This document shows positions 1-64,000 of a stretch of 64,000 nucleotides of DNA, piece after piece. Source of the DNA: Parietaria judaica (lineage: Eukaryota; Streptophyta; Magnoliopsida; Rosales; Urticaceae); the NCBI GenBank assembly GCA_954871525.1, contig OX940861.1, positions 35,911,201-35,975,200 of the forward strand, given 5' to 3'. The position numbers and the translations under genes were made by a program. The notes under the pieces were generated by a model. The model worked only from the letters and a program-made list of their open reading frames with translations. It made no database searches and was not told the DNA's origin. Each line of letters begins with the position of its first letter. The stretch's first letter is position 1.

Positions 1-480
1 TTACTCTTTATTATTTATGTCTATCTTATTTTCGACATATTAATAATTATCAAAACATAGACACTATGTTTACGGGTTATGAAAATAGGTTATAACAAAT
101 TATATCTATGATTAATATTTATAATAAGATATTAATCATACTTATTCTAAAAGAATTATCATTAAATCGATTTTTTTAGGCCATATTAAGAATTATTTAT
201 GAAATATAAAAATATGTCAATGATATCATTCCAAAGAATTATCATTCATATATAAATATTAAATAAGACAATATTATTTAAGTATTAAATAATATCCGTA
301 TTTAATTTTATGAATTTTATAAAATAAGACAATGTTATTTATCCAGAAATAACATCCATATTTTGTTTCTAATTAATTAAAGATAATTAATTTAATTCAT
401 AATTTATTAATTTCAAAAATAATAATTAATATTTTATTTATTTAATCCACGGGTACCGGGTCGGATTAAAAAATCCAGCC
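1..480. other. AT-rich DNA without recognisable genes
   Basis: Very AT-rich sequence with repeated short motifs around 240-350 (variants of AAGACAATATTATTTA). No open frame of note and no recognised repeat ends. Confidence 0.6.
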
Positions 481-498
481 CTAATTAAAAAAAAAATT

Positions 499-537
499 GC
501 ACGTGGGCCTTCCGGGCTTAAGCCCGGGCCCATGTGC
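499..537. repeat. GC-rich near-palindrome (hairpin)
   Basis: An inverted repeat centred on CTTAAG at 517-522. The core CCGGGCTTAAGCCCGG (512-527) is a perfect palindrome, and outer arms at 499-509 and 528-537 also pair, with one G-T pair. It stands out in AT-rich DNA. The sequence to about 800 is moderately GC-rich and looks like decayed mobile DNA, but I could not assign it. A 98-codon frame over 497-793 has no recognisable product. Confidence 0.5.
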
Positions 538-851
538 CGTGGATTTTCCCTGGCCAGGGCTCGGGAAGGGCAGGGAAGAACGCTGCCAGCACTGTGGGCC
601 TATAGGCCCATTACGCTGCCAGGCAGCGTGCTACCCGAGCCCAAGTCTGAGTGTGACACACACAAAATCCAGAATAGGATTGTCACTTAGTCACATTAAT
701 GACCTTATACGATTAATGGGCTCCCACCCAGTTGATCAGGTCACGGACATTTTAAGTTCATTTATTATGATTATTAATTCTTCCTCACATTGACTCTGTT
801 GTGATAATAATAACATAATTGCATCCTTTATGAACTAAGGAAACAAACATT

Positions 852-2210
852 CTATTTTACTCTACCAGAAACTATAATAAAATTAACATAATAAGTATCA
901 TCTTTATTCAATGACAGATCATAATCTTTTACAAATGGATAAAATATCTTGTTTAAGGACACATAAGTCCAACAGCTAGCACCATTGTCTAAATACCAGA
1001 CGTCAGTATGGACTTTATTCTCTCCGTCTACGAGAAGGTTTGCAATAACCTTGTCCTCGATAAGCATGACCTTCTCGTCGGTCATCTTCTCCGGGCTGGG
1101 CCTCTTCTCGGCCATCATCAGCTCAGGCTCCGGGCTCGACTTCACGTCGACTGGCTCCTCCAGGTCGGTCTTCTCTCTGACCGATTCTCGCCCGGGTTCA
1201 GCGTCGATCTCGTCTTCTACGCTCGTCTCCTCGTCTCTCCGCACTTGAACGTTCCTCTCCTGCTGGGAGAACATCAGCATTTGCTCATCTTCATGGAATC
1301 TTGTCAGATTCGCTTCGTCGCCGTGCTTTATACTGCGGCATTCTGATGCATAGTGCCCGAGCTTCTGACAATTGTAGCACTTCGGCGTGCTCTTGTCTCT
1401 TCGGGCCGTGGTGCCTTTTTGGCGGGGTGAGCTACTGCCGCGACCTCGCATGTCACGACCTCGCCCTCGTCCTCGGCCTCTACCACGTGCTCTGTTATCT
1501 CCGTTGTACCCGCTACGACTCGACGAGCTTGAAGAAGACTCAGTTCCATGATTCTTCTTCTGCTTGGCCACCCATTCTTCATGCGTTAGCAGGAGGTGCT
1601 TCTCCTCTTCATTCTTCAGCGTGACGCCTCCCATTTGCTTATCCATTGCTTCTTGGCTTGCAAACAAATTCTCGAACTCTATAAGTGATGGTTGAACGGG
1701 CCATCCTTGTACAACAATCACAAAGCTTCGATACTCCGGTCTCAACCCGTGGATGATAATCCTCTTCATACGAGCCTCTCCGATGAAGGACTTCGGATTG
1801 AGATCGCTAATCTCATGACATATCGACTTGACCTTCTGGAAATACTGAGCAATCGTCACGTCGCGTTGTGAGATTGACAGTAGCTCGTTCTCCAAGAGTT
1901 GTAGCCTCGCATCGTCCTTCTTTGAGAAAAGCGTCGTGAACGTTTCCCACGCTTCTTTTGGCGTCTTGTCGTCCCGAATGTGCTCCAACATCTCTTCTTC
2001 AATGGTGGTCTTTAGGGCAAATATCGTTTTGCCTGCTTTGATTCTCCATTTGCGCAAGATGTTGTTAGCATCTTCCTCCGGTGGCGTAGTTTCGCTTCCG
2101 CCGACGACCTCCCAAAGGTTGTGTCCTTGCAAATAGGACATCATGCATGTTGCCCACGTGTTGTAGTTGTTGAGTTTCTTAATTCCTCCGACGACTTGGA
2201 GATCGCCCAT
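852..2210 (-). pseudogene. Ty1/copia gag with start of protease, truncated
   Basis: Gag polyprotein of a Ty1/copia retrotransposon, which would form the cytoplasmic virus-like particle. The likely start is the ATG at 2210 (MGDLQVVGGIKKLNNYNTW), the usual start of plant copia Gag; the open frame extends further to 2234 only through a TTG. A Gag capsid-like region spans about residues 15-215. An RGRGRG-type basic stretch follows, then a CX2CX4HX4C zinc knuckle (CYNCQKLGHYASEC) near residue 280. An acidic linker follows. Near the C terminus WYLDNGAS matches the protease active site (usually DSGAS). The frame then runs into unrelated AT-rich sequence; the rest of protease, integrase, RT and RNase H are absent. 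It is therefore a fragment whose gag frame is still open. The primer-binding site and LTR lie just upstream on the same strand. Confidence 0.85.
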
Positions 2211-2349
2211 CGTGTTGGTAGTACCTCGACACAAAGAAAACTAACGCAGTAAAATCTCAAGAAATCGTTTCTAATGTGGAAGATCAGTCAGAACCGCAAC
2301 CACAGAGCATACTAAGAATTTCAATAGACCTGACAACAACACTCACAAC

Positions 2350-2366
2350 CCCGCTCTGATATCAAA
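2350..2366 (-). promoter_or_regulatory. Copia primer-binding site
   Basis: On the minus strand, TGATATCAGAGCGGGG directly follows the LTR end. It matches the TGGTATCAGAGC class of site, complementary to initiator methionine tRNA and used by most plant copia elements, with one substitution. It fixes the orientation of the gag fragment. Confidence 0.8.
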
Positions 2367-2660
2367 TGTTGGTTCCAAATATTTGGAACTTTTGCCAAAC
2401 ACTTAATGAAGAAGAAACGACAAACCAAAGCCACTCACAATTATATACTCTCTCTCTAGTGTTTGTATATATATATATTATAATCATCAAGTATTGGGAG
2501 AAATATTTGTTAATTGGCTGAAGTACACAGCTTTGAGAGATGATGAAATAAAACAAGTAAGGGGGTCTATATATAGCCAAGCAACGTACTATAAAATTAC
2601 CAAAGTAGCCTTACGATACTTGTTAGGCAAGTAAAATTATATTATAAACTATTCCAAGTT
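2367..2660 (-). mobile_element. 5' LTR of the copia fragment (outer end uncertain)
   Basis: The sequence from TGTTGG at 2367 abuts the primer site and so is the inner LTR end on the minus strand. A minus-strand TATA box (CTATATATAG) lies near 2567-2576, a plausible LTR promoter. No TG...CA outer end or target duplication could be fixed, so the right limit is approximate. No second LTR is present in the window. Confidence 0.6.
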
Positions 2661-2723
2661 GTGAGTCAAGCTTATCCACTCACTACAGTGGCGGATTGTA
2701 AATTTAAAATAATTTTCTCTTTA

Positions 2724-2839
2724 ATGACCTCTACAACAAAGATTGAGGATATTCCTTCAATATTAATTCACGGTTTTCAATTTGTTGCGGCAAATGTCAT
2801 CAAAAAGCGTGTGAATGAAAACAACGTTCTAACATGTAC

Positions 2840-2882
<43 letters not shown>

Positions 2883-3008
2883 AATGTTTTCTTTTATGTA
2901 TTTTTATTAATTTTTAAATACTGACAAATTATTATTATGCAGATGTAATCGGATGCATAACTACCATTGGCAATGTTGAAACCGTGGGCAAGGAATGTAT
3001 TAGTTTTG
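2724..3008 (+). pseudogene. RPA-like OB-fold fragment, two exons (Helitron-associated)
   Basis: Two exon-like pieces joined by a GT-AG intron (2836-2942) that holds a TA microsatellite. The first (FQFVAANVIKKRVN) and second (VIGCITTIGNVE) together resemble an OB-fold of replication protein A large subunit, a single-strand DNA-binding protein often carried by plant Helitrons. A further donor (GTATGT) follows at 3009, but no third exon was recognised. The piece lies about 170 bp from a Helitron 3' terminus and is probably the remnant of that element's accessory gene. Too short to be functional. Confidence 0.55.
2842..2879. repeat. TA microsatellite
   Basis: About 19 uninterrupted TA units, inside the putative intron of the RPA-like fragment. 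Confidence 0.95.
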
Positions 3009-3180
3009 GTATGTTATTTCCTTTTCAACTGTTGCCTGTTTTGGTGTTCTATTTTGTATTCAACTAAAAATGTATACAAGAACATTAGTTGCAATCTTCC
3101 TCTTACATAAGATGATTAATAATATAAAAAACAATGCGGTTTAAATTTACAATAATTTTATATACGTATAATTTCAACAA

Positions 3181-3207
3181 CCGCGCAACGCGCGGTAAAT
3201 CCACTAG
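3181..3207 (+). mobile_element. Helitron 3' terminus
   Basis: A 6-bp perfect stem CCGCGC-AAC-GCGCGG at 3181-3195 is followed 12 nt later by CTAG at 3204-3207 and then T. A short GC hairpin 10-12 nt upstream of CTRR, inserted before T, is the diagnostic Helitron 3' end. The 5' TC end could not be placed; the RPA-like exons at 2724-3008 probably belong to the same element. Confidence 0.8.
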
Positions 3208-3857
3208 TTTTAACTAAAAGACCGTTTGCTTTTGTTTTTCAAATATATTTTCTGTATTCAAATTTTAAATTCTAGAAAACACTCTTAAAAAACATGTTTG
3301 GTTATTTCAATTAGAAAACGAATTTAGAATCTTTTTTAAATATCTTAAAATGAAAGATAACTTGTAATTACCTTTACAGATAATTTAAATAAGTAATGAA
3401 AAAATCGCAGCAAGAATACTCGACATGTAACGTTTGTTGTACTTTAATAATAATTTGCACCATAAGTACTCGAATGTAACGTCTGTTGCAGTTTAATACT
3501 CGATCTTGATTTTTTAATTAGTACTCAAAAGTAATATAACTTACATATTTAAAACATCAGGTACTTATCTCAAATTTAACGTTTTCTTTTAACAATATAG
3601 TTGGAATTTAATAGAGAGGGAGAAATAATATCATGAGTAATTTTTACTACGCAAACAAAAAAAAGTGAGAGTATCTAATCATTCAAAAATAAAGTTTGAG
3701 AACATGTCATCCCAAATTTGCAAAGATTTTTATATATAGTTCTTCAAAATTAAAACAAAAACAAAATTAAGAACATATCTTCGTAAAATTAAAAAGATTA
3801 AGTATTACTGTCATTAGTATTCCTTTATTTTTGACATAAATAACTTTATATATGCAT

Positions 3858-4567
3858 TACAACCTCTATAAATTAATAATGTTGGGACCACCAAAATTTA
3901 TTATATTAACGAATTATTAATTTATAGAGTATTAGTTATATATAATATTTATAATTAAAAAATTCCTATATAACATGCCAAGAGTATTGTAATCATAATT
4001 ATTAGATATATATAATCATTGTTATTTTAAAAAAATCCATATATAACACGCCAAGAATATTGTAATCATAATATATCGTTTGAAGATGATAATATTGAAA
4101 TGGAGCGTGTTTCATGCAACGATGCAATTGTTACAACAATCACTTTGAATATTTTTTTTAAATCTCGAAAATACAACACCATACCTTCCTATTGTTATGT
4201 GAAAGCTTAAGTTGAAATTGAAGGAGACATAAATTTTAAGAATAGGCAGATCTTTATAATCATATTTTTAAAACACTACATGATTACTCAATTAGTTAAT
4301 TTATTTTTTATTTAAGACGATTTCATAACTAGTTATGGAATGTTATATTTTGTTTTTTATAGTGAATACATAATTATATATATCATATTATTATTATTAT
4401 ATTGAATTATCAATTTATATATTAATTGGGACCTACATACTTCTAAAAAATTATTATTGATTGAATTATTAATTTAATTAGTTAGGCTCGAGTGGAGACC
4501 AGACAAAATTATTATTTAATCGAAATTATTAATTTATCGTATCTTAATTTATCGAGGTTCTACCGTA
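3858..4567. mobile_element. MITE-like element with imperfect TIRs
   Basis: The left end (TACAACCTCTATAAATTAA) and the reverse complement of the right end (TAGAACCTCGATAAATTAA) match at 17 of 19 positions. The interior has no coding capacity. It includes a duplicated segment near 3965 and 4030 (GCCAAGAATATTGTAATCAT and a close variant). TA dinucleotides at both outer ends would fit a Tc1/mariner-type insertion, but this is weak. Confidence 0.5.
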
Positions 4568-4739
4568 CGAAGATATGACCATGCCGATAAATCTTAAGTG
4601 ATGACACAAAATACCAATCATACCGACTTGTTAGATTTTCTTTGGCTGAAATCGCTGCATCTGTTTGTTGGTAGTATGACATGATGCACGACAACATTTT
4701 CTTACGTGTTCAATAGTTAGTTTGCGTTGCACATTATAT

Positions 4740-4782
<43 letters not shown>

Positions 4783-7400
4783 TTATACCGTATATTCGTA
4801 TACATGCACACAAAATTACGTGTGCAAATTTGAACATGATATGAACTGTTCATGCGAATTAGTTCAATAGAAAAAGGAAAATTATTGAGCTCATCGACAA
4901 AACTATCGTCATTTGTGTCTCTACAATTAAAATTAAGGTTTATGATGAATCGAAAATGAGCATTTCATAAAGCTAATAATTATATCTATATATGTAGATG
5001 GAATTGAATTGCTGATATACTAATTTATTATTTGGAACTCTTTGGAGAATATATCATCAATGATAAACCTTATAAATAAACAAATAAACAAATCGAGTCG
5101 TAAAACCAGGTTTTTAGAATGTAAGAATTGCATATCTGGGTACCCGAATTTTAGAATTCGATTTTCGTTCCCAAATTTTTAATATCCGGATTCCAGATTC
5201 GATCTTCGGGTGTTGAAGAAAGGAGGGTTTTGGATTTAGTTTTACCCCTAATTTATATATATATATATATATTTATATATATGAAATCATTGGATGTCTC
5301 ATCATATTTGGAGATTATTAGTTGATTCTCACGAGGCCCTTGTGTAAGCCGACCATGTAATGACAATAATGGTATTTTAGTGCCATTTTTTGTGGAAATC
5401 GTCATTTTTAGTAGTTTCGTCGTACTATTCGTGAGGGTAGTTTCGTTGTACTATTCGTCATTTTTTTGTGAGGGTAGTTCATAAATTTTCTCAAATAAAA
5501 AGAAAATATTTGAGACGACCCTCCTCTTATCCTTGCAGCGCATGGCAGTAGGATCTGATGTCCAATTGCCTCAAGTAATGTTCAACAGCCAATATACTCA
5601 AATTATTAAGCGCGCTCTTTATGAAACTGTTCCATTTCGTACTTTTCCCGTCGCGCCCCTCCAATATAAAGGGAGCTAAGGATTCATTTGAAGAAGGTTG
5701 GACTCAGTGGTTTTAGAGAGTAGTGGAATATGTCTCATCCTCGTGGGATTGTCGCTCCATCAAGACTTCCCCGAGAGCAAAACAACCTCCCCGTTTTTAG
5801 TGACGGGGCGGGCCTTGTGAGGATCTTGGCCAGTAACAAATTTTCGGGTTGAGGGACTCCTCAATAGAGGACCCCCTAAAACATCTCTCGGGAGAGAAAA
5901 AACCTCTCAGATATTTCTTTTTATCCCTTTTTGAGATTTATTATTTGTCCATTCTCCCCAATGTATTCATACGTGTCTTTTACTTTTGGCCCCGTCCGGC
6001 TTTGAGCTTCTAATAGTTTTCTCCTTCACTCTTACTCGTTCGACGTCGACGAAAAATCCCATCAATAAATTCTACATAGATATCATATTTTCATACTATT
6101 TAATATTCATGCTAAAATTTTGAAGTGCTTAACTAAGCCAATAACTTCATCCAAATCTATTTATGTGTTCCAATTACAACGTGGCAAGTTCAGATAAGGC
6201 AAATACTTATATACACTCCAATGCCAATTACGTAATAGAATTTTAGGAAAGAATGGTTCATGCATCTTTATGCCATTTTGATTGATACAAAACATCAACA
6301 TCTTTACATTACTATTTTCAAAATAAAGCTTAATTTTTAGATAATATAAAAAGCTTGGTGGTCAAATAATTGCAGGAAAGATCTTTGCATGTGATTACAA
6401 TTAGGATTAAATCTCTTCGAAATAGACACTCTCACACATACACACACACACACATATATATATATATGTTATGCTTCAACATGTGACCCTAACAACCAAG
6501 GATTGAAAACTCGGAATCAGATTCTGGTTTCCGGTTCTTAAACATTGCTAATAACTAGTTATATATTTAGTTTAATTGTTATATTTCTAAAATATAAAAA
6601 AGGTTTAAGAAAGTGGTCCAGAAAGGAATATATCTTACGTCCTTCACAAATATATCGTGAAAGCAACAAATCATCCAATTTGGGCATTAAACACATCTTG
6701 TTGGAATTGGAATCTGTTTGTGATTGCAATCACCACTCACACCACATAATTTTTAGCTTCTCTAGATTAAAATTAGGCCAAGCCATTTCCATTTGAAAAA
6801 ATATATATTAAATTGTTGAATTATATTTCTTTCACCATAACTAAAATATTTTAAAGTGCTGTTAATTTAGGTGCGTCTATTACTTCTTCGGAGCTCACTT
6901 TGCATGAAAAAAAAAAAAACTATTTACTTTTAATCTGTCATTTATGCAAAAATAAAGTTGAGGATTCATAGTTTCTTACTATTTTTTGTTCATTGTGATT
7001 TTGCGAGTTTAACTTGAATTGCTATTTTTTTTAGTATTTTCGTCAAGCTATTAAAAGAGGAGGATCGTAAGGCTCACTTTCGAAGTTTTCTAGTTTTCAT
7101 CTCTAACTTAAAAAAGATTAATTAGAATCATTCGCTTGCATTGAATCATTTATGTGAGTGATAATTTATATTACAATTTAATTGACGTCCTATAGAAATT
7201 TAGGATACTATTATAATTGTATTAACATATGAATACTATTTATAATTTAATTTAATATTTTTAATTAAGAATAGAGGCCTGAAATCTTTCTAACTGAACT
7301 CAAATTTAACTATGTTGACACCTAAGAAATACAAAGAAAGAACTGGAGCTCGAAATAATATAAATAAAAATATGAAACTTTACATACCAAAACAAAGAGA
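4568..7400. other. AT-rich intergenic DNA, no recognised gene
   Basis: Contains TA microsatellites at 4735-4772, near 5257-5281 and near 6455-6469. A less AT-rich segment at about 5520-6010 contains a possible splice acceptor (TCCTTGCAG near 5540) and short open stretches broken by stops. It may be decayed coding DNA, but I do not recognise a family. The short frame at 6545-6796 has no recognisable product. Confidence 0.5.
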
Positions 7401-7800
7401 ATAGAACTATGTAAACTTAAAGTTCTCTCTCGAACAAATGTCATCATTTACAAAAGACGAAGTAAAATCCGGGTGTGAAGGCGAATTTTAATATTCCAGC
7501 CATCACTTCAGTTTCATACGCAAAAACTGAGTCAATATGGAAAGAAAACGAGCCATGAGGAAATCACCGACAAGTTCTAAAAATACCCATAGAAGAACCG
7601 ATAGTGTTATATTTTAACCACATTTTAGGAGGGAAACACCATACAACAGGAATGATTTTTGGAGCTTTTCTTGGCTGAATGTCAATGCCGAAAATCTTCA
7701 GAATTTTGAAATCCTCCAAAGTGATTCTATACCCCAACTTGAAGAAATTTTCTTCATTAAATCAGTCACTAGACATGCCTAACCATAAAATCGCCGGATT

Positions 7801-8477
7801 ACTTTACTGAAGTGTACAAACATACATACGAAGGTTTCATTTACCCTCCAGGGGATGTGCAATTGAAATTTGATAGATTTAATTAAACCAAAATCTATCC
7901 AACCATAAATTCTTGTGATTGATTTACCCTACAGGTGATGAGTTTAAGTGGGATATTCTGAAAGTATTAAAGGACATTCAAGTGGGACTTCCGAAGGAAA
8001 AAACACGATCGGGACGTCTGAAGAAAGGCAAATGTGGAAGACCGCGAAAGAAGCGTCGCCCTTCACTAGGTGAAATTCTCATTTTACACAGAAAGTGCTC
8101 GAAATGCGATACTCGCGGCCATAACCGTGCATCATGCAACGCGCGTACATAGGAATAAATATTTCACGCTGTTGTGATTTGGTATTTTTATTATGAAGTT
8201 GTTGTATGACAATTTTTAATTACGTTGCGATAGTTTTGTTGTAGATTTTAACCGTTTTGTGCTTCATGTTCAACAGTTTATTTAATTTTGAAAATATTGT
8301 GTGAATGTGGACACTTTTTTACTCCTCGCCGCAATACTTTACTGAAGTGTACAAACGTACAAACGAAGGCTTGATTTACCCTCCATGTGATGTGCAATTG
8401 AAATTTGACAGTTTTAATTAAACCAAATTCTGTCCAACCAAAAACTCTTGTGATTGATTTACCCTGCAGCTGATGAG
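7801..8477. repeat. Tandem duplication of a 535-bp MULE segment
   Basis: Segment 7801-7942 is repeated at 8336-8477 (142 bp each, about 85-90% alike), and 8131-8335 is repeated from 9051. The arrangement is a tandem duplication of a unit of about 535 bp (7801-8335). In the second copy the middle, corresponding to 7943-8130 with most of the transposase exon, is replaced by 8478-9050. The first unit contains the transposase tail. Confidence 0.65.
7919..8152 (+). pseudogene. Mutator-like transposase C-terminal exon
   Basis: The C-terminal tail of a MULE (MuDR-type) transposase, the DNA-cutting enzyme of Mutator-like elements. The 77-residue frame has a basic AT-hook-like segment (CGRPRKKRRPS) followed by a CX2CX4HX4C knuckle (CSKCDTRGHNRASC) and a stop. 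This order, GRPRKKR then zinc knuckle then end, is typical of MULE transposases. The catalytic domain is not found upstream. The true exon probably starts at a splice acceptor near 7933 (CCCTACAG), so the first residues may not be real. Confidence 0.65.
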
Positions 8478-9050
8478 CAGTGCCGGCCCTTGGGCTAGGC
8501 GGACGAGGCACCGGCCTAGGGCCCCCGACTTTAAGGGGCCCCGTCGCCGACCGCCAAAGTTCTCTGTAAAATGACGTTATCGCCATGGCTGAAGAGCTTC
8601 GTTATTTTTCTATGTTCTGCAACTCTCCTTTCTGAATGAAAGAGAGAGAAAGGTGTGCTTTTATTTGAGTTAGGTGGGCCCCACTCGCACTGTTTCTTAT
8701 GTTTATTACCTTATTTAAATCAATTTTCTTTTATTTATATTTTTTTGCTGTTTGAAATTGATGGTGAGTTGGTGTCTTGGTGACTCACTTCTTTGTTTTA
8801 TTTTTTACTGATTTTATTTTTATTATTATCAAAATTATATTAAATTGTTTGGGATTTACGTGAAGTAAATCGAACTTATACTTATTTATTTCTTTAATTA
8901 CTTTGTAACAGATTTAGGGATATTTAAAATCACATTTCAGTGATGACATAATATGACCATTGCTTAAGCATTTTGAGGTCTTCGTTCTTCTGTTGTTTAA
9001 TGTAAAAGGAAGGTATAATTAACACTGTTTTTTATTTATTTATTTATTTT
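8478..9050. mobile_element. hAT-like insertion remnant
   Basis: The sequence from 8478 begins CAGTGCCGGCCC, like hAT termini, followed by a GC-rich subterminal region (GGCCTAGGGCCCCC near 8513). Its left boundary coincides exactly with the end of homology between the two 142-bp duplicates, so it is an insertion edge. No matching right terminus or 8-bp duplication was found. It is probably truncated. Confidence 0.4.
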
Positions 9051-9189
9051 ATCATGCAACGCGCGTACATAGGAATAAACATTTCACGTTGTTGTGATTT
9101 GGTATTTTTATAATGTAGTTGTTGTATGACAATTTTCTATTACGTTGGGAAACTTTTGTTGTAGGTTTAAATCGTTTTGTGCTTCATGT

Positions 9190-10190
9190 TCAACAGTTTA
9201 TTTAATTTTGAAAATATCGTGTGACTGTGGACACTTTTTACTCCTCTTACCCAGTTTTCTGTTTCAGCTTTAACAGTTTTTTTTTCATATATTATTGTTA
9301 TTTAGACAGTTTTTTATTTCTCTTAGAAAGTTTTCTGCTTCAACTTCAACAGTTTTTTTTTTCACCCTTTTTGGGCAATTTTTATTTACGAAGTTTATTT
9401 AATTTTTGAAAATATTGTGTGGTTGTGAACAGTTTTTTACTCCTCTTAGACAGTTTTCTGCTTTAGCTTCAACAATTTTTTTAATTAACTTTTTCCAAAT
9501 ATTATTGTTATTTAGACAGTTTTTTACTTCGCTTGGATAGTTTTCTACTTCAACTTCAACAGTTTTGTTAACCCCTTTTTGGGCAACTTTTATTTACGAA
9601 GTTTATTTAATTTTGAAAATATTGTGTGACTGTGGACAATTTTTTACTCCTCTTAGACAGTTTTCTGCTTCAGCTTCAATAGTTTTTTTAATTAATTTTT
9701 TCCAAATATTATTGTTATTTAGGCAATTTTTTACTACTCTTAGATAGTTTTATGCTTCAGCTTCAACAGATTTTTAATAACTTTTTTCCAAATATTATTG
9801 TTATTTAGATAGTTTTTTACTCCTCTTAGACAGTTTTCTACTTCAGCTTCAACAATTTTTTTCCACCATTTTTGGGCAAGTTTTATTTACGAAGTTAATT
9901 TAATTTTGAAATTAATGTGTGACTGTGGACAGTTTTTTTTACTCCTCTTAGACAGTTTTCTGCTTCAACTTCAACTGTTTTTTTAATTATTTTTTTCCAA
10001 ATATTATTGTTATTTAGACAGTTTTTTACTCCTCTTCGGCAGTTTTCTGCTTCAACTTCAACATTTTTTTTTTAATTATTTTTTCCAATATTATTGTTAT
10101 TTAGACAGTTTTTGTACTCCTATTAGACAGTTTTCTGCTTAGGCTTCAACAGTTTTTTTGTAATTTTGAAAAAAATATATCAGTTTTATT
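9190..10190. repeat. Degenerate T-rich tandem array (MULE subterminal)
   Basis: About 1 kb built of repeated modules. One is GACAGTTTTCTGCTTCAGCT plus CAACAG. Another is CAAATATTATTGTTATTTAG plus ACAG. A third is TTTATTTACGAAGTTTATTT. Full higher-order units recur at about 200-bp spacing (near 9228, 9423, 9630, 9923). It follows the transposase tail directly. Such arrays are common near MULE ends. The apparent short reading frames here are chance. Confidence 0.7.
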
Positions 10191-10434
10191 AGACAGTTGC
10201 CTTGATTTTAGTTACCCTGTCCTATGTAATTTTCATTATCAAAACAAAAGAAGTTCCAAAATTAATTAACATATTATCCCAAATGTAAACAGTTTCAAAG
10301 AGTGAATCCTCTAGCTCTTGATGATGATCCCAAGAGTCCCAAAATATCCCAAAAGTCACAAAATAATGATCCCAAAAAGTAAACAGTTTCGACAAATTAT
10401 CCCTAATGTAAATAGTGTTATACAATACAAAGGT
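10191..10434. other. Left flank of Tat-1, decayed repeat DNA
   Basis: Contains short direct repeats (ATTATCCC-AATGTAAA variants near 10272 and 10397). A segment near 10290-10320 resembles the sequence beside the Ulp1 stop codon on the other side of Tat-1, including CTAGCTCTTGA. The last five bases, AAGGT (10430-10434), are the target duplication of Tat-1. Confidence 0.6.
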
Positions 10435-11290
10435 TGTTGATGTACAAATTCGTCATTATTTAATATGACATAAAGTACTAAAGTTGTGAATTAATTAAAT
10501 CCACAAACAAAGATTGAAGGCTTTAAAAGGAATAAATCGATATCTACAAAAGCCCAATTGAGAAGCCCACTAAAGCTCTCAATCAGACAAGGCCTAATGG
10601 ATACAAAGCCACTCGGCCCAAAGGGCCCAAAGGCCCAATATCTATCCGTCATCAACCCAGAAAGACGAGGGTATAATCGTCATACTATCTACCCGGCATC
10701 TCACTTCAAATCCAAGCGGAAGACCAGGAGTACGAAGTCAAGTCTTCAACGGGCATAATTCAAATACGGCGAAGAGAACGCAGTCGTGGGACACGTGTAG
10801 CAAGACAAGCCATTCAACCCGTTCAGCTCGGAGAGACGACCCCACGATTCCTGGAAGTCCAACGGGAAGGATTGAAGTCTATAAATATCAAGCTCAAGCC
10901 CAGATCAAGGGAGATACGTACGCACGATCCTGAGAGAATACATCGAAAGCTCCTATTCGGCATTCTTGCTCACTTAGAAATTTTGTTGTATTCTTTGTCC
11001 CCGTTTTCATCCTTTTCTTTTATTCTAGACGTAATTTGCTGCCTGTAGCTATCCGTCTATGTTATTTGTGGCAATAAACTAACAGAGGACGTAGTCAACT
11101 ACCGCCTTGGGACGAACCTCTATAAAAAACCTCTCGTCTCGTTTACATCGCTTATATCTATATACATATATCAAGAGTGTATCGAGGGCTCGCAACGTGA
11201 GATATCGAATTCCACCAAGTTATTAATCTCAAGAACATCATACACTCACAAGTCACACTTGACTGTTTGAAGTGGGAAACCACGTCAACA
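10435..11290 (+). repeat. Tat-1 5' LTR
   Basis: 856 bp. TATA box TATAAATA at 10880-10887. A palindromic G-box ACACGTGT at 10791-10798 lies about 85 bp upstream; G-boxes bind bZIP/bHLH factors, so stress or light control is possible but inferred. A duplicate with one visible difference is the 3' LTR. Confidence 0.95.
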
Positions 11291-11291
11291 G

Positions 11292-11309
11292 TTTGGCGCC
11301 GTCTGTGGG
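11292..11309 (+). promoter_or_regulatory. Tat-1 primer-binding site
   Basis: TTTGGCGCCGTCTGTGGG begins one base after the LTR. Its TGGCGCCGT start is the type used by plant Tat/Athila elements and can pair with the 3' end of a tRNA ending ACGGCGCCA (tRNA-Asp-like; the tRNA assignment is inference). Confidence 0.75.
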
Positions 11310-11354
11310 AAATTGATCTCGCCAACATCCACGAGCTCGAAGCACTTCGCAAAC

Positions 11355-13898
11355 ATGAGCAACGATGAAATCGTAGCCATGACTGAGTCTGAGGTGAACA
11401 ACCCCAGGCAAAACACGGGAACCGACGAACTGCAGTCTCAACTGGAGGCAAGGAACGCCGAGAACCAAGAGCTGCGCAGGCAGATCGAACTTCTTGCGGC
11501 AAACCAAGCCCAAAATAAACAACACCAGAATAGTAGCCGAGTGGATCCAGAACGGGGCTCTAGGCACCAGAGCCGGGCTAACCTCAGCGCTGTCCATTTT
11601 GATTTTTCTGATCTGGACAATCCGCAAGCATCGAGGCAAAACCAGCCCCCGCCGCCTAGCGGCCCCAGGCCCCCAACATCTCCGCCGCCTCCCGAAGTAG
11701 GAACACCCCTCTTCACCCCCCTGTCAGGATACTACCCGACTGGGACGGGGAACTTCGCATCGAGCAGTCGCCAACACTCTGGTCGTCCGGACTATCTGTC
11801 CGGACCCGAGCAACATCGCGACATCACCCAAGCCCTCAATGGGCAGCCTAGCACGTACCCGAGGCATCCAAGTCCGGTGTACGGACGGGCACACCTCCAG
11901 GCCGTGCAGCCCGAACCCGCTCCCCAAAGCACGGAGCTGGAGGAACTTAAGCGCTCAATGGCTGAGATGAACGAAAAGCTCGTTCGTGTACACTCCCGTG
12001 TACACAGCGCCACCACCGCTGCTCCTGAGATAGAACGTCTAGTGGAGGAGTCAGAAAGGACCCCCTTCAGACTCGCCATAACTAGCGTAAAACTCAGAGA
12101 CGGAGGACGAGTGAATCTGCCAAAGTACGATGGTACAACCGACCCCAAGGTACACCTAAGATCGTTCAGAATCGCAATGGGGCGGGCGAACTTGGAAGCA
12201 CACGAGTTAGACGCTGGACGATGCCAGTACTTTTCGGAGAATCTGGCCGGCCCAGCAATGGAGTGGTTTTCAAAACTGGAACCTCGATCCATCGATAACT
12301 TCGGGCAGCTGACCACCCTGTTCCTCAAACATTTTTCCATGTTTATGGAAACTGAGACCACAGTGGCAAACCTCTATGCTTTACAGCAGGAGAGAGGAGA
12401 GCCTCTCAGATCCTTCATGACCCGATTCAAGAAAACCATGGTCAAGATAAACGGAATAAGTGACGAAACTGCCATAGCTGCACTCACAGCCGGGTTATGG
12501 TACGACTCAAAATTCAAAACGGATATAGTCGTAAATCGTTACAACTCCATTGAAGACGTAATCCACAGATCGTCCAATTGGATCAGACACGACGAGGAGC
12601 TAGAGGCTTTACGAAAAAAGCACGGATTCCAGCCCGTCCATCAACGAAACCCAGGTCTACCCGGTCAAACGATGCAGCCCAGAACCGGAGGCCACAACAA
12701 TTCATTCAGAGGACAAAGGAGCTCCTCCCCGACCCAAAAGCATCCATTCCAAACCCAGAATCCAAGGGCGAACAACGGACCGAACCCGCGAAATCCGTAC
12801 GTATTCAACGTAAGTTCGGAAACCGCGGATTTCGAAACACAGGCTGAAGCAGAAGAGACTCCAGGAGAAATCTTGGTTAGCACCAAGGACTTCCCGCCGT
12901 ATAGTCATGAAGCGTTCCCGCGACACGACCCCAAAGCATGGTGCAATTTCCACAAGGTGTATGGACACCACACAAGAAACTGTATGGTGCTCCGCGCTCG
13001 CCTGGCCGAAAAATACATCAATGGAGAATTGGGAGAAATAAACTTCGGCAATGAGCTGAAAAACGGGCAAACATCCGAACAGAATCCCCCTCAAGACCAA
13101 CCTCAGAACAGCCAAAAAAGAGCTGAACAGCAAAGGACCCCAAGACAAAATGCCCAGCCAAACAAAAGGGGACGGATACACGTGCTCGAAGAGCCAGACG
13201 AGCAGACGTACGAGGAAGCGGGAGATGTCAGCGAACAGCTTGATGAGATCCCCGAGCCCATTGGCAGAATCTACACAATAGTAGGAGGATCCCAACTGCA
13301 CGGAAATTCAGTCAATTCCATCAAAGCTCACCAACGAAGGCTCAAAGCCGGACCAGTGATAGTTCCGAGGCGGGAACCGGATTTCGAAATTTCATTCAAG
13401 GACAGTGAAGCAGCCACACTGATCGGTCCGCACGACGACGCGCTAGTTGTCACACTCCTAGTTGCCTCATACACGATGGATAGAATCCTAATCGACAATG
13501 GGAGCTCAGTCGACGTGATCTTCCTGGAACCATTGCTGAAGTTGGGAGTTGAAGAAACCGAGATCAACAGGGAAGCCATCCCCTTAACCGGCTTCGACGG
13601 AGGAACCATCAACGCAATGGGCACGGTACGGCTGTCAATCGCAGCAGCAGGGGTAGGAAGAACAAAGAATTTCCTAGTATTGGACTGTCCGTCAGTTTAC
13701 AACATGATACTAGGAAGACCCTGGTTGCACATGATGAAGGCCGTACCATCAACTTATCATCAACTAATACGCTTCCCAAATAGGGAAGGAAAAATTGTTG
13801 AAGTCAAGGGAAATCAGAAACAATCCAGGATCTGCTATATGAGCGCATTCCGGAACATCCAAGCCGCTAAGACCGCAAGAGAAAAATTTACCGCATAG
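11355..13898 (+). CDS. Tat-1 Gag-protease
   Basis: Structural protein and protease of the virus-like particle, 847 residues from the ATG at 11355 (MSNDEIVAMTESE). The open frame reaches 11313 only through a TTG. Order of parts: an N-terminal coiled coil (about residues 30-60); a proline-rich region; the retrotransposon Gag domain (GPAMEWFSKLEP near 299); a CX2HX4HX4C knuckle (CNFHKVYGHHTRNC near 529), the CHHC variant seen in Tat elements; and a protease-like domain with DNGSS near 714 in place of the usual D[ST]G. The stop is the TAG at 13896-13898, which is in the same frame as pol and sits in a readthrough context. Cleavage sites cannot be predicted. Confidence 0.92.
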   Translation: MSNDEIVAMTESEVNNPRQNTGTDELQSQLEARNAENQELRRQIELLAANQAQNKQHQNSSRVDPERGSRHQSRANLSAVHFDFSDLDNPQASRQNQPPPPSGPRPPTSPPPPEVGTPLFTPLSGYYPTGTGNFASSSRQHSGRPDYLSGPEQHRDITQALNGQPSTYPRHPSPVYGRAHLQAVQPEPAPQSTELEELKRSMAEMNEKLVRVHSRVHSATTAAPEIERLVEESERTPFRLAITSVKLRDGGRVNLPKYDGTTDPKVHLRSFRIAMGRANLEAHELDAGRCQYFSENLAGPAMEWFSKLEPRSIDNFGQLTTLFLKHFSMFMETETTVANLYALQQERGEPLRSFMTRFKKTMVKINGISDETAIAALTAGLWYDSKFKTDIVVNRYNSIEDVIHRSSNWIRHDEELEALRKKHGFQPVHQRNPGLPGQTMQPRTGGHNNSFRGQRSSSPTQKHPFQTQNPRANNGPNPRNPYVFNVSSETADFETQAEAEETPGEILVSTKDFPPYSHEAFPRHDPKAWCNFHKVYGHHTRNCMVLRARLAEKYINGELGEINFGNELKNGQTSEQNPPQDQPQNSQKRAEQQRTPRQNAQPNKRGRIHVLEEPDEQTYEEAGDVSEQLDEIPEPIGRIYTIVGGSQLHGNSVNSIKAHQRRLKAGPVIVPRREPDFEISFKDSEAATLIGPHDDALVVTLLVASYTMDRILIDNGSSVDVIFLEPLLKLGVEETEINREAIPLTGFDGGTINAMGTVRLSIAAAGVGRTKNFLVLDCPSVYNMILGRPWLHMMKAVPSTYHQLIRFPNREGKIVEVKGNQKQSRICYMSAFRNIQAAKTAREKFTA

Positions 13899-13904
13899 CA
13901 ATTA
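13896..13904 (+). promoter_or_regulatory. Stop-codon readthrough signal between gag and pol
   Basis: The gag stop reads TAG-CAA-TTA, identical to the tobamovirus replicase readthrough context (UAG-CAR-YYA rule). Gag and pol share one frame, so suppression of this single stop would yield Gag-Pol. In Tat-2 the same place reads TAG-CAA-CTA, which still fits the rule, whereas the pol ATG of Tat-1 is ATC there. Confidence 0.75.
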
Positions 13905-16900
13905 ATGTCGGTAGAAGGAAAAGAGGAGGACGGACAGGAAAGGACCGCCGACACGGATGGACCCAACTTGGAAATGACAGTCCAGGTCCAGATCGATCCC
14001 GACAATCCGGATCATCGGGTAGGGATAGGGAAAGGACTGGACAATAACGTCAGGAAAGAACTCCTCAAATTCCTCACTAAAAACCGGGATTGTTTCGCTT
14101 GGTCCCACAAGGACATGCCCGGGATAGACCCAAGCATCGCAACCCATCGCCTGAATGTAGACCCCAGCTATAAGCCGGTAAAACAAAAAAGACGAAAGCT
14201 AGGTCCAGATCGGGCCCAAACCGTAAACGAAGAAGTCACGAAACTGCTGCAAACCGGATCCATCAGGGAAGTCAAATACCCGGACTGGTTAGCAAATACG
14301 GTCGTCGTGAAAAAGAAAAATGGAAAGGCAAGAGTCTGTATTGACTTCACTGACCTAAACAAAGCCTGTCCCAAAGACAGTTTCCCAATGCCCCACATTG
14401 ACCGCCTGGTCGAAACAACGTGTGGGCACGAATTACTGTCATTCATGGACGCGTTTTCGGGATACAATCAGATTCTCATGCACCCGGAGGACCAGGAAAA
14501 AACGGCCTTCATAACCGACAAGGGTATATACTGTTACAAAGTTATGCCCTTCGGATTAAAAAATGCCGGAGCCACATATCAAAGATTAGTTAACCGGATG
14601 TTTGCCGAGCAACTCGGCAAAACCATGGAGGTCTATATTGATGATATGTTGGTAAAATCCTCCCAAGCAACCGATCACGTAGCCCACCTAGAAGAGTGCT
14701 TCGCGATACTACGGAAGTATCAAATGAAGCTTAACCCGACAAAATGCACCTTCGGGGTAACTTCGGGAAAATTCCTGGGTTATTTGGTCACTCAGCGAGG
14801 AATAGAAGCTAATCCCGACCAGATAAAAGCCCTCCAGGACATGCCCTCCCCGAGGACTGTTAGGGAGACACAAAGGCTGACTGGGAGAATCGCAGCTCTT
14901 AATCGGTTCATATCAAGAGCAACGGACAAGTGCCTACCCTTTTACAAACTCTTGAAGGGGAACAAAAAGTTCGAATGGACCGAAGAGTACGAGGAAGCAT
15001 TCCAAAAGCTAAAAAGGTACCTCTCCACGCCACCCATACTTACCAGACCGATCCTGGGAGAGCCATTATTCTTATACCTGGCTGTCTCACCATCGGCGGT
15101 GAGTGGAGTAATAGTCAGAGAGGACCGCGGTGAGCAAAGGCCAATATTTTACATCAGCAAATCTCTAGAAGATGCTGAAACCAGATACCCAGCTATCGAA
15201 AAACTCGCATTGGCAATGATAACCGCATCGAGGAAACTCCGGCCTTACTTCCAATCCCACACCATCATGGTCATGACCACCCAGCCTTTGAGGATCATCC
15301 TCCACAGCCCGAACCAATCGGGAAGACTCGCAAAATGGGCAGTCGAGCTAAGCGAGTTCGATATAGAGTACAAAATTCGTACCTGTGCGAAATCACAAGT
15401 ACTGGCTGATTTTCTGATCGAATTACCGGCCAATGGCTCGAAAGAGGGTCACGAAGATGGAGAATGGAGACTCGAAGTCGATGGAGCCTCAAACCAAGGT
15501 GGATCTGGGATCGGAATTCGTTTGGTATCCCCTACGGGAGAAGTGTTGGAACAATCTTTCAGATTGAAATTCCACGCGACAAACAACGAGACCGAATATG
15601 AGGCCCTCATCGCTGGCCTCAAACTAGCAAAAGCCGTAGGAGCCCGAAGGATAAGGGCCCATTCTGACTCCAAGCTAGTTACTAGTCAAATCAGTGGCGA
15701 ATACGCCACCCGCGACGATAGGATGGAAAAATACCTTTCGGTAGTAAATGATTTAATTCAACAGTTCGATCACGTTGAGATAATCCAAATACCAAGGAGC
15801 GAGAACGCGTCAGCTGATGCATTGGCTGGTTTAGCTTCAACTTCGAATCCCGAAGTAAAGAGGATAATTCCAGTCGAAACAATAGACGAACCTAGCGTGA
15901 CACGCGAAGTTTGCAACATCCAAATGGAAGAAGACGATTGGAGAACCCCAATCGTCAACTATATCCTAACCGGAACCAAACCCCAGGATAAGCAAAATGC
16001 TAGGAAACTAAGAATCCAAAGTGCCAGATTCTGCGTTATTGGGGGGAAATTGTACAAGCGCAGCTATAACGGACCTTACCTGAGGTGCCTAGGAAAGACC
16101 GAAGCTCAAATTGTACTCCACGAAATCCATGACGGAGAATGCGGCAACCACTCCGGAGGAAGATCTTTGGCAAACAAAGCAAAAAGGCAAGGCTTCTTCT
16201 GGGCCACCATGCTGGCAGACAGCGAAGCGTACGCCAGAAGATGCGATAAATGCCAAAGACACTCCCCGTCCATACACCGGCCAGCAGAAGAACTCTCCTC
16301 AGTCTCAGTCCCATACCCTTTCATGAAATGGTCTATGGACATAGTCGGGCCTTTTCCCTTAGCCCCGGCTGGGAAAAGATTCCTACTCGTCGTAACAGAC
16401 TACTTCTCCAAATGGGTGGAAGCCGAAGCATACGCTAACATCAGGGACGTCGATGTAGAAAATTTCCTCTGGAAAAACATCATTAGCCGTTTCGGCCTCC
16501 CAAAAGAGATAATAGCTGATAATGGACCCCAGTTCATTTCCACGAGATTTCAAAACTTCTGCATCAACTGGAAAAGGTCCTTGAACACATCCACTCCGAG
16601 GTACCCCCAGGGCAATGGCCAAGCCGAGGTAGCCAATCGGATTATAGTGGATGGAATCAAGAGACGCCTAGACATCAAAAAAGGACGATGGGCTGACGAG
16701 CTCATTGGAGTCCTTTGGTCCTACAGAACTACCCCGCGCAGGGCCACCGGCGAAACTCCATTTTCAATGGTATACGGCACCGAAGCCGTAATACCAGCAG
16801 AGATAGAGACACCCAGCCTTCGAAGGGAACACGCACCCTTGAACGCAGAACTCAACGACGAAATGAGGGAAGATCAGCTCGACCACATCGACGAAAGACG

Positions 16901-17180
16901 AGAACAGGCTTTGATAAGAATTACCAACTATCAAAACTCGATAGCAAGGTATTACAATTCAAAGGTCAAACGTCGGAAATTTATAGTGGGAGAGCTGGTC
17001 CTCAGAAAAGTTTTCCAGAACACCACCGAGTTGAACGCGGGTAAGCTCGGGGCCAACTGGGAAGGACCTTACATCGTCACTGAAGTAGTAAAACCTGGAG
17101 TATACCGGCTAGCCACTCCGGAAGGAACAAGAGTCCTCCGGAGCTGGAATGCCATGCACCTGAGGAAATACTACGCCTAA
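13905..17180 (+). CDS. Tat-1 Pol (RT, RNase H, second RNase H, integrase)
   Basis: 1091 residues, enough to copy the element's RNA into DNA and insert it. Reverse transcriptase spans about 110-330 with the catalytic YIDDMLVKS near 244. A Ty3-type RNase H follows (about 370-500). A second, archaeal-type RNase H occupies about 520-640 with all four acidic residues visible (LEVDGAS, ETEYEAL, HSDSKL, SADALA). Integrase begins with an HHCC zinc region (about 738-785, ending CDKCQRH). The catalytic core has D in SMDIVGP (about 812), D in ADNGPQF (about 871) and E in NGQAE, with D-X35-E spacing. There is no chromodomain at the C terminus. The frame is continuous with gag apart from the TAG, so the protein is probably made by readthrough; the ATG at 13905 is not conserved in Tat-2. 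Confidence 0.93.
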   Translation: MSVEGKEEDGQERTADTDGPNLEMTVQVQIDPDNPDHRVGIGKGLDNNVRKELLKFLTKNRDCFAWSHKDMPGIDPSIATHRLNVDPSYKPVKQKRRKLGPDRAQTVNEEVTKLLQTGSIREVKYPDWLANTVVVKKKNGKARVCIDFTDLNKACPKDSFPMPHIDRLVETTCGHELLSFMDAFSGYNQILMHPEDQEKTAFITDKGIYCYKVMPFGLKNAGATYQRLVNRMFAEQLGKTMEVYIDDMLVKSSQATDHVAHLEECFAILRKYQMKLNPTKCTFGVTSGKFLGYLVTQRGIEANPDQIKALQDMPSPRTVRETQRLTGRIAALNRFISRATDKCLPFYKLLKGNKKFEWTEEYEEAFQKLKRYLSTPPILTRPILGEPLFLYLAVSPSAVSGVIVREDRGEQRPIFYISKSLEDAETRYPAIEKLALAMITASRKLRPYFQSHTIMVMTTQPLRIILHSPNQSGRLAKWAVELSEFDIEYKIRTCAKSQVLADFLIELPANGSKEGHEDGEWRLEVDGASNQGGSGIGIRLVSPTGEVLEQSFRLKFHATNNETEYEALIAGLKLAKAVGARRIRAHSDSKLVTSQISGEYATRDDRMEKYLSVVNDLIQQFDHVEIIQIPRSENASADALAGLASTSNPEVKRIIPVETIDEPSVTREVCNIQMEEDDWRTPIVNYILTGTKPQDKQNARKLRIQSARFCVIGGKLYKRSYNGPYLRCLGKTEAQIVLHEIHDGECGNHSGGRSLANKAKRQGFFWATMLADSEAYARRCDKCQRHSPSIHRPAEELSSVSVPYPFMKWSMDIVGPFPLAPAGKRFLLVVTDYFSKWVEAEAYANIRDVDVENFLWKNIISRFGLPKEIIADNGPQFISTRFQNFCINWKRSLNTSTPRYPQGNGQAEVANRIIVDGIKRRLDIKKGRWADELIGVLWSYRTTPRRATGETPFSMVYGTEAVIPAEIETPSLRREHAPLNAELNDEMREDQLDHIDERREQALIRITNYQNSIARYYNSKVKRRKFIVGELVLRKVFQNTTELNAGKLGANWEGPYIVTEVVKPGVYRLATPEGTRVLRSWNAMHLRKYYA

Positions 17181-17202
17181 CCCGACCTACCCGGTCTCCC
17201 AT

Positions 17203-17265
17203 GAACTACATAATGACTTGATCCCCAAATATGGGGTACGTAGGCAGCCCGTCTTATCAACGGGC
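17203..17265 (+). other. Two-hairpin RNA element, Tat-1 copy
   Basis: Starts 22 nt after the pol stop. GAACTACATAATGACTTGAT is followed by hairpin 1 (CCCCA-AATA-TGGGG, 17223-17236), the constant TACGTAGGCA, and hairpin 2 (GCCCGT-CTTATCA-ACGGGC, 17247-17265). CTACAT before and ACGTAG after hairpin 1 can pair as an outer stem with one mismatch. Four other copies in the window keep the constant parts and the pairing but change the stem bases. Confidence 0.7.
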
Positions 17266-17365
17266 ACAGTCTCAATCCAAATCCAAACCAAATCGGTCAC
17301 GCCATCATTAAGCGTAAAATCCAAAAATCCGCATTGACGAGGTAAAAATATCTAAACCCACTCTC

Positions 17366-17541
17366 TTAAGGCAACAAGCCTATCCGGGTAACAGACCCAT
17401 CACTTAAGGCAACAAGCCTATCCGGGTAACAGACCCATCACTTAAGGCAACAAGCCTATCCGGGTAACAGACCCATTCCTTAAGGCAACGAGCCTATCCG
17501 GGTAACAGACCCATTCCTTAAGGCAACAAGCCTATCCGGAT
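17366..17541 (+). repeat. 38-bp tandem repeat, about 4.6 copies
   Basis: Units beginning TTAAGGCAACAAGCC start at 17366, 17404, 17442, 17480 and 17518, each 38 bp long and nearly identical. They lie between pol and the 3' end of the antisense gene. Tat-2 has a diverged equivalent. The role is unknown; it may separate or terminate the two converging transcripts. Confidence 0.95.
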
Positions 17542-17972
17542 ATATTTATTCCAGAAATAAAACCAACGGACTACAACAAACAGACGAGCAAGAAACATTC
17601 GACGAGAAGCACCAACAGAATGATCAAATTGCAAGGTATTCGTGTATTCTTCCTACTTAGCAAATTTCAAATTTCGCGTAGTTTCGAATTCCTTATTCCA
17701 TACATAGAATAGATGTGCGAAAATCTAGAGACCCCAATTAGCCGAGTGAAATATAGCAAGTATTAGAAAGGGCACGAAGGGAGAATTAGCTTAGAAGCAA
17801 AAGAATCATTTAGCATAGAAAGAAAAATAGCAAAGGCCCTAACCGCGGGCATATCCAAACCATATAAAAAAAAAAAAAGGGTTCAAGCCGCCGTAGACTT
17901 GCCCACAGAAATTGTTCTGGCCTTAGGCCTTATTTAGCTAAAAACAAAAAAATCTGGGGTGAGCTCTATGCG

Positions 17973-20598
17973 TCAAACCCCGAGTACATCTACGATCTCC
18001 TCCTCGTCATTTTTCTTCTCTTCGGTCATATCTTCTTGCAAGGCGGGCTCCTCGGTCACGACCTCTTCGGCTGCGGGTTCTTCAAGGACAGGCCCTTCAG
18101 AGACGGGCTCTTCGGCGACTTGCTGCTCGGACTGGGCGCTTTGATCTGCAAAGGGGAGCTCGGTCAAATCGGCATCAGGAGACATGGCCGGAGACCCTAT
18201 CATCGGTACCGGTGTCCCCTCCAAGATAGCCTTGTAGCGGACAACGTTGCCTTCTAGGACCTCCTTCTCAGCCTCAAAGTCAGTGACCTTGCCATCGATC
18301 ACATCCTGGACCAACTCGAGGCAACCTTCGGCTTGGTCCAGACAGCAATTATCGGCAGCCGTACCTTTGTACCAGTCAATCATCGCGTCCCTCTCTTTCA
18401 CCCTTCGGCGATAACGGGAACGGATAGCGTTTTTCTCGACCTCACGGTCAAGCGACTGCTGCCGGGCCTCCGCCAGCTCAGAGATGAGGCGCTGCACGTC
18501 CTCCTTTAAAACCGCCACCTCCTCCTCCTTCTTCTTGGTCACTTCCTCTGCCCGTCCTCTTGCCGCATCAGAAGTTAGCACCTCCCTGACGGCCGCATCT
18601 CTCGCCTTATCGGCCTCCTCCACCAGCCCGGAAGCATTTTTCAGCTTCTCTCTGAGATCCTCAACCGTGTTCACAAGGCCCTTGATCCTAGATTCGGAAG
18701 ATGTTATCTTCCGACCCATCGTCAGTAGCTGATCGGACTTCGCCCGGATAGCCACCACGGCATCCGCCAGTTCCCTCTCTTTCAACGCAAGCTGCTCAGC
18801 AGCTTGCGCCCCCTCCTTCGCCTCCTCTAACTGGTCCTCGTAATCGAGAACCAGGTCGTTTATGGTCGCCGTGAGCTACACGTCAAAAATAAAAAGTAGT
18901 TAGAAAGATTTTTGACAATCAGCAAGCTTGGACAAATAAAAGATAAACGGAGACTTACGTGAACAGTCATAGCTGATACAGCCTTGTAGATAGGCTTCTC
19001 AGCAATAGACCTCGGAACTCTACCAACCCCGCCATTCGTAATTTGCCGGAGGAGCCCGGCCGCGACCTTAGGCGCTTTGTGGAGACCCTTGTCCCCGTAC
19101 CAGGTGCACCCGACCTTGCGAGTAACCTTTTTCTCCTTAGCTTTACCCCCGATCACGAGGGGAGCCGATCTCATTTTCTCCCCAGTCTTGCCCTGGGAGA
19201 CCTCTCTAGGGCGCTCAGCTTCGTGAGCAACCTCTTTCCCTTTGGCCTTCTCGAGGGCCCTGACCACTTCTTTCGGGGCCGAGTCACCCCTAGCCTTCTT
19301 ACGGACTTCAGAATCTCCCCCCTCTCGCGGCCGCTTCACCACGGCTGCGTCCTGAGAAGGACGGATAGGAGCAGGAGGGGGAACATCCCTCTTTTCAGAA
19401 TTCTTCGCCACAGGCGTGGCATCCGGAGTATTATCGCCGTCATCAGAAAGCACCACTACGGGCTGATCCCCTGCCGTCTGCACAGCAATATCAGCAGGAA
19501 CCTCCTCAGCAGGAGCCTCCTCGACCTTTTTCTCCGTCCCTTGACGGATAGCTCCATGAGCGGTAACGGTCGTGCCGGCCTGGGCCTCAACTCGTGGAGC
19601 CGGGCTAGACGTACCCGCCTGCTCCTCCAACTTCCTCTTCGCCCGAAGGCTTAAACCCTTAGGACGAGCAGCTTCCATTTCCTCTGCACATCCAAAAACC
19701 ACACTTAGGCAGAAATCAAATCAACAATATCAAACGGAATGCTTAGAGAAAAAGACCTTACCCGGAAGATCGGGAGCGTTGTTATCGTACGCGATGAATT
19801 CCTCCTCTTCTTCCTCAGGCCACAATCCGACGGACTCAAGCCTCTCCCGGGTGAATGACGACCACGGCTCGGGACCAAAGGGGAACAACTTCTTCTTCAA
19901 AGTCCTCCACTTGTCAGTAATAGGAAGAGACTTAGGCTTCTTAGAATCTTCAGCTGCGTAGGAAAAGAAGAAGAGAATTAGCAAACTTATCAAAAAATCC
20001 AAATAGAAAATCTCGCCAACCCAACCCGGAACCTCACCTATCTCATGCACCCATACGTTCTTGTAGCCCGGCCAAGATCCAAGTGTCTCCTGACCGGCTA
20101 GGAAAAAGAAATATTTGTGGGTCCAAGCACTTTCCTTCTTAGGAAGACCAGCAATGATTTCCCCTTCTTTAACGGATAGAAAAAACCTACCCTTAGCCTG
20201 ACCATTAGTCTTGACGACCAAGCCCGTCAACAAGTCTTCGAGTGTAAGTGTATACAAACACTCGTGAGCCCGAACAAGCAAGGCCGTCAGAATTCTAAAC
20301 GAGTTAGGACTAAATTGCCCTATAGAACCCCTAAGTATGAAAAATATTTTAGGGTAAGCTCGGGAATGGGAAATCTAAACCCCCCAGATTCAAAGAACCT
20401 TTCGTATACACAGATCCATCCGTCTATATTCTGTTCGTCAGCATGCTCATCTGGACCCGGCAATCTGAGCGAGATAGACTGCGGAATATTATATTTTACC
20501 CGGATCCTGGTAAGATCCTTAGGTTTTAAAACTGACCTCGGAGAATCTGTAGCCAGAAACTCCGTCCGCCATTTCTCAGTAACCTTTTTTGGACCCAT
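17973..20598 (-). pseudogene. Tat-1 antisense gene (PF04195-type domain plus coiled coil)
   Basis: A spliced gene on the strand opposite gag-pol. Exons from the start: 20598-20038, 19953-19762, 19683-18959 and 18875-17973, with three GT-AG introns of about 80 bp at the same places in Tat-2. Exon 1 (MGPKKVTEKWRTEFL...) contains the putative gypsy-type transposon domain known as PF04195/Transposase_28 (FESGGFRFPIPEL, SPNSFRILTALLVRAHECL). Exon 2 ends acidic (EEEEEEFIAYDN). Exon 3 is low-complexity, rich in Lys, Glu, Ala and Pro. Exon 4 is a long coiled coil (about residues 20-200 of the exon) with an acidic tail. The biochemical role is unknown. A 1-base deletion near 20327 shifts the frame in exon 1; Tat-2 is intact there but broken elsewhere. 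An upstream ATATATAT on this strand near 20905-20912 could be its own TATA box. Confidence 0.75.
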
Positions 20599-20899
20599 TT
20601 TCTGTCTAGAGAATCCTAGAAAAAACCAAAAGACCTAGACAAGCACAAAAACCCACCAAAGCTGCCCGAAGACCAACAAAAAGAACAGAAAAACAAATCC
20701 CAGAAAAACCTCTTAGCAGACCCTCAGAAAACAAAAGATAATAATTAGAAGGAAACTAGAACCTGAGCTTCCTAGGAGTTCGATGAAGAAGACGAAGAAA
20801 TAAACCTCGGAGCACCTTCGATGGCGGTTCGCAAAGTTTATATTTCTAAAAACTTTTTTCTCTCTCTCTAAAATTCGAAAATGATATTCGAATGCAAAA

Positions 20900-20920
20900 C
20901 GTAATATATATAGAAGAGAG
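20900..20920 (-). promoter_or_regulatory. Candidate promoter of the Tat-1 antisense gene
   Basis: On the minus strand a TATA-like ATATATATTACG lies about 310 bp upstream of the antisense ATG, followed by a CT-rich leader (20860-20875). In Tat-2 the equivalent position (near 36947) has CTATTTATACCC and the same CT-rich flank. This suggests an internal promoter independent of the LTR. Confidence 0.45.
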
Positions 20921-21399
20921 AGGAAGAGCAGTTACCTTCGATAAGACGTGGGCCGGATAGGACTGAAGAGACGTGCCCATAAATGTAAAACACTCGAGTA
21001 CTTATACTAAAAAACCGTCGCTAATCCTACGGTTAGGGTTTCCTCGAAAATCGCAACAAACCTCATCCTACGGTTGAGATCAGCGAGCTATCCGGGGACA
21101 CGTCAGCATGACCAGAATGACAGGTGTGTCAGAAGAATGCGAAGAGTTTATTCTCTTCGAACTTCGCAAAAAGGAACACGTGTCGTAACTGTTCCCGCCC
21201 AAAATTCGAAGCGACAGTTACAGCTTCAAGATCCTACTCGTCCATCGTATCTCGAAATTATCCAAAATCCTATCCGGAATATGCAGATTTGTGGCAAAAG
21301 TCACAGATTTAATTAATTCTATCCGGCACGAATTTTACATGATTTCATCGAGTATATACTATAAAATTTACTTCGTATTTTTTATAGTAGGGGGCTGAC

Positions 21400-22255
21400 T
21401 GTTGATGTACAAATTCGTCATTATTTAATATGACATAAAGTACTAAAGTTGTGAATTAATTAAATCCACAAACAAAGATTGAAGGCTTTAAAAGGAATAA
21501 ATCGATATCTACAAAAGCCCAATTGAGAAGCCCACTAAAGCTCTCAATCAGACAAGGCCTAATGGATACAAAGCCACTCGGCCCAAAGGGCCCAAAGGCC
21601 CAATATCTATCCGTCATCAACCCAGAAAGACGAGGGTATAATCGTCATACTATCTACCCGGCATCTCACTTCAAATCCAAGCGGAAGACCAGGAGTACGA
21701 AGTCAAGTCTTCAACGGGCATAATTCAAATACGGCGAAGAGAACGCAGTCGTGGGACACGTGTAGCAAGACAAGCCATTCAACCCGTTCAGCTCGGAGAG
21801 ACGACCCCACGATTCCTGGAAGTCCAACGGGAAGGATTGAAGTCTATAAATATCAAGCTCAAGCCCAGATCAAGGGAGATACGTACGCACGATCCTGAGA
21901 GAATACATCGAAAGCTCCTATTCAGCATTCTTGCTCACTTAGAAATTTTGTTGTATTCTTTGTCCCCGTTTTCATCCTTTTCTTTTATTCTAGACGTAAT
22001 TTGCTGCCTGTAGCTATCCGTCTATGTTATTTGTGGCAATAAACTAACAGAGGACGTAGTCAACTACCGCCTTGGGACGAACCTCTATAAAAAACCTCTC
22101 GTCTCGTTTACATCGCTTATATCTATATACATATATCAAGAGTGTATCGAGGGCTCGCAACGTGAGATATCGAATTCCACCAAGTTATTAATCTCAAGAA
22201 CATCATACACTCACAAGTCACACTTGACTGTTTGAAGTGGGAAACCACGTCAACA
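21400..22255 (+). repeat. Tat-1 3' LTR
   Basis: 856 bp, matching the 5' LTR except for one visible substitution (A at 21924 in place of G). A purine-rich tract (TAGTAGGGGGCTGAC) directly precedes it and serves as the plus-strand primer. The target duplication AAGGT follows. Confidence 0.95.
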
Positions 22256-22263
22256 AAGGTACG

Positions 22264-22884
22264 CTAGTCTTTTTCCGCGCTTTCAAAGAGTGCAACCACT
22301 AGCTCTTGACGATAGCGGAGCATATTTTTGGAGATTATGTCGTCCATGAAGTCGCCACGTATGACATGTTCCACATATTTTAGGGCAAAAATTCCACTAT
22401 CGCCGCTGCAAAAATTTTTAAATTAAATGAACAATAATATAATTTAAAATTGTCCAACCATAAATTCTTCTAATTGCAAGTGTACCTTGTAACCGCTAGA
22501 GGAATCTCGACATATTCCCAAAGAAATGGTAGATTTTGTGCGAATCGTTCGTGCAAAAAAGAGAACCCGACTTGTCGGATGATCATCCAAATGCCTTCGC
22601 TAAGGGATCTCATTTCTTTGGCTATCTTGTCACGGCCAATGATGCAATGATTACAATCATATACCTTAATCGTCCACGCATCTAGGTCAACTGATACGGC
22701 TATCCAATGTAGACTCTCGAAATTCAAAACACTGACTTTGCCAGGAAAATCCCACAAATTCATTAGTTGATCTTCGTCGCCCAACACACCGTATTCCATT
22801 GGTTTGAAGTCAAGCTCTGAATTCTTCCCTCGCTGGTTCCTCACGGCGTTTATCAAGCCTGTACTCCATTGAACCTATACCTCT
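22264..22884 (-). pseudogene. Ulp1-like cysteine protease (C48), transposon-associated
   Basis: A fragment of a Ulp1-type protease (family C48, de-SUMOylating in its cellular form), often carried by plant MULEs. The last two exons are visible: one reaching 22486 (open from about 22880; first in-frame ATG 22856) and 22405-22264, separated by an 80-bp GT-AG intron (22485-22406). The catalytic His is in LHWIAVSVD and the Asp in VYDCN. Where the family has GDCG, this copy reads GDSG at the start of the last exon, so the nucleophile is Ser. The stop is at 22264-22266. Tat-1 inserted only 8 bp beyond it. The gene converges on the MULE transposase tail at 7919-8152, so both probably belong to one Ulp1-bearing MULE split by Tat-1. 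The upstream part was not recognised. Confidence 0.7.
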
Positions 22885-22889
22885 AAAAC

Positions 22890-23643
22890 ATCCCTAATAT
22901 TAATTTCAAGTAAGAAAGAAGCTTCTCTTTTATAATTAAGTACCCAATTCTTATATACGTCCCCTCTTTCCATTAATAACCCTCCAACCAAATCGTTTTC
23001 TACTTCATTGTGATCGTTTCCCCACCATTTAATGGGTGTTTGCTTTGTTGGATACAGAGAGAGATTCCATCTCTTTCTCTCTCCAATTAATTGGGGACTT
23101 TTTCTCTTCTTGCATAATACAATACATACAGTTCATCATATAGTAACTTGGATTTAATAATGTTATAATATTCTGAATTACTATACGGAAAGTTTTGAAT
23201 ACTCATTTCTTAAATTTAAACTAAAATTTCAATATCTATTTCTACGTTTAAGTTTTGTAATATCTTAGTGACAGAAGTTTGGAGCTCTATTTATTCAGTA
23301 TATAACTATTTTTTTTTCTTTCTAAATTAATATATTCCTATAAGACAATAATACTTTGATAAATACTCTTGGATACTCGTAATAAATTTGTTTGATGTAA
23401 TCATCACTTTTATAAAGTGACTATATCACAATTCTAATTACTTTTTTTCTTCTTCATATGTAGTATATATACTATAATAAACATCTTGACTCCATGCAGC
23501 TCATTATTTAAGCTATCGTTAATTTTAACTAAATAATATTTTTGATACGATACTGTTTATGAATACATGGACAAATAGATCATATGCAATGTAAAAATAA
23601 AAATACATTTTCATAAGCTCCACAAGGAAAAAGTAAAGAAAAA

Positions 23644-23692
<49 letters not shown>

Positions 23693-24340
23693 ACTTTGTA
23701 TTATTATCGATTTTATTTAGCTCTTGGTATATAAGGCTATCAATTTAACCAAAAAATGAATTCTAAATTCAAATTCCAGAAAACAGCGTTAGAAAATATG
23801 TTTAGTTATGTTACATAGAAAACGAATTTAGAATCATGTTTATTGACTTTGAAATTACATAAAAAAAAAAAAGCAAATAAAAGTTGTTTTATTTTTATTT
23901 TATTTCACCTTACTTATTTATTTTTCTCTCTGACATAATTATTTTAATATATATTTTATTTTTTTATTTTATCTAAAATTTTAAAACTCTATAATTTTTT
24001 CTACAAACTTTGGATGAACTTATAATATATACCGTTAGAAAGCTTACGCCAAGAAGAATCCAATAATAAGTGAAAATCAATAGTTTTTATGTATGTTTTA
24101 AAAATATTATTTTGTTATTTTCTAATCCATTTAAACGAAAAACATAATCAAACAATATTTAAAATATTTTAAAAATATAATTTTAAATTTATTTTTCAAT
24201 TCAAAAATAAAAAACATAATCAAACAGCTTAAATAAAATGTAAAAAAATAAAGGTGATAGCGTCATACTGTCATATACTCGTTTATAAAATATTGAGATA
24301 CCAAAGATAAAAATAAAGTAAATATTGTTTAGGAGCATTT
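22890..24340. other. AT-rich intergenic DNA
   Basis: No gene seen. A TA microsatellite lies at 23647-23688. The stretch 23745-23850 resembles 3235-3330 (shared AAACGAATTTAGAATC and TGTTTGGTTAT-like motifs), and its right part holds two inverted copies of ATAATCAAACA, suggesting a decayed MITE of about 0.5 kb at roughly 23740-24235. Confidence 0.5.
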
Positions 24341-24379
24341 ATCCATAATATTATATATATATATATAAGAAAAATATAA

Positions 24380-24790
24380 TGGAAAAATTAACGATGACGT
24401 GGACCACTTTAGGTGGTCTCTTGGCTCTTTTGAAGAGTGATTCATCAAAAGAAAACGCTTTGTACATCCGTAGTGGGTCCCACAAAAGAGAGAGAGAGAG
24501 ACAATTATGAATCGAAAAGGCGTGATTGGCGAGCGTGAGAAGTCGTCGCCTCTTGACGGGAATCACCTACGTGGCCACTGACGTGGCATCCGAGAGATGA
24601 AGGACAGTGCTCGGGACACGTGGCGGAACGGGAGGGATGAGAGAGAAAGCGACGTCTTTTTCTATGGTCCAATTTGCCCCCCAAAACCTGAGTTACGTTG
24701 GACAGTGTCGAGTGGGTCCCACCACCGTGCCATGCATTGCAAGTGCAACAGGGTCCAGCGAATCCCACAACTGTAAAAAGCGACTCTTTG
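24380..24790. promoter_or_regulatory. G-box/ABRE-rich, promoter-like patch
   Basis: A GC-richer island in AT-rich DNA. It has several ACGT cores: GACGTGGACC near 24396, TACGTGGCC near 24570, GACGTGGCAT near 24581 and GACACGTGGCGG near 24615, plus a GA microsatellite near 24490 and TTTGACTTTGACC (W-box cores) near 24788. Such clusters mark ABA or stress promoters or transposon ends. No gene follows on either strand within the next kilobase, so it may be an orphan promoter or a captured piece. Confidence 0.35.
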
Positions 24791-24849
24791 ACTTTGACCT
24801 TCTTTCTATTCTTTATGTCCTATTAAACTACCAACGAAAATATTAGTTA

Positions 24850-25312
24850 TTATAAAGTTCTATAGTTCGAATAAGATATTAGGAATTAAAAAATTTATTT
24901 TTCTTAGATTAAATTGGTTCACCCGACCTAGCACAAAAAAGGGTGAAAATCGAGTTTTTGATTCAGTTACCATATCAATTATAATAAATTATAATTTTTA
25001 ATTTTTAGGGTACTTAAAAGAGATAGTTGTATTATTGAGATTAAAACCTATAATATCATTTTTGAATTTTGTATTTAATATTTGCTATTTTAAGTTTTAA
25101 TTTCACGGTGACAATAATATTTATATAATTCTAAAATGTATATACACTCTTTTTAAAGCTAGTTTTAGAGCATATCAAAAGCTTCTTTGTAACGTAATTA
25201 GTTTCTATATCGATTTCGCTATTGATTTTTAAAATAAAATTGATTCTTGTTATATTTACTATTGAAATGACTACGGAGTTTCATTTGGACATACAACTAT
25301 AGTATATTTGTA
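24850..25312. other. AT-rich DNA, nothing recognised
   Basis: No open frame, RNA gene or repeat end could be supported here. Confidence 0.5.
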
Positions 25313-25320
25313 CCCTTGTT

Positions 25321-25486
25321 CATAGGCGGAACCACCCACAAGAGTGGTGTGGTTCCAGCCACCTCAATAGTTTTTAATTGATCACTTTTAGCACTATTTT
25401 TTTAAAAAATTACAAATAAACCCCTTCTGTTTGCACTAAAAATTTAAATCAGCTACCCCGAAGTCCAAATTCTAGTTCCGCTTATG
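25321..25486. mobile_element. hAT-type MITE, 166 bp
   Basis: Ends CATAGGCGGAAC and, inverted, CATAAGCGGAAC (11 of 12 match). Flanked by a perfect 8-bp duplication CCCTTGTT (25313-25320 and 25487-25494). The 8-bp duplication with short TIRs places it in the hAT superfamily. Non-coding. Confidence 0.85.
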
Positions 25487-25494
25487 CCCTTGTT

Positions 25495-27180
25495 GTTCAT
25501 TCATAACAAATCATTTTTAGTTTCTTGGAAGTTGTTAGCTCGATATCTCCACATGTCAATGTCTTCGTTTCGTACAGACTTTTCAATTTAGCATAAACCA
25601 TATCACTACAGAGGTCATAGAGTAATTGATGTCTTGGCTAATTTTGGTGTTCAAAGCCCGGGTCACCATTATTGGCCTATACATCTTTATTTCACCATTT
25701 CTTTTGAAGATGGCATTTGTATTAGAGAGCTTTTGATTGCATCAATTTTGTGCTCTACGTGTTTGTAACTCTCTACATTTTCATTCACATTATTATGAGT
25801 TTCATTTTTGACGTCGCGTTTTTTAGTGTCGTTCTCTTAGGGATTCAAGTTCACTCCGTGACATTTTGGACATCCATTTTTTTCGCTTAAAATACATTAA
25901 TATAACAATGTACGTCCCCACGCGGAGTGTGGTAAAAAAAATATATTATAACTTGCTAATACACATACAACGTACGATTTGGTACGGTAGTAAAATTTAT
26001 AGCGGAATATAGTTGCGATGTTAACTTCGATTACGGGGTCTTTCACACCTTATAACGAGGGTTCCATTAATACGTGTAATATTGTATTCTAATTTCTAAA
26101 TGAATGATCGCTGATTTATGTTTAAGATTATTTGAACCATGTTCGATGAATCTTTAAAGCTGATGGGTTAGCGAATATAATACAAGGTAGGAAAATTATG
26201 TACTAATTAAGTTGACTTATTCAACCCAGTAATCAAGTTAGTTCCAATAATTTGATTGTCAAAAAAATAATTTATACCCTAAATTAGGTACAATTAAATA
26301 CCCATTAGTTATTCCAAATAGAAATGGTCAACGTGTCTTACATTTGCATCGCAAAACCAAATTACATTATTTGTGGACCATGACACATACAGATGTATGT
26401 CAATTTTGTCAATGCATGATGAATAATTAAGCAAATAATCCCATAAGCATGTCCATGCGTGAAATTAAATATTGTTGAATAAGTGGGAAATCGTTACGGT
26501 GTATTGATAATGTTATTTATAATTTTTGAATTTAAAGTTGAAGTCAATTAGTTTGGTAGAAATAAATATAAAAAAAAAAAAGATACTAGATTAATAATAC
26601 GAAGGCATTTTAATTTAAGTCATTACAATAATTTATTCTGTTACAAATTATGTTCAATTTACGAAGGGGAGTAGAACCTAGGTTAGTGATTAGCACGATA
26701 TAAGTGATTTAAAAATTGCATTAGTTACATATGAGGATGAGATAATTCGAAAGTTAAGATATAGGAATATATTTTTATAGACAATAATAAAACGATAGGT
26801 TTATATTTTTAGGTCGTTGACCTTGCGCAAGGATAATTTATAAAAAAAAAAAAAAAAAAAAAAGAGTACTTATATAGTTATATTATCATGATCGGTGGGC
26901 CAGCCCAACCTATGAGCGAGTTGGGCGGTCGCCCAAGGCCCCGGTTTAAAGTAAGGTCACTTTTGGAGTAGTCTATTAATACGTATATATAATTAAACTA
27001 TTGATCGCAAAACGTTACTAGTGTAGTAGCAAATTGTCAAATCTTAAAGACTTGAAGTCTAAGTAATTTTTTATTTATTTATTGTTTTATAATAAACCAT
27101 TGCAAGCTCCTACAATAACGTACTGGAACAAATCCGAATTCGTATCTATTAGTTAGTGTTATGTGCAATTTTAGAGATAT
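25495..27180. other. AT-rich DNA with scattered repeat scraps
   Basis: No gene recognised. A GC-rich stretch at 26892-26955 (GGTGGGCCAGCCCAACC, then GGCGGTCGCCCAAGGCCCC) looks like the terminal region of a hAT-like element similar in style to 8478-8540, but no partner end was found. A poly-A tract lies near 26842-26862. Confidence 0.45.
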
Positions 27181-27350
27181 GTAAAATTTAGGCCCCATTG
27201 GCGAAAGTCAAAGCCCACAAGCAAAGTCAAGGCTCATTTAGCCCAATCTCAAGCCCATCTGGCGAAGCCCGAAGGATCGGGCCCGAAGGCGAAGCCCGAA
27301 TGCCAAAGGGACATCCCTGAGAGCTGGTCGGTGCGACCAGTTAAGCGATG

Positions 27351-27514
27351 ACATCCCTCAAGACCACCGGCGACAAGGCGTTATGATCTCGACATCCCTC
27401 CAGACCACCGGCGACAAGGCGTTATGATCTCGACATCCCTCAAGACCACTGGCGACAAGGCGTTATGATCTCGACATCCCTCATGACCACCGACGACGAT
27501 ATATCAGGAAGCTA
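27351..27514 (+). repeat. 41-bp tandem repeat
   Basis: Units beginning ACATCCCTCAAGACCACCGG start at 27351, 27392, 27433 and 27474 (the last partial); a further ACATCCCT lies at 27311. It sits just upstream of the TATA box of unit C. Confidence 0.9.
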
Positions 27515-28112
27515 CGACAACCCTAGGTGCGTTCGACAACCTTTCCCTCGTCTTATGGTCACTATTCATCTCCTTGATTCAGGGAGAAATGGTCACAACC
27601 TTTTCCTATATATAGGAGGCTTTTCCTCCTCATTTTGGAGACTTTTTCCACACTTGGAATTCTCTCTCTAAAAAGAGAGCTTCTATCTCTAGAATTCTCC
27701 TTCTTCCTGCGAGTAGGGTTTCGACACTCTGCTCCTCAGAGTCTCGTCTATCTTGGCTCGTCAGGAACAAGGACGATACTCAACCCATGTCGATATTCGA
27801 CCCTTGACGATCGTCGTGCCTTACCGACCTTCGATCCATGTCGACGCCTGATCTTTGTCAAAGTTAGGGCTCTTGGTTGCTAAGGGTCTTTGACATCGAT
27901 GTCTGACCTCAGAAGTTGCCATTGTGGCGACTTGGTCCACCACCTAGACATGCCACCCCAGGCATGTCGCCTCGACGCCTCCTATAGCCTTGGCACCTAG
28001 TTGGTTCAACTAGCTTCACCATCTAGCTACGTCGACAGAGACCCCCGTCTCCGCAATCAGCTACCGGCTTGCCCAGACAAGCTTAACTACGTACGCCCTA
28101 ACCTTCCACTTT

Positions 28113-28168
28113 GAACTACGTGATGACCTGATCCCTTTAAAGGGTACGTAGGCAGCCTTTCAAAAGGT
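28113..28168 (+). other. Two-hairpin RNA element, unit C copy
   Basis: GAACTACGTGATGACCTGAT, then hairpin 1 CCCT-TTAA-AGGG (28133-28144), TACGTAGGCA, then hairpin 2 CCTT-TCAA-AAGG (28156-28167). CTACGT and ACGTAG pair perfectly around hairpin 1. The stem bases differ from the Tat copies, but pairing is kept. Confidence 0.65.
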
Positions 28169-28693
28169 TCGGCATCAAATATTTTTACCCTTTATCTTTT
28201 CCCCGTCTTCAAGCATATTCAATGACAAGCGTCATAGAGGCTTCGGAGGCTCAATCCACCGATTCTCCTAGACATGTTCTACATGTGCAGGTTACAGGAA
28301 CATCTTGCCATCAAGGCCGACGCCGCCAAGGCCGACGACCTCGAGCCTAGGGCTTTCCATGGATCCAACGCTATGGTGACTTCCCTACTCTGAGGTTCGT
28401 CGGAGACGACTACTTCAAGTCAACGTTGATCAAGACAGCTCATGCCTCGCTTGAAGCGACTATCCGCCTTCAGCTAAGTCAATCTGCATTGACTCACCAT
28501 TCAATTATCCAAGTGTTCACCAGGTCCCGCTCGGGGCCCGAACCTTGGATCCGACTCTAAGTTAAAGCCATTTTTACGCATTAACAGTTAGTTTTCATTA
28601 ATCATGATCACATATTCGGAAAAATAATCACATACAAATAACCGATCACAATATTCGGAATTCATATCTAATAAACGACGATCACAAATGCAT

Positions 28694-28950
28694 ACCTTCT
28701 CAAAATCGGTGAGTGAGGATGTGGTGGTTCGCCACCATCGCCTCCATCAGATCCTCGGTGGCGTCGGCAAATTATGCAACGCGCACGTCGAGCGGCGGAG
28801 GCACGAGCGGCGGCGATGTCAGAAGAAGGGGTGTGAGCGGCGGCAGCCGAGGCGCGATCGGATACCCTAGGTTGAGGCCTCGACGAAGGCGGGATCCTCA
28901 GGCGGCGGATGTGACTCGGCTTGGTGGAGCTCGACTACTTGTGATTATAA
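28694..28950. other. GC-rich island, possible captured exon
   Basis: A short GC-rich segment rich in CGGCGG and GAGGCG. On the minus strand its left edge reads GAGAAG then GTATGC, a splice-donor-like junction, so it may be an exon or 5' leader of a host gene on that strand. The visible frames are interrupted or short and no product is recognised. Confidence 0.3.
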
Positions 28951-29534
28951 AGTACTTATATTTTTTTACGGCATAAGCACTCATGTTGTATGATAGATGT
29001 ATACTTGAGCGTTAATATGAATCAGGGCAGCCACGTGTCACCTTATTTCTCATACATGTATGCTATGTCTAACATTCGAAAATAAAATAAGTAAGCGAGA
29101 CTATATTAATTTTAACAAAAACAAAAAAATAAACCTCAAATGCAAAAAACAAAAACAAAAAATCTAAACCATCTATACGTAGCTAATGTTTGGAGCTTCG
29201 GTTCTCTTATAGGTAATTTTTCCCAAATCAATTTCGGTCCAAAAACGCCCCCCGGAAGCCCATGTCTAAAAAACAAAAAGCCCAAAAAGCAGGAAAACAA
29301 TTTTCATTATTAGAATAAAGGTTGAACAACGAAACGCGCCGTCCGCGCGCCGTGGCGGGATCCCGGATCGCCCTAACGCGCCCTAAATAGCTTCGACGCG
29401 CCCTGACAACTAAAAGGGTTATTATTATTTATCCCGAGGCCCCTGGCCCGTCCTATAAATAGGAGCTTGATTTCATTCAAACGGTAACTCCGATTCAAAC
29501 GCTCTATATAGCGATAAACACCGTTTTTTCTCTT

Positions 29535-29536
<2 letters not shown>

Positions 29537-29612
<76 letters not shown>
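29537..29612. repeat. TA microsatellite in unit D
   Basis: About 33 TA units with one interruption (GTATATAT). The homologous place in unit E has only a short run near 59650, so the expansion is specific to this copy. Confidence 0.95.
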
Positions 29613-30176
29613 TCCGGTAGGAATACTTGACTAAGGTCGGAACGGAGGCGTTAGCAAGAGCGGAAACGCCTGATCGCCGATCTGCCTTACGGAGGCTCCG
29701 GTTCTCAGCGGTCGCCGACCTATATCCCGAGTCCTAGGACTTTGCGGTAACGGGTCGGAGGACCCGGTCCCGGGCCGACGGTTAGCGGAGGGTCCGATCA
29801 GGGTCCGATCGTTGACCTGCCCTTCGGAGGTTCTGGTTCTCCGTGGTCACTGACCTATATCCCGAGTCCTAGAACTTTGTGGTAACGGGTCGGAAGACCC
29901 GGTTCCGGTCTGACGGTAAATGGAGGATCCGATCTACCAGAGGAGCTAGCCAGAGCAGAAGTGCAAGAGGAATCCCCGACTCACCGGAGGAATCAACGAC
30001 TCTCTAGAGAAAGGTCCGAACGCCGTCCGACTCTCGTCTCCGCCGTCGCCCCTCTAGCTCACCGGAGGAATCGCTGACTCCCTAGAGAGAAGGCACCGGA
30101 AGAATGCACGACTCCCCACAATCTGCTTCAGGCTCGCCCAGGCTACCCCTAGAACGGCTCCATCAACGTCTACTTT

Positions 30177-30248
30177 GAACTACGAGATGACCTGATCCCA
30201 CTTGGCTACAAGTGGTTACGTAGGCAGCCTCACCACACTCAACGAGGC
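30177..30248 (+). other. Two-hairpin RNA element, unit D copy
   Basis: GAACTACGAGATGACCTGAT, hairpin 1 CCACTTG-GCTA-CAAGTGG (30198-30215), TACGTAGGCA, hairpin 2 GCCTC and GAGGC (30227-30231 with 30244-30248). The outer CTACGA/ACGTAG stem has one mismatch. Confidence 0.65.
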
Positions 30249-31169
30249 ACGACATCACATCAACATCACCCCATTCTCACAGTCATCGACTGCTCCAGCT
30301 ACAATCGTCGACCTGCCCTACGGAGGTTCCGGTTCTCTCCGGTCGCTGACCTATATCCCGAGTCTTAGGACTCTGCGGTAACGGGTCAGAGGACCCGGTT
30401 CCGGGCCAAAGGTAAGCGGAGGGTCCGATCCGCCAGATCCTTCAAGAACAGTGAGTCAAGCATCTAGCCCAGAAAAGTCAACAAACGGCGATTGGACTGC
30501 TACAGTGTTGATCCATTTTTCGACATCAACCGGTTCCATGTGACTTACGCTCATATGGATACTCGAGTTCAAATTTGTAGCATACTAATGCAAATATGTT
30601 GTTCAACTATATACTGTTAAAAACAATAGTAGAAAACTGAGACCACTGTTATGAGTAGATCGATCTCAAAGAAAATCAAGACTTTGTTGTTTAGCAGTTA
30701 AGCCTCATCGAGTTAGGCTTTTGATTGCAGTACCTAGCTATATCAGTGAACTTGTTGACCTAGATTTATTCTATACAAAATAACTTTTAAATTCGGAAAT
30801 TAAGTAAAATACATATAGTTGAAAAATGAAATTAATGTCAACTATATGTATAAATAAACTAGGGTAATTAGCGGCTAATGTACTCAATGCTTGATTTCTT
30901 TCGGATTATGTACTCAATGTTTAGATTCGATGGCTAATGTACCTAATGTTTATTCTGTTAGATTTTTGCCCATATTTCCGTCCATGGCTGTCAAGTTTGC
31001 CACGTCAGCCTCACATAATGCCACATGTCATTTCCATGTCATTTTTGCCGAAAAATAAATGATAAATGTAAATTTTAATCAATGATTGTGATTAAATCAG
31101 TTTTTTAATTAATGGCTGAAATTAAACACAAAATAATCAACAACAAAAATTTCCCAGATGTGTCGAAAG

Positions 31170-31365
31170 CTTGTTTCGAGGGCTCAAGGCACAACAGAAC
31201 AAATCTAGCTCTATATACACACAGAGACACGAACAACTCGAAATCAACCGATCCCGGATTCGTCAATCGCAGATTCGGACAGCGATCGCGAAACCCTAAT
31301 CTCAGCTTACAGAAGGAAGAAGAAGATGAGCGAGAAGTGGGTGATAAGCAACAGTGAAGGCAGTG
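31170..31365 (+). pseudogene. Captured 5' leader and start codon of an unknown host gene
   Basis: Between the left TIR and the LRR piece lies leader-like sequence: CTCTATATACACACAGAGAC, then GAAACCCTAATCTCAGC, then a GA-rich stretch and AAGATGAGCGAGAAGTGGGT. A 'CTATATA' core with an AAACCCTAA-type leader and a Met start (MSEKWVISN) looks like the front of a plant gene. The product is not recognisable from nine codons. Confidence 0.4.
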
Positions 31366-31487
31366 CAAGTTTTTTCATAAACATTTTACTTATCCTAATT
31401 ACAATTTGTTGTTATGGTACATGTAGGACTTCATTGAGAAGCAAACCGAAGGATCTCAGCAATATAAATTTCATTAGAAAGCTTCCC

Positions 31488-31973
31488 GATCGACAGGAAC
31501 GGCTGGACCGCACTGGAGAGGCGGTTTTGGCAGAGTATCAGGTTCTGGAGCTCCGGTAGCGTTCCGATCGGGCGAGGGGCGGGTCCGGTGAACTGGTTGT
31601 AGCTCAGGTCCAGCGTCCGGAGCGTACGGACGTGGCCGAGAGTGGACGGAATCGTGCCGGAGATGAAGTTCCGGCTGATGGCGAGGAACCGGAGGTTGGA
31701 GATCTCGAAGAGCGTGGGCGGGAGCTTTCCGTAGATGCGGCCGGGGACGACGGAGAGCTCGGCGAGCGCCGAGAGCTTCCCCACCGCGGGGTCGATGCGG
31801 CCGGTGAGCCCCAGCGAGCTGGCGCGTGGGTCGCCGAGGTTGAGGGAGACGACCTTGTCGCCGTCGCAGAAGACACCGGAGAAGCCGCACGGGTCGGCGG
31901 TGAAGTCCCACGTCGCGAAGAAGTTGGAGCCCGGAGGGTCGTGCAGCGCCTTCCGGATAGACTGCAGCGCCAA
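31488..31973 (-). pseudogene. Captured LRR-protein gene fragment
   Basis: A GC-rich open stretch of about 160 codons, inside a longer frame (32093-31431) whose ends are TIR-derived. It encodes the N-terminal cap of a plant LRR protein (LQSIRKALHD, then WDFTADPCGFSGVFCDGDKV) and several 24-residue repeats (LSALAELSVVPGRIYGKLP, LRFLAISRNFISGTIPSTL, LRTLDLSYNQFTG, LQNLILCQNRLSS). It resembles small extracellular LRR proteins. The signal peptide, remaining repeats and any kinase are missing, so it cannot be a full receptor. The piece is antisense to the adjacent captured leader. It still reads open, which suggests recent capture or constraint. Confidence 0.75.
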
Positions 31974-32441
31974 AAAAATCAACAGGATCGAGAAGCTTTC
32001 TCCGAGCCCTCCAAGCTTTCTCCAAGAAACAAGCTTTCGACACATCTGGGAATTTTTTTTGTTGTTGATTATTTTGTGTTTAATCTCAGTCATAGATTTA
32101 AAAAATTGCTTTAATCACAATCATTGATTATGATTTACATTTACCATTTATTTTTCGGAAAAAATGACGTGGAAATGACATGTGGCATTACGTGCTGCTG
32201 ACGTGGCAAACTTGACAACCTTGGACGGAAATGTGGGCAAAAATCTAACAGAGTAAACATTAGGTACATTAGCCGTCGAATCTAAACATTGAGTATATAA
32301 TCCGGAAGAAATCAAACATTGGGTACATTAGCCGCTAATAACCCAATAAACAAAGACAAATTAAAAATGATAAAGCAAACAGATATATTTTAGAGATTCC
32401 ATCTATTGACTCAAAAATTAATGATCCCAAATGCATGCAAT

Positions 32442-33151
32442 AGAGCTGCACACTCGACGCCGCCACTCGCGATTCGACGCGTCGCGACTCTGCGGCAAAA
32501 GTCGCGATTCGTCGCGATTTCGGGCTGGCGTCGCGACGCCTGAGATGGTGATCCGCGTGAAGCAATTGACGGCCCACAACGTGCCACGTCAGCGATCCGC
32601 GTGATTTTGTCTTTTTGGGGCATAAATAACACACTTTTTACCCGAATTTTATTACCCAACCACAATTATTACCCACTTTACTCGAATTTCAACCCAAAAA
32701 TTTCAAATTTCAATTACTTTTCACCTACTATCTCCTCACAATTATTCACCCACTTCACCCACCACAATAATTATTCACCCACCCCACCCTCTCCTCAAAC
32801 CCTATAAATACCACATCTTCCTCCCTCATTTCCTCACCAACAATCTTCCATCTCTCTCTCAAATTCTCAAACTCTCTCAAGTTCTAAAGCTCTAAAGTTC
32901 TCAAGTTCTAAAGTTCTAAATTTCTCAAGTTCAAAAGTTCTCTCATTATGTCTCGAAGAAGCGACGGTAGTTCCGGGGGTCGAAGGACGGCCGCAGCCCT
33001 TTTTTTGGTCGAGAATCACCCCTCCTCACTAAATCGCGACCACGTCGCGACGCATCGCGACCAGGCAAGCCACGACGCATCGCGACCAGCCAACTCGCGA
33101 TTTTGGCGATTTCCGTCGCGATTGGTCGCGACCTGTTCATGTGCAGCTCTA
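32442..33151 (+). mobile_element. hAT deletion derivative, 710 bp
   Basis: Perfect 12-bp TIRs TAGAGCTGCACA and a perfect 8-bp duplication GCATGCAA (32434-32441 and 33152-33159). Both subterminal regions are packed with the palindrome TCGCGA: five copies within 32460-32545 and seven within 33028-33135. These are likely transposase-binding sites. The middle has a TATA-like TATAAATACC near 32812, a CT-rich leader and ATGTCTCGAAGAAGCGACGG at 32948, probably the start of the parent transposase gene, of which nothing else remains. Confidence 0.9.
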
Positions 33152-33250
33152 GCATGCAAAATCCATGAAGCTGTACAGTGAGTGAGTGAGTATAGGAAAA
33201 TGGTCATAGAGACGTGCTTGATAATTTAAAACTGGTTGGTGACTGAAATA

Positions 33251-33384
33251 AATCCCCTCATTCATAATCAATTCCCTCACTGTCCAACTTTAATTATTAT
33301 TACAATTATATAATATAATAATAATTTAATTTTTTTTTTCCCTAAAGTTAGACGGTGAGGGAATTGATTATGAATGAGGGGATT
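33251..33384. mobile_element. Hairpin MITE, 134 bp
   Basis: Two 42-bp arms (33251-33292 and 33343-33384) are inverted copies with about 2 mismatches, separated by an AT-rich loop of about 50 bp. The ends are AATCCCCTCATTC. The RNA would form a long near-perfect hairpin. No clear target duplication, so the superfamily is unknown. Confidence 0.75.
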
Positions 33385-33547
33385 CATTAACTTTTGTATA
33401 TGTATTTTCTGTTTTGTACAGTACATATTTTCTTTCTTAGTGAAATTGTATATGATATCATATTTCCTTTAGATTTCATGGTATGAAAATTGTTCATAAC
33501 AATGTCATTATCGTCACAACAGCCTTATGATTTTAGGTTCTTAAAAA

Positions 33548-34016
33548 AAATTAATGACGGCAAAAATACCCAAAGTTTGATCAAAGAACCTCTCGTGTAC
33601 CTAAAGTTTAAAGTGGTGGCAAAAAATACCCAAAGTCTTATTTGGGGAGTTGATCACTCTATTCTTGTAACACCGTTAACTTACCCGTTAACTCTGGCCA
33701 CGTAGACAAATCTGTTTTGTTAAGTGTAATCATTAGGGGTTCAATTAGTTGTGTTAAATATTATTAATTAGGGGTTTAATTCGTTGTTTTGTCGTAAACG
33801 AGGCTGATGTGGGCTTGTCCACGTGGCAAAAATTGTTATGTCAGCAACCCATGTTTGTCCACGGGGCCAGAGTTAACGGATAAGTTAACGGCGTTACGAG
33901 AATGGAGTGATCAATTCCCCAAATGTGACTTTAAGTATTTTTGCCACCACTTTTAAATTTTGAGTACACGAGAGGTTCTTTGACCAAACTTTAGATATTT
34001 TTGCCGTCATTAACCC
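33548..34016. mobile_element. Long-TIR MULE MITE, copy 1
   Basis: Inverted ends of about 150-180 bp (TTAATGACGGCAAAAATACC at left; the right end inverted reads GGGTTAATGACGGCAAAAAT). Same family as 48044-50277 and 54560-55028. The left GGG is eroded and no duplication could be confirmed. Non-coding. Confidence 0.75.
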
Positions 34017-34232
34017 AAAAAAAAATTGAATTACCAAAATTTTACACATCTTTAAATTATTAATTGATTGTGTCACACCGTCTATGTATAAATAAAAGTA
34101 TTAGTGTATATATATAATACATATGTAGAGGTAGTATAAAATGAAAAGAAGAAAAAAAAATTATTAAGTATTTTGAAATAGATTGGGAGAGTTATTTTCT
34201 TCTTAAGTAACAGATAATACATAATCTATATA

Positions 34233-34409
34233 TTAAGATGATGCATATCTATAATAAAATCATAAGTATTACATATCATTGTGGGACCCGCTATAAACTA
34301 AATAGCTAAAAGTACAAGCTTGAAAGAGGAATCGAACACGGGGTATGAAAGAATTTTAAGAGCAAGCTTTGCCATAAAATGAAATGAGAAATTGTTAATT
34401 TAATGAAAC

Positions 34410-34444
<35 letters not shown>

Positions 34445-34836
34445 AGTTATATATTTATAAATATAATAAAATCAAAAGTATTATTACGTAACATTGTGGG
34501 ACCCGCTATAAACTAAATAGCTAAAAATACAAGCTTGGAAGAGGAATCGACCTCGGGGCATGAAAGAATTTTAAGAGCAAGCATTGTCATAAAATGATAT
34601 GAGAAATTGTTAATTTAATGAAACTTTAATATATATGTATATATATATATATATATTAGTATACACATATTTATATCTATATTAAAATCAAAAGTATTAC
34701 ATAACATTGTGGGACCCGCTATAAACTAAATAGCTAAAATACAAGCTTGGAAGAGGAATCGAACATGAGGCATGAAAGAAATTTAAGAGCAAGCATTGCC
34801 ATAAAACGAAATGAGAAATTGTTAATTTATTGAAAC

Positions 34837-34887
<51 letters not shown>

Positions 34888-34915
34888 TATACATATATTT
34901 ATATATATAATAACG
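34233..34915. repeat. 214-bp tandem array, three copies
   Basis: GTGGGACCCGCTATAAACTA recurs at 34281, 34496 and 34709 (periods 215 and 213 bp), each unit ending in a TA run (34410-34441 and 34842-34884 the longest). On the minus strand each unit has an A-box-like TGGCAAAG and, about 37 nt later, a B-box-like TTCGATTCC, as in tRNA-derived SINEs. The SINE interpretation is tentative. Confidence 0.7.
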
Positions 34916-35014
34916 GACACGGGTCTACGTTCATTTCTAATTAAACCATTCTTGAAATATTTTACTGATATTTTGCATATATTATTCTGCTCTTATTACG
35001 TAGTAGTAGTAGTA

Positions 35015-35017
<3 letters not shown>

Positions 35018-35052
<35 letters not shown>
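35018..35052. repeat. GTA and TA microsatellites
   Basis: A short TAGTAG run (35000-35017) precedes about 17 TA units. Confidence 0.9.
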
Positions 35053-35056
<4 letters not shown>

Positions 35057-35057
<1 letters not shown>

Positions 35058-35207
35058 CTAGGCAAGTATTTATTATTTTCTGCCCATATTTCACTCTTCT
35101 AATTTATTATTCCAAAACAAATATATATATATATACTAGGCAAGTATTTATTATTTTCTGCCCATATTTCACTCTTCTCATTTATTATTCCAAAACATAT
35201 GTCATAG
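35057..35207. repeat. 78-bp direct duplication
   Basis: ACTAGGCAAGTATTTATTAT starts at 35057 and again at 35135; the following sequence (TTTCTGCCCATATTTCACTC) is repeated almost exactly, with a small TA-run difference. It overlaps a meaningless 96-codon frame. Confidence 0.9.
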
Positions 35208-35617
35208 TAATCGGTAGCCTTTTGCAACTCGATTCAGCCTAATTTTCAAACCGATCAAATGATCAAATATCGTGCAAGTAAGAACCACTTATGTCATGAC
35301 CTTATCCATCTAGAAATTTGAATTTTAATAAGTTTCTTTTTATTTATCTTCTACAATCATTTGTAAGAATAATGCAACATTTATTAGAACATACACGATC
35401 AAACATATTATTTTCACTTTTTTAAAGACGCTTATTGGTTAATAGCACGAGCTATACAACTCTATTTGTGTAAATGTGATAAACATAATATTATCAACCG
35501 ATAACATCGGTTAACTGGGTGGATCGTTCCGCCACTATATATATATTATCATATTTTTTAATCATTGTTTTAGTTTTTTTTTTCTCTAATTGTATTTCAC
35601 CTTGAAATGCAGCTTAA
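35208..35617. other. Left flank of Tat-2, nothing recognised
   Basis: AT-rich sequence without a gene. It ends in GCCAC (35618-35622), the target duplication of Tat-2. Confidence 0.6.
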
Positions 35618-35622
35618 GCCAC

Positions 35623-36461
35623 TGTTGACGTGGTTTCCCACTTCAAACAGTCAAGTGTGACTTGTGAGCGTATGATATTCTTGAGATTCATGACTTGGTG
35701 GAATTCGATCTCTCACGTTGCAAGCTCTCGATTCACTCTCGATATATGTATATAAATATAAGCGGTATAAATGAGACGAGGGGTTTTTTTATAGAGGTTC
35801 GTCCCAAGGCGGTAGTTGACTACGTCCTCTGTTAGTTTATTGCGACAAATGACATAGACGGACAGCTACAGGCAGCAAATCACGTCTAGAACCAAAGAAA
35901 GAATGGGAAGAAATGAATAGAATACAACGAAATCTCAAAGTAAGCAGAAATGCGGGGTAGCGAGCTCTCGATGTATTCTCTCAGGGATGCGTGTGTTGAT
36001 CTGAGCTTGATATTTATAGGCTTCAATTCTTCCAGTTGGACTTCCATGAATCGTGGGGTCTTCTCTCCGAGTTGAACGGATTGAATGGCTCGCCTTGCTA
36101 CACGTGTCCCACGACTATGTTTTCTTCATCGAGTTTGAATTATGCCCGTAGAAGACTTGACTCCGTGCTCCTGATCTTCCGCTAAGGTTTGAATTGAGAT
36201 GCCGGGTAGAGAATGTGACGATTCTACCCTCTTCTTCCTGAGCTTATGACGGATAGTATTGGGCCTTTGGGCTTTTTAGACTGAGTGGCCTTGTATCCGT
36301 TGGGCTTTGTATGATTGAGGACTCTAGTGGGCTTCTCAATTGGGCTTTTATGGATATCGATCTATTCCTTTAAAACCTTTAATCTTTACTTGTAAATTTA
36401 ATTAATTCACAACTTTAGCATTTTATGTCATATTAAATAATGACGAATTTGTACATCAACA
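35623..36461 (-). repeat. Tat-2 3' LTR
   Basis: 839 bp. Contains the inverted G-box ACACGTGT near 36100 and a minus-strand TATA-like TATAAATATC near 36010-36019. The polypurine tract (GTAGGGGCTAAC on the minus strand) is just outside at 36462-36473. Confidence 0.93.
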
Positions 36462-37241
36462 GTTAGCCCCTACTATAAAAAATACGAAGTAAATTTTATA
36501 GTATATACTCGATGAAATCATGTAAATTTCGTGCCGGATAGAATTAATTAAATCTGTGACTTTTGCCACAAATCTGCGTATTCCGGGTAGGATTTTGGAT
36601 AATTTCGAGATATGATGGACGAGTAGAATCTCGAAGCTGTAACTGTCGCTTCGAATTTTGGGCAGGAACAGTTACGACACGTGTCCCTATTTGCGGAGTT
36701 CGAAGAGAATAAACCCTTCGTATTCTCCTGACACAGCTGTCACACTGGTCATGCTGACGTGTCTCCTGATAGCTCGCTGATCTCAACCGTAGGATGAGGT
36801 TTGTTGCGAATCTCGAGGAAACCCTAACCGTAGGATCAGCGACGGTTTTCGAGTATAAGTACTCGAGTGTTTCGCATTTATGGGCACGTCTCTTCAGTCC
36901 TATCCGGCCCACGTCTTATCGAAGGTAACTGCTCTTCCTCTCTCTCCTATTTATACCCTTCTTCGCATTTGAATTCCATTTTTCGAATTTAGAGAGTGAA
37001 AAACTCAAAGTTTTAGTGAGAGAAACTCTGAGAAATTTATGCTGAGTTCTTCGTGAAGATTTTCTTTGATTTCCTCCGTGTCTAGGGATCCAGGTTCTTC
37101 ATCTCTTTCTTACTCTTTCTTGTTGCTATTTCCTAGGGATTTTTCTGGGTTTTTGATAGACTTTACTGATTCGGGATTTCTTAAGCTTTCCTGGGATTTT
37201 CTATTCGTCTAGAAGTTTCGGTTTTTCTAATCTCTTCAAAA

Positions 37242-39915
37242 ATGGGTCCAAAAAAGGTTACTGAGAAATGGCGGACGGAGTTTCTAACTACAGATTCTCC
37301 GAGGTCAATTCTAAAACCTAAGGATCTTACTAGGATCCGGGTAAAATATAATATCCCGCAGTCTATCTCGCTCAGATTGCCGGGTTCAAATGAACATGCT
37401 GACGAGCAGAATACAGACGGGTGGATTTGTGTATACGAAAGGTTCTTTGAGTCAGGGGGCTTAGATTTCCTATTCCCGAGCTTATCCTGAGGTATTTTTC
37501 ATACTTAGGAGTTTCTATAGGGCAATTTAGTCCTCATTCCTTCCGGGTTTTGATGGCCTTGCTTGTCCGGTCCCACGAGTGTTTGTGCACACTTACACTC
37601 GAGGATCTGTTGACGGGCTTGGTGGTTAAAACTAACGGTCAGGCTAAGGGTAGGTTTTTTCTATCCGTTAAAGAAGGAGAAATATTGGCGGGCCTACCTA
37701 AGAAGGAGAGCGCGTGGACCCACAAATATTTCTTTTTTCTGGCCGGTCAGGAGACGCTTGGGTCCTGGCCGTCATACAAGAATGTGTGGGTTCACGAAAT
37801 AGGTGAGAATCTGGGCAGGGGATTGAAATTCTATTCGGCCTTTTACGTGCCTTAGTTGATTTTTTTTTTGTTCTGTTCTACAGCTGAGGATCCTAAGAAG
37901 CCTAAGTCTCTTCCTATCACGGACGAGTGGAGGGCTCTGAAGAAGAAACTTTTCCCAAACGGTCCTGAATTCTGGTCGTCGTTCACGCGACACAGGTTCG
38001 AATCCGTCGGGTTGTGGTTGGAGGAAGAAGAGGAGGAATTCATCGCGTACGATAACAACGTTCCCAATCTTCCGGGTAAGATCTGTTTCTCTAAGCTTTC
38101 CGCTAGATATTGAATATTTGGCTAAGCGTAGAATCTACACGTGCAGAAGAGATGGAAGCTGCTCGTCCTAAGGGCCTGAGTCTTCGGGCGAAGAGGAAGT
38201 TGGAGGAGCAGGCGGGTACGTCTAGCTCGGCGCCACAAATGGAGGTCCAAGCCGGCACGACCATTACTGCTCAGGGAGCTATCCGTCAAGAGACGGAGAA
38301 GAAGGTTGAGGAGGCTCCTGCTGAGGAGACTCCTGCTGATATTGCCGTACAGACGGCCGGGGAGCAGTCTGTCGTAGTGCTTTCTGACGACGGCGACAAT
38401 ACCCCCGAAGCCACTCCTGTGGCGAAAACTTCTGAGAAGAGGGATATTCCCCCTCCTGCTCCTATCCGTCCTTCCAAGGATTCGACTCGTCCTTCTCAGG
38501 ACGCAGTCCGTCCTAGGGCGGATTCGGATGTTGTGGCAAAGCGGCCGCGAGAAGGGGGAGATTCCGAAGCCCGTAAGAAGGCGAGGGGTGACTCGGCCCC
38601 GAAAGAAGCGGTCAAGGCCTCCGAGAAGGCCAAAGGAAAGGGGATTGCTTATGAGGTTGAGCGCCCCAAGGAGGCTTCCCAAGGCAAGGCAGGGGGAAAG
38701 CCGGGTTCGTCTACTCCTACTATAGGGGGCAAAGCCAGGGAGGGTGTGCTTCGGAAAGAAAGCACGGCTAAGGAAAATGAGATCATCCGTAAGGTCGGGT
38801 GTACTTGGCATGGCGACAAAGGTCTCCATAAGGCGCCCAAGGTTGCGGCTGGCCTGCTGAGGCAGATTAAAAATGGCGGGGTTGGCAGGGTCCCTAGGTC
38901 CATTGCTGAGAAGTCTATCTACAAGGCTGTATAGGCTATGACGGTTCACGTAAGTACTTTAATAAATTTTTATCCGTTCTAGCTTTATTTTTCGAGTGGT
39001 TTCTAACTCTATTTTTTGGGCGGATAGCTCACGGCGACTATAAACGACATGGTTCTCGATTATGAGGATCAGTTGGAGGAGGCCGCGGAAGGTGCGCAAG
39101 CTGCTGAGCAACTTGCGCTGAAGGATAGGGAATTGGCGGGTGCCGTAGAGGCTATCCGGATAAAAGCCGACCAGCTACAGACGATGGGTCGGAAGATTAC
39201 TTCTTCCGAATCCAGGGTCAAGGGCCTGATTAACACGGTTGAAGACCTCAGGGAGAAGCTAAAAAATGCTTCCGGGCTGGTGGAGGAGGCCGATAAGGCG
39301 AGAGATGCGGCCGTCAGGGAGGTGCTAACTTCCGATGCGGCTAGAGGACGGGCTGAAGAGGCGGTTAAGGCAAAGGAGGAGGAGATGACGGCCTTGAAGG
39401 AGGACGTACAGCGCCTTAATGCTGAGCTAAACGAGGCCAAACAGCAATCTCTTGATTGTGAGGTCGAGAAAAATGCTATCCGTTCCCGCTATCGCCGAAG
39501 GGTGAAAGAGAGGGACGCGATGATCGCGTGGTACAAAGGTACGGCCGCCGACAACTGCTGTCTGGATCAGGCCGAAGGCTGCCTCGAGCTGGTCCAAGAC
39601 ATCATTGGCGGCAACGTTCAAGATTTTGAGGCCGAGAAGGAGGTCCTTGAAGGCAACGTTATTCGCTACCAAGCTCTCTTGGATGCAGTTCCTGCGCCGC
39701 TGATAGGGTCTCCGGCTATGTCTCTTGATGCTGAGTTGACCGAACTTCCCCTTGCAGATCAAAGCGCCTAGTCCGAGCAGCAAGTCGCAAAGGAGCCCGT
39801 CTTTGAAGAGCCCACAGCCGAAGAGGTCGTGACCGAAGAGCCCACCGAGCAAGGAGATTTGGCCGGCGATGAGAGAAATGACGGGAAAGAAATCGTGGAC
39901 GTACTTGGGGTTTGA
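37242..39915 (+). pseudogene. Tat-2 antisense gene (PF04195-type domain plus coiled coil)
   Basis: Same gene as in Tat-1. Exons 37242-37802, 37884-38075, 38147-38949 and 39028-39915; the three GT-AG introns are at identical positions. Disabling changes: a missing base near 37455 in exon 1, a stop at 38932-38934 near the end of exon 3 (where Tat-1 has a sense codon) and a stop at 39768-39770 in exon 4 (Tat-1 has CAG). Where Tat-1 is frameshifted (exon 1, 35 codons further on), this copy has the intact base count. The N-terminal transposon domain, the low-complexity Lys/Glu/Ala segment and the coiled coil (39049-39700) are otherwise preserved. Function unknown. Confidence 0.75.
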
Positions 39916-40378
39916 CGCATAGAGTGCCCCCAAATTTTTTTGTTTTTAGCTAAATAAGGCCTAAGGCCAGAACAATTTCTATGGGCAAGTCTACGACGGC
40001 TTGAACCCTTTTTTTTGTACGGTTTGGATATGCTCGCGGTTAGGGCCTTTGCTATTCTTCTTTTTATGCTAAATAATTCCTTTGTTGGATTTCTTCCAAA
40101 TTAATTTCCTTTTGCACTCTCCCTTGATAACGGCTAAAAATCTATTTGGCTAAGTTCGGTATCTAGATTGATAAACTTATATGAAATTACAAAAGAAATT
40201 ATAAAAGTTTCTAAGTATGAAAAAAGGGAGTTTACCTTGCGATTGAAGTGAATTCATCGTTCTTCTGTCTGTTCGTCGATCATCTCTGCTCGTCTCCACG
40301 GTAGTCCGTAAGTTTCATGTCTGCAACAAATATGCTTGTAGACTTTTGGATTAGTATAAATAATTTTAATGGGGTGGG

Positions 40379-40560
40379 CTTGTTGCCCGACGAGGCTTGT
40401 TGCCTTAGTTGATGGGTTTGTTACCCGATTAGGCTCGTTGGCCCTTAGAGATTGGGTTTGTTACCCGGTAGGCCTGTTGCCTTAGGAGTGTGGGTCTGTT
40501 ACCCGCTTTAGGAGTGTGGGTCTGTTACCCGGTAGGCTTGTTGCCTTAAAGAGAAAGTTT
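40379..40560 (-). repeat. Diverged 38-bp-type repeat in Tat-2
   Basis: Irregular repeats of GGTCTGTTACCCG and GGCTTGTTGCCTTA, the inverted equivalent of the Tat-1 38-bp array, with variable spacing (about 29-42 bp). Confidence 0.75.
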
Positions 40561-40643
40561 AGATATTTTTACCTCGACAACGCGAATTTTCAGAGTTTAC
40601 GTGAAGGTCGGACCGATTTGGTTTGGATTTAGATTGAGACTGT

Positions 40644-40706
40644 GCCCGTTGGTAGGACGGGCTGCCTACGTACCCCATGTTTGGGGATCAAGTCATTACG
40701 TAGTTC
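40644..40706 (-). other. Two-hairpin RNA element, Tat-2 copy
   Basis: On the minus strand: GAACTACGTAATGACTTGAT, hairpin 1 CCCCA-AACA-TGGGG (40686-40673), TACGTAGGCA, hairpin 2 GCCCGT-CCTACCA-ACGGGC (40662-40644). The loops differ from Tat-1 while the stems are kept. CTACGT/ACGTAG is a perfect outer stem here. It starts 22 nt after the pol stop, as in Tat-1. Confidence 0.7.
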
Positions 40707-40728
40707 ATGGGAGACCGGGTAGGTCGGG

Positions 40729-43700
40729 TCAGGCGTAGTATTTCCTCAGGTGCATGGCATTCCAGCTCTGAAGGACTCTCGTTCCTTCCGGAGTGGCTAG
40801 CCGGTATACTCCAGGTTTTACTACTTCAGTGACGATGTAAGGTCCTTCCCAGTTAGCCCCGAGCTTACCCGCGTTCAACTCGGCGGTGTTCTGGAAAACT
40901 TTTCTGAGGACCAGCTCTCCCACGATGAATTTTCGACGTTTGATATTTGAATTATAATACTTCGCTATCGAATTTTGATAGTTAGTTATTCTTATCAAAG
41001 CCTGTTCTCGTCTTTCGTCGATGTGGTCGAGCTGATCTTCCCTCATTTCGTCGTTGAGTTCTGCGTTCAAGGGTGCGTGTTCCCTTCGAAGGCTGGGTGT
41101 CTCTATCTCTGCTGGTATTACGGCTTCGGTGCCGTATACCATTGAAAATGAAGTTTCCCCGGTGGCCCTACGCGGGGTAGTTCTGTAGGACCAAAGGACT
41201 CCTATGAGCTCATCCGCCCATCGTCCTTTCTTGGTGTCTAGGCGTCTCTTGATTCCATCCACTATGATCCGATTAGCTACCTCAGCTTGGCCGTTGCCCT
41301 GGGGATACCTCGGAGTGGATATGTTCAAGGATATTTTCCAATTGATGCAGAAGTTTTGGAATCTCATAGAAATGAACTGGGGTCCATTGTCAGCTATTAT
41401 CTCTTTTGGGAGGCCGAAACGGCTAATGATGTTTTTCCAGAGGAAATTTTCCACATCAACGTCCTTGATGTTTGCATATGCTTCAGCCTCCACCCATTTG
41501 GAGAAGTAGTCTGTTACGACGAGTAGAAATCTTTTCCCAACCGGGGCTAGGGGAAAAGGCCCAACTATGTCCATAGACCATTTCATGAACGGGTACGGGA
41601 CTGAGACTGAGGAGAGTTCTTCTGCTGGCCGGTGTATGGACGGGGGGTGTCTTTGGCATTTATCGCATCTTTTGGCGTGGGCTTCGCTGTCTGCCAGCAT
41701 AGTGGCCCAGAAAAAGCCTTGCCTTTTTGCTTTGTTTGCCAAAGATCTTTCTCCGGAGTGGTTGCCACATTCTCCGTCATGGATTTCGTGGAGTACAATT
41801 TGAGCTTCGGTCTTCCCTAGGCACCTTAGGTAGGGTCCGGTGTAGCTGCGTTTGTACAATTTCCCCCCGATAAGGCAGAATCTGGCACTTTGGATTCTTA
41901 GTTTCTTAGCCTTCTGCTTGTCCTGGGGTTTGGTTCCGGTTAGGATATAGTTGATGATCGGGGTTCTCCAATCGTCTTCTTCCATTTGGATGTTGTAAAC
42001 TTCGCGTGTCACGCTAGGTTCGTCTATTGTTTCGACTGGAATTATCCTCTTTACTTCGGGATTCGAAGTTGAAGCTAAACCAGCCAATACATCTGCTAAT
42101 GCGTTCTCGCTCCTCGGTATCTGGATTATCTCGACGTGATTGAACTGTTGAATCAAACCTTTTACTACGGAAAGGTATTTTTCCATTCTATCGTCACGGG
42201 TGGCGTATTCGCCACTGATTTGACTGGTAACTAACTTGGAGTCGGAATGGGCCCTTATCCTTCGGGCTCCTACGGCTTTTGCTAGTTTGAGGCCAGCAAT
42301 GAGGGCCTCGTATTCGGTCTCGTTGTTTGTCGCATGGAATTTCAATCTGAAAGATTGTTCCAACACTTCTCCCGTAGGGGATATCAAACGAATCCCGATC
42401 CCGGATCCACCTTGGTTTGAGGCTCCATCGACTTCGAGTCTCCATTCTCCATCTTCGTGGCCCTCTTTCAAGCCATCGGCCGGCAATTCGATCAGAAAAT
42501 CAGCCAGTACTTGTGATTTCGCACAGGTACGGATTTTGTATTCTATATCGAACTCGCTTAGCTCGACTGCCCATTTTGTGAGTCTTCCCGATTGGTTCGG
42601 GCTGTGGAGGATGATCCTCAAAGGTTGGGTGGTCATGACCATGATAGTGTGGGATTGGAAGTAAGGCCGGAGTTTTCTCGCTGCGGTTACCATTGCCAAT
42701 GCGAGTTTTTCGATAGCTGGATATCTGGTTTCAGCATCTTCTAGAGATTTGCTGATGTAGAATATTGGTCTTTGCTCACCGCGGTCCTCTCTCACTATTA
42801 CCCCACTCACCGCCGATGTTGAGACAGCCAAGTATAAGAATAATGGCTCTCCCAGGATCGGTCTGGTAAGTATGGGTGGCGTGGAGAGGTACCTTTTTAG
42901 CTTTTGGAATGCTTCCTCGCACTCTTCGGTCCATTCGAACTTTTTGTTCCCCTTCAACAGTTTGTAAAAGGGTAAGCACTTGTCCGTCGCTCTTGATATG
43001 AACCGATTAAGAGCTGGGATTGTCCCAGTCAGCCTTTGTGTCTCCCTAACAGTCCTTGGGGAGGGCATGTTCTGGAGGGCTTTTATCTGGTCGGGATTAG
43101 CTTCTATTCCTCGCTGTGTGACCAAGTAACCCAGGAATTTTCCCGAAGTTACCCCGAAGGTGCATTTTGTCAGATTAAGCTTCATTTGATACTTCCGTAG
43201 TATCGCGAAGCACTTTTCTAAGTGGGCTACATGATCTGTTGCTTGGGAGGATTTTACCAACATATCATCAATATAGACCTCCATAGTTTTGCCGAGTTGT
43301 TCAGCAAACATCTGGTTGACTAATCTTTGATATGTGGCTCCGGTATTCTTTAATCCGAAAGGCATAACTTTGTAACAGTATATACCCCTGTCGGTTATGA
43401 AAGCCGTTTTTTCTTGGTCCTCGGGGTGCATGAGGATCTGGTTGTTTCCCGAAAACGCATCCATAAACGACAGTAGTTCATGCCCACATGTTGCTTCGAC
43501 TAGTCGGTCAATGTCGGGCATTGGGAAACTGTCTTTAGGACAAGCTTTGTTTAGGTCAGTGAAGTCAATGCAGACTCTGGCCTTTCCGTTTTTCTTTTTC
43601 ACGACGACCGTATTTGCTAACCAGTCTGGGTATTTGACTTCCCTGATGGATCCGGTTTGCAGCAGTTATGTGACTTCTTCGTTTACAGCTTGGGCACGAT

Positions 43701-44009
43701 CCGGGCCTAGCTTCCGCCTTTTTGTTTCACCGGCTTATAGCTGGGGTCTACATTCAGGCGGTGGGTTGCGATGCTTGGGTCTATCCCGGGCATGTCCTTA
43801 TGGGACCAAGCAAAACAATCCCGGTTTTTGGTGAGGAATTTGAGGAGTTCTTTTCTGACGTTATTGTCTAGTCCTTTTCCTAACCCTACCCGGTGATCCG
43901 GATTGTCGGGATCGATCTGGACCTGGACTATCATTTCCACGTTGGGTCCGTCCGTATCGGTGGTCCTTTCCTGGTCGTCCCCCTCTTTTTCTTCTACCGA
44001 GATTAGTTG
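40729..44009 (-). pseudogene. Tat-2 pol, inactivated
   Basis: The same domains as Tat-1 Pol. From 43602 to 40729 the frame is open (957 codons) and includes RT (YIDDMLVKS), both RNase H domains and integrase with its D-D-X35-E residues. The N-terminal part is broken by a one-base loss in an A run near 43720 and a stop at 43666-43668 (Tat-1 has a Lys codon). The residue after the readthrough triplets is ATC, not ATG, so this copy has no pol start like that in Tat-1. Confidence 0.85.
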
Positions 44010-44012
44010 CTA
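44004..44012 (-). promoter_or_regulatory. Readthrough signal in Tat-2
   Basis: On the minus strand TAG-CAA-CTA at the gag-pol junction, which fits UAG-CAR-YYA. It is kept although the surrounding sequence has diverged. Confidence 0.7.
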
Positions 44013-46521
44013 TGCGGTAGATTTCTCTCTTTCGGCCTTAGCGGCCTGGATGTTCCGGAATGCGCTCATATAGCAGATCCTGGATTGCTTCTGGTTTCCC
44101 TTGACCTCAACGATTTTTCCTTCCCTATTGGGGAAGCGTATTAGTTGATGGTACGACCTTCATCATGTGCAGCCATGGTCTTCCTAGTATCATGTTGTAA
44201 ACTGACGGGCAGTCTAATACTAGGAAGTTCTTTGTCCTTCCTACCCCTGCTGCTGCGATTGACAGCCGTACCGTGCCTATTGCATTGATGGTTCCTCCAT
44301 CGAAGCCGGTTAGAGGGATGGTTTCCCTGCTGATCTCGGTTTCTTCGACTCCCAACTTCAGCAACGGCTCCAGGAAGATCACGTCGACTGAGCTCCCATT
44401 GTCGATTAGTATTCTATCCGTCGTGTATGAGGCAACTAGGAGTGTGATAACTAGCGCGTCATCGTGCGGACCGATCAGTGTGGCTGCTTCACTGTCCTTG
44501 AATGAAATTTCAAAATCCGGCTCTCGCCTCGGAACGATTATTGGTCCGGCTTTGAGCCTTCGTTGGTGAGCCTTGATGGAATTGACTGAATTTTCGTGCA
44601 GTTGGGACCCTCCTACTATTGTGTAGATTCTGCCAATGGGCTCGGGGATCTCATCAAGCTGTTCGCCAATGTCTTCTGTTTCCTCATATGTCTGCTCGTC
44701 TGGTTCAGCGAGCATGTGTACCCGTCCTCTTTTGTTTGGCTGGGCATTTTCTCTTGGTGTCCTTTGCCGCTCGGCTCTTTTTTGGCTGTTCTGAGGTTGG
44801 TCTTGAGGGGGGTTCTGTTCGGGTGCTTGCCCGTTTTTCAGCTCATTGCCGAAGTTTATTTCTCCCAATTCTCCATTGATGTATTTTTCGGCCAGGCGAG
44901 CACGGAGCACCATACAGTTTCTTGTATGGTGTCCGAACACCTTGTGGAAATTGCACCATGCTTTGGGGTCGTGTCGCGGGAATGCTTCATGGCTATACGG
45001 CGGGAAGTCCTTGGTGCTGACTAATATTTCTCCTGGGGCTTCTTCTACTTCAGCCTGTGCTTCGAAATCCGCGGTTTCTGAATTTACGTTGAAAACGTAT
45101 GGATTTCGCGGGTTCGGTCCGTTGTTTACCCTCGGATTCTGGGTTTGGAACGGATGCTTTTGGGTCGGGGAGGAGCTCCTTTGTCCTCTGAAGGGATTGT
45201 TGTGGCCTCCGGTTCTGGGCTGTATCGGTTGACCGGCTAGGCCTGGGTTTCGTTGATGGACGGGCTGGAGTCCGTGCTTTCTTCGTAGAGCCTCTAGCTC
45301 CTCGTCGTGTCTGATCCAATTGGACGATCTGTGGATTACGTCTTCAATGGAGTTGTAACGATTTACGACTATATCCGTTTTGAATTTTGAGTCGTACCAT
45401 AACCCGGCCGTGAGGGCAGCTATGGCAGTCTCGTCACTTATCCCGTCTATCTTGACCATGGTTTTCTTGAACCGGGTCATGAAGGATCTGAGAGGCTCTC
45501 CTCTCTCCTGCTGTAAAGCATAGAGGTTTGCCACTGTGGTCTCGGTTTCCATAAACATGGAGAAATGTTTGAGAAACAGGGTGGTCAGCTGCCCGAAGTT
45601 ATCGATGGATCGAGGTTCCAGTTTCGAGAACCACTCCATTGCTGGGCCGGCCAGATTCTCCGAAAAGTACTGGCATCGCCCAACGTCTAACTCGAGTGCT
45701 TCCAAGTTTGCCCGCCCCATTGCGATCCTGAACAATCTTAGGTGTACTTTGGGGTCAGTTGTCCCGTCGTACTTTGGCAGATTCACTCGTCCTCCGTCTC
45801 TGAGCCTGAAGGGGGTCCTTTCTGACTCCTCCACTAGACGCTTTATCTCAGGGGCGGCGGTGGTGGCACTGTGTACACGGGAGTGCACAAGAACGAGTTT
45901 TTCGTTCATCTCAGCCATTGAGCGTTTAAGTTCCTCCAGCTCCGTGCTTTGGGGAGCGGGTTCGGGTTACGCGGTCTGGAGGTGTGCCCGTCCATACACC
46001 GAGCTTGGATGCCTCGGGTACGTGCTAGGCTGCCCATTAAGGGCCTGGACGGTGTCACAATTTTGCTCGGGTCCGGACAGATAGCCCGGGCGACTAGAGC
46101 GTTGGCGACTGCTCGATGCAAAGTTCCCTGTCCCAGTCGGATAGTACCCCGACAGGAGGGTGAAGAGGGGTGTCCCTACTTCGGGAGGCGGCGGAGGTGT
46201 TGGGGGCCTGGGGCCGCTAGGCGGCGGGGGCTGGTTTTGCCTCGGCGCTTGCGGATTGTCCAGATCGGAAAAATCAAAATGGACAGCGCTGAGGTTAGCC
46301 CGGCTCTGGTGCCCAGAGCCCTGTACTGGACCTACTCGGCTACTATTCTGGTGTTGTTCATTTTGGGCTTGGTTTGCCGCGAGAAGTTCGATCTGCCTGC
46401 GCAGTTCTTGGTTCTCGGCGTTCCTCGCCTCCAGTTGAGACTGTAGTTCGTCTGTTTTCGTGTTTTGCCTGGGGTTGTTCACCTCAGACTCGGTCACGGC
46501 TATGATTTCGTCGTTGCTCAT
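44010..46521 (-). pseudogene. Tat-2 gag-protease, inactivated
   Basis: Start equivalent to Tat-1 (MSNDEII at 46521). A stop at 45967-45969 interrupts the frame after about 184 codons. The same frame resumes and is open to near 44146, with the Gag domain, the CHHC knuckle (CNFHKVFGHHTRNC) and protease DNGSS. An 11-bp deletion near 44146, between copies of ATCAACT seen in Tat-1, then shifts the frame before the natural end. Not functional. Confidence 0.85.
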
Positions 46522-46585
46522 GTTTGCGGAGTGCTTCGAGCTCGTGGATGTTGGCGAGATCAATTTCCCACAGACGGCGCCAAAC

Positions 46586-47423
46586 TGTTGACGTGGTTTC
46601 CCACTTCAAACAGTCAAGTGTGACTTGTGAGCGTATGATATTCTTGAGATTGATGACTTGGTGGAATTCGATCTCTCACGTTGCAAGCTCTCGATTCACT
46701 CTCGATATATGTATATAAATATAAGCAGTATAAATGAGACGAGGGGTTTTTTTATAGAGGTTCGTCCCAGGCGATAGTTGACTACGTCCTCTGTTAGTTT
46801 ATTGCGACAAATGACATAGACGGACAGCTACAGGCAGCAAATCACGTCTAGAACCAAAGAAAGAATGGGAAGAAATGAATAGAATACAACGAAATCTCAA
46901 AGTAAGCAGAAATGCCGGGTAGCGAGCTCTCGATGTATTCTCTCATGGATGCGTGTGTTGATCTGAGCTTGATATTTATAGGCTTCAATTCTTCCCGTTG
47001 GACTTCCAGGAATCGTGGGGTCTTCTCTCCGAGTTGAACGGATTGAATGGCTCGCCTTGCTACACGTGTCCCACGACTATGTTTTCTTTGTCGAGTTTGA
47101 ATTATGCCCGTAGAAGACTTGACTCCGTGCTCCTGATCTTCCGCTAAGGTTTGAATTGAGATGCCGGGTAGAGAATGTGACGATTCTACCCTCTTCTTCC
47201 TGAGCTTATGACGGATAGTATTGGGCCTTTGGGCTTTTTAGACCGAGTTGCCTTGTATCCGTTGGGCTTTGTATGATTGAGGACTCTAGTGGGCTTCTCA
47301 ATTGGGCTTTTATGGATATCGATCTATTCCTTTAAAACCTTTAATCTTTACTTGTAAATTTAATTCATTCACAACTTTAGCATTTTATGTCATATTAAAT
47401 AATGACGAATCTGTACATCAACA
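46586..47423 (-). repeat. Tat-2 5' LTR
   Basis: 838 bp, followed inward (46585 downward) by the primer site TTTGGCGCCGTCTG on the minus strand. Flanked outside by GCCAC. Confidence 0.93.
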
Positions 47424-47429
47424 GCCACT

Positions 47430-48034
47430 ACGTTCAAGCATGAAATGCGATCCCAAAAATTTATGATAAAAAAAATGCGAATTATTAGCCATAGGTTTGA
47501 GTTTCGCACATGAAAATGTGAATTGTGAATAGGAGTTTTGAGGACACGAACTTTGGCAATATATGTATTTGGCTTCAAGTTCAAAATAACATGCGAATCT
47601 ATAAAGTGCAACAAAATTGACAACACGTCATCTTGCATGGTCTAGGGTTATATAGGCTTATAGGTTTCCGAATATGATATGTACATATGTGTATATACAT
47701 ACACGCACACGTAATATATTTATATTTATGAAATTTATTTAATGATGTAACGACGCATGCTTATAAGTAGTGATATATACGTAGTATTTATGATCATGCA
47801 CTTTTTGCCCTATACTATGGTTATATAGTAGCTAGCTTGTAATTGGAACGTATTGGAAGAAAACAATACACTTTTATTGGTGGACATTGATGATTCTGAA
47901 CAAGAAAATAGTTAACCTAGCTATAACTTGAGAATTGGACGTGTTTAATAACTTGATGTTAATATAATAAATTTTTATGACACACATTTTAGTTGAGTCG
48001 AAAGACATGAAAAGTGTCAATTGTGCAATGCTCT
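47430..48034. other. AT-rich DNA between Tat-2 and a MULE MITE
   Basis: No gene recognised; one short frame (47638-47390) has no recognisable product. Confidence 0.55.
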
Positions 48035-49053
48035 ATAATATTAGGGTTAATGACGGCGAAAATACTCAAAGTTTGGTCAAAGAACTTCTCGTGTACCCAA
48101 AGTCTAAAAGTGGTGGCAAAAGTACCCAAAGTTACATTTGGGGCGTTGACCACTCCATTCTCGTAACGCAGTTAACTTACCCGTTAATTCTGGTCAGTGG
48201 CGTAGCCACGTACATACCAGTGTATGTACGGGCTGCGTCTCAATTTTATAAAAATAAAATAAAAAAAATTATTGGATTCGAAGAGGCTCGGTCTCTGCCT
48301 TCCAAAATTAATCGTCGTTCAGTTTACTCTCCTCCCCTTCTATCTCTCCTTCGCCATTGCCCTTGCTCTAGCTTAGTAACCGTCGTTCAGAGACTCGGTC
48401 CTTGCCGTTGCGACTCACAGTCGCCCTTCGCCGTCGGTTCTCGGCTTCTCGCCATCGCTGCGATCTCACACAGTCGCCCTTCGCCGTTGGTTCTCGGCTT
48501 CTCGCGATCGCTGCGATCTCACAGCGTCGGTTCTCGCCGTCGCCGCGACTCTCGTCGCTGTAAAGCTCACACCGTGATCAGTTCTCGCCATCGACATCGG
48601 TTCTAGCCATCGGTTCTCGACATCGGTTCTCGCCGTCGGTTCTCGACATTGCCGCCATCGACATTGGTTCTCGACATCGGTTCTCGCCGTCGCCGCGACT
48701 CTCACACAGCCGTCGCTGCAACTCTCACACCGTGATCAGTTCTCACCGTCGCCATCGGTTCTCGCCATCGTCGCTGCTGCAACTCTCCGGTACATAAGCT
48801 TCTATTTCAGTATGAATACGAAAACATGAATATATGAATATATGAATATATTCATCGACTCGACAGCATGATGAAGATATAATGAATAGAGTATTCCTAG
48901 TTAATTAGTTAGCTTTGTGTTAGTGGTCAGTATATTTAATGTTGGTCAGTATATTTAAATATAATATATGATATGATATGAGTAGATTATAGATGTGTTA
49001 TTTTTTTTGTTATTTTTATATAGCTGTAAACTCTGTTTTTTTTTTTTAAACAG

Positions 49054-49303
49054 GACCGTTGCGATGTTGAGATACTTCAAAAAAATATCGGATACCGGCG
49101 TTACTTCGAGCGATCCTAGAGAAAGGCCTTCATGTACTCCGAGCAATCCTTCACATATTCCGCCAGTTACTGAAAAAAAAAAACATATAAGTCCTTCATA
49201 TACTCCGAGCGATCCTGGAGAAAGGCCTTCAATACTAGACTATCATCCTAACGACCGAGACGATGTTCGAAGGAAATATATGCAAGCAGGGGGCTCTTGC
49301 TAG
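49054..49303 (+). pseudogene. hAT transposase N-terminal fragment
   Basis: Begins after an acceptor-like TTTAAACAG at 49053; ATG at 49064 (MLRYFKKISDTG). It ends ILDYHPNDRDDVRRKYMQAGG, the N-terminal motif of plant hAT transposases of the TTF-type zinc-finger class. The domain is cut off after this motif. The middle holds an imperfect internal repeat (SCTPSNPS, SYTPSDPG). Confidence 0.65.
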
Positions 49304-49366
49304 TAAAATGGTTCAGACGAAGAAAAAAAAAGTGTTACATATTCGTATGTCTATAAGCACATCACT

Positions 49367-49582
49367 TTGGCACTTATATTGCCCGTGGCTACTGCAGCTG
49401 TGGAGAGAGTTTTTTCTGCTATGAACATCATCAAGACTAGATTACAAAATCGAATGGGAGACATGTTTATGAATGATAGTATGCTTGTGTACATCGAGAG
49501 GGATATTTCTATTTCTATCGACGAGGAATCTATTATGCAATACTTCCAAAATATGAAAACTCGACGTTATATTTTGTACTAG
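49367..49582 (+). pseudogene. hAT transposase C-terminal dimerisation domain
   Basis: LPVATAAVERVFSAMNIIKT plus RLQNRMGD, then NDSMLVYIERDI, matches the conserved hAT C-terminal dimerisation domain, ending naturally at a stop. It joins the N-terminal fragment across an internal deletion of the RNase H-like catalytic core. Confidence 0.85.
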
Positions 49583-50356
49583 GTAACATTATTTATTTTT
49601 CTTTTCGTTATTAGATGTTACAATGTTATCGAATACATTCAAAACTGATCTTATGCTTGATTCTTCTTATAGGATTTGGGGCTCGTCAATGATGTCTCTG
49701 TTATCGCGCTATTTTGGTCGTCGGTTCTGATTCTATTCTCGTTGCTCACTAAGTTTGTCGCTATTTTTCCTCTGTTTTTGTTATAGCAATTATTTGTGGG
49801 TTTTTTTAAACATAGAATTGTTATTGTTGCGACGTTGAAATATTTTGAAAAGATATTGGATACCGGCGTCGACGTAACTTGTTGCGATTGTTGTTAACCG
49901 TATGCTTGAATTTTTTTTTACATTGGGCACCACCTAAATTGAAATCCTGGCTCCGCCACTGATTCTGGTCACGTGGAAAAACGTGGGTCGCTGACATAGC
50001 AATTTTTTTCCACGTGGACGAGCCTACATCTGCCTCGTTTACGACAAAACAATGAATTAAACCTCTAATTGGGCTCTTCCATGTGGCAAAAAATTGCCAT
50101 GTCAGCAACCCACGTTTGTCCACGTGGCCTGATTTAACGAGTAAGTTAACTACATTACGAGAATGGAGTGGTCAACGCCCTAAATACGACTTTGGGTACT
50201 TTTTCCACCACTTTTAAACTTTGGGTACACGAAGGGTTCTTTGACAGAACTTTGGGTTTTTTTGCCGTCATTAACCCATAATATTATTATATTAGCGTAT
50301 AATGTATGTTATTATATTCATATTTTTATGATTTAATTTTTTAATGTAAATATATA

Positions 50357-51562
50357 AGGGTAAATGAAGCAAATACCAATTTGGGACTCAAGGTTTCAAA
50401 AAAATGCCCAAACTTATTTATGGTAATTAAAACCACCAACTAATGGAAATGTGGACCAATATACCCTTTAGATTTTTAATTTTATTCGACTAATCCTGTT
50501 TAATAAGAAAAGATTTATTGATTTATTTATAATTAATATTCCTTCATTGTAGCATAATAGAATTAACCAATTAATGCTTAAAAAACCCTTAACCGTAGCA
50601 TATTTAGTCTTCCCTATTAAGTAGGAATATTTGAATAACTTTATTTTAATAAAATCAAATATGCATTATTTTTTTATAGCTAGAAAAAAAAATTCAATAA
50701 CAAATTTGGATCCCTCCTATTTTCTAGCAATTATAATACAAAAAAAAATAGTAAATAAATTCATATTTTCTAGCAAGTAATTAAGTAAAAGAAATTATAA
50801 TTACGTCAATATAATTTTAGTAATACGTAAATTTAGTTACGAAAATGTTAATTACGCAAAAATCGAATGACTAAGAACACCAATATTGATAATTTAACAT
50901 CATTTAGCTTGAATGTGAAATTTGTTTGAGCTACGTTGTGAATATGTAAATGAAATTTCAAAAACGGTTTTAATTATCCGTAATTAAAATTACAAAGTTT
51001 TGGTAATTAAATTTACTGCTTCGTATTGGTATATACATATACAATTATGGTTTATATTTACGATTTGCTTAAACAGTTCCCGTATAATGTATTATATACA
51101 TATACAACTTTGGTAATTAAAATTACAGTTTGGAATTGGTGTATTGAAATACAATTTCAGTTTTAGAATAAAAAAATGAATCAAGTGCCTAAGAACAATC
51201 AGGATTGATAATCCAAATACCAGATCAAAACCAAGAAGCTCAAAGACCAGATCTTACAAAACCTAGTTATCCATCCCTTAATTTGAAACCAAGAAAAGCT
51301 TACCGAGGTGAAACTATGTACGTAATAGTTACTACATGTACGCAATTGTAACTACATATATGTAACTGTAATTACGTAAAGTAACTACAATTAGTAATAG
51401 TAACTACAATTACGTAATCGAAATAAAAATTACATTTGTATCTATAGTCACTTAATTGTAACCATAGTTACATAAGTGTAATTACAATTACGTAACTAGT
51501 TATTTTCTTCTTAATAAGTGATTATAGATATATTAAATCGTATAAGTAATTACCATTTACTG

Positions 51563-51614
<52 letters not shown>

Positions 51615-53465
51615 ATTAAGCCATCCCAGTTTAATGTTGTTGGTTTTGTAGAAGATTAGTTTTTACTAATCGTATAATTATTTACCATTATTCATTCTCA
51701 GTTTATTAGCCAGAAATCGTATATGTATTATTTGTTTCCTTTAATTATAAGATTGTGCAACTCATAATTAATGAACTGTAATTTTTCTGTAATTAATATT
51801 GTCAATTTTGGTAGTATTAACAAGCTTCAATAAATCCACTTCGCTCATGCGGTGTGTTTCTACGAATAGATTATCGAAGACAGAAACTCAAATCATTGAT
51901 GAATTGGAAAAAAAATTGGCCCGTTAGGTGTTTGGACGTTTCTCCTACTTTCTTGTAAACTGGGCTCGGATATTCTTCGCAATTCAACCCTGTTGCCTCG
52001 CACGTTAGAACTTGTTGGCGCCTCCGATGGATTAGTTGATTTCATTTCCTAAAATCATAGGAAATCAATGAGGACAATTTAACAATGTAGCTTAAATCTG
52101 TAATTGTAGTTAAAAATACCAAATATTGTAAAAACTCTATAATCACAAACTGTAATTGCAATTAATAATACGTTTTGTAATTACAATTACAAAATTCAAT
52201 AACACCTATAATGCATTACAAAAAAGAAAACTCAGTATGGTAATAGTTACCGATTTTTTACGGTTTGAAATTGGTAATCACGGTTACAATTACATTCTAT
52301 ACAGTTTGAAATTGATAATTTTATACAGTTTGAAATTGATAATTTTACGGTTTGAAATTGGTAATCAGAGTTACAGTTACATTTGGCTATTTTATATACG
52401 ATTACAGAGTTTGAAATTGTAATCAAAATTCCAACCGTAAAAATAACAAATTGGTAATCACAATTACAGAGTTTGTGATCAAAAGGCCAAACATATTACT
52501 CAAACAACATATCCATATAGGCTTTAAATTGCAGTAAAGAGCAACATATCCATCATCGTCGACTCCACGGGTAGCATCATGTGCAAGAATTTATAGTCAA
52601 GAACACATATTTCCATTGTTACACTGTCAGACATGGTTTCAGAGCAACATAACCTAAATTCCAAAATCTCTAAATTCCAAAATCATAAATTCCAAGACCT
52701 TAAATATAACACAAACATTGATAAACTACCAAAATCCTACCAGAAAGCGAATTTTACAGAGAAGTGCATTAATTTTAAACCAATTGAGTTGCAAAATTTA
52801 CCTGGGTGCCTACGTTCGGTGTAATAAGGTTCGATTCGTCGCCCCGTCTGTGAGAAAGAGCTGATTCAGTCTTGGAAAGAACAAAAAATTCGACGAAAGC
52901 AATAGACGAAACCAAATGGCGTCTTACCTGGGTGGTTGTGTTCGACGGAGCGCGACACAACGGATCTGACGAACTCGAGGGAATCTATGAGGACGAACTC
53001 CGGTGAAATAATCTCGAAAAAACTTATAAGATTCGGCATCAATCTTTAATCTTGCAACGGAAGAAGGCGACGGAGAAACCAGAGAAGCGACGGAGGAAGG
53101 CGAGGGAAAAGAGAGAGATCTTGGCGATGGAAGAAGCTTCGGGGAGAAAGTGAAGAGAGAGTGGAGGAAAAAGGAAATTAATATGTGATAAATGATGAAT
53201 ATTTTTTGAAAAAGTAACATAATTAAATAAAATTGTAATTAATTGGGGGAAGTTGTCGACCATAATTATAGGAAAAACTAATTTCGAAAATAAAATATAT
53301 TATTGATAATTATTATACGAAAATTAATAATTATAACTAATATTAGGGTTAATATGGTCCAAATAAAGTTATTAATGGGTATAAATGAGTTTTAAGAAAC
53401 TATGGCATTTCTCTTAAACTTTTAGTGTTTTTTGGACATTTGGTGGGTTTTTCTAATACATAATA
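50357..53465. mobile_element. Probable long-TIR non-autonomous element
   Basis: The left end (50357-50470) and the inverted right end (53350-53465) share diverged similarity, including GTTTC-AAAA, CCAACAAAT-like stretches and TGGACCA-TAT-ACCCT. Subterminal DNA is full of GTAATTAC/GTAACTAC-type repeats (50990-51500, 52080-52460). A GC-richer block at 52800-53160 has CACCCAG-GTAAG splice-donor-like junctions on the minus strand and a CT-rich leader, as if it were the front of a transposon gene. No protein was recognised and no duplication confirmed. Confidence 0.4.
51567..51612. repeat. TA microsatellite
   Basis: About 23 TA units. Confidence 0.95.
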
Positions 53466-53469
53466 TTAT

Positions 53470-54225
53470 TAATTAATTTGAACTTTTAGTATTTTAATTA
53501 AGTTCAACGAGTATAAGATTTTTTTTCTTCTTCTTTAACAATATTATAATCAGTGGCGGAAATTACGTACCAGAGGGTTTGATGTAATTTTTTGTCAAAA
53601 ATTTAACTTAAAAGGGATATTTATATATTGGTGAAAGTTAGGGAGGTTAAACTAAAATTTTACATAAATTTACGCTAAAATTGAAAATATGATATTATTA
53701 AAAAAAAAATGGAGGGGTGGTTTGAACGCATTTCTCTCCTTCATCCAACTATATAATAGTTAAATGAATTAAAAGTTGGATAAAAATAACTAATAAAGGA
53801 GCCTTATACATGTTTAACACGATTTATAAATAAAATGAGTCTGATTTATATTACAATTAAATAAGATATGCATCCATTGACATTATAGGCCTATAAAACT
53901 ATGGTAGAAGGTTGACATGCACGTATATAGTTATTACTTGTCAAGTTGTCATCTTCCTTCGAAGTCGAACTCAAGAATACATCACTAATGGAAATCTACA
54001 ATATTATAACTCAAAATTTTATATGAGTCATATATACATTATATATGACCTTATCTTATTTGTACTAAATAACATCAATGGTGTGTAATACATGACCTCA
54101 CAAATTCATGTTTTACAATTTCAGTTTCAACATCAATACGACATTCCATACTCTCTACTCTCTAGTATCGTCGTATATAAGTATATTATCGTGACGCTAC
54201 TGGGACCACCACTTTCAATTCAAGA

Positions 54226-54285
<60 letters not shown>

Positions 54286-54549
54286 CAGACCAGTGAGAGC
54301 TATGTATTTTTACATTTTTAGTACCATGTTATACACGTCAATTGAAACAAGAGGTCTCGTACATACACAAATCGGTACCAGATAGTTGGAAAAACCAAAA
54401 GCACAACTGTCTCTTTTTCTTTTCTTTTTTTTTGAAGGAAAAGCACAACTGTCTCTCATTCACAACTAATTACACATATGAAAATTATGTTTACAATTTT
54501 GCCCTCGTCCTCAAATTGGGTGTCTTCGAAATAATGCCCCTAATTGACG
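53470..54549. other. AT-rich DNA with a TA microsatellite
   Basis: No gene recognised. TA run at 54233-54282. CAGTGGCGGA at 53551 looks like a hAT end, but no partner was found. Confidence 0.5.
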
Positions 54550-54559
54550 TTTGGAACAA

Positions 54560-55028
54560 GGGTTAATGACGGCGAAAATACCTAAAGTTTAGTCAAAGAA
54601 TCCCTCGTGTACCCAAAGTTAAAAAGTGGTGGTAAAAATACTCAAAGTCGCATTTGGGAAGTTGACCACTCCATTCTCGTAACGCCGCTAACTTATCCGT
54701 TAACTCTGGCCACGTGGACAAATCTGTTTTGTTAAGTGTAATCATTAGGGATTTAATTAGTTGTATTAAATAGTATTAACTAGGGGTTTAATTTGTTGTT
54801 TTGTCATAAACGAGGTTGATGTGGGCTCAACCACGTGGCAAAAATTGTTATGTCAGCAACCCACGTTTGTCCACGTGGCCAGAGTTAACGGGTAAGTTAA
54901 CGGCGTTACGAGAATGGAGTGATCAACTCCCTAAATGTGACTTTGGGTATTTTTGCCAACGTTTTTAAACTTTGAGTACACGAGAGGTTCTTCGACCAAA
55001 CTTTAGATATTTTCTCCGTCGTTAACCC
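54560..55028. mobile_element. Long-TIR MULE MITE, copy 3
   Basis: 469 bp; ends GGGTTAATGACGGCG and, inverted, GGGTTAACGACGGAG; perfect 10-bp duplication TTTGGAACAA (54550-54559 and 55029-55038). TIRs of about 150-180 bp. The uninterrupted reference copy of the family in this window. Confidence 0.9.
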
Positions 55029-55039
55029 TTTGGAACAAA

Positions 55040-57600
55040 CCCACTCCTTTGGAATTGGGTCACACACGCATTGTAATTTAAAGGTCCACTAATTGCGGCA
55101 AAAATATCTATATATTTTGACTGAGAACGCTTATGACTTTGTGTTTTTACTCTTGCACAATTATGAAACATTATACATATAAATGATTTAACGTAAATCT
55201 AGACAAATGTTTTTGTTATAGAATATAACCAATATTGCACATCATATTTACTTCTATGCTCTATGTTATTGACTTCCTGTTCTTAGCATTTTATTGTTTC
55301 TGCTGAAACATACATATTTTTTCAAGCCTCCATAGCTTTTGGGGCGGTGTTTTTGTCAATAATTTAGGTTGCCATATTTTGCCTATTTCAATTTGAGCAA
55401 GCAACACGTTTTTGTTAAAAAAAATAATTCTTGCTCTATGATATTCATTATTTCTGAAAAAGTTGGTTATTGATATATAATAACTAAGTGTGAATTAGTC
55501 AAACTTCAAAAAAAAAAAAAAAAAAGTTGAAGTACACCACATATGAGAATGATATACCACACGGATGTTAATATGGCTAGAATGATATAATTCTATGGTG
55601 AAAAAAAAAATTGCAATGTTGTAGGTTTGGCATCACATTATTAAACTTATGATTACATTATCCTATTATTACAAGATTTGTTGATGAACAAGTTTAGATA
55701 AGTGATATTATAAGTTTAAATCTGTGAAAGATATCGAGTTTCATATAGGTGCTACATAGTAATCGACGATATACTAAGTCATCACCGTCACATCAAGAAA
55801 TACCGGGAATTGATGTGTTGATTTAAAAGGGTTTTTGTTTTGATTATGATTCTTATTTACATATATATATATATATATATATCAATTTGTGTATAACGTG
55901 ATTTGTTACACACACATCATATAATATACATGATTGAAGTTGCAAGGTAACACAAATAAATAATATGAAATGATGTTTTGGACAGATTGGGAGAGATAAT
56001 AATAATCATATGGGAGATAAGGGGTTAATGCTAAACGTGCAAGGCTCACATACTTAGATTTGGCTCACTAACTTTTTAAATTGAAATCTCAACTCTCTTA
56101 AGATTGTAGCGTATGTACATTGCCAACCAAAAATATATTAAAAACCATCCATTTGAAATACAAATAAAAGATTCTTATCGAGTTTATTCATAAAAATATA
56201 CAAATGGAAGTCTTATGATATTACGAGAATTAAATATTCAGTATCTATGTATTAATTATACAACAATTTTATTTTTTATTTTTGTAAATCTCTCAAGCAA
56301 TTACTCGAGAGTGTGAAATGTCTAGAATCGTGTATTTTCAAGATTATTACAAATATTCCATATGCGTAACAATCTAAGTATTTGAAGAATAATTATAATA
56401 TACTTGAGACTTGAGAGATATATATCGTACATGAAAACATTTCTTATTCTAAATTCAAAATTTCAAATAATGTCACGTTTATCAACTTAACTTATAAAAA
56501 CCGAATTTTTCAGTAATTCAAAGAAGTTTCCAACAGAAATATATTCATATACAATATGGATATTCAAGAAGTAATAATTATTCCAGATGCACAAGCAAGA
56601 AGATATAAGTAAAATATTTTACAATTACAATCAATTAGTTATACGTCAAACTGTGACATTCATTCATCCTAATAATGTCACGTTTATACACCACATATTT
56701 CAATAATTTTTTTTTAATGAAATTTCAAATTAAATATAATAAATAATCGCACAATCATATGCTACATATTAAATATAATCCCAAAATAAATAAAAAAAAC
56801 ATCTTTGATCGATAAATGAACTAAATTCGAAAAAGAATTATTTAATTACTTCGTTAGGTGAGGTCCGCAACAGAGAATCCCGGGCCCACTTACAAATCCC
56901 AATTTCTTTTTTTGTCCCTTTGAAGTTATAGTGCTCGAAGAAAGTCAAGGAGAAGAGCGAATGGCATATTGGTAAATTTACGGAAAACAAAGGATGGAAA
57001 TGACCAACAAAATAAATTACATAGCGACGCTCTTTTTTTTTTCTTGTCCTAGTCGCGTCGAGACGAAAATGGCAGAGAGAGACGCAACACAACTGTTGAG
57101 GGACCAACGAAATTACCGAAACAATTATTATAAAAGTAATTAAATAAAGAATATTGCGGCGAAAGTATTTAAAATTATTTAAATAGTGCAATATATTCTA
57201 AATTTTCTATTACACTAAATAAATCGCCACCCAAAGTTATAAATTTTTTAGTCCTGTTGATTTTTTCTATATCTCTTTGTTAATAGTTATACATTTACAC
57301 TTTTACACATATATGTTGGAATTTATTGGTCCAATAAATATCTAACCACGATTTAAGCCGTTTTTTGACCTGGAAGATATTAAGTAACAATGTATACCTT
57401 ATATGGAAATACTTAACATAAAAATTCTAAAATCGCAAAAAAAAAAAAAAAAATGTGTTAGTAGTATGATTTTTAGACTTGTAAAGAATCAACAATAATA
57501 AAGACAATCGCTTGGATAAAATAAAAAATCTATAATTTTACTAATTTAGATCCATGTTTTTTGTTATTTATTTAGAGTATGTAATCCATGTAATTATTAG
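55040..57600. other. AT-rich intergenic DNA
   Basis: No gene recognised. A short TA run lies near 55859-55881. A GC-richer patch at 56855-57125 (frame 57191-56838 on the minus strand) has no recognisable product. Confidence 0.5.
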
Positions 57601-57608
57601 CTTGAAAT

Positions 57609-58300
57609 TAGGGGTGAAACCGGGTCGGGTACCCGGTTTTTTTGAAGTACCCGGTACCCGGACCCGGTTTCCGGGTAGTTGAAATTTACTACCCGGTACC
57701 CGAAATCCGGGTACCCGAATTCCGGGTACCCGAATTTCCGGGTAGTTGAAAATTGGTACCCGATTTTAGTACCCGGTACCCGGTTTGGAAACCAAGTTCG
57801 GATTTTTCAACCGGATCCGGGTTTTTACCCGGATCCGTTTTATTTTTTTTAATAGAAAAACTAAATTATCTCAAAATAAACATTACATGTCTCGTATATA
57901 AAAAAACATGCATCCATTGTCTAAAATTTAAAATGCATTAAAAAAAACATATGATAAAGCACTTCGAGTTCTTTCGGCTTTCCATCATCATTTCACCGTC
58001 CGCGTATCAAAAAATTAAAAAAATATTTTAATGAAACCCTATAATGAGAAATGAAAATGAGAGATGAGTGTCGAGCCCTAACCCTAAAATATTTAAAAAA
58101 TAAAAATAAAAATTAAACAAACCGGGTACCGGGTACCCGGTTTTTAAGATTTCACTACCCGGTACCCGAACCCGGTTTTAAACCGGGTACCGGGTACCCG
58201 GATCCGAATTCCGGATTCGGATTCGGATTCGGGTTTTAAATTCGGATACGGATTCGGATTCGGGTTTTTACCCGGTTTTCGGGTTTTATTTGCACCCCTA
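57609..58300. mobile_element. hAT element with CCGGGTA-rich ends, 692 bp
   Basis: TIR TAGGGGTGAAA and, inverted, TAGGGGTGCAA; perfect 8-bp duplication CTTGAAAT (57601-57608 and 58301-58308). Both subterminal regions (57620-57840 and 58118-58285) are dense with ACCCGG/GGGTACCC, many palindromic around GGTACC. The AT-rich middle has no coding capacity. The short frame at 57753-57941 is a repeat artefact. Confidence 0.92.
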
Positions 58301-58308
58301 CTTGAAAT

Positions 58309-59250
58309 ATATCGTACAATTAAGAATTACTTAAGATTTTTTTTTTTATCTCAATTATCTCCTAAAAAATTATTAGAAAAGACACGTACCCTCCCTAATA
58401 CATGTAATTGTCTCCTAAAAAATGTTAGAAAAGACACGTACTCTAATGCATCGTCTATGTTTTCATTTGTAAAGTCTTAATTAAAAATAAAGTGTAAAAT
58501 AAGGGACGGCATTATCTGAAACTCGACGAGACATACCATATGCATTTAATGTATGCTTTGAAATATTTATAAGATAATTTTATAATTTTTGTTGTATAAA
58601 TTAGGTTGTTCAATGCAAGGTTCAACTTGTCGAATTTGCCGATAAATCGCTTGCCGTTTTTGACGGATTTATCGTTTGCTTGTCGATTAATCGACGGAAA
58701 ACTAATAAACACTGTAGATTATCGTTACCAACACTTATCGAGGATTATCGATGGATTATCGACACTTATCGAGGATTATCGATGAAAAATCACTAAAATA
58801 TTTTTAAGAATATATTTACTAAGTTTATAATGTTGATAAAACATTAAAATGCCAAAAATAAAATCATTTCATACTCAAACATAGGTAAATAAAATATAGT
58901 ATGATCACTCTCACATATGTAAATACTCGAATAAAATCTTCGAAAAGTGCAAAATTTCTTGAAAAGTACCATATTTTTGTTATTTTTCAAGATGTTTGCC
59001 GATTTTTGACAAAAATCATAGAAAAGTACTGGCATGACCGTCTTGCCGATAACTACTGGCAAGACGGATAATCGAAGATAATCGTGGAAAAGGTTCAATG
59101 TATAAATATAAAATACACAATATTCTTAGTTTCCTATTCCATTCTAGATTCATTTTCTATTGCTTTAATAATACCAATACAAATGAAACAATATAACATT
59201 TCAAACACAAGATGAATCAAACATGCTTAACAACATTAATAACCGAGTCC
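58309..59250. other. AT-rich DNA with TTATCGA repeats
   Basis: At 58620-58790 and 59030-59085 there are many short direct repeats (CACTTATCGAGGATTATCGA twice near 58731 and 58759). They resemble subterminal transposase-site clusters, but no TIR or target duplication was found. Confidence 0.4.
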
Positions 59251-59857
59251 TACGTATTATGGGTGATTTTTGCCGAATCAATTTTGGCCCAAAAACTACC
59301 CCTAGAGGCCCATATCTCAAAATCAAAAAGCCCAAATAGTGCGAAAATAATTTTCACTATTAAAATAAAAGTTGAATAACAAAACGCGCCCTCGCGCACC
59401 GTGACGAGATCCCGGATTCCCTTAACACGCCCTAAATAGCCTTGACGCGCCCTAACGCGCCCTGCCAGGGCGCGTTAGGGCGCCGTGTCATGGCGCGTAC
59501 GCGCCCTGTCAGGGCGCGGGAAGGACTAAAAGAGTTATTTTTATTTATCTCGAGGCCCTTGGCCCCTCCTATAAACAGGAGCTTGATTTCATTCAAACGG
59601 TAACTCCGATTCAAACGCTCTATATAGCGATAAACACCATTTTCTCTTATATATATATATTCCGGTAGGAATACCAGACTAAGGTCGGATCGGAGGCGTT
59701 AGCAAGAGCGGATGCGGTTGATCTCTGACCTGCCCTACGGAGGCTCCGGTTCTCAGCGGTCACCGACCTATATCCCGATTCCTTGGACTTTGCGGTAACG
59801 GGTCGGAGGACCCGGTTCCGGTCCGACGGTAAGTGGGGGGTCCAATCTACCAGAGGA

Positions 59858-60150
59858 GCTAGCCAGAGCGGAAGCGCTGGAGGAATCCTCGGCTCACCGG
59901 AGGAATCGCCGACTCCCTAGAGGAAGGTTCGAGCGTCGTCTGACTCCCGCCTCCACCAGCTAGAGCGGAAGCGCTGGAGGAATCGCCGGCTCACCGGAGG
60001 AATCGCCGACTCCCCAGAGGAAGGTCCGAGCGCCGTCCGACTCCCGTTTCCACCAGCTATAGCGGAAGCGCTGAAGGAATCCCCGGCTTACCGGAGGAAT
60101 CGCCGACTCCCTAAAGGAAGGTCCGAGCGCCGACCGACTCCCGTCTCGGT
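59858..60150 (+). repeat. 97-bp tandem repeat in unit E
   Basis: Three units starting near 59858, 59955 and 60053, containing CGGAGGAATCGCCGACTCCC. Unit D has the same motif at lower copy number (29940-30110). Confidence 0.85.
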
Positions 60151-60207
60151 CATCGGCCCCCAACTTGCCCAGCCAAGCCCAGTCACGCACCCCCTAACGT
60201 CCACATT

Positions 60208-60279
60208 GAACTACGTGATGACCTGATCCCACTTGACTACAAGTGGGTACGTAGGCAGCCTCACTATATGTGACGAGGT
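60208..60279 (+). other. Two-hairpin RNA element, unit E copy
   Basis: GAACTACGTGATGACCTGAT, hairpin 1 CCCACTTG-ACTA-CAAGTGGG (8 bp, 60228-60247), TACGTAGGCA, hairpin 2 GCCTC with GAGGT (60258-60262 with 60275-60279, one G-U pair). CTACGT and ACGTAG pair perfectly around hairpin 1. The longest hairpin-1 stem of the five copies. Confidence 0.7.
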
Positions 60280-60899
60280 GCGACATCATATATAATCTCC
60301 CCTTGCTCTCCCAGTCATCAACTGCTCCAGCCACGATCATCGACCTGCCCTATGGAGGATCCGGTTCTCTACGGTCACCGACCTATATCCCGAGTCTTAG
60401 GAATTTGCGGTAATGGGTCGGAGGACCCGGCTCCGGGCCAACGGTAAGCGGAGGGTCCGATCCCCTAGATCCTTCAAAAACAGTGAATTAAGCCTCTAGC
60501 TCAGAAAAGTCAACAAACGGCGATGAACCCGGCCCAACATCCAACTTTGGACCGCTACAATGTTTGATCAATTTTTCGGCTTCAACAGTATCCATACTCT
60601 TTTTCGGCATCAACACTATCCATACTCGTATAAAAGTAGTAAAAAGTAAAAACAGTTAGACACAACGTGAAGTGAACAGACACGAAATTCAATTTTCACC
60701 CAAAAAAAATCAGCAACAAATCCAAATAGAACTAGAATCGTTAATAGATACATAAAACATAAAAAGGCTCTTCAGTAAAAAAAAAAAAAAGTAAGTAGGG
60801 AAAAAATAGTACAACAGTAAAATAAAAATAAAAATAAAAATAAAAATTGGCATAGTTAGCAACGTTCCCAATAAAAAGAAAAGCCGGCTCATTAATTAG

Positions 60900-61273
60900 T
60901 AATTACCCTTTTTCTCTCTCAATTATTATACACCAAAAATAAAAATAATTTTTGAATTTCACAATAATTTATTAAATAATAATTATTGAGAAATTCATTA
61001 CAGAGGCCTCATTTTTCTCTATCTTTCTTTCTTGTGTGTGTCTAGTCTAGTCTAGTCTTAACCAAACCAAACCAAGCCACGCTCTATTCTTCCTTCTTTA
61101 CTGTGCTTTGTGTTTTGTTTGTAGGATTCCAATTCCCACACAGAACCAGAAGAGAGAGAGTACAAAAAGAAAAGCTAGAGAGAGAAAGCTCAGAACTCAC
61201 AGAGAGAGAGGGGTAATGCTCGAAACGGCGTCGCTTCCTCCGGCGAGTTCTCTTCTCATCTGAGCCAGAGAGA
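60900..61273 (+). promoter_or_regulatory. Promoter and 5' leader of the PIP5K gene
   Basis: AT-rich sequence to about 60990 gives way to a CT/GA-rich leader (TTTCTCTATCTTTCTTTCTT near 61015, then a GTCTA run and GA runs at 61150-61210), typical of plant 5' leaders. I could not place a certain TATA box (TTATTATACACC near 60922 is a candidate) or transcription start. Confidence 0.5.
61216..61263 (+). promoter_or_regulatory. Upstream ORF in the PIP5K leader
   Basis: A 15-codon frame (ATG at 61216, stop TGA at 61261-61263), ending 10 nt before the PIP5K ATG. Its start context (GGTAATGC) is weak. If in the mature leader, it would lower or regulate translation of the kinase. Confidence 0.5.
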
Positions 61274-64000
61274 ATGCGCGAAGCACTGCTCTGCGATTCG
61301 CCCGGCGACGTGGTTTCCGGCCCCGGCAACGGCAAGGACTCCCAGTTTGCGACGGCGCTCTCCGGCCGGAGCCGCTCGCAGGGCGGGGGCACGCGGCGCG
61401 TGACGCCGACGAGCTCGGCCGCCGGGGACCTGATCTCCGTCCTCGCGGTGGAGAAGGCCCTCCCGAACGGCGATCTCTACATCGGGAGCTTCTCCGGGAC
61501 GGTGCCGAGCGGATCGGGGAAGTACCTGTGGACGGACGGGTGTATGTACGAGGGCGAGTGGCGGCGCGGCAAGGCCTCCGGGAAGGGGAAATTCTCGTGG
61601 CCGAGCGGGGCGACCTACGAGGGGGAGTTCAAATCGGGGAGAATGGAGGGTTTCGGGACGTTCATTGGGGCCGACGGGGACACGTACCGCGGCGCGTGGA
61701 GCTCCGATCGGAAGCACGGGTACGGCCAGAAGCGCTACGCCAACGGCGACTTCTTTGAGGGCTCGTGGAAGAGGAACCTGCAGGACGGACAGGGGAGGTA
61801 CGTGTGGAAGAACGGGAACGAGTACGTCGGCGAGTGGAAGGGCGGCGTCATCAACGGCCGGGGCGTCCTGATCTGGGCCAACGGGAACCGGTACGACGGG
61901 CAGTGGGAGAACGGGGTTCCGAAGGAGAATGGGGTTTTCACGTGGCCGGACGGGAGCTGCTACGTCGGGAATTGGAACAAGGACATGGCGATTCACCAGC
62001 TCAACGGGACGTTCTACCCCGGGACTGGCGGGGGTTTCGTAGGGGTGAAGAAGGGTGAGGTTTTGGGGGAGAATCTGACGATCACGATGCGGAAGAGGTC
62101 TTCCGTGGACGGCTGTGCCACTGGGAGAGGAAGCAGTGCCGGTGAGAGGGGGTTGTTTCCCCGGATTTGCATTTGGGAGAGTGATGGCGAGGCCGGAGAT
62201 ATCACTTGCGATATACTGGACAATGCGGAGGCGTCGATGCTCTACCGGAGCAGAACTGGCACCTTGCCGGCATTGGACTGTGATTTCCGGCAGTTTAGGC
62301 GGAACCCGTTTTGCTTCAACGGCAGCAGCGAGGCCAAGAAACCCGGCATGACTATCTCCAAAGGGCATAAGAATTACGACTTGATGCTCAATCTTCAGCA
62401 TGGGATCAGGTAATTGGGTTTCCTTTATCCTTGTATGTTGCTGTTTGTTGCTGGTTTTTCGTGAATGACATGGTTTTTTGCGTGTAGGTACACGGTTGGA
62501 AAGCATGCTTCTATTACAAGAGAACTTAAGCCGAGCGATTTCGAGCCACGGGAGAAGTTCTGGACTAGGTTTCCACCCGAAGGGTCGAACAAGACGCCGC
62601 CGCACCAGTCGATTGATTTCCGGTGGAAAGATTACTGTCCGATGGTGTTCAGGTATTGGCTCTTTGTATCCATGATTGTGGATTTCTCGGTGTTTTGAAG
62701 ATCATAATTGTTATCTAATTGGGCCCTTTCGTCTTGTTGTTCCTCAGGCGTCTGAGGGAGCTGTTCCAAGTTGATCCAGCAGATTACATGATCGCCATTT
62801 GCGGCAACGATGCTCTCCGGGAGCTTTCGTCTCCCGGCAAGAGCGGGAGCGTCTTTTATCTGACACAGGACGATCGATTTATGATTAAGACGGTCAAGAA
62901 ATCAGAAGTCAAGGTCTGTCTGCCAACTTGTTTGACTTTCATTTTGTTAATTTTGGACTCAGTAATCTGAGGAGCATATTCTGGTCCATTTCCCTTTTGA
63001 TAATCTGAAATTTGGTGGCTAAATCCAGGTGCTTATTAGAATGCTTCCAAGTTACTACCAACACGTGTGCCGGTACGAGAATTCGCTAGTGACAAAATTT
63101 TATGGCGTGCATTGCGTGAAGCCCGTGGGTGGTCAGAAGGTACGAGTTTTTAACTTATAATCTCCATCTTGTTCGTCGCTGGATTCATTTTCTGTGTATT
63201 AATAATATCTTATTACTCGTGCAGACACGATTCATTGTGATGGGCAATCTTTTTTGCTCGGAGTATCGAATCCATAAGCGATTTGACCTGAAAGGCTCCT
63301 CACATGGTCGGACGACCGATAAGTCTGAGGGTGAGATTGACGAAAACACAACCCTCAAGGATCTCGATCTCAACTTCGCTTTCCGCCTCCAACAAAATTG
63401 GTTTCAAGAGCTCATGAAGTAAGTTCTTATGATCCTTATAGGGTCAGGTCAAATTATGCCGTGGTTTCTCTCGATGTGGATATTGATCTCTATTCCCTTC
63501 TCAGACAAATTGACCGCGACTGCGAGTTCTTGGAAGCAGAAAGAATCATGGACTACAGTTTATTAGTCGGGCTTCACTTCCGTGACGATAACAGATATGA
63601 CAAGATAGGGCTGTCGCCTTTCGTCCTTCGAACCGGTAAAATATCGTTCACATCACAATCAATCTTGAGGTACCAACAATAGCCGTTACCGATTGCTAAA
63701 TTGTTTATTCGTAATCGCTTTCAGGCCAAAAGGATTCCTACCAAAATGAGAAGTTCATGCGTGGCCGTCGCTTCCTAGAGGCTGAATTGCAAGACATGGA
63801 CCGAGTATTAGCTGGCCAGTATGTTTCCGTATCCACAATTTCAAAACTTCCATATTAACAGATTTTAATCGCTCGTTTCAGACGTGATAACCTTTTGGTT
63901 TAATATTACAGGAAGCCATTGATTCGCTTAGGAGCGAACATGCCTGCTCGTGCGGAGCGGATGGCGAGAAAGAGCGACTTCGACCGGTACACCTCCAGCG
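61274..64000 (+). CDS. PIP5K: Phosphatidylinositol-4-phosphate 5-kinase with MORN repeats (partial)
   Basis: Makes PtdIns(4,5)P2 from PtdIns4P at the plasma membrane. The gene is cut by the window end. Exons: 61274-62409, 62488-62652, 62748-62913, 63029-63139, 63225-63418, 63505-63635, 63725-63818 and 63912 onward, all with GT-AG introns. The ATG at 61274 ([12 protein letters not shown]) is the first in frame. A basic/Ser-rich N terminus (1-60) is followed by seven full MORN repeats of 23 residues plus a partial eighth (about 69-240, YxGxW...GxGxxxW pattern), a linker, then the PIPK domain from about 370. Visible kinase motifs are the glycine-rich GKSGSVFYL, the Lys of [21 protein letters not shown] and the MDYSLLVG catalytic segment. 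The activation loop lies beyond the window. MORN plus PIPK is the plant-specific subfamily B. No disruption is seen. Exon 1 is much more GC-rich than its surroundings. Confidence 0.96.

Follow-up and report, generated by a model that had tools for sequence, protein, structure and literature searches.

A predicted two-hairpin RNA element common to Tat retrotransposons and protein-less LTR elements in Parietaria judaica

Described RNA elements of LTR retroelements

The MTE and the CTE of MPMV lie downstream of pol or env, retrozymes are LTR elements that carry hammerhead ribozymes, and PSI and DIS signals have reportedly been proposed for the BARE elements of barley. As with retrozymes, the element described here is a structured RNA that occurs in non-autonomous LTR elements of plants; unlike the case of retrozymes, no Rfam family, hammerheads included, reaches the gathering score anywhere in the window (0 matches). 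With the packaging and dimerisation signals of retroviruses it shares hairpins with conserved unpaired bases, retention by non-autonomous RNAs and, in the LTR class, a location upstream of the PBS; it differs from them in being near-invariant across Gag proteins that are about 26% identical and in lying after pol in the Tat families of the window. Like the RTE of mouse IAP and the MTE of musD, as presented in PMC12786077, it is a structured cis RNA of an LTR retroelement, whereas its occurrence also in LTRs and in protein-less elements and the lack of an Rfam match set it apart from the RTE, MTE and CTE. In rice, shared terminal sequences likewise join RIRE2, a helper of the Tat lineage that PMC9033089 lists under Retand/TatVI, to the defective element Dasheng; the trait common here is a covarying RNA element, beyond LTR similarity.

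The element is without a match in Rfam or in the searched literature. In a permissive Rfam search of positions 17150-17350 and of three other loci (L011, L037 and L040), no hit covered the element, there was no paper on such a motif among the literature matches listed, and papers containing TACGTAGGCA or ACGTAGGCAG are, judged by their titles, unrelated to retrotransposons. Similar TACGTAGG hairpins may occur in the LTRs of other dicots. In viral contigs the element pattern had two matches, both judged to be chance, and viral contigs found by Tat pol held four stretches with the pattern, none of them a relative; among genome contigs, five matches were counted in bacterial records.

Copies of the element and the units that carry them

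The window, a stretch of 64,000 nucleotides, holds all five of the copies that the first-pass annotation had listed, and every hairpin stem given there is present in the sequence. The layout of a left block, hairpin 1, a second block and hairpin 2 was confirmed at each of the five places: the 23-nt left block, GAACTACRTRATGACYTGATCCC, has five window matches at up to three mismatches (mean of 0 in 100 shuffles), the copy at 30177 having a single mismatch in it (GAG for RTR), and TACGTAGGCAGCC occurs exactly five times. The left and right blocks are nearly invariant and contain the palindrome ACGT/TACGTA. In the one plant genome counted, the source of the window, a 20-mer occurs 758 + 756 times (reversed control, 0) and a wider exact core 1471 + 1426 = 2,897 times (reversed-pattern control, 3 + 6 = 9). 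A chance origin is ruled out by the shuffles and by this genome control.

Two of the copies belong to Tat retrotransposons, and in both, as had been claimed, 22 nt separate the pol stop from GAACTAC. The Tat A copy (17203..17265, plus strand) has the stems CCCCA:TGGGG in hairpin 1 and GCCCGT:ACGGGC in hairpin 2 and scores E 1e-20 with model R1, in which it is included. Tat A itself (10435..22255, plus strand; TSD AAGGT) has LTRs at 10435-11290 and 21400-22255 that are 99.88% identical and in which a search with model R1 found the element absent, a PBS (TTTGGCGCC) at 11292 and a PPT (AGGGGGCTGAC) at 21389, and a pol frame (13899..17180, plus strand) with RT, RNase H, a second RNase H and integrase (RT_RNaseH 388-487, RVT_3 527-644, rve 807-903). 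PMC9033089 describes an extra RNase H as specific to Tat, and Tat A, with its second RNase H, LTRs, PBS, PPT and TSD, belongs to the Tat clade of Ty3/Gypsy. Tat B (35621..47424, minus strand; LTRs at 46584-47424 and 35621-36462, 98.3% identical) carries its copy at 40644..40706 on the minus strand (R1 E 3e-21). Over the Tat families of the window, the element lies about 17-24 nt 3' of the pol stop.

The remaining three copies had been placed in non-coding units. These do have TATA-like boxes, 510, 728 and 643 nt upstream of the element (0.5-0.7 kb had been claimed), but they are in fact LTRs, one of them solo with a TSD. This solo LTR, unit B (27157..28586, plus strand), extends from TGTTATGTGCA to ACGCATTAACA, is flanked by the TSD GTTAG and is of the L067/L070 LTR type; its copy (28113..28168, plus strand; R1 E 3e-21, included in the model) has the stems CCCT:AGGG and CCTT:AAGG. 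Units C1 (29207..30531) and C2 (59257..60587), both LTR-like, on the plus strand and with approximate boundaries, are of the L043 family and have no PBS match after the unit. The C1 copy (30177..30248, plus strand; R1 E 3e-17) has the stems CCACTTG:CAAGTGG and GCCTC:GAGGC, and the C2 copy (60208..60279, plus strand; R1 E 1e-22, included in the model) has CCCACTTG:CAAGTGGG and GCCTC:GAGGT.

Two positions are seen for the element, one shortly 3' of pol and one within the LTR, and those copies that were examined closely belong to Tat-group elements or to protein-less elements with Tat replication signals. One diverged Tat lineage, which has gag and pol (the latter 46-63% identical), carries the element in its two LTRs, and lying in the LTR is therefore no mark of non-autonomy. 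In the protein-less LARD-type families, too, the element lies within the LTR. Fourteen further loci (L016-L029) are LARD, that is non-autonomous LTR, elements: a PBS with at most two substitutions is present in 14 of 14 and a PPT in 13, none of the 14 internal regions matches the gag or pol of the window's Tat elements (the only queries used), and a repeat pair holding the element was seen in at least eight. Their internal regions span 1.8-5.4 kb, and some fall on the TRIM side of a 4 kb rule stated in PMC9033089. The proposal that Tat elements have the element in common with protein-less relatives bearing a Tat-type PBS and PPT is borne out.

A translation element for gag-pol, acting as a 3' or 5' cap-independent enhancer or through a short uORF and a shunting hairpin, would suit the two locations, the 3' UTR directly behind pol in the one lineage and, in the other, the LTR that precedes gag, and ATG ACY TGA stands directly 5' of hairpin 1 in all five window copies. 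However, this mini-ORF is absent in families such as CTACGTGGGACCTGAT, and in four LARD-type loci that retain the element (L018, L020, L024 and L027) the longest forward frame of the internal region is only 109-150 aa; since protein-less families need no translation, such a role is disfavoured and seems very unlikely. A pararetroviral shunt, with the mini-ORF before the hairpin, was rejected as the uORF is absent in the same (GGGACC) family. A conserved splice acceptor was rejected as well: GCAGG behind a T-rich stretch comes downstream of the element in L034, L040, L041, L042 and L067, and not in the Tat copies.

Of the 14 LARD-type loci, 13 have AATAAA 110-152 nt downstream of the element and 11 have CCTATAAA 111-190 nt upstream, so that the LTR-class element would lie in R. 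This location would agree with a role in processing RNA ends, by polyadenylation or strand transfer in R, the post-pol copy of one lineage being a passenger. The post-pol type (CTACRTA, 18 copies), however, does not fall behind the LTR type (32 copies) in hairpin 1 pairing (0.90 against 0.875), unlike a passenger. Its copies include those of Tat families whose pol is 69-86% identical and whose flanks are near random identity; on these alignments an end-processing role appears quite unlikely. L037 and L038 are the most diverged pair among the Tat families compared; they match Tat A at 0.67-0.87 identity across the element's first 60 nt, but at 0.17-0.50 farther on.

Covariation and folding of the hairpins

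Pairing was followed in several sets of sequences. Set A1 takes one sequence from each family that looks different, 21 out of 44 distinct ones, and set A2 contains 15 sequences, with near-identical copies omitted and with L030 and L039 included without a demonstrated post-pol position; for the all-pairs and tree-aware tests, 56 sequences were reduced to the 50 distinct ones, and hairpin 2 was readable in 46 of these. In A1 the double-change cells number 43, where shuffles give 15.9 (0 of 500 as high), and in A2 pair 46-67 of hairpin 2 is CG in nine sequences and UA in six. Under tree-aware nulls, hairpin 1 pairing is 0.884 against 0.60 and hairpin 2 pairing is 0.924 against 0.77 and 0.73, with 0 of 1000 replicates reaching the observed value in each case. 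A further count over 48 strings, taken from 100 listed of 2,897 plus the loci, gave a pairing figure that is an underestimate, two rows having been split at the wrong TGAT. These results support hairpins 1 and 2 as RNA structure under selection, with compensatory change beyond phylogeny, in agreement with the first-pass annotation.

A stricter all-pairs covariation test on the 50 sequences found no single pair at E<0.05; the best structural pair has E 3.8 at rank 2, or about 0.03 if scaled to the 21 proposed pairs. When the LTR class is taken by itself, pairs one to six of hairpin 2 are without excess over shuffles, and the inner four give 79 of 5000. A lack of significant covarying pairs, which had been named at the outset as the finding that would speak against a selected structure, is therefore present in the strict single-pair test and not in the helix-level tests, which are positive.

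The outer stem CUACGU:ACGUAG, suggested earlier to close hairpin 1, fared differently: it is nearly invariant, without compensation, and the nulls match the observed value in 166 and 258 of 1000 replicates. CTACGT and ACGTAG are fully complementary in three of the five window copies; the left side reads CTACAT at 17203 and CTACGA at 30177, and in the best fold of the 17203 copy an alternative stem replaces the outer stem. This alternative in the Tat copies conflicts with the outer stem, which is rejected as a proven helix.

G-U outnumbers A-C by 20 to 6 in hairpin 1 and by 38 to 11 in hairpin 2, the latter ratio being raised by a single pair, which reads G-U in 22 copies; covariation and this excess together favour sense RNA rather than DNA. 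Single-strand folds have z of -2.7 to -3.5 in four of the five window copies and only -1.2 in the 28113 copy, and the two antisense strands tested fold comparably (z of -3.7 and -3.0), so folding energy alone is uninformative on strand. A DNA-level feature without an RNA role, either a binding site or an insertion-linked palindrome, would account for near-invariant blocks with a palindrome, for an outer stem without compensation and for the similar folding of both strands; it is highly improbable given that two hairpins with loops of differing length show compensatory change and that G-U is favoured over A-C.

Packaging and export as candidate roles

Our analysis favours, tentatively, a putative RNA-selection (packaging) signal read by the conserved CHHC knuckle of Gag, a reading that is plausible rather than probable on the sequences compared. 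The knuckle (CX2HX4HX4C) is found in 5 of the 7 coding loci scanned and in the Gag of both element-bearing lineages, which are about 26-31% identical in this protein; a search of Gag for a canonical CCHC knuckle found none. The element would be transcribed within genomic RNA, in R for the LTR class, and its hairpins would present the invariant CYUGAU and UACGUAGGCAGCC blocks; the CHHC knuckle, or a partner, may read these blocks and so select for the particle both Tat's own RNA and that of protein-less relatives. Support for packaging comes from the covarying hairpins 1 and 2 and from the retention of the element in families that have a Tat-type PBS and PPT and no gag or pol match. Strand transfer and tRNA priming do not suit a post-pol copy that, in Tat A, stands about 4 kb upstream of the 3' LTR.

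Several observations stand against packaging. Packaging signals do not usually lie after pol, no canonical CCHC knuckle was found in Gag, no single pair passes the all-pairs test, and the first six pairs of LTR-class hairpin 2 show no excess. Of 20 pol-end loci, picked from 100 listed of 774 so as to cover diverse families, those ending in YYQ-stop, from a deeper Tat-type group, lack the element after pol (10 of 10); one of these was shown to be Tat-type and has no element in the 6 kb downstream, although its 3' LTR was not identified. In addition, the blocks barely change while Gag falls to about 26% identity, which a host reader fits at least as well.

Such a reader would make the element a position-independent nuclear export or stability element, like the mouse RTE, the MTE or the CTE of MPMV, which we consider possible but doubtful. 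Two different positions, one of them directly after pol as for the MTE and CTE, and near-invariant blocks despite the divergence of Gag would both be expected of it. The RTE and MTE are described as cis RNA export elements in PMC12786077, where RNA export of plant LTR retrotransposons is said to lack direct study. The same text, however, gives these retrotransposons as generally intron-less, which leaves the need for such an element unclear, with Ogre (listed with Tat lineages in PMC9033089) among the intron-bearing exceptions. Against export, too, there is no Rfam match over the element, and a Tat-type group manages without it after pol.

Returning to packaging, the invariant CUACGU and UACGUAGGCAGCC might pair in trans between RNAs (Tat-Tat and Tat-LARD) as a dimer or packaging interface, hairpins 1 and 2 being cis-only and drifting with compensation; this arrangement we regard as unlikely. 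If it is true, a single packaging commons would serve lineages whose Gag proteins are about 26% identical, and moves between LTR and post-pol site could leave the role of the element intact.

Export and particle selection of plant LTR retrotransposon RNAs are poorly known, and a short, common, covarying element in helpers and protein-less relatives offers a defined RNA for testing. As a search model, it could help to tie non-autonomous families to their helpers where there is no coding sequence to compare. Its place in the LTR of one Tat lineage and behind pol in a second would demonstrate that cis signals may change position and yet be kept.

Occurrence of the element

The five copies of the two-hairpin element listed in the first-pass annotation can be read directly from the sequence at 17203, 28113, 30177, 40644 (minus strand) and 60208, each with the stems described. 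The left block has five matches in the window and none in shuffled windows; the copy at 30177 departs from it by a single base. All evidence on the element comes from one genome, and the searched assembly that holds the window comprises 538.7 Mb in 87 contigs. The 20-mer occurs in this assembly 758 + 756 times (reversed control, 0), and the wider core, CTACN{2,14}TGATN{8,38}TACGTAGGC, 1471 + 1426 times versus 3 + 6 for the control. Several of the matches listed are same-strand pairs 3.3-6 kb apart, and the pairs that were fetched are LTR pairs.

The window has no Rfam match at the gathering score, and a permissive Rfam search with one window copy and three further loci (L011, L037 and L040) returned nothing over the element. 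No description of it is found among the matches listed from Rfam and the open-licence literature, and the accessible part of PMC12392961 contains nothing on such an element.

Covariation of the hairpins

Two hand-picked alignments of distinct copies were used: A1, with 21 representative sequences, and A2, with 15, mostly post-pol. RNAalifold on A1 recovers both hairpins and the outer stem. In A1, 85.5% of the cells pair versus 77.9% after shuffling (0/500), double-change cells number 43 versus 15.9 (0/500), and slid controls pair at 46.5% or less. Pair 4 of hairpin 1 takes GC, CG, AU, UA and GU in A1; in hairpin 2 of A2, one pair is CG in 9 and UA in 6 copies, and another CG in 9 and UA in 3. 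Across 45 distinct hairpin 1 strings, pairing is 88.9% versus 72.4% shuffled (0/5000).

The claim that the stems of the two hairpins covary is supported by a tree-aware null, in which each 3' column of 50 distinct copies was re-evolved on a tree: the fraction of cells paired is 0.884 versus 0.603 in hairpin 1 and 0.924 versus 0.770 in hairpin 2 (0/1000 each), with double changes on 7 versus 1.2 and 8 versus 0.9 branches, respectively (0/300 each). The trees were built from the element itself because its flanks are unalignable between families; when the hairpin columns are left out of the tree the outcome is the same (null 0.601 and 0.734, 0/1000 each). As expected for sense RNA, G-U exceeds A-C, by 20 to 6 in hairpin 1 and by 38 to 11 in hairpin 2, the latter count raised by a single pair with G-U in 22 copies. 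For two copies, sense and antisense strands fold about equally well.

The hairpins beat the helix-level nulls, but the R-scape covariation test proposed in the first-pass annotation, run as an R-scape-like all-pairs test, gave no pair at E < 0.05. The highest-ranking pair of the structure reaches E 3.8; the top pair overall, at E 0.8, is not part of the structure and has the look of a lineage split. When the LTR class is taken alone, hairpin 2 shows no excess over shuffles in its first six pairs. The outer stem suggested to close hairpin 1 (CTACGT:ACGTAG) is perfect in only three of the five window copies; its tree-aware nulls were reached in 166/1000 and 258/1000 runs, with zero double changes, and in A2 plus the Tat A copy it is replaced by an alternative stem of CUUG and CGUAGGCA.

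Two positions in LTR retrotransposons

The Tat A retrotransposon (10435-22255, plus strand) has LTRs at 10435-11290 and 21400-22255 that are 99.88% identical, the TSD AAGGT, the PBS TTTGGCGCC and the PPT AGGGGGCTGAC. Its pol carries RT, RNase H, a second RNase H and integrase domains; the nearest pol relatives among the matches listed are from Brassicaceae. The element starts 22 nt past the pol stop, as had been reported, and the model search finds none in the LTRs. Tandem repeats of 38 bp follow the element at 17362-17551, and the minus strand of 17973-20374, between pol and the 3' LTR, has antisense open frames of 300, 286 and 214 aa with zero Pfam matches at E 0.001. Each LTR also has AATAAA followed by GAGGACGTAGTCAACTA (11071-11130 and 22036-22095), an arrangement also conserved in Tat B, L031 and L032; since ACGTAGT in this block is complementary to ACTACGT of the element, the LTR and the post-pol element could pair.

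On contig C1 below 29.8 Mb, all 12 pol ends among the matches listed carry the element, 11 with the exact core within about 75 nt and L045 with a left block that differs at one site. In a diversity sample of 20 hand-selected pol-end loci, nine have the element at E < 1e-12, ten, all ending in YYQ-stop, have none, and L060 breaks off right past GAACTACAT. The stop-to-AACTAC distance is 17-24 nt in the seven element-bearing loci where both are readable; L063 has lost the usual pol stop. Outside the element, L037 and L038 share only 0.17-0.50 identity with Tat A on its far side, whereas L036 and Tat B, which are closer to Tat A, can still be aligned there. The pol of one element-less locus, L065, is 45-62% identical to that of Tat A; its tblastn match covers the second RNase H region, with broken frames and zero Pfam hit to that domain, and no element lies within 6 kb downstream, where a 3' LTR was not identifiable. 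Six element-less loci (L048, L049, L054, L055, L058 and L059) share, with small variations, a post-pol block resembling TGGCCCTAAAACGGGATGGCCTCC, perhaps another RNA hairpin.

The second position is the LTR. Among 14 LARD-type loci (LTR elements without their own proteins; L016-L029), a PBS is found in 14 and a PPT in 13, a repeat pair contains the element in at least eight, paired copies flank PBS and PPT in five of the six loci L020-L025, and no internal region matches gag or pol of the window's Tat elements. In 11 of the 14, CCTATAAA precedes the element by 111-190 nt, and in 13 AATAAA follows it at 110-152 nt, so that, assuming transcription, the element would lie in R. Internal regions of L016, L025, L026 and L028 have tandem arrays and forward open frames of 436-609 aa, and those of L018, L020, L024 and L027 no forward frame above 150 aa; L019 is an LTR-int-LTR-int-LTR array with three nearly identical LTRs, and L021 4278-4398 (internal) matches at 84-87% the post-pol tandem repeat of the element-less Tat-type L066.

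Gag and pol are also present in a second Tat lineage (L068-L070, contig C1 at about 5.885-5.898 Mb), which has the element in both LTRs (91% identical), followed by the PBS TTTGGCGCTAGAAGGAGGGG, and none past pol in the roughly 2 kb examined. Its gag is 26% and its pol 46-63% identical to those of Tat A, and stops interrupt pol in this copy; a relative, L067, retains gag and second-RNase-H remnants. The element copies in the supposed non-coding units of the window are real, but unit B, at 27157-28586 with the TSD GTTAG, is a solo LTR of this type. C1 and C2 are members of the L043 family, in which the LTR end is followed by a PBS of the L068-L070 type. In L030, which has a gag remnant and no pol match, a PPT-like site follows the element at a distance of about 0.9 kb. 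Past hairpin 2, the LTR families L034, L040, L041, L042 and L067 have a T-rich stretch ending in GCAGG, like a 3' splice site.

Candidate functions

The hairpin sequences vary, and CUACGU-R, CYUGAU and UACGUAGGCAGCC are nearly constant. Roles in translation, priming or strand transfer would each suit no more than one of the two positions, which leaves packaging and export. An export element would fit the flexible position and the invariant blocks. Structured elements with an export role have precedents in RTE and MTE, and PMC12786077 describes direct work on export in plants as lacking; we consider this reading rather unlikely.

We tentatively favor a packaging signal, as parasites need packaging most, LTR-class copies of the element precede the PBS, and a Gag knuckle is kept. 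This knuckle, CX2HX4HX4C, occurs in five of the seven coding loci scanned (absent in L030 and L071), while Gag overall is down to 26-31% identity; a scan for a canonical CCHC in Gag gave none. A precedent for a Tat-lineage helper with a defective partner is RIRE2/Dasheng, as described in PMC9033089. Protein-less families keep the element along with the components required in cis: LTR ends, PBS and PPT.
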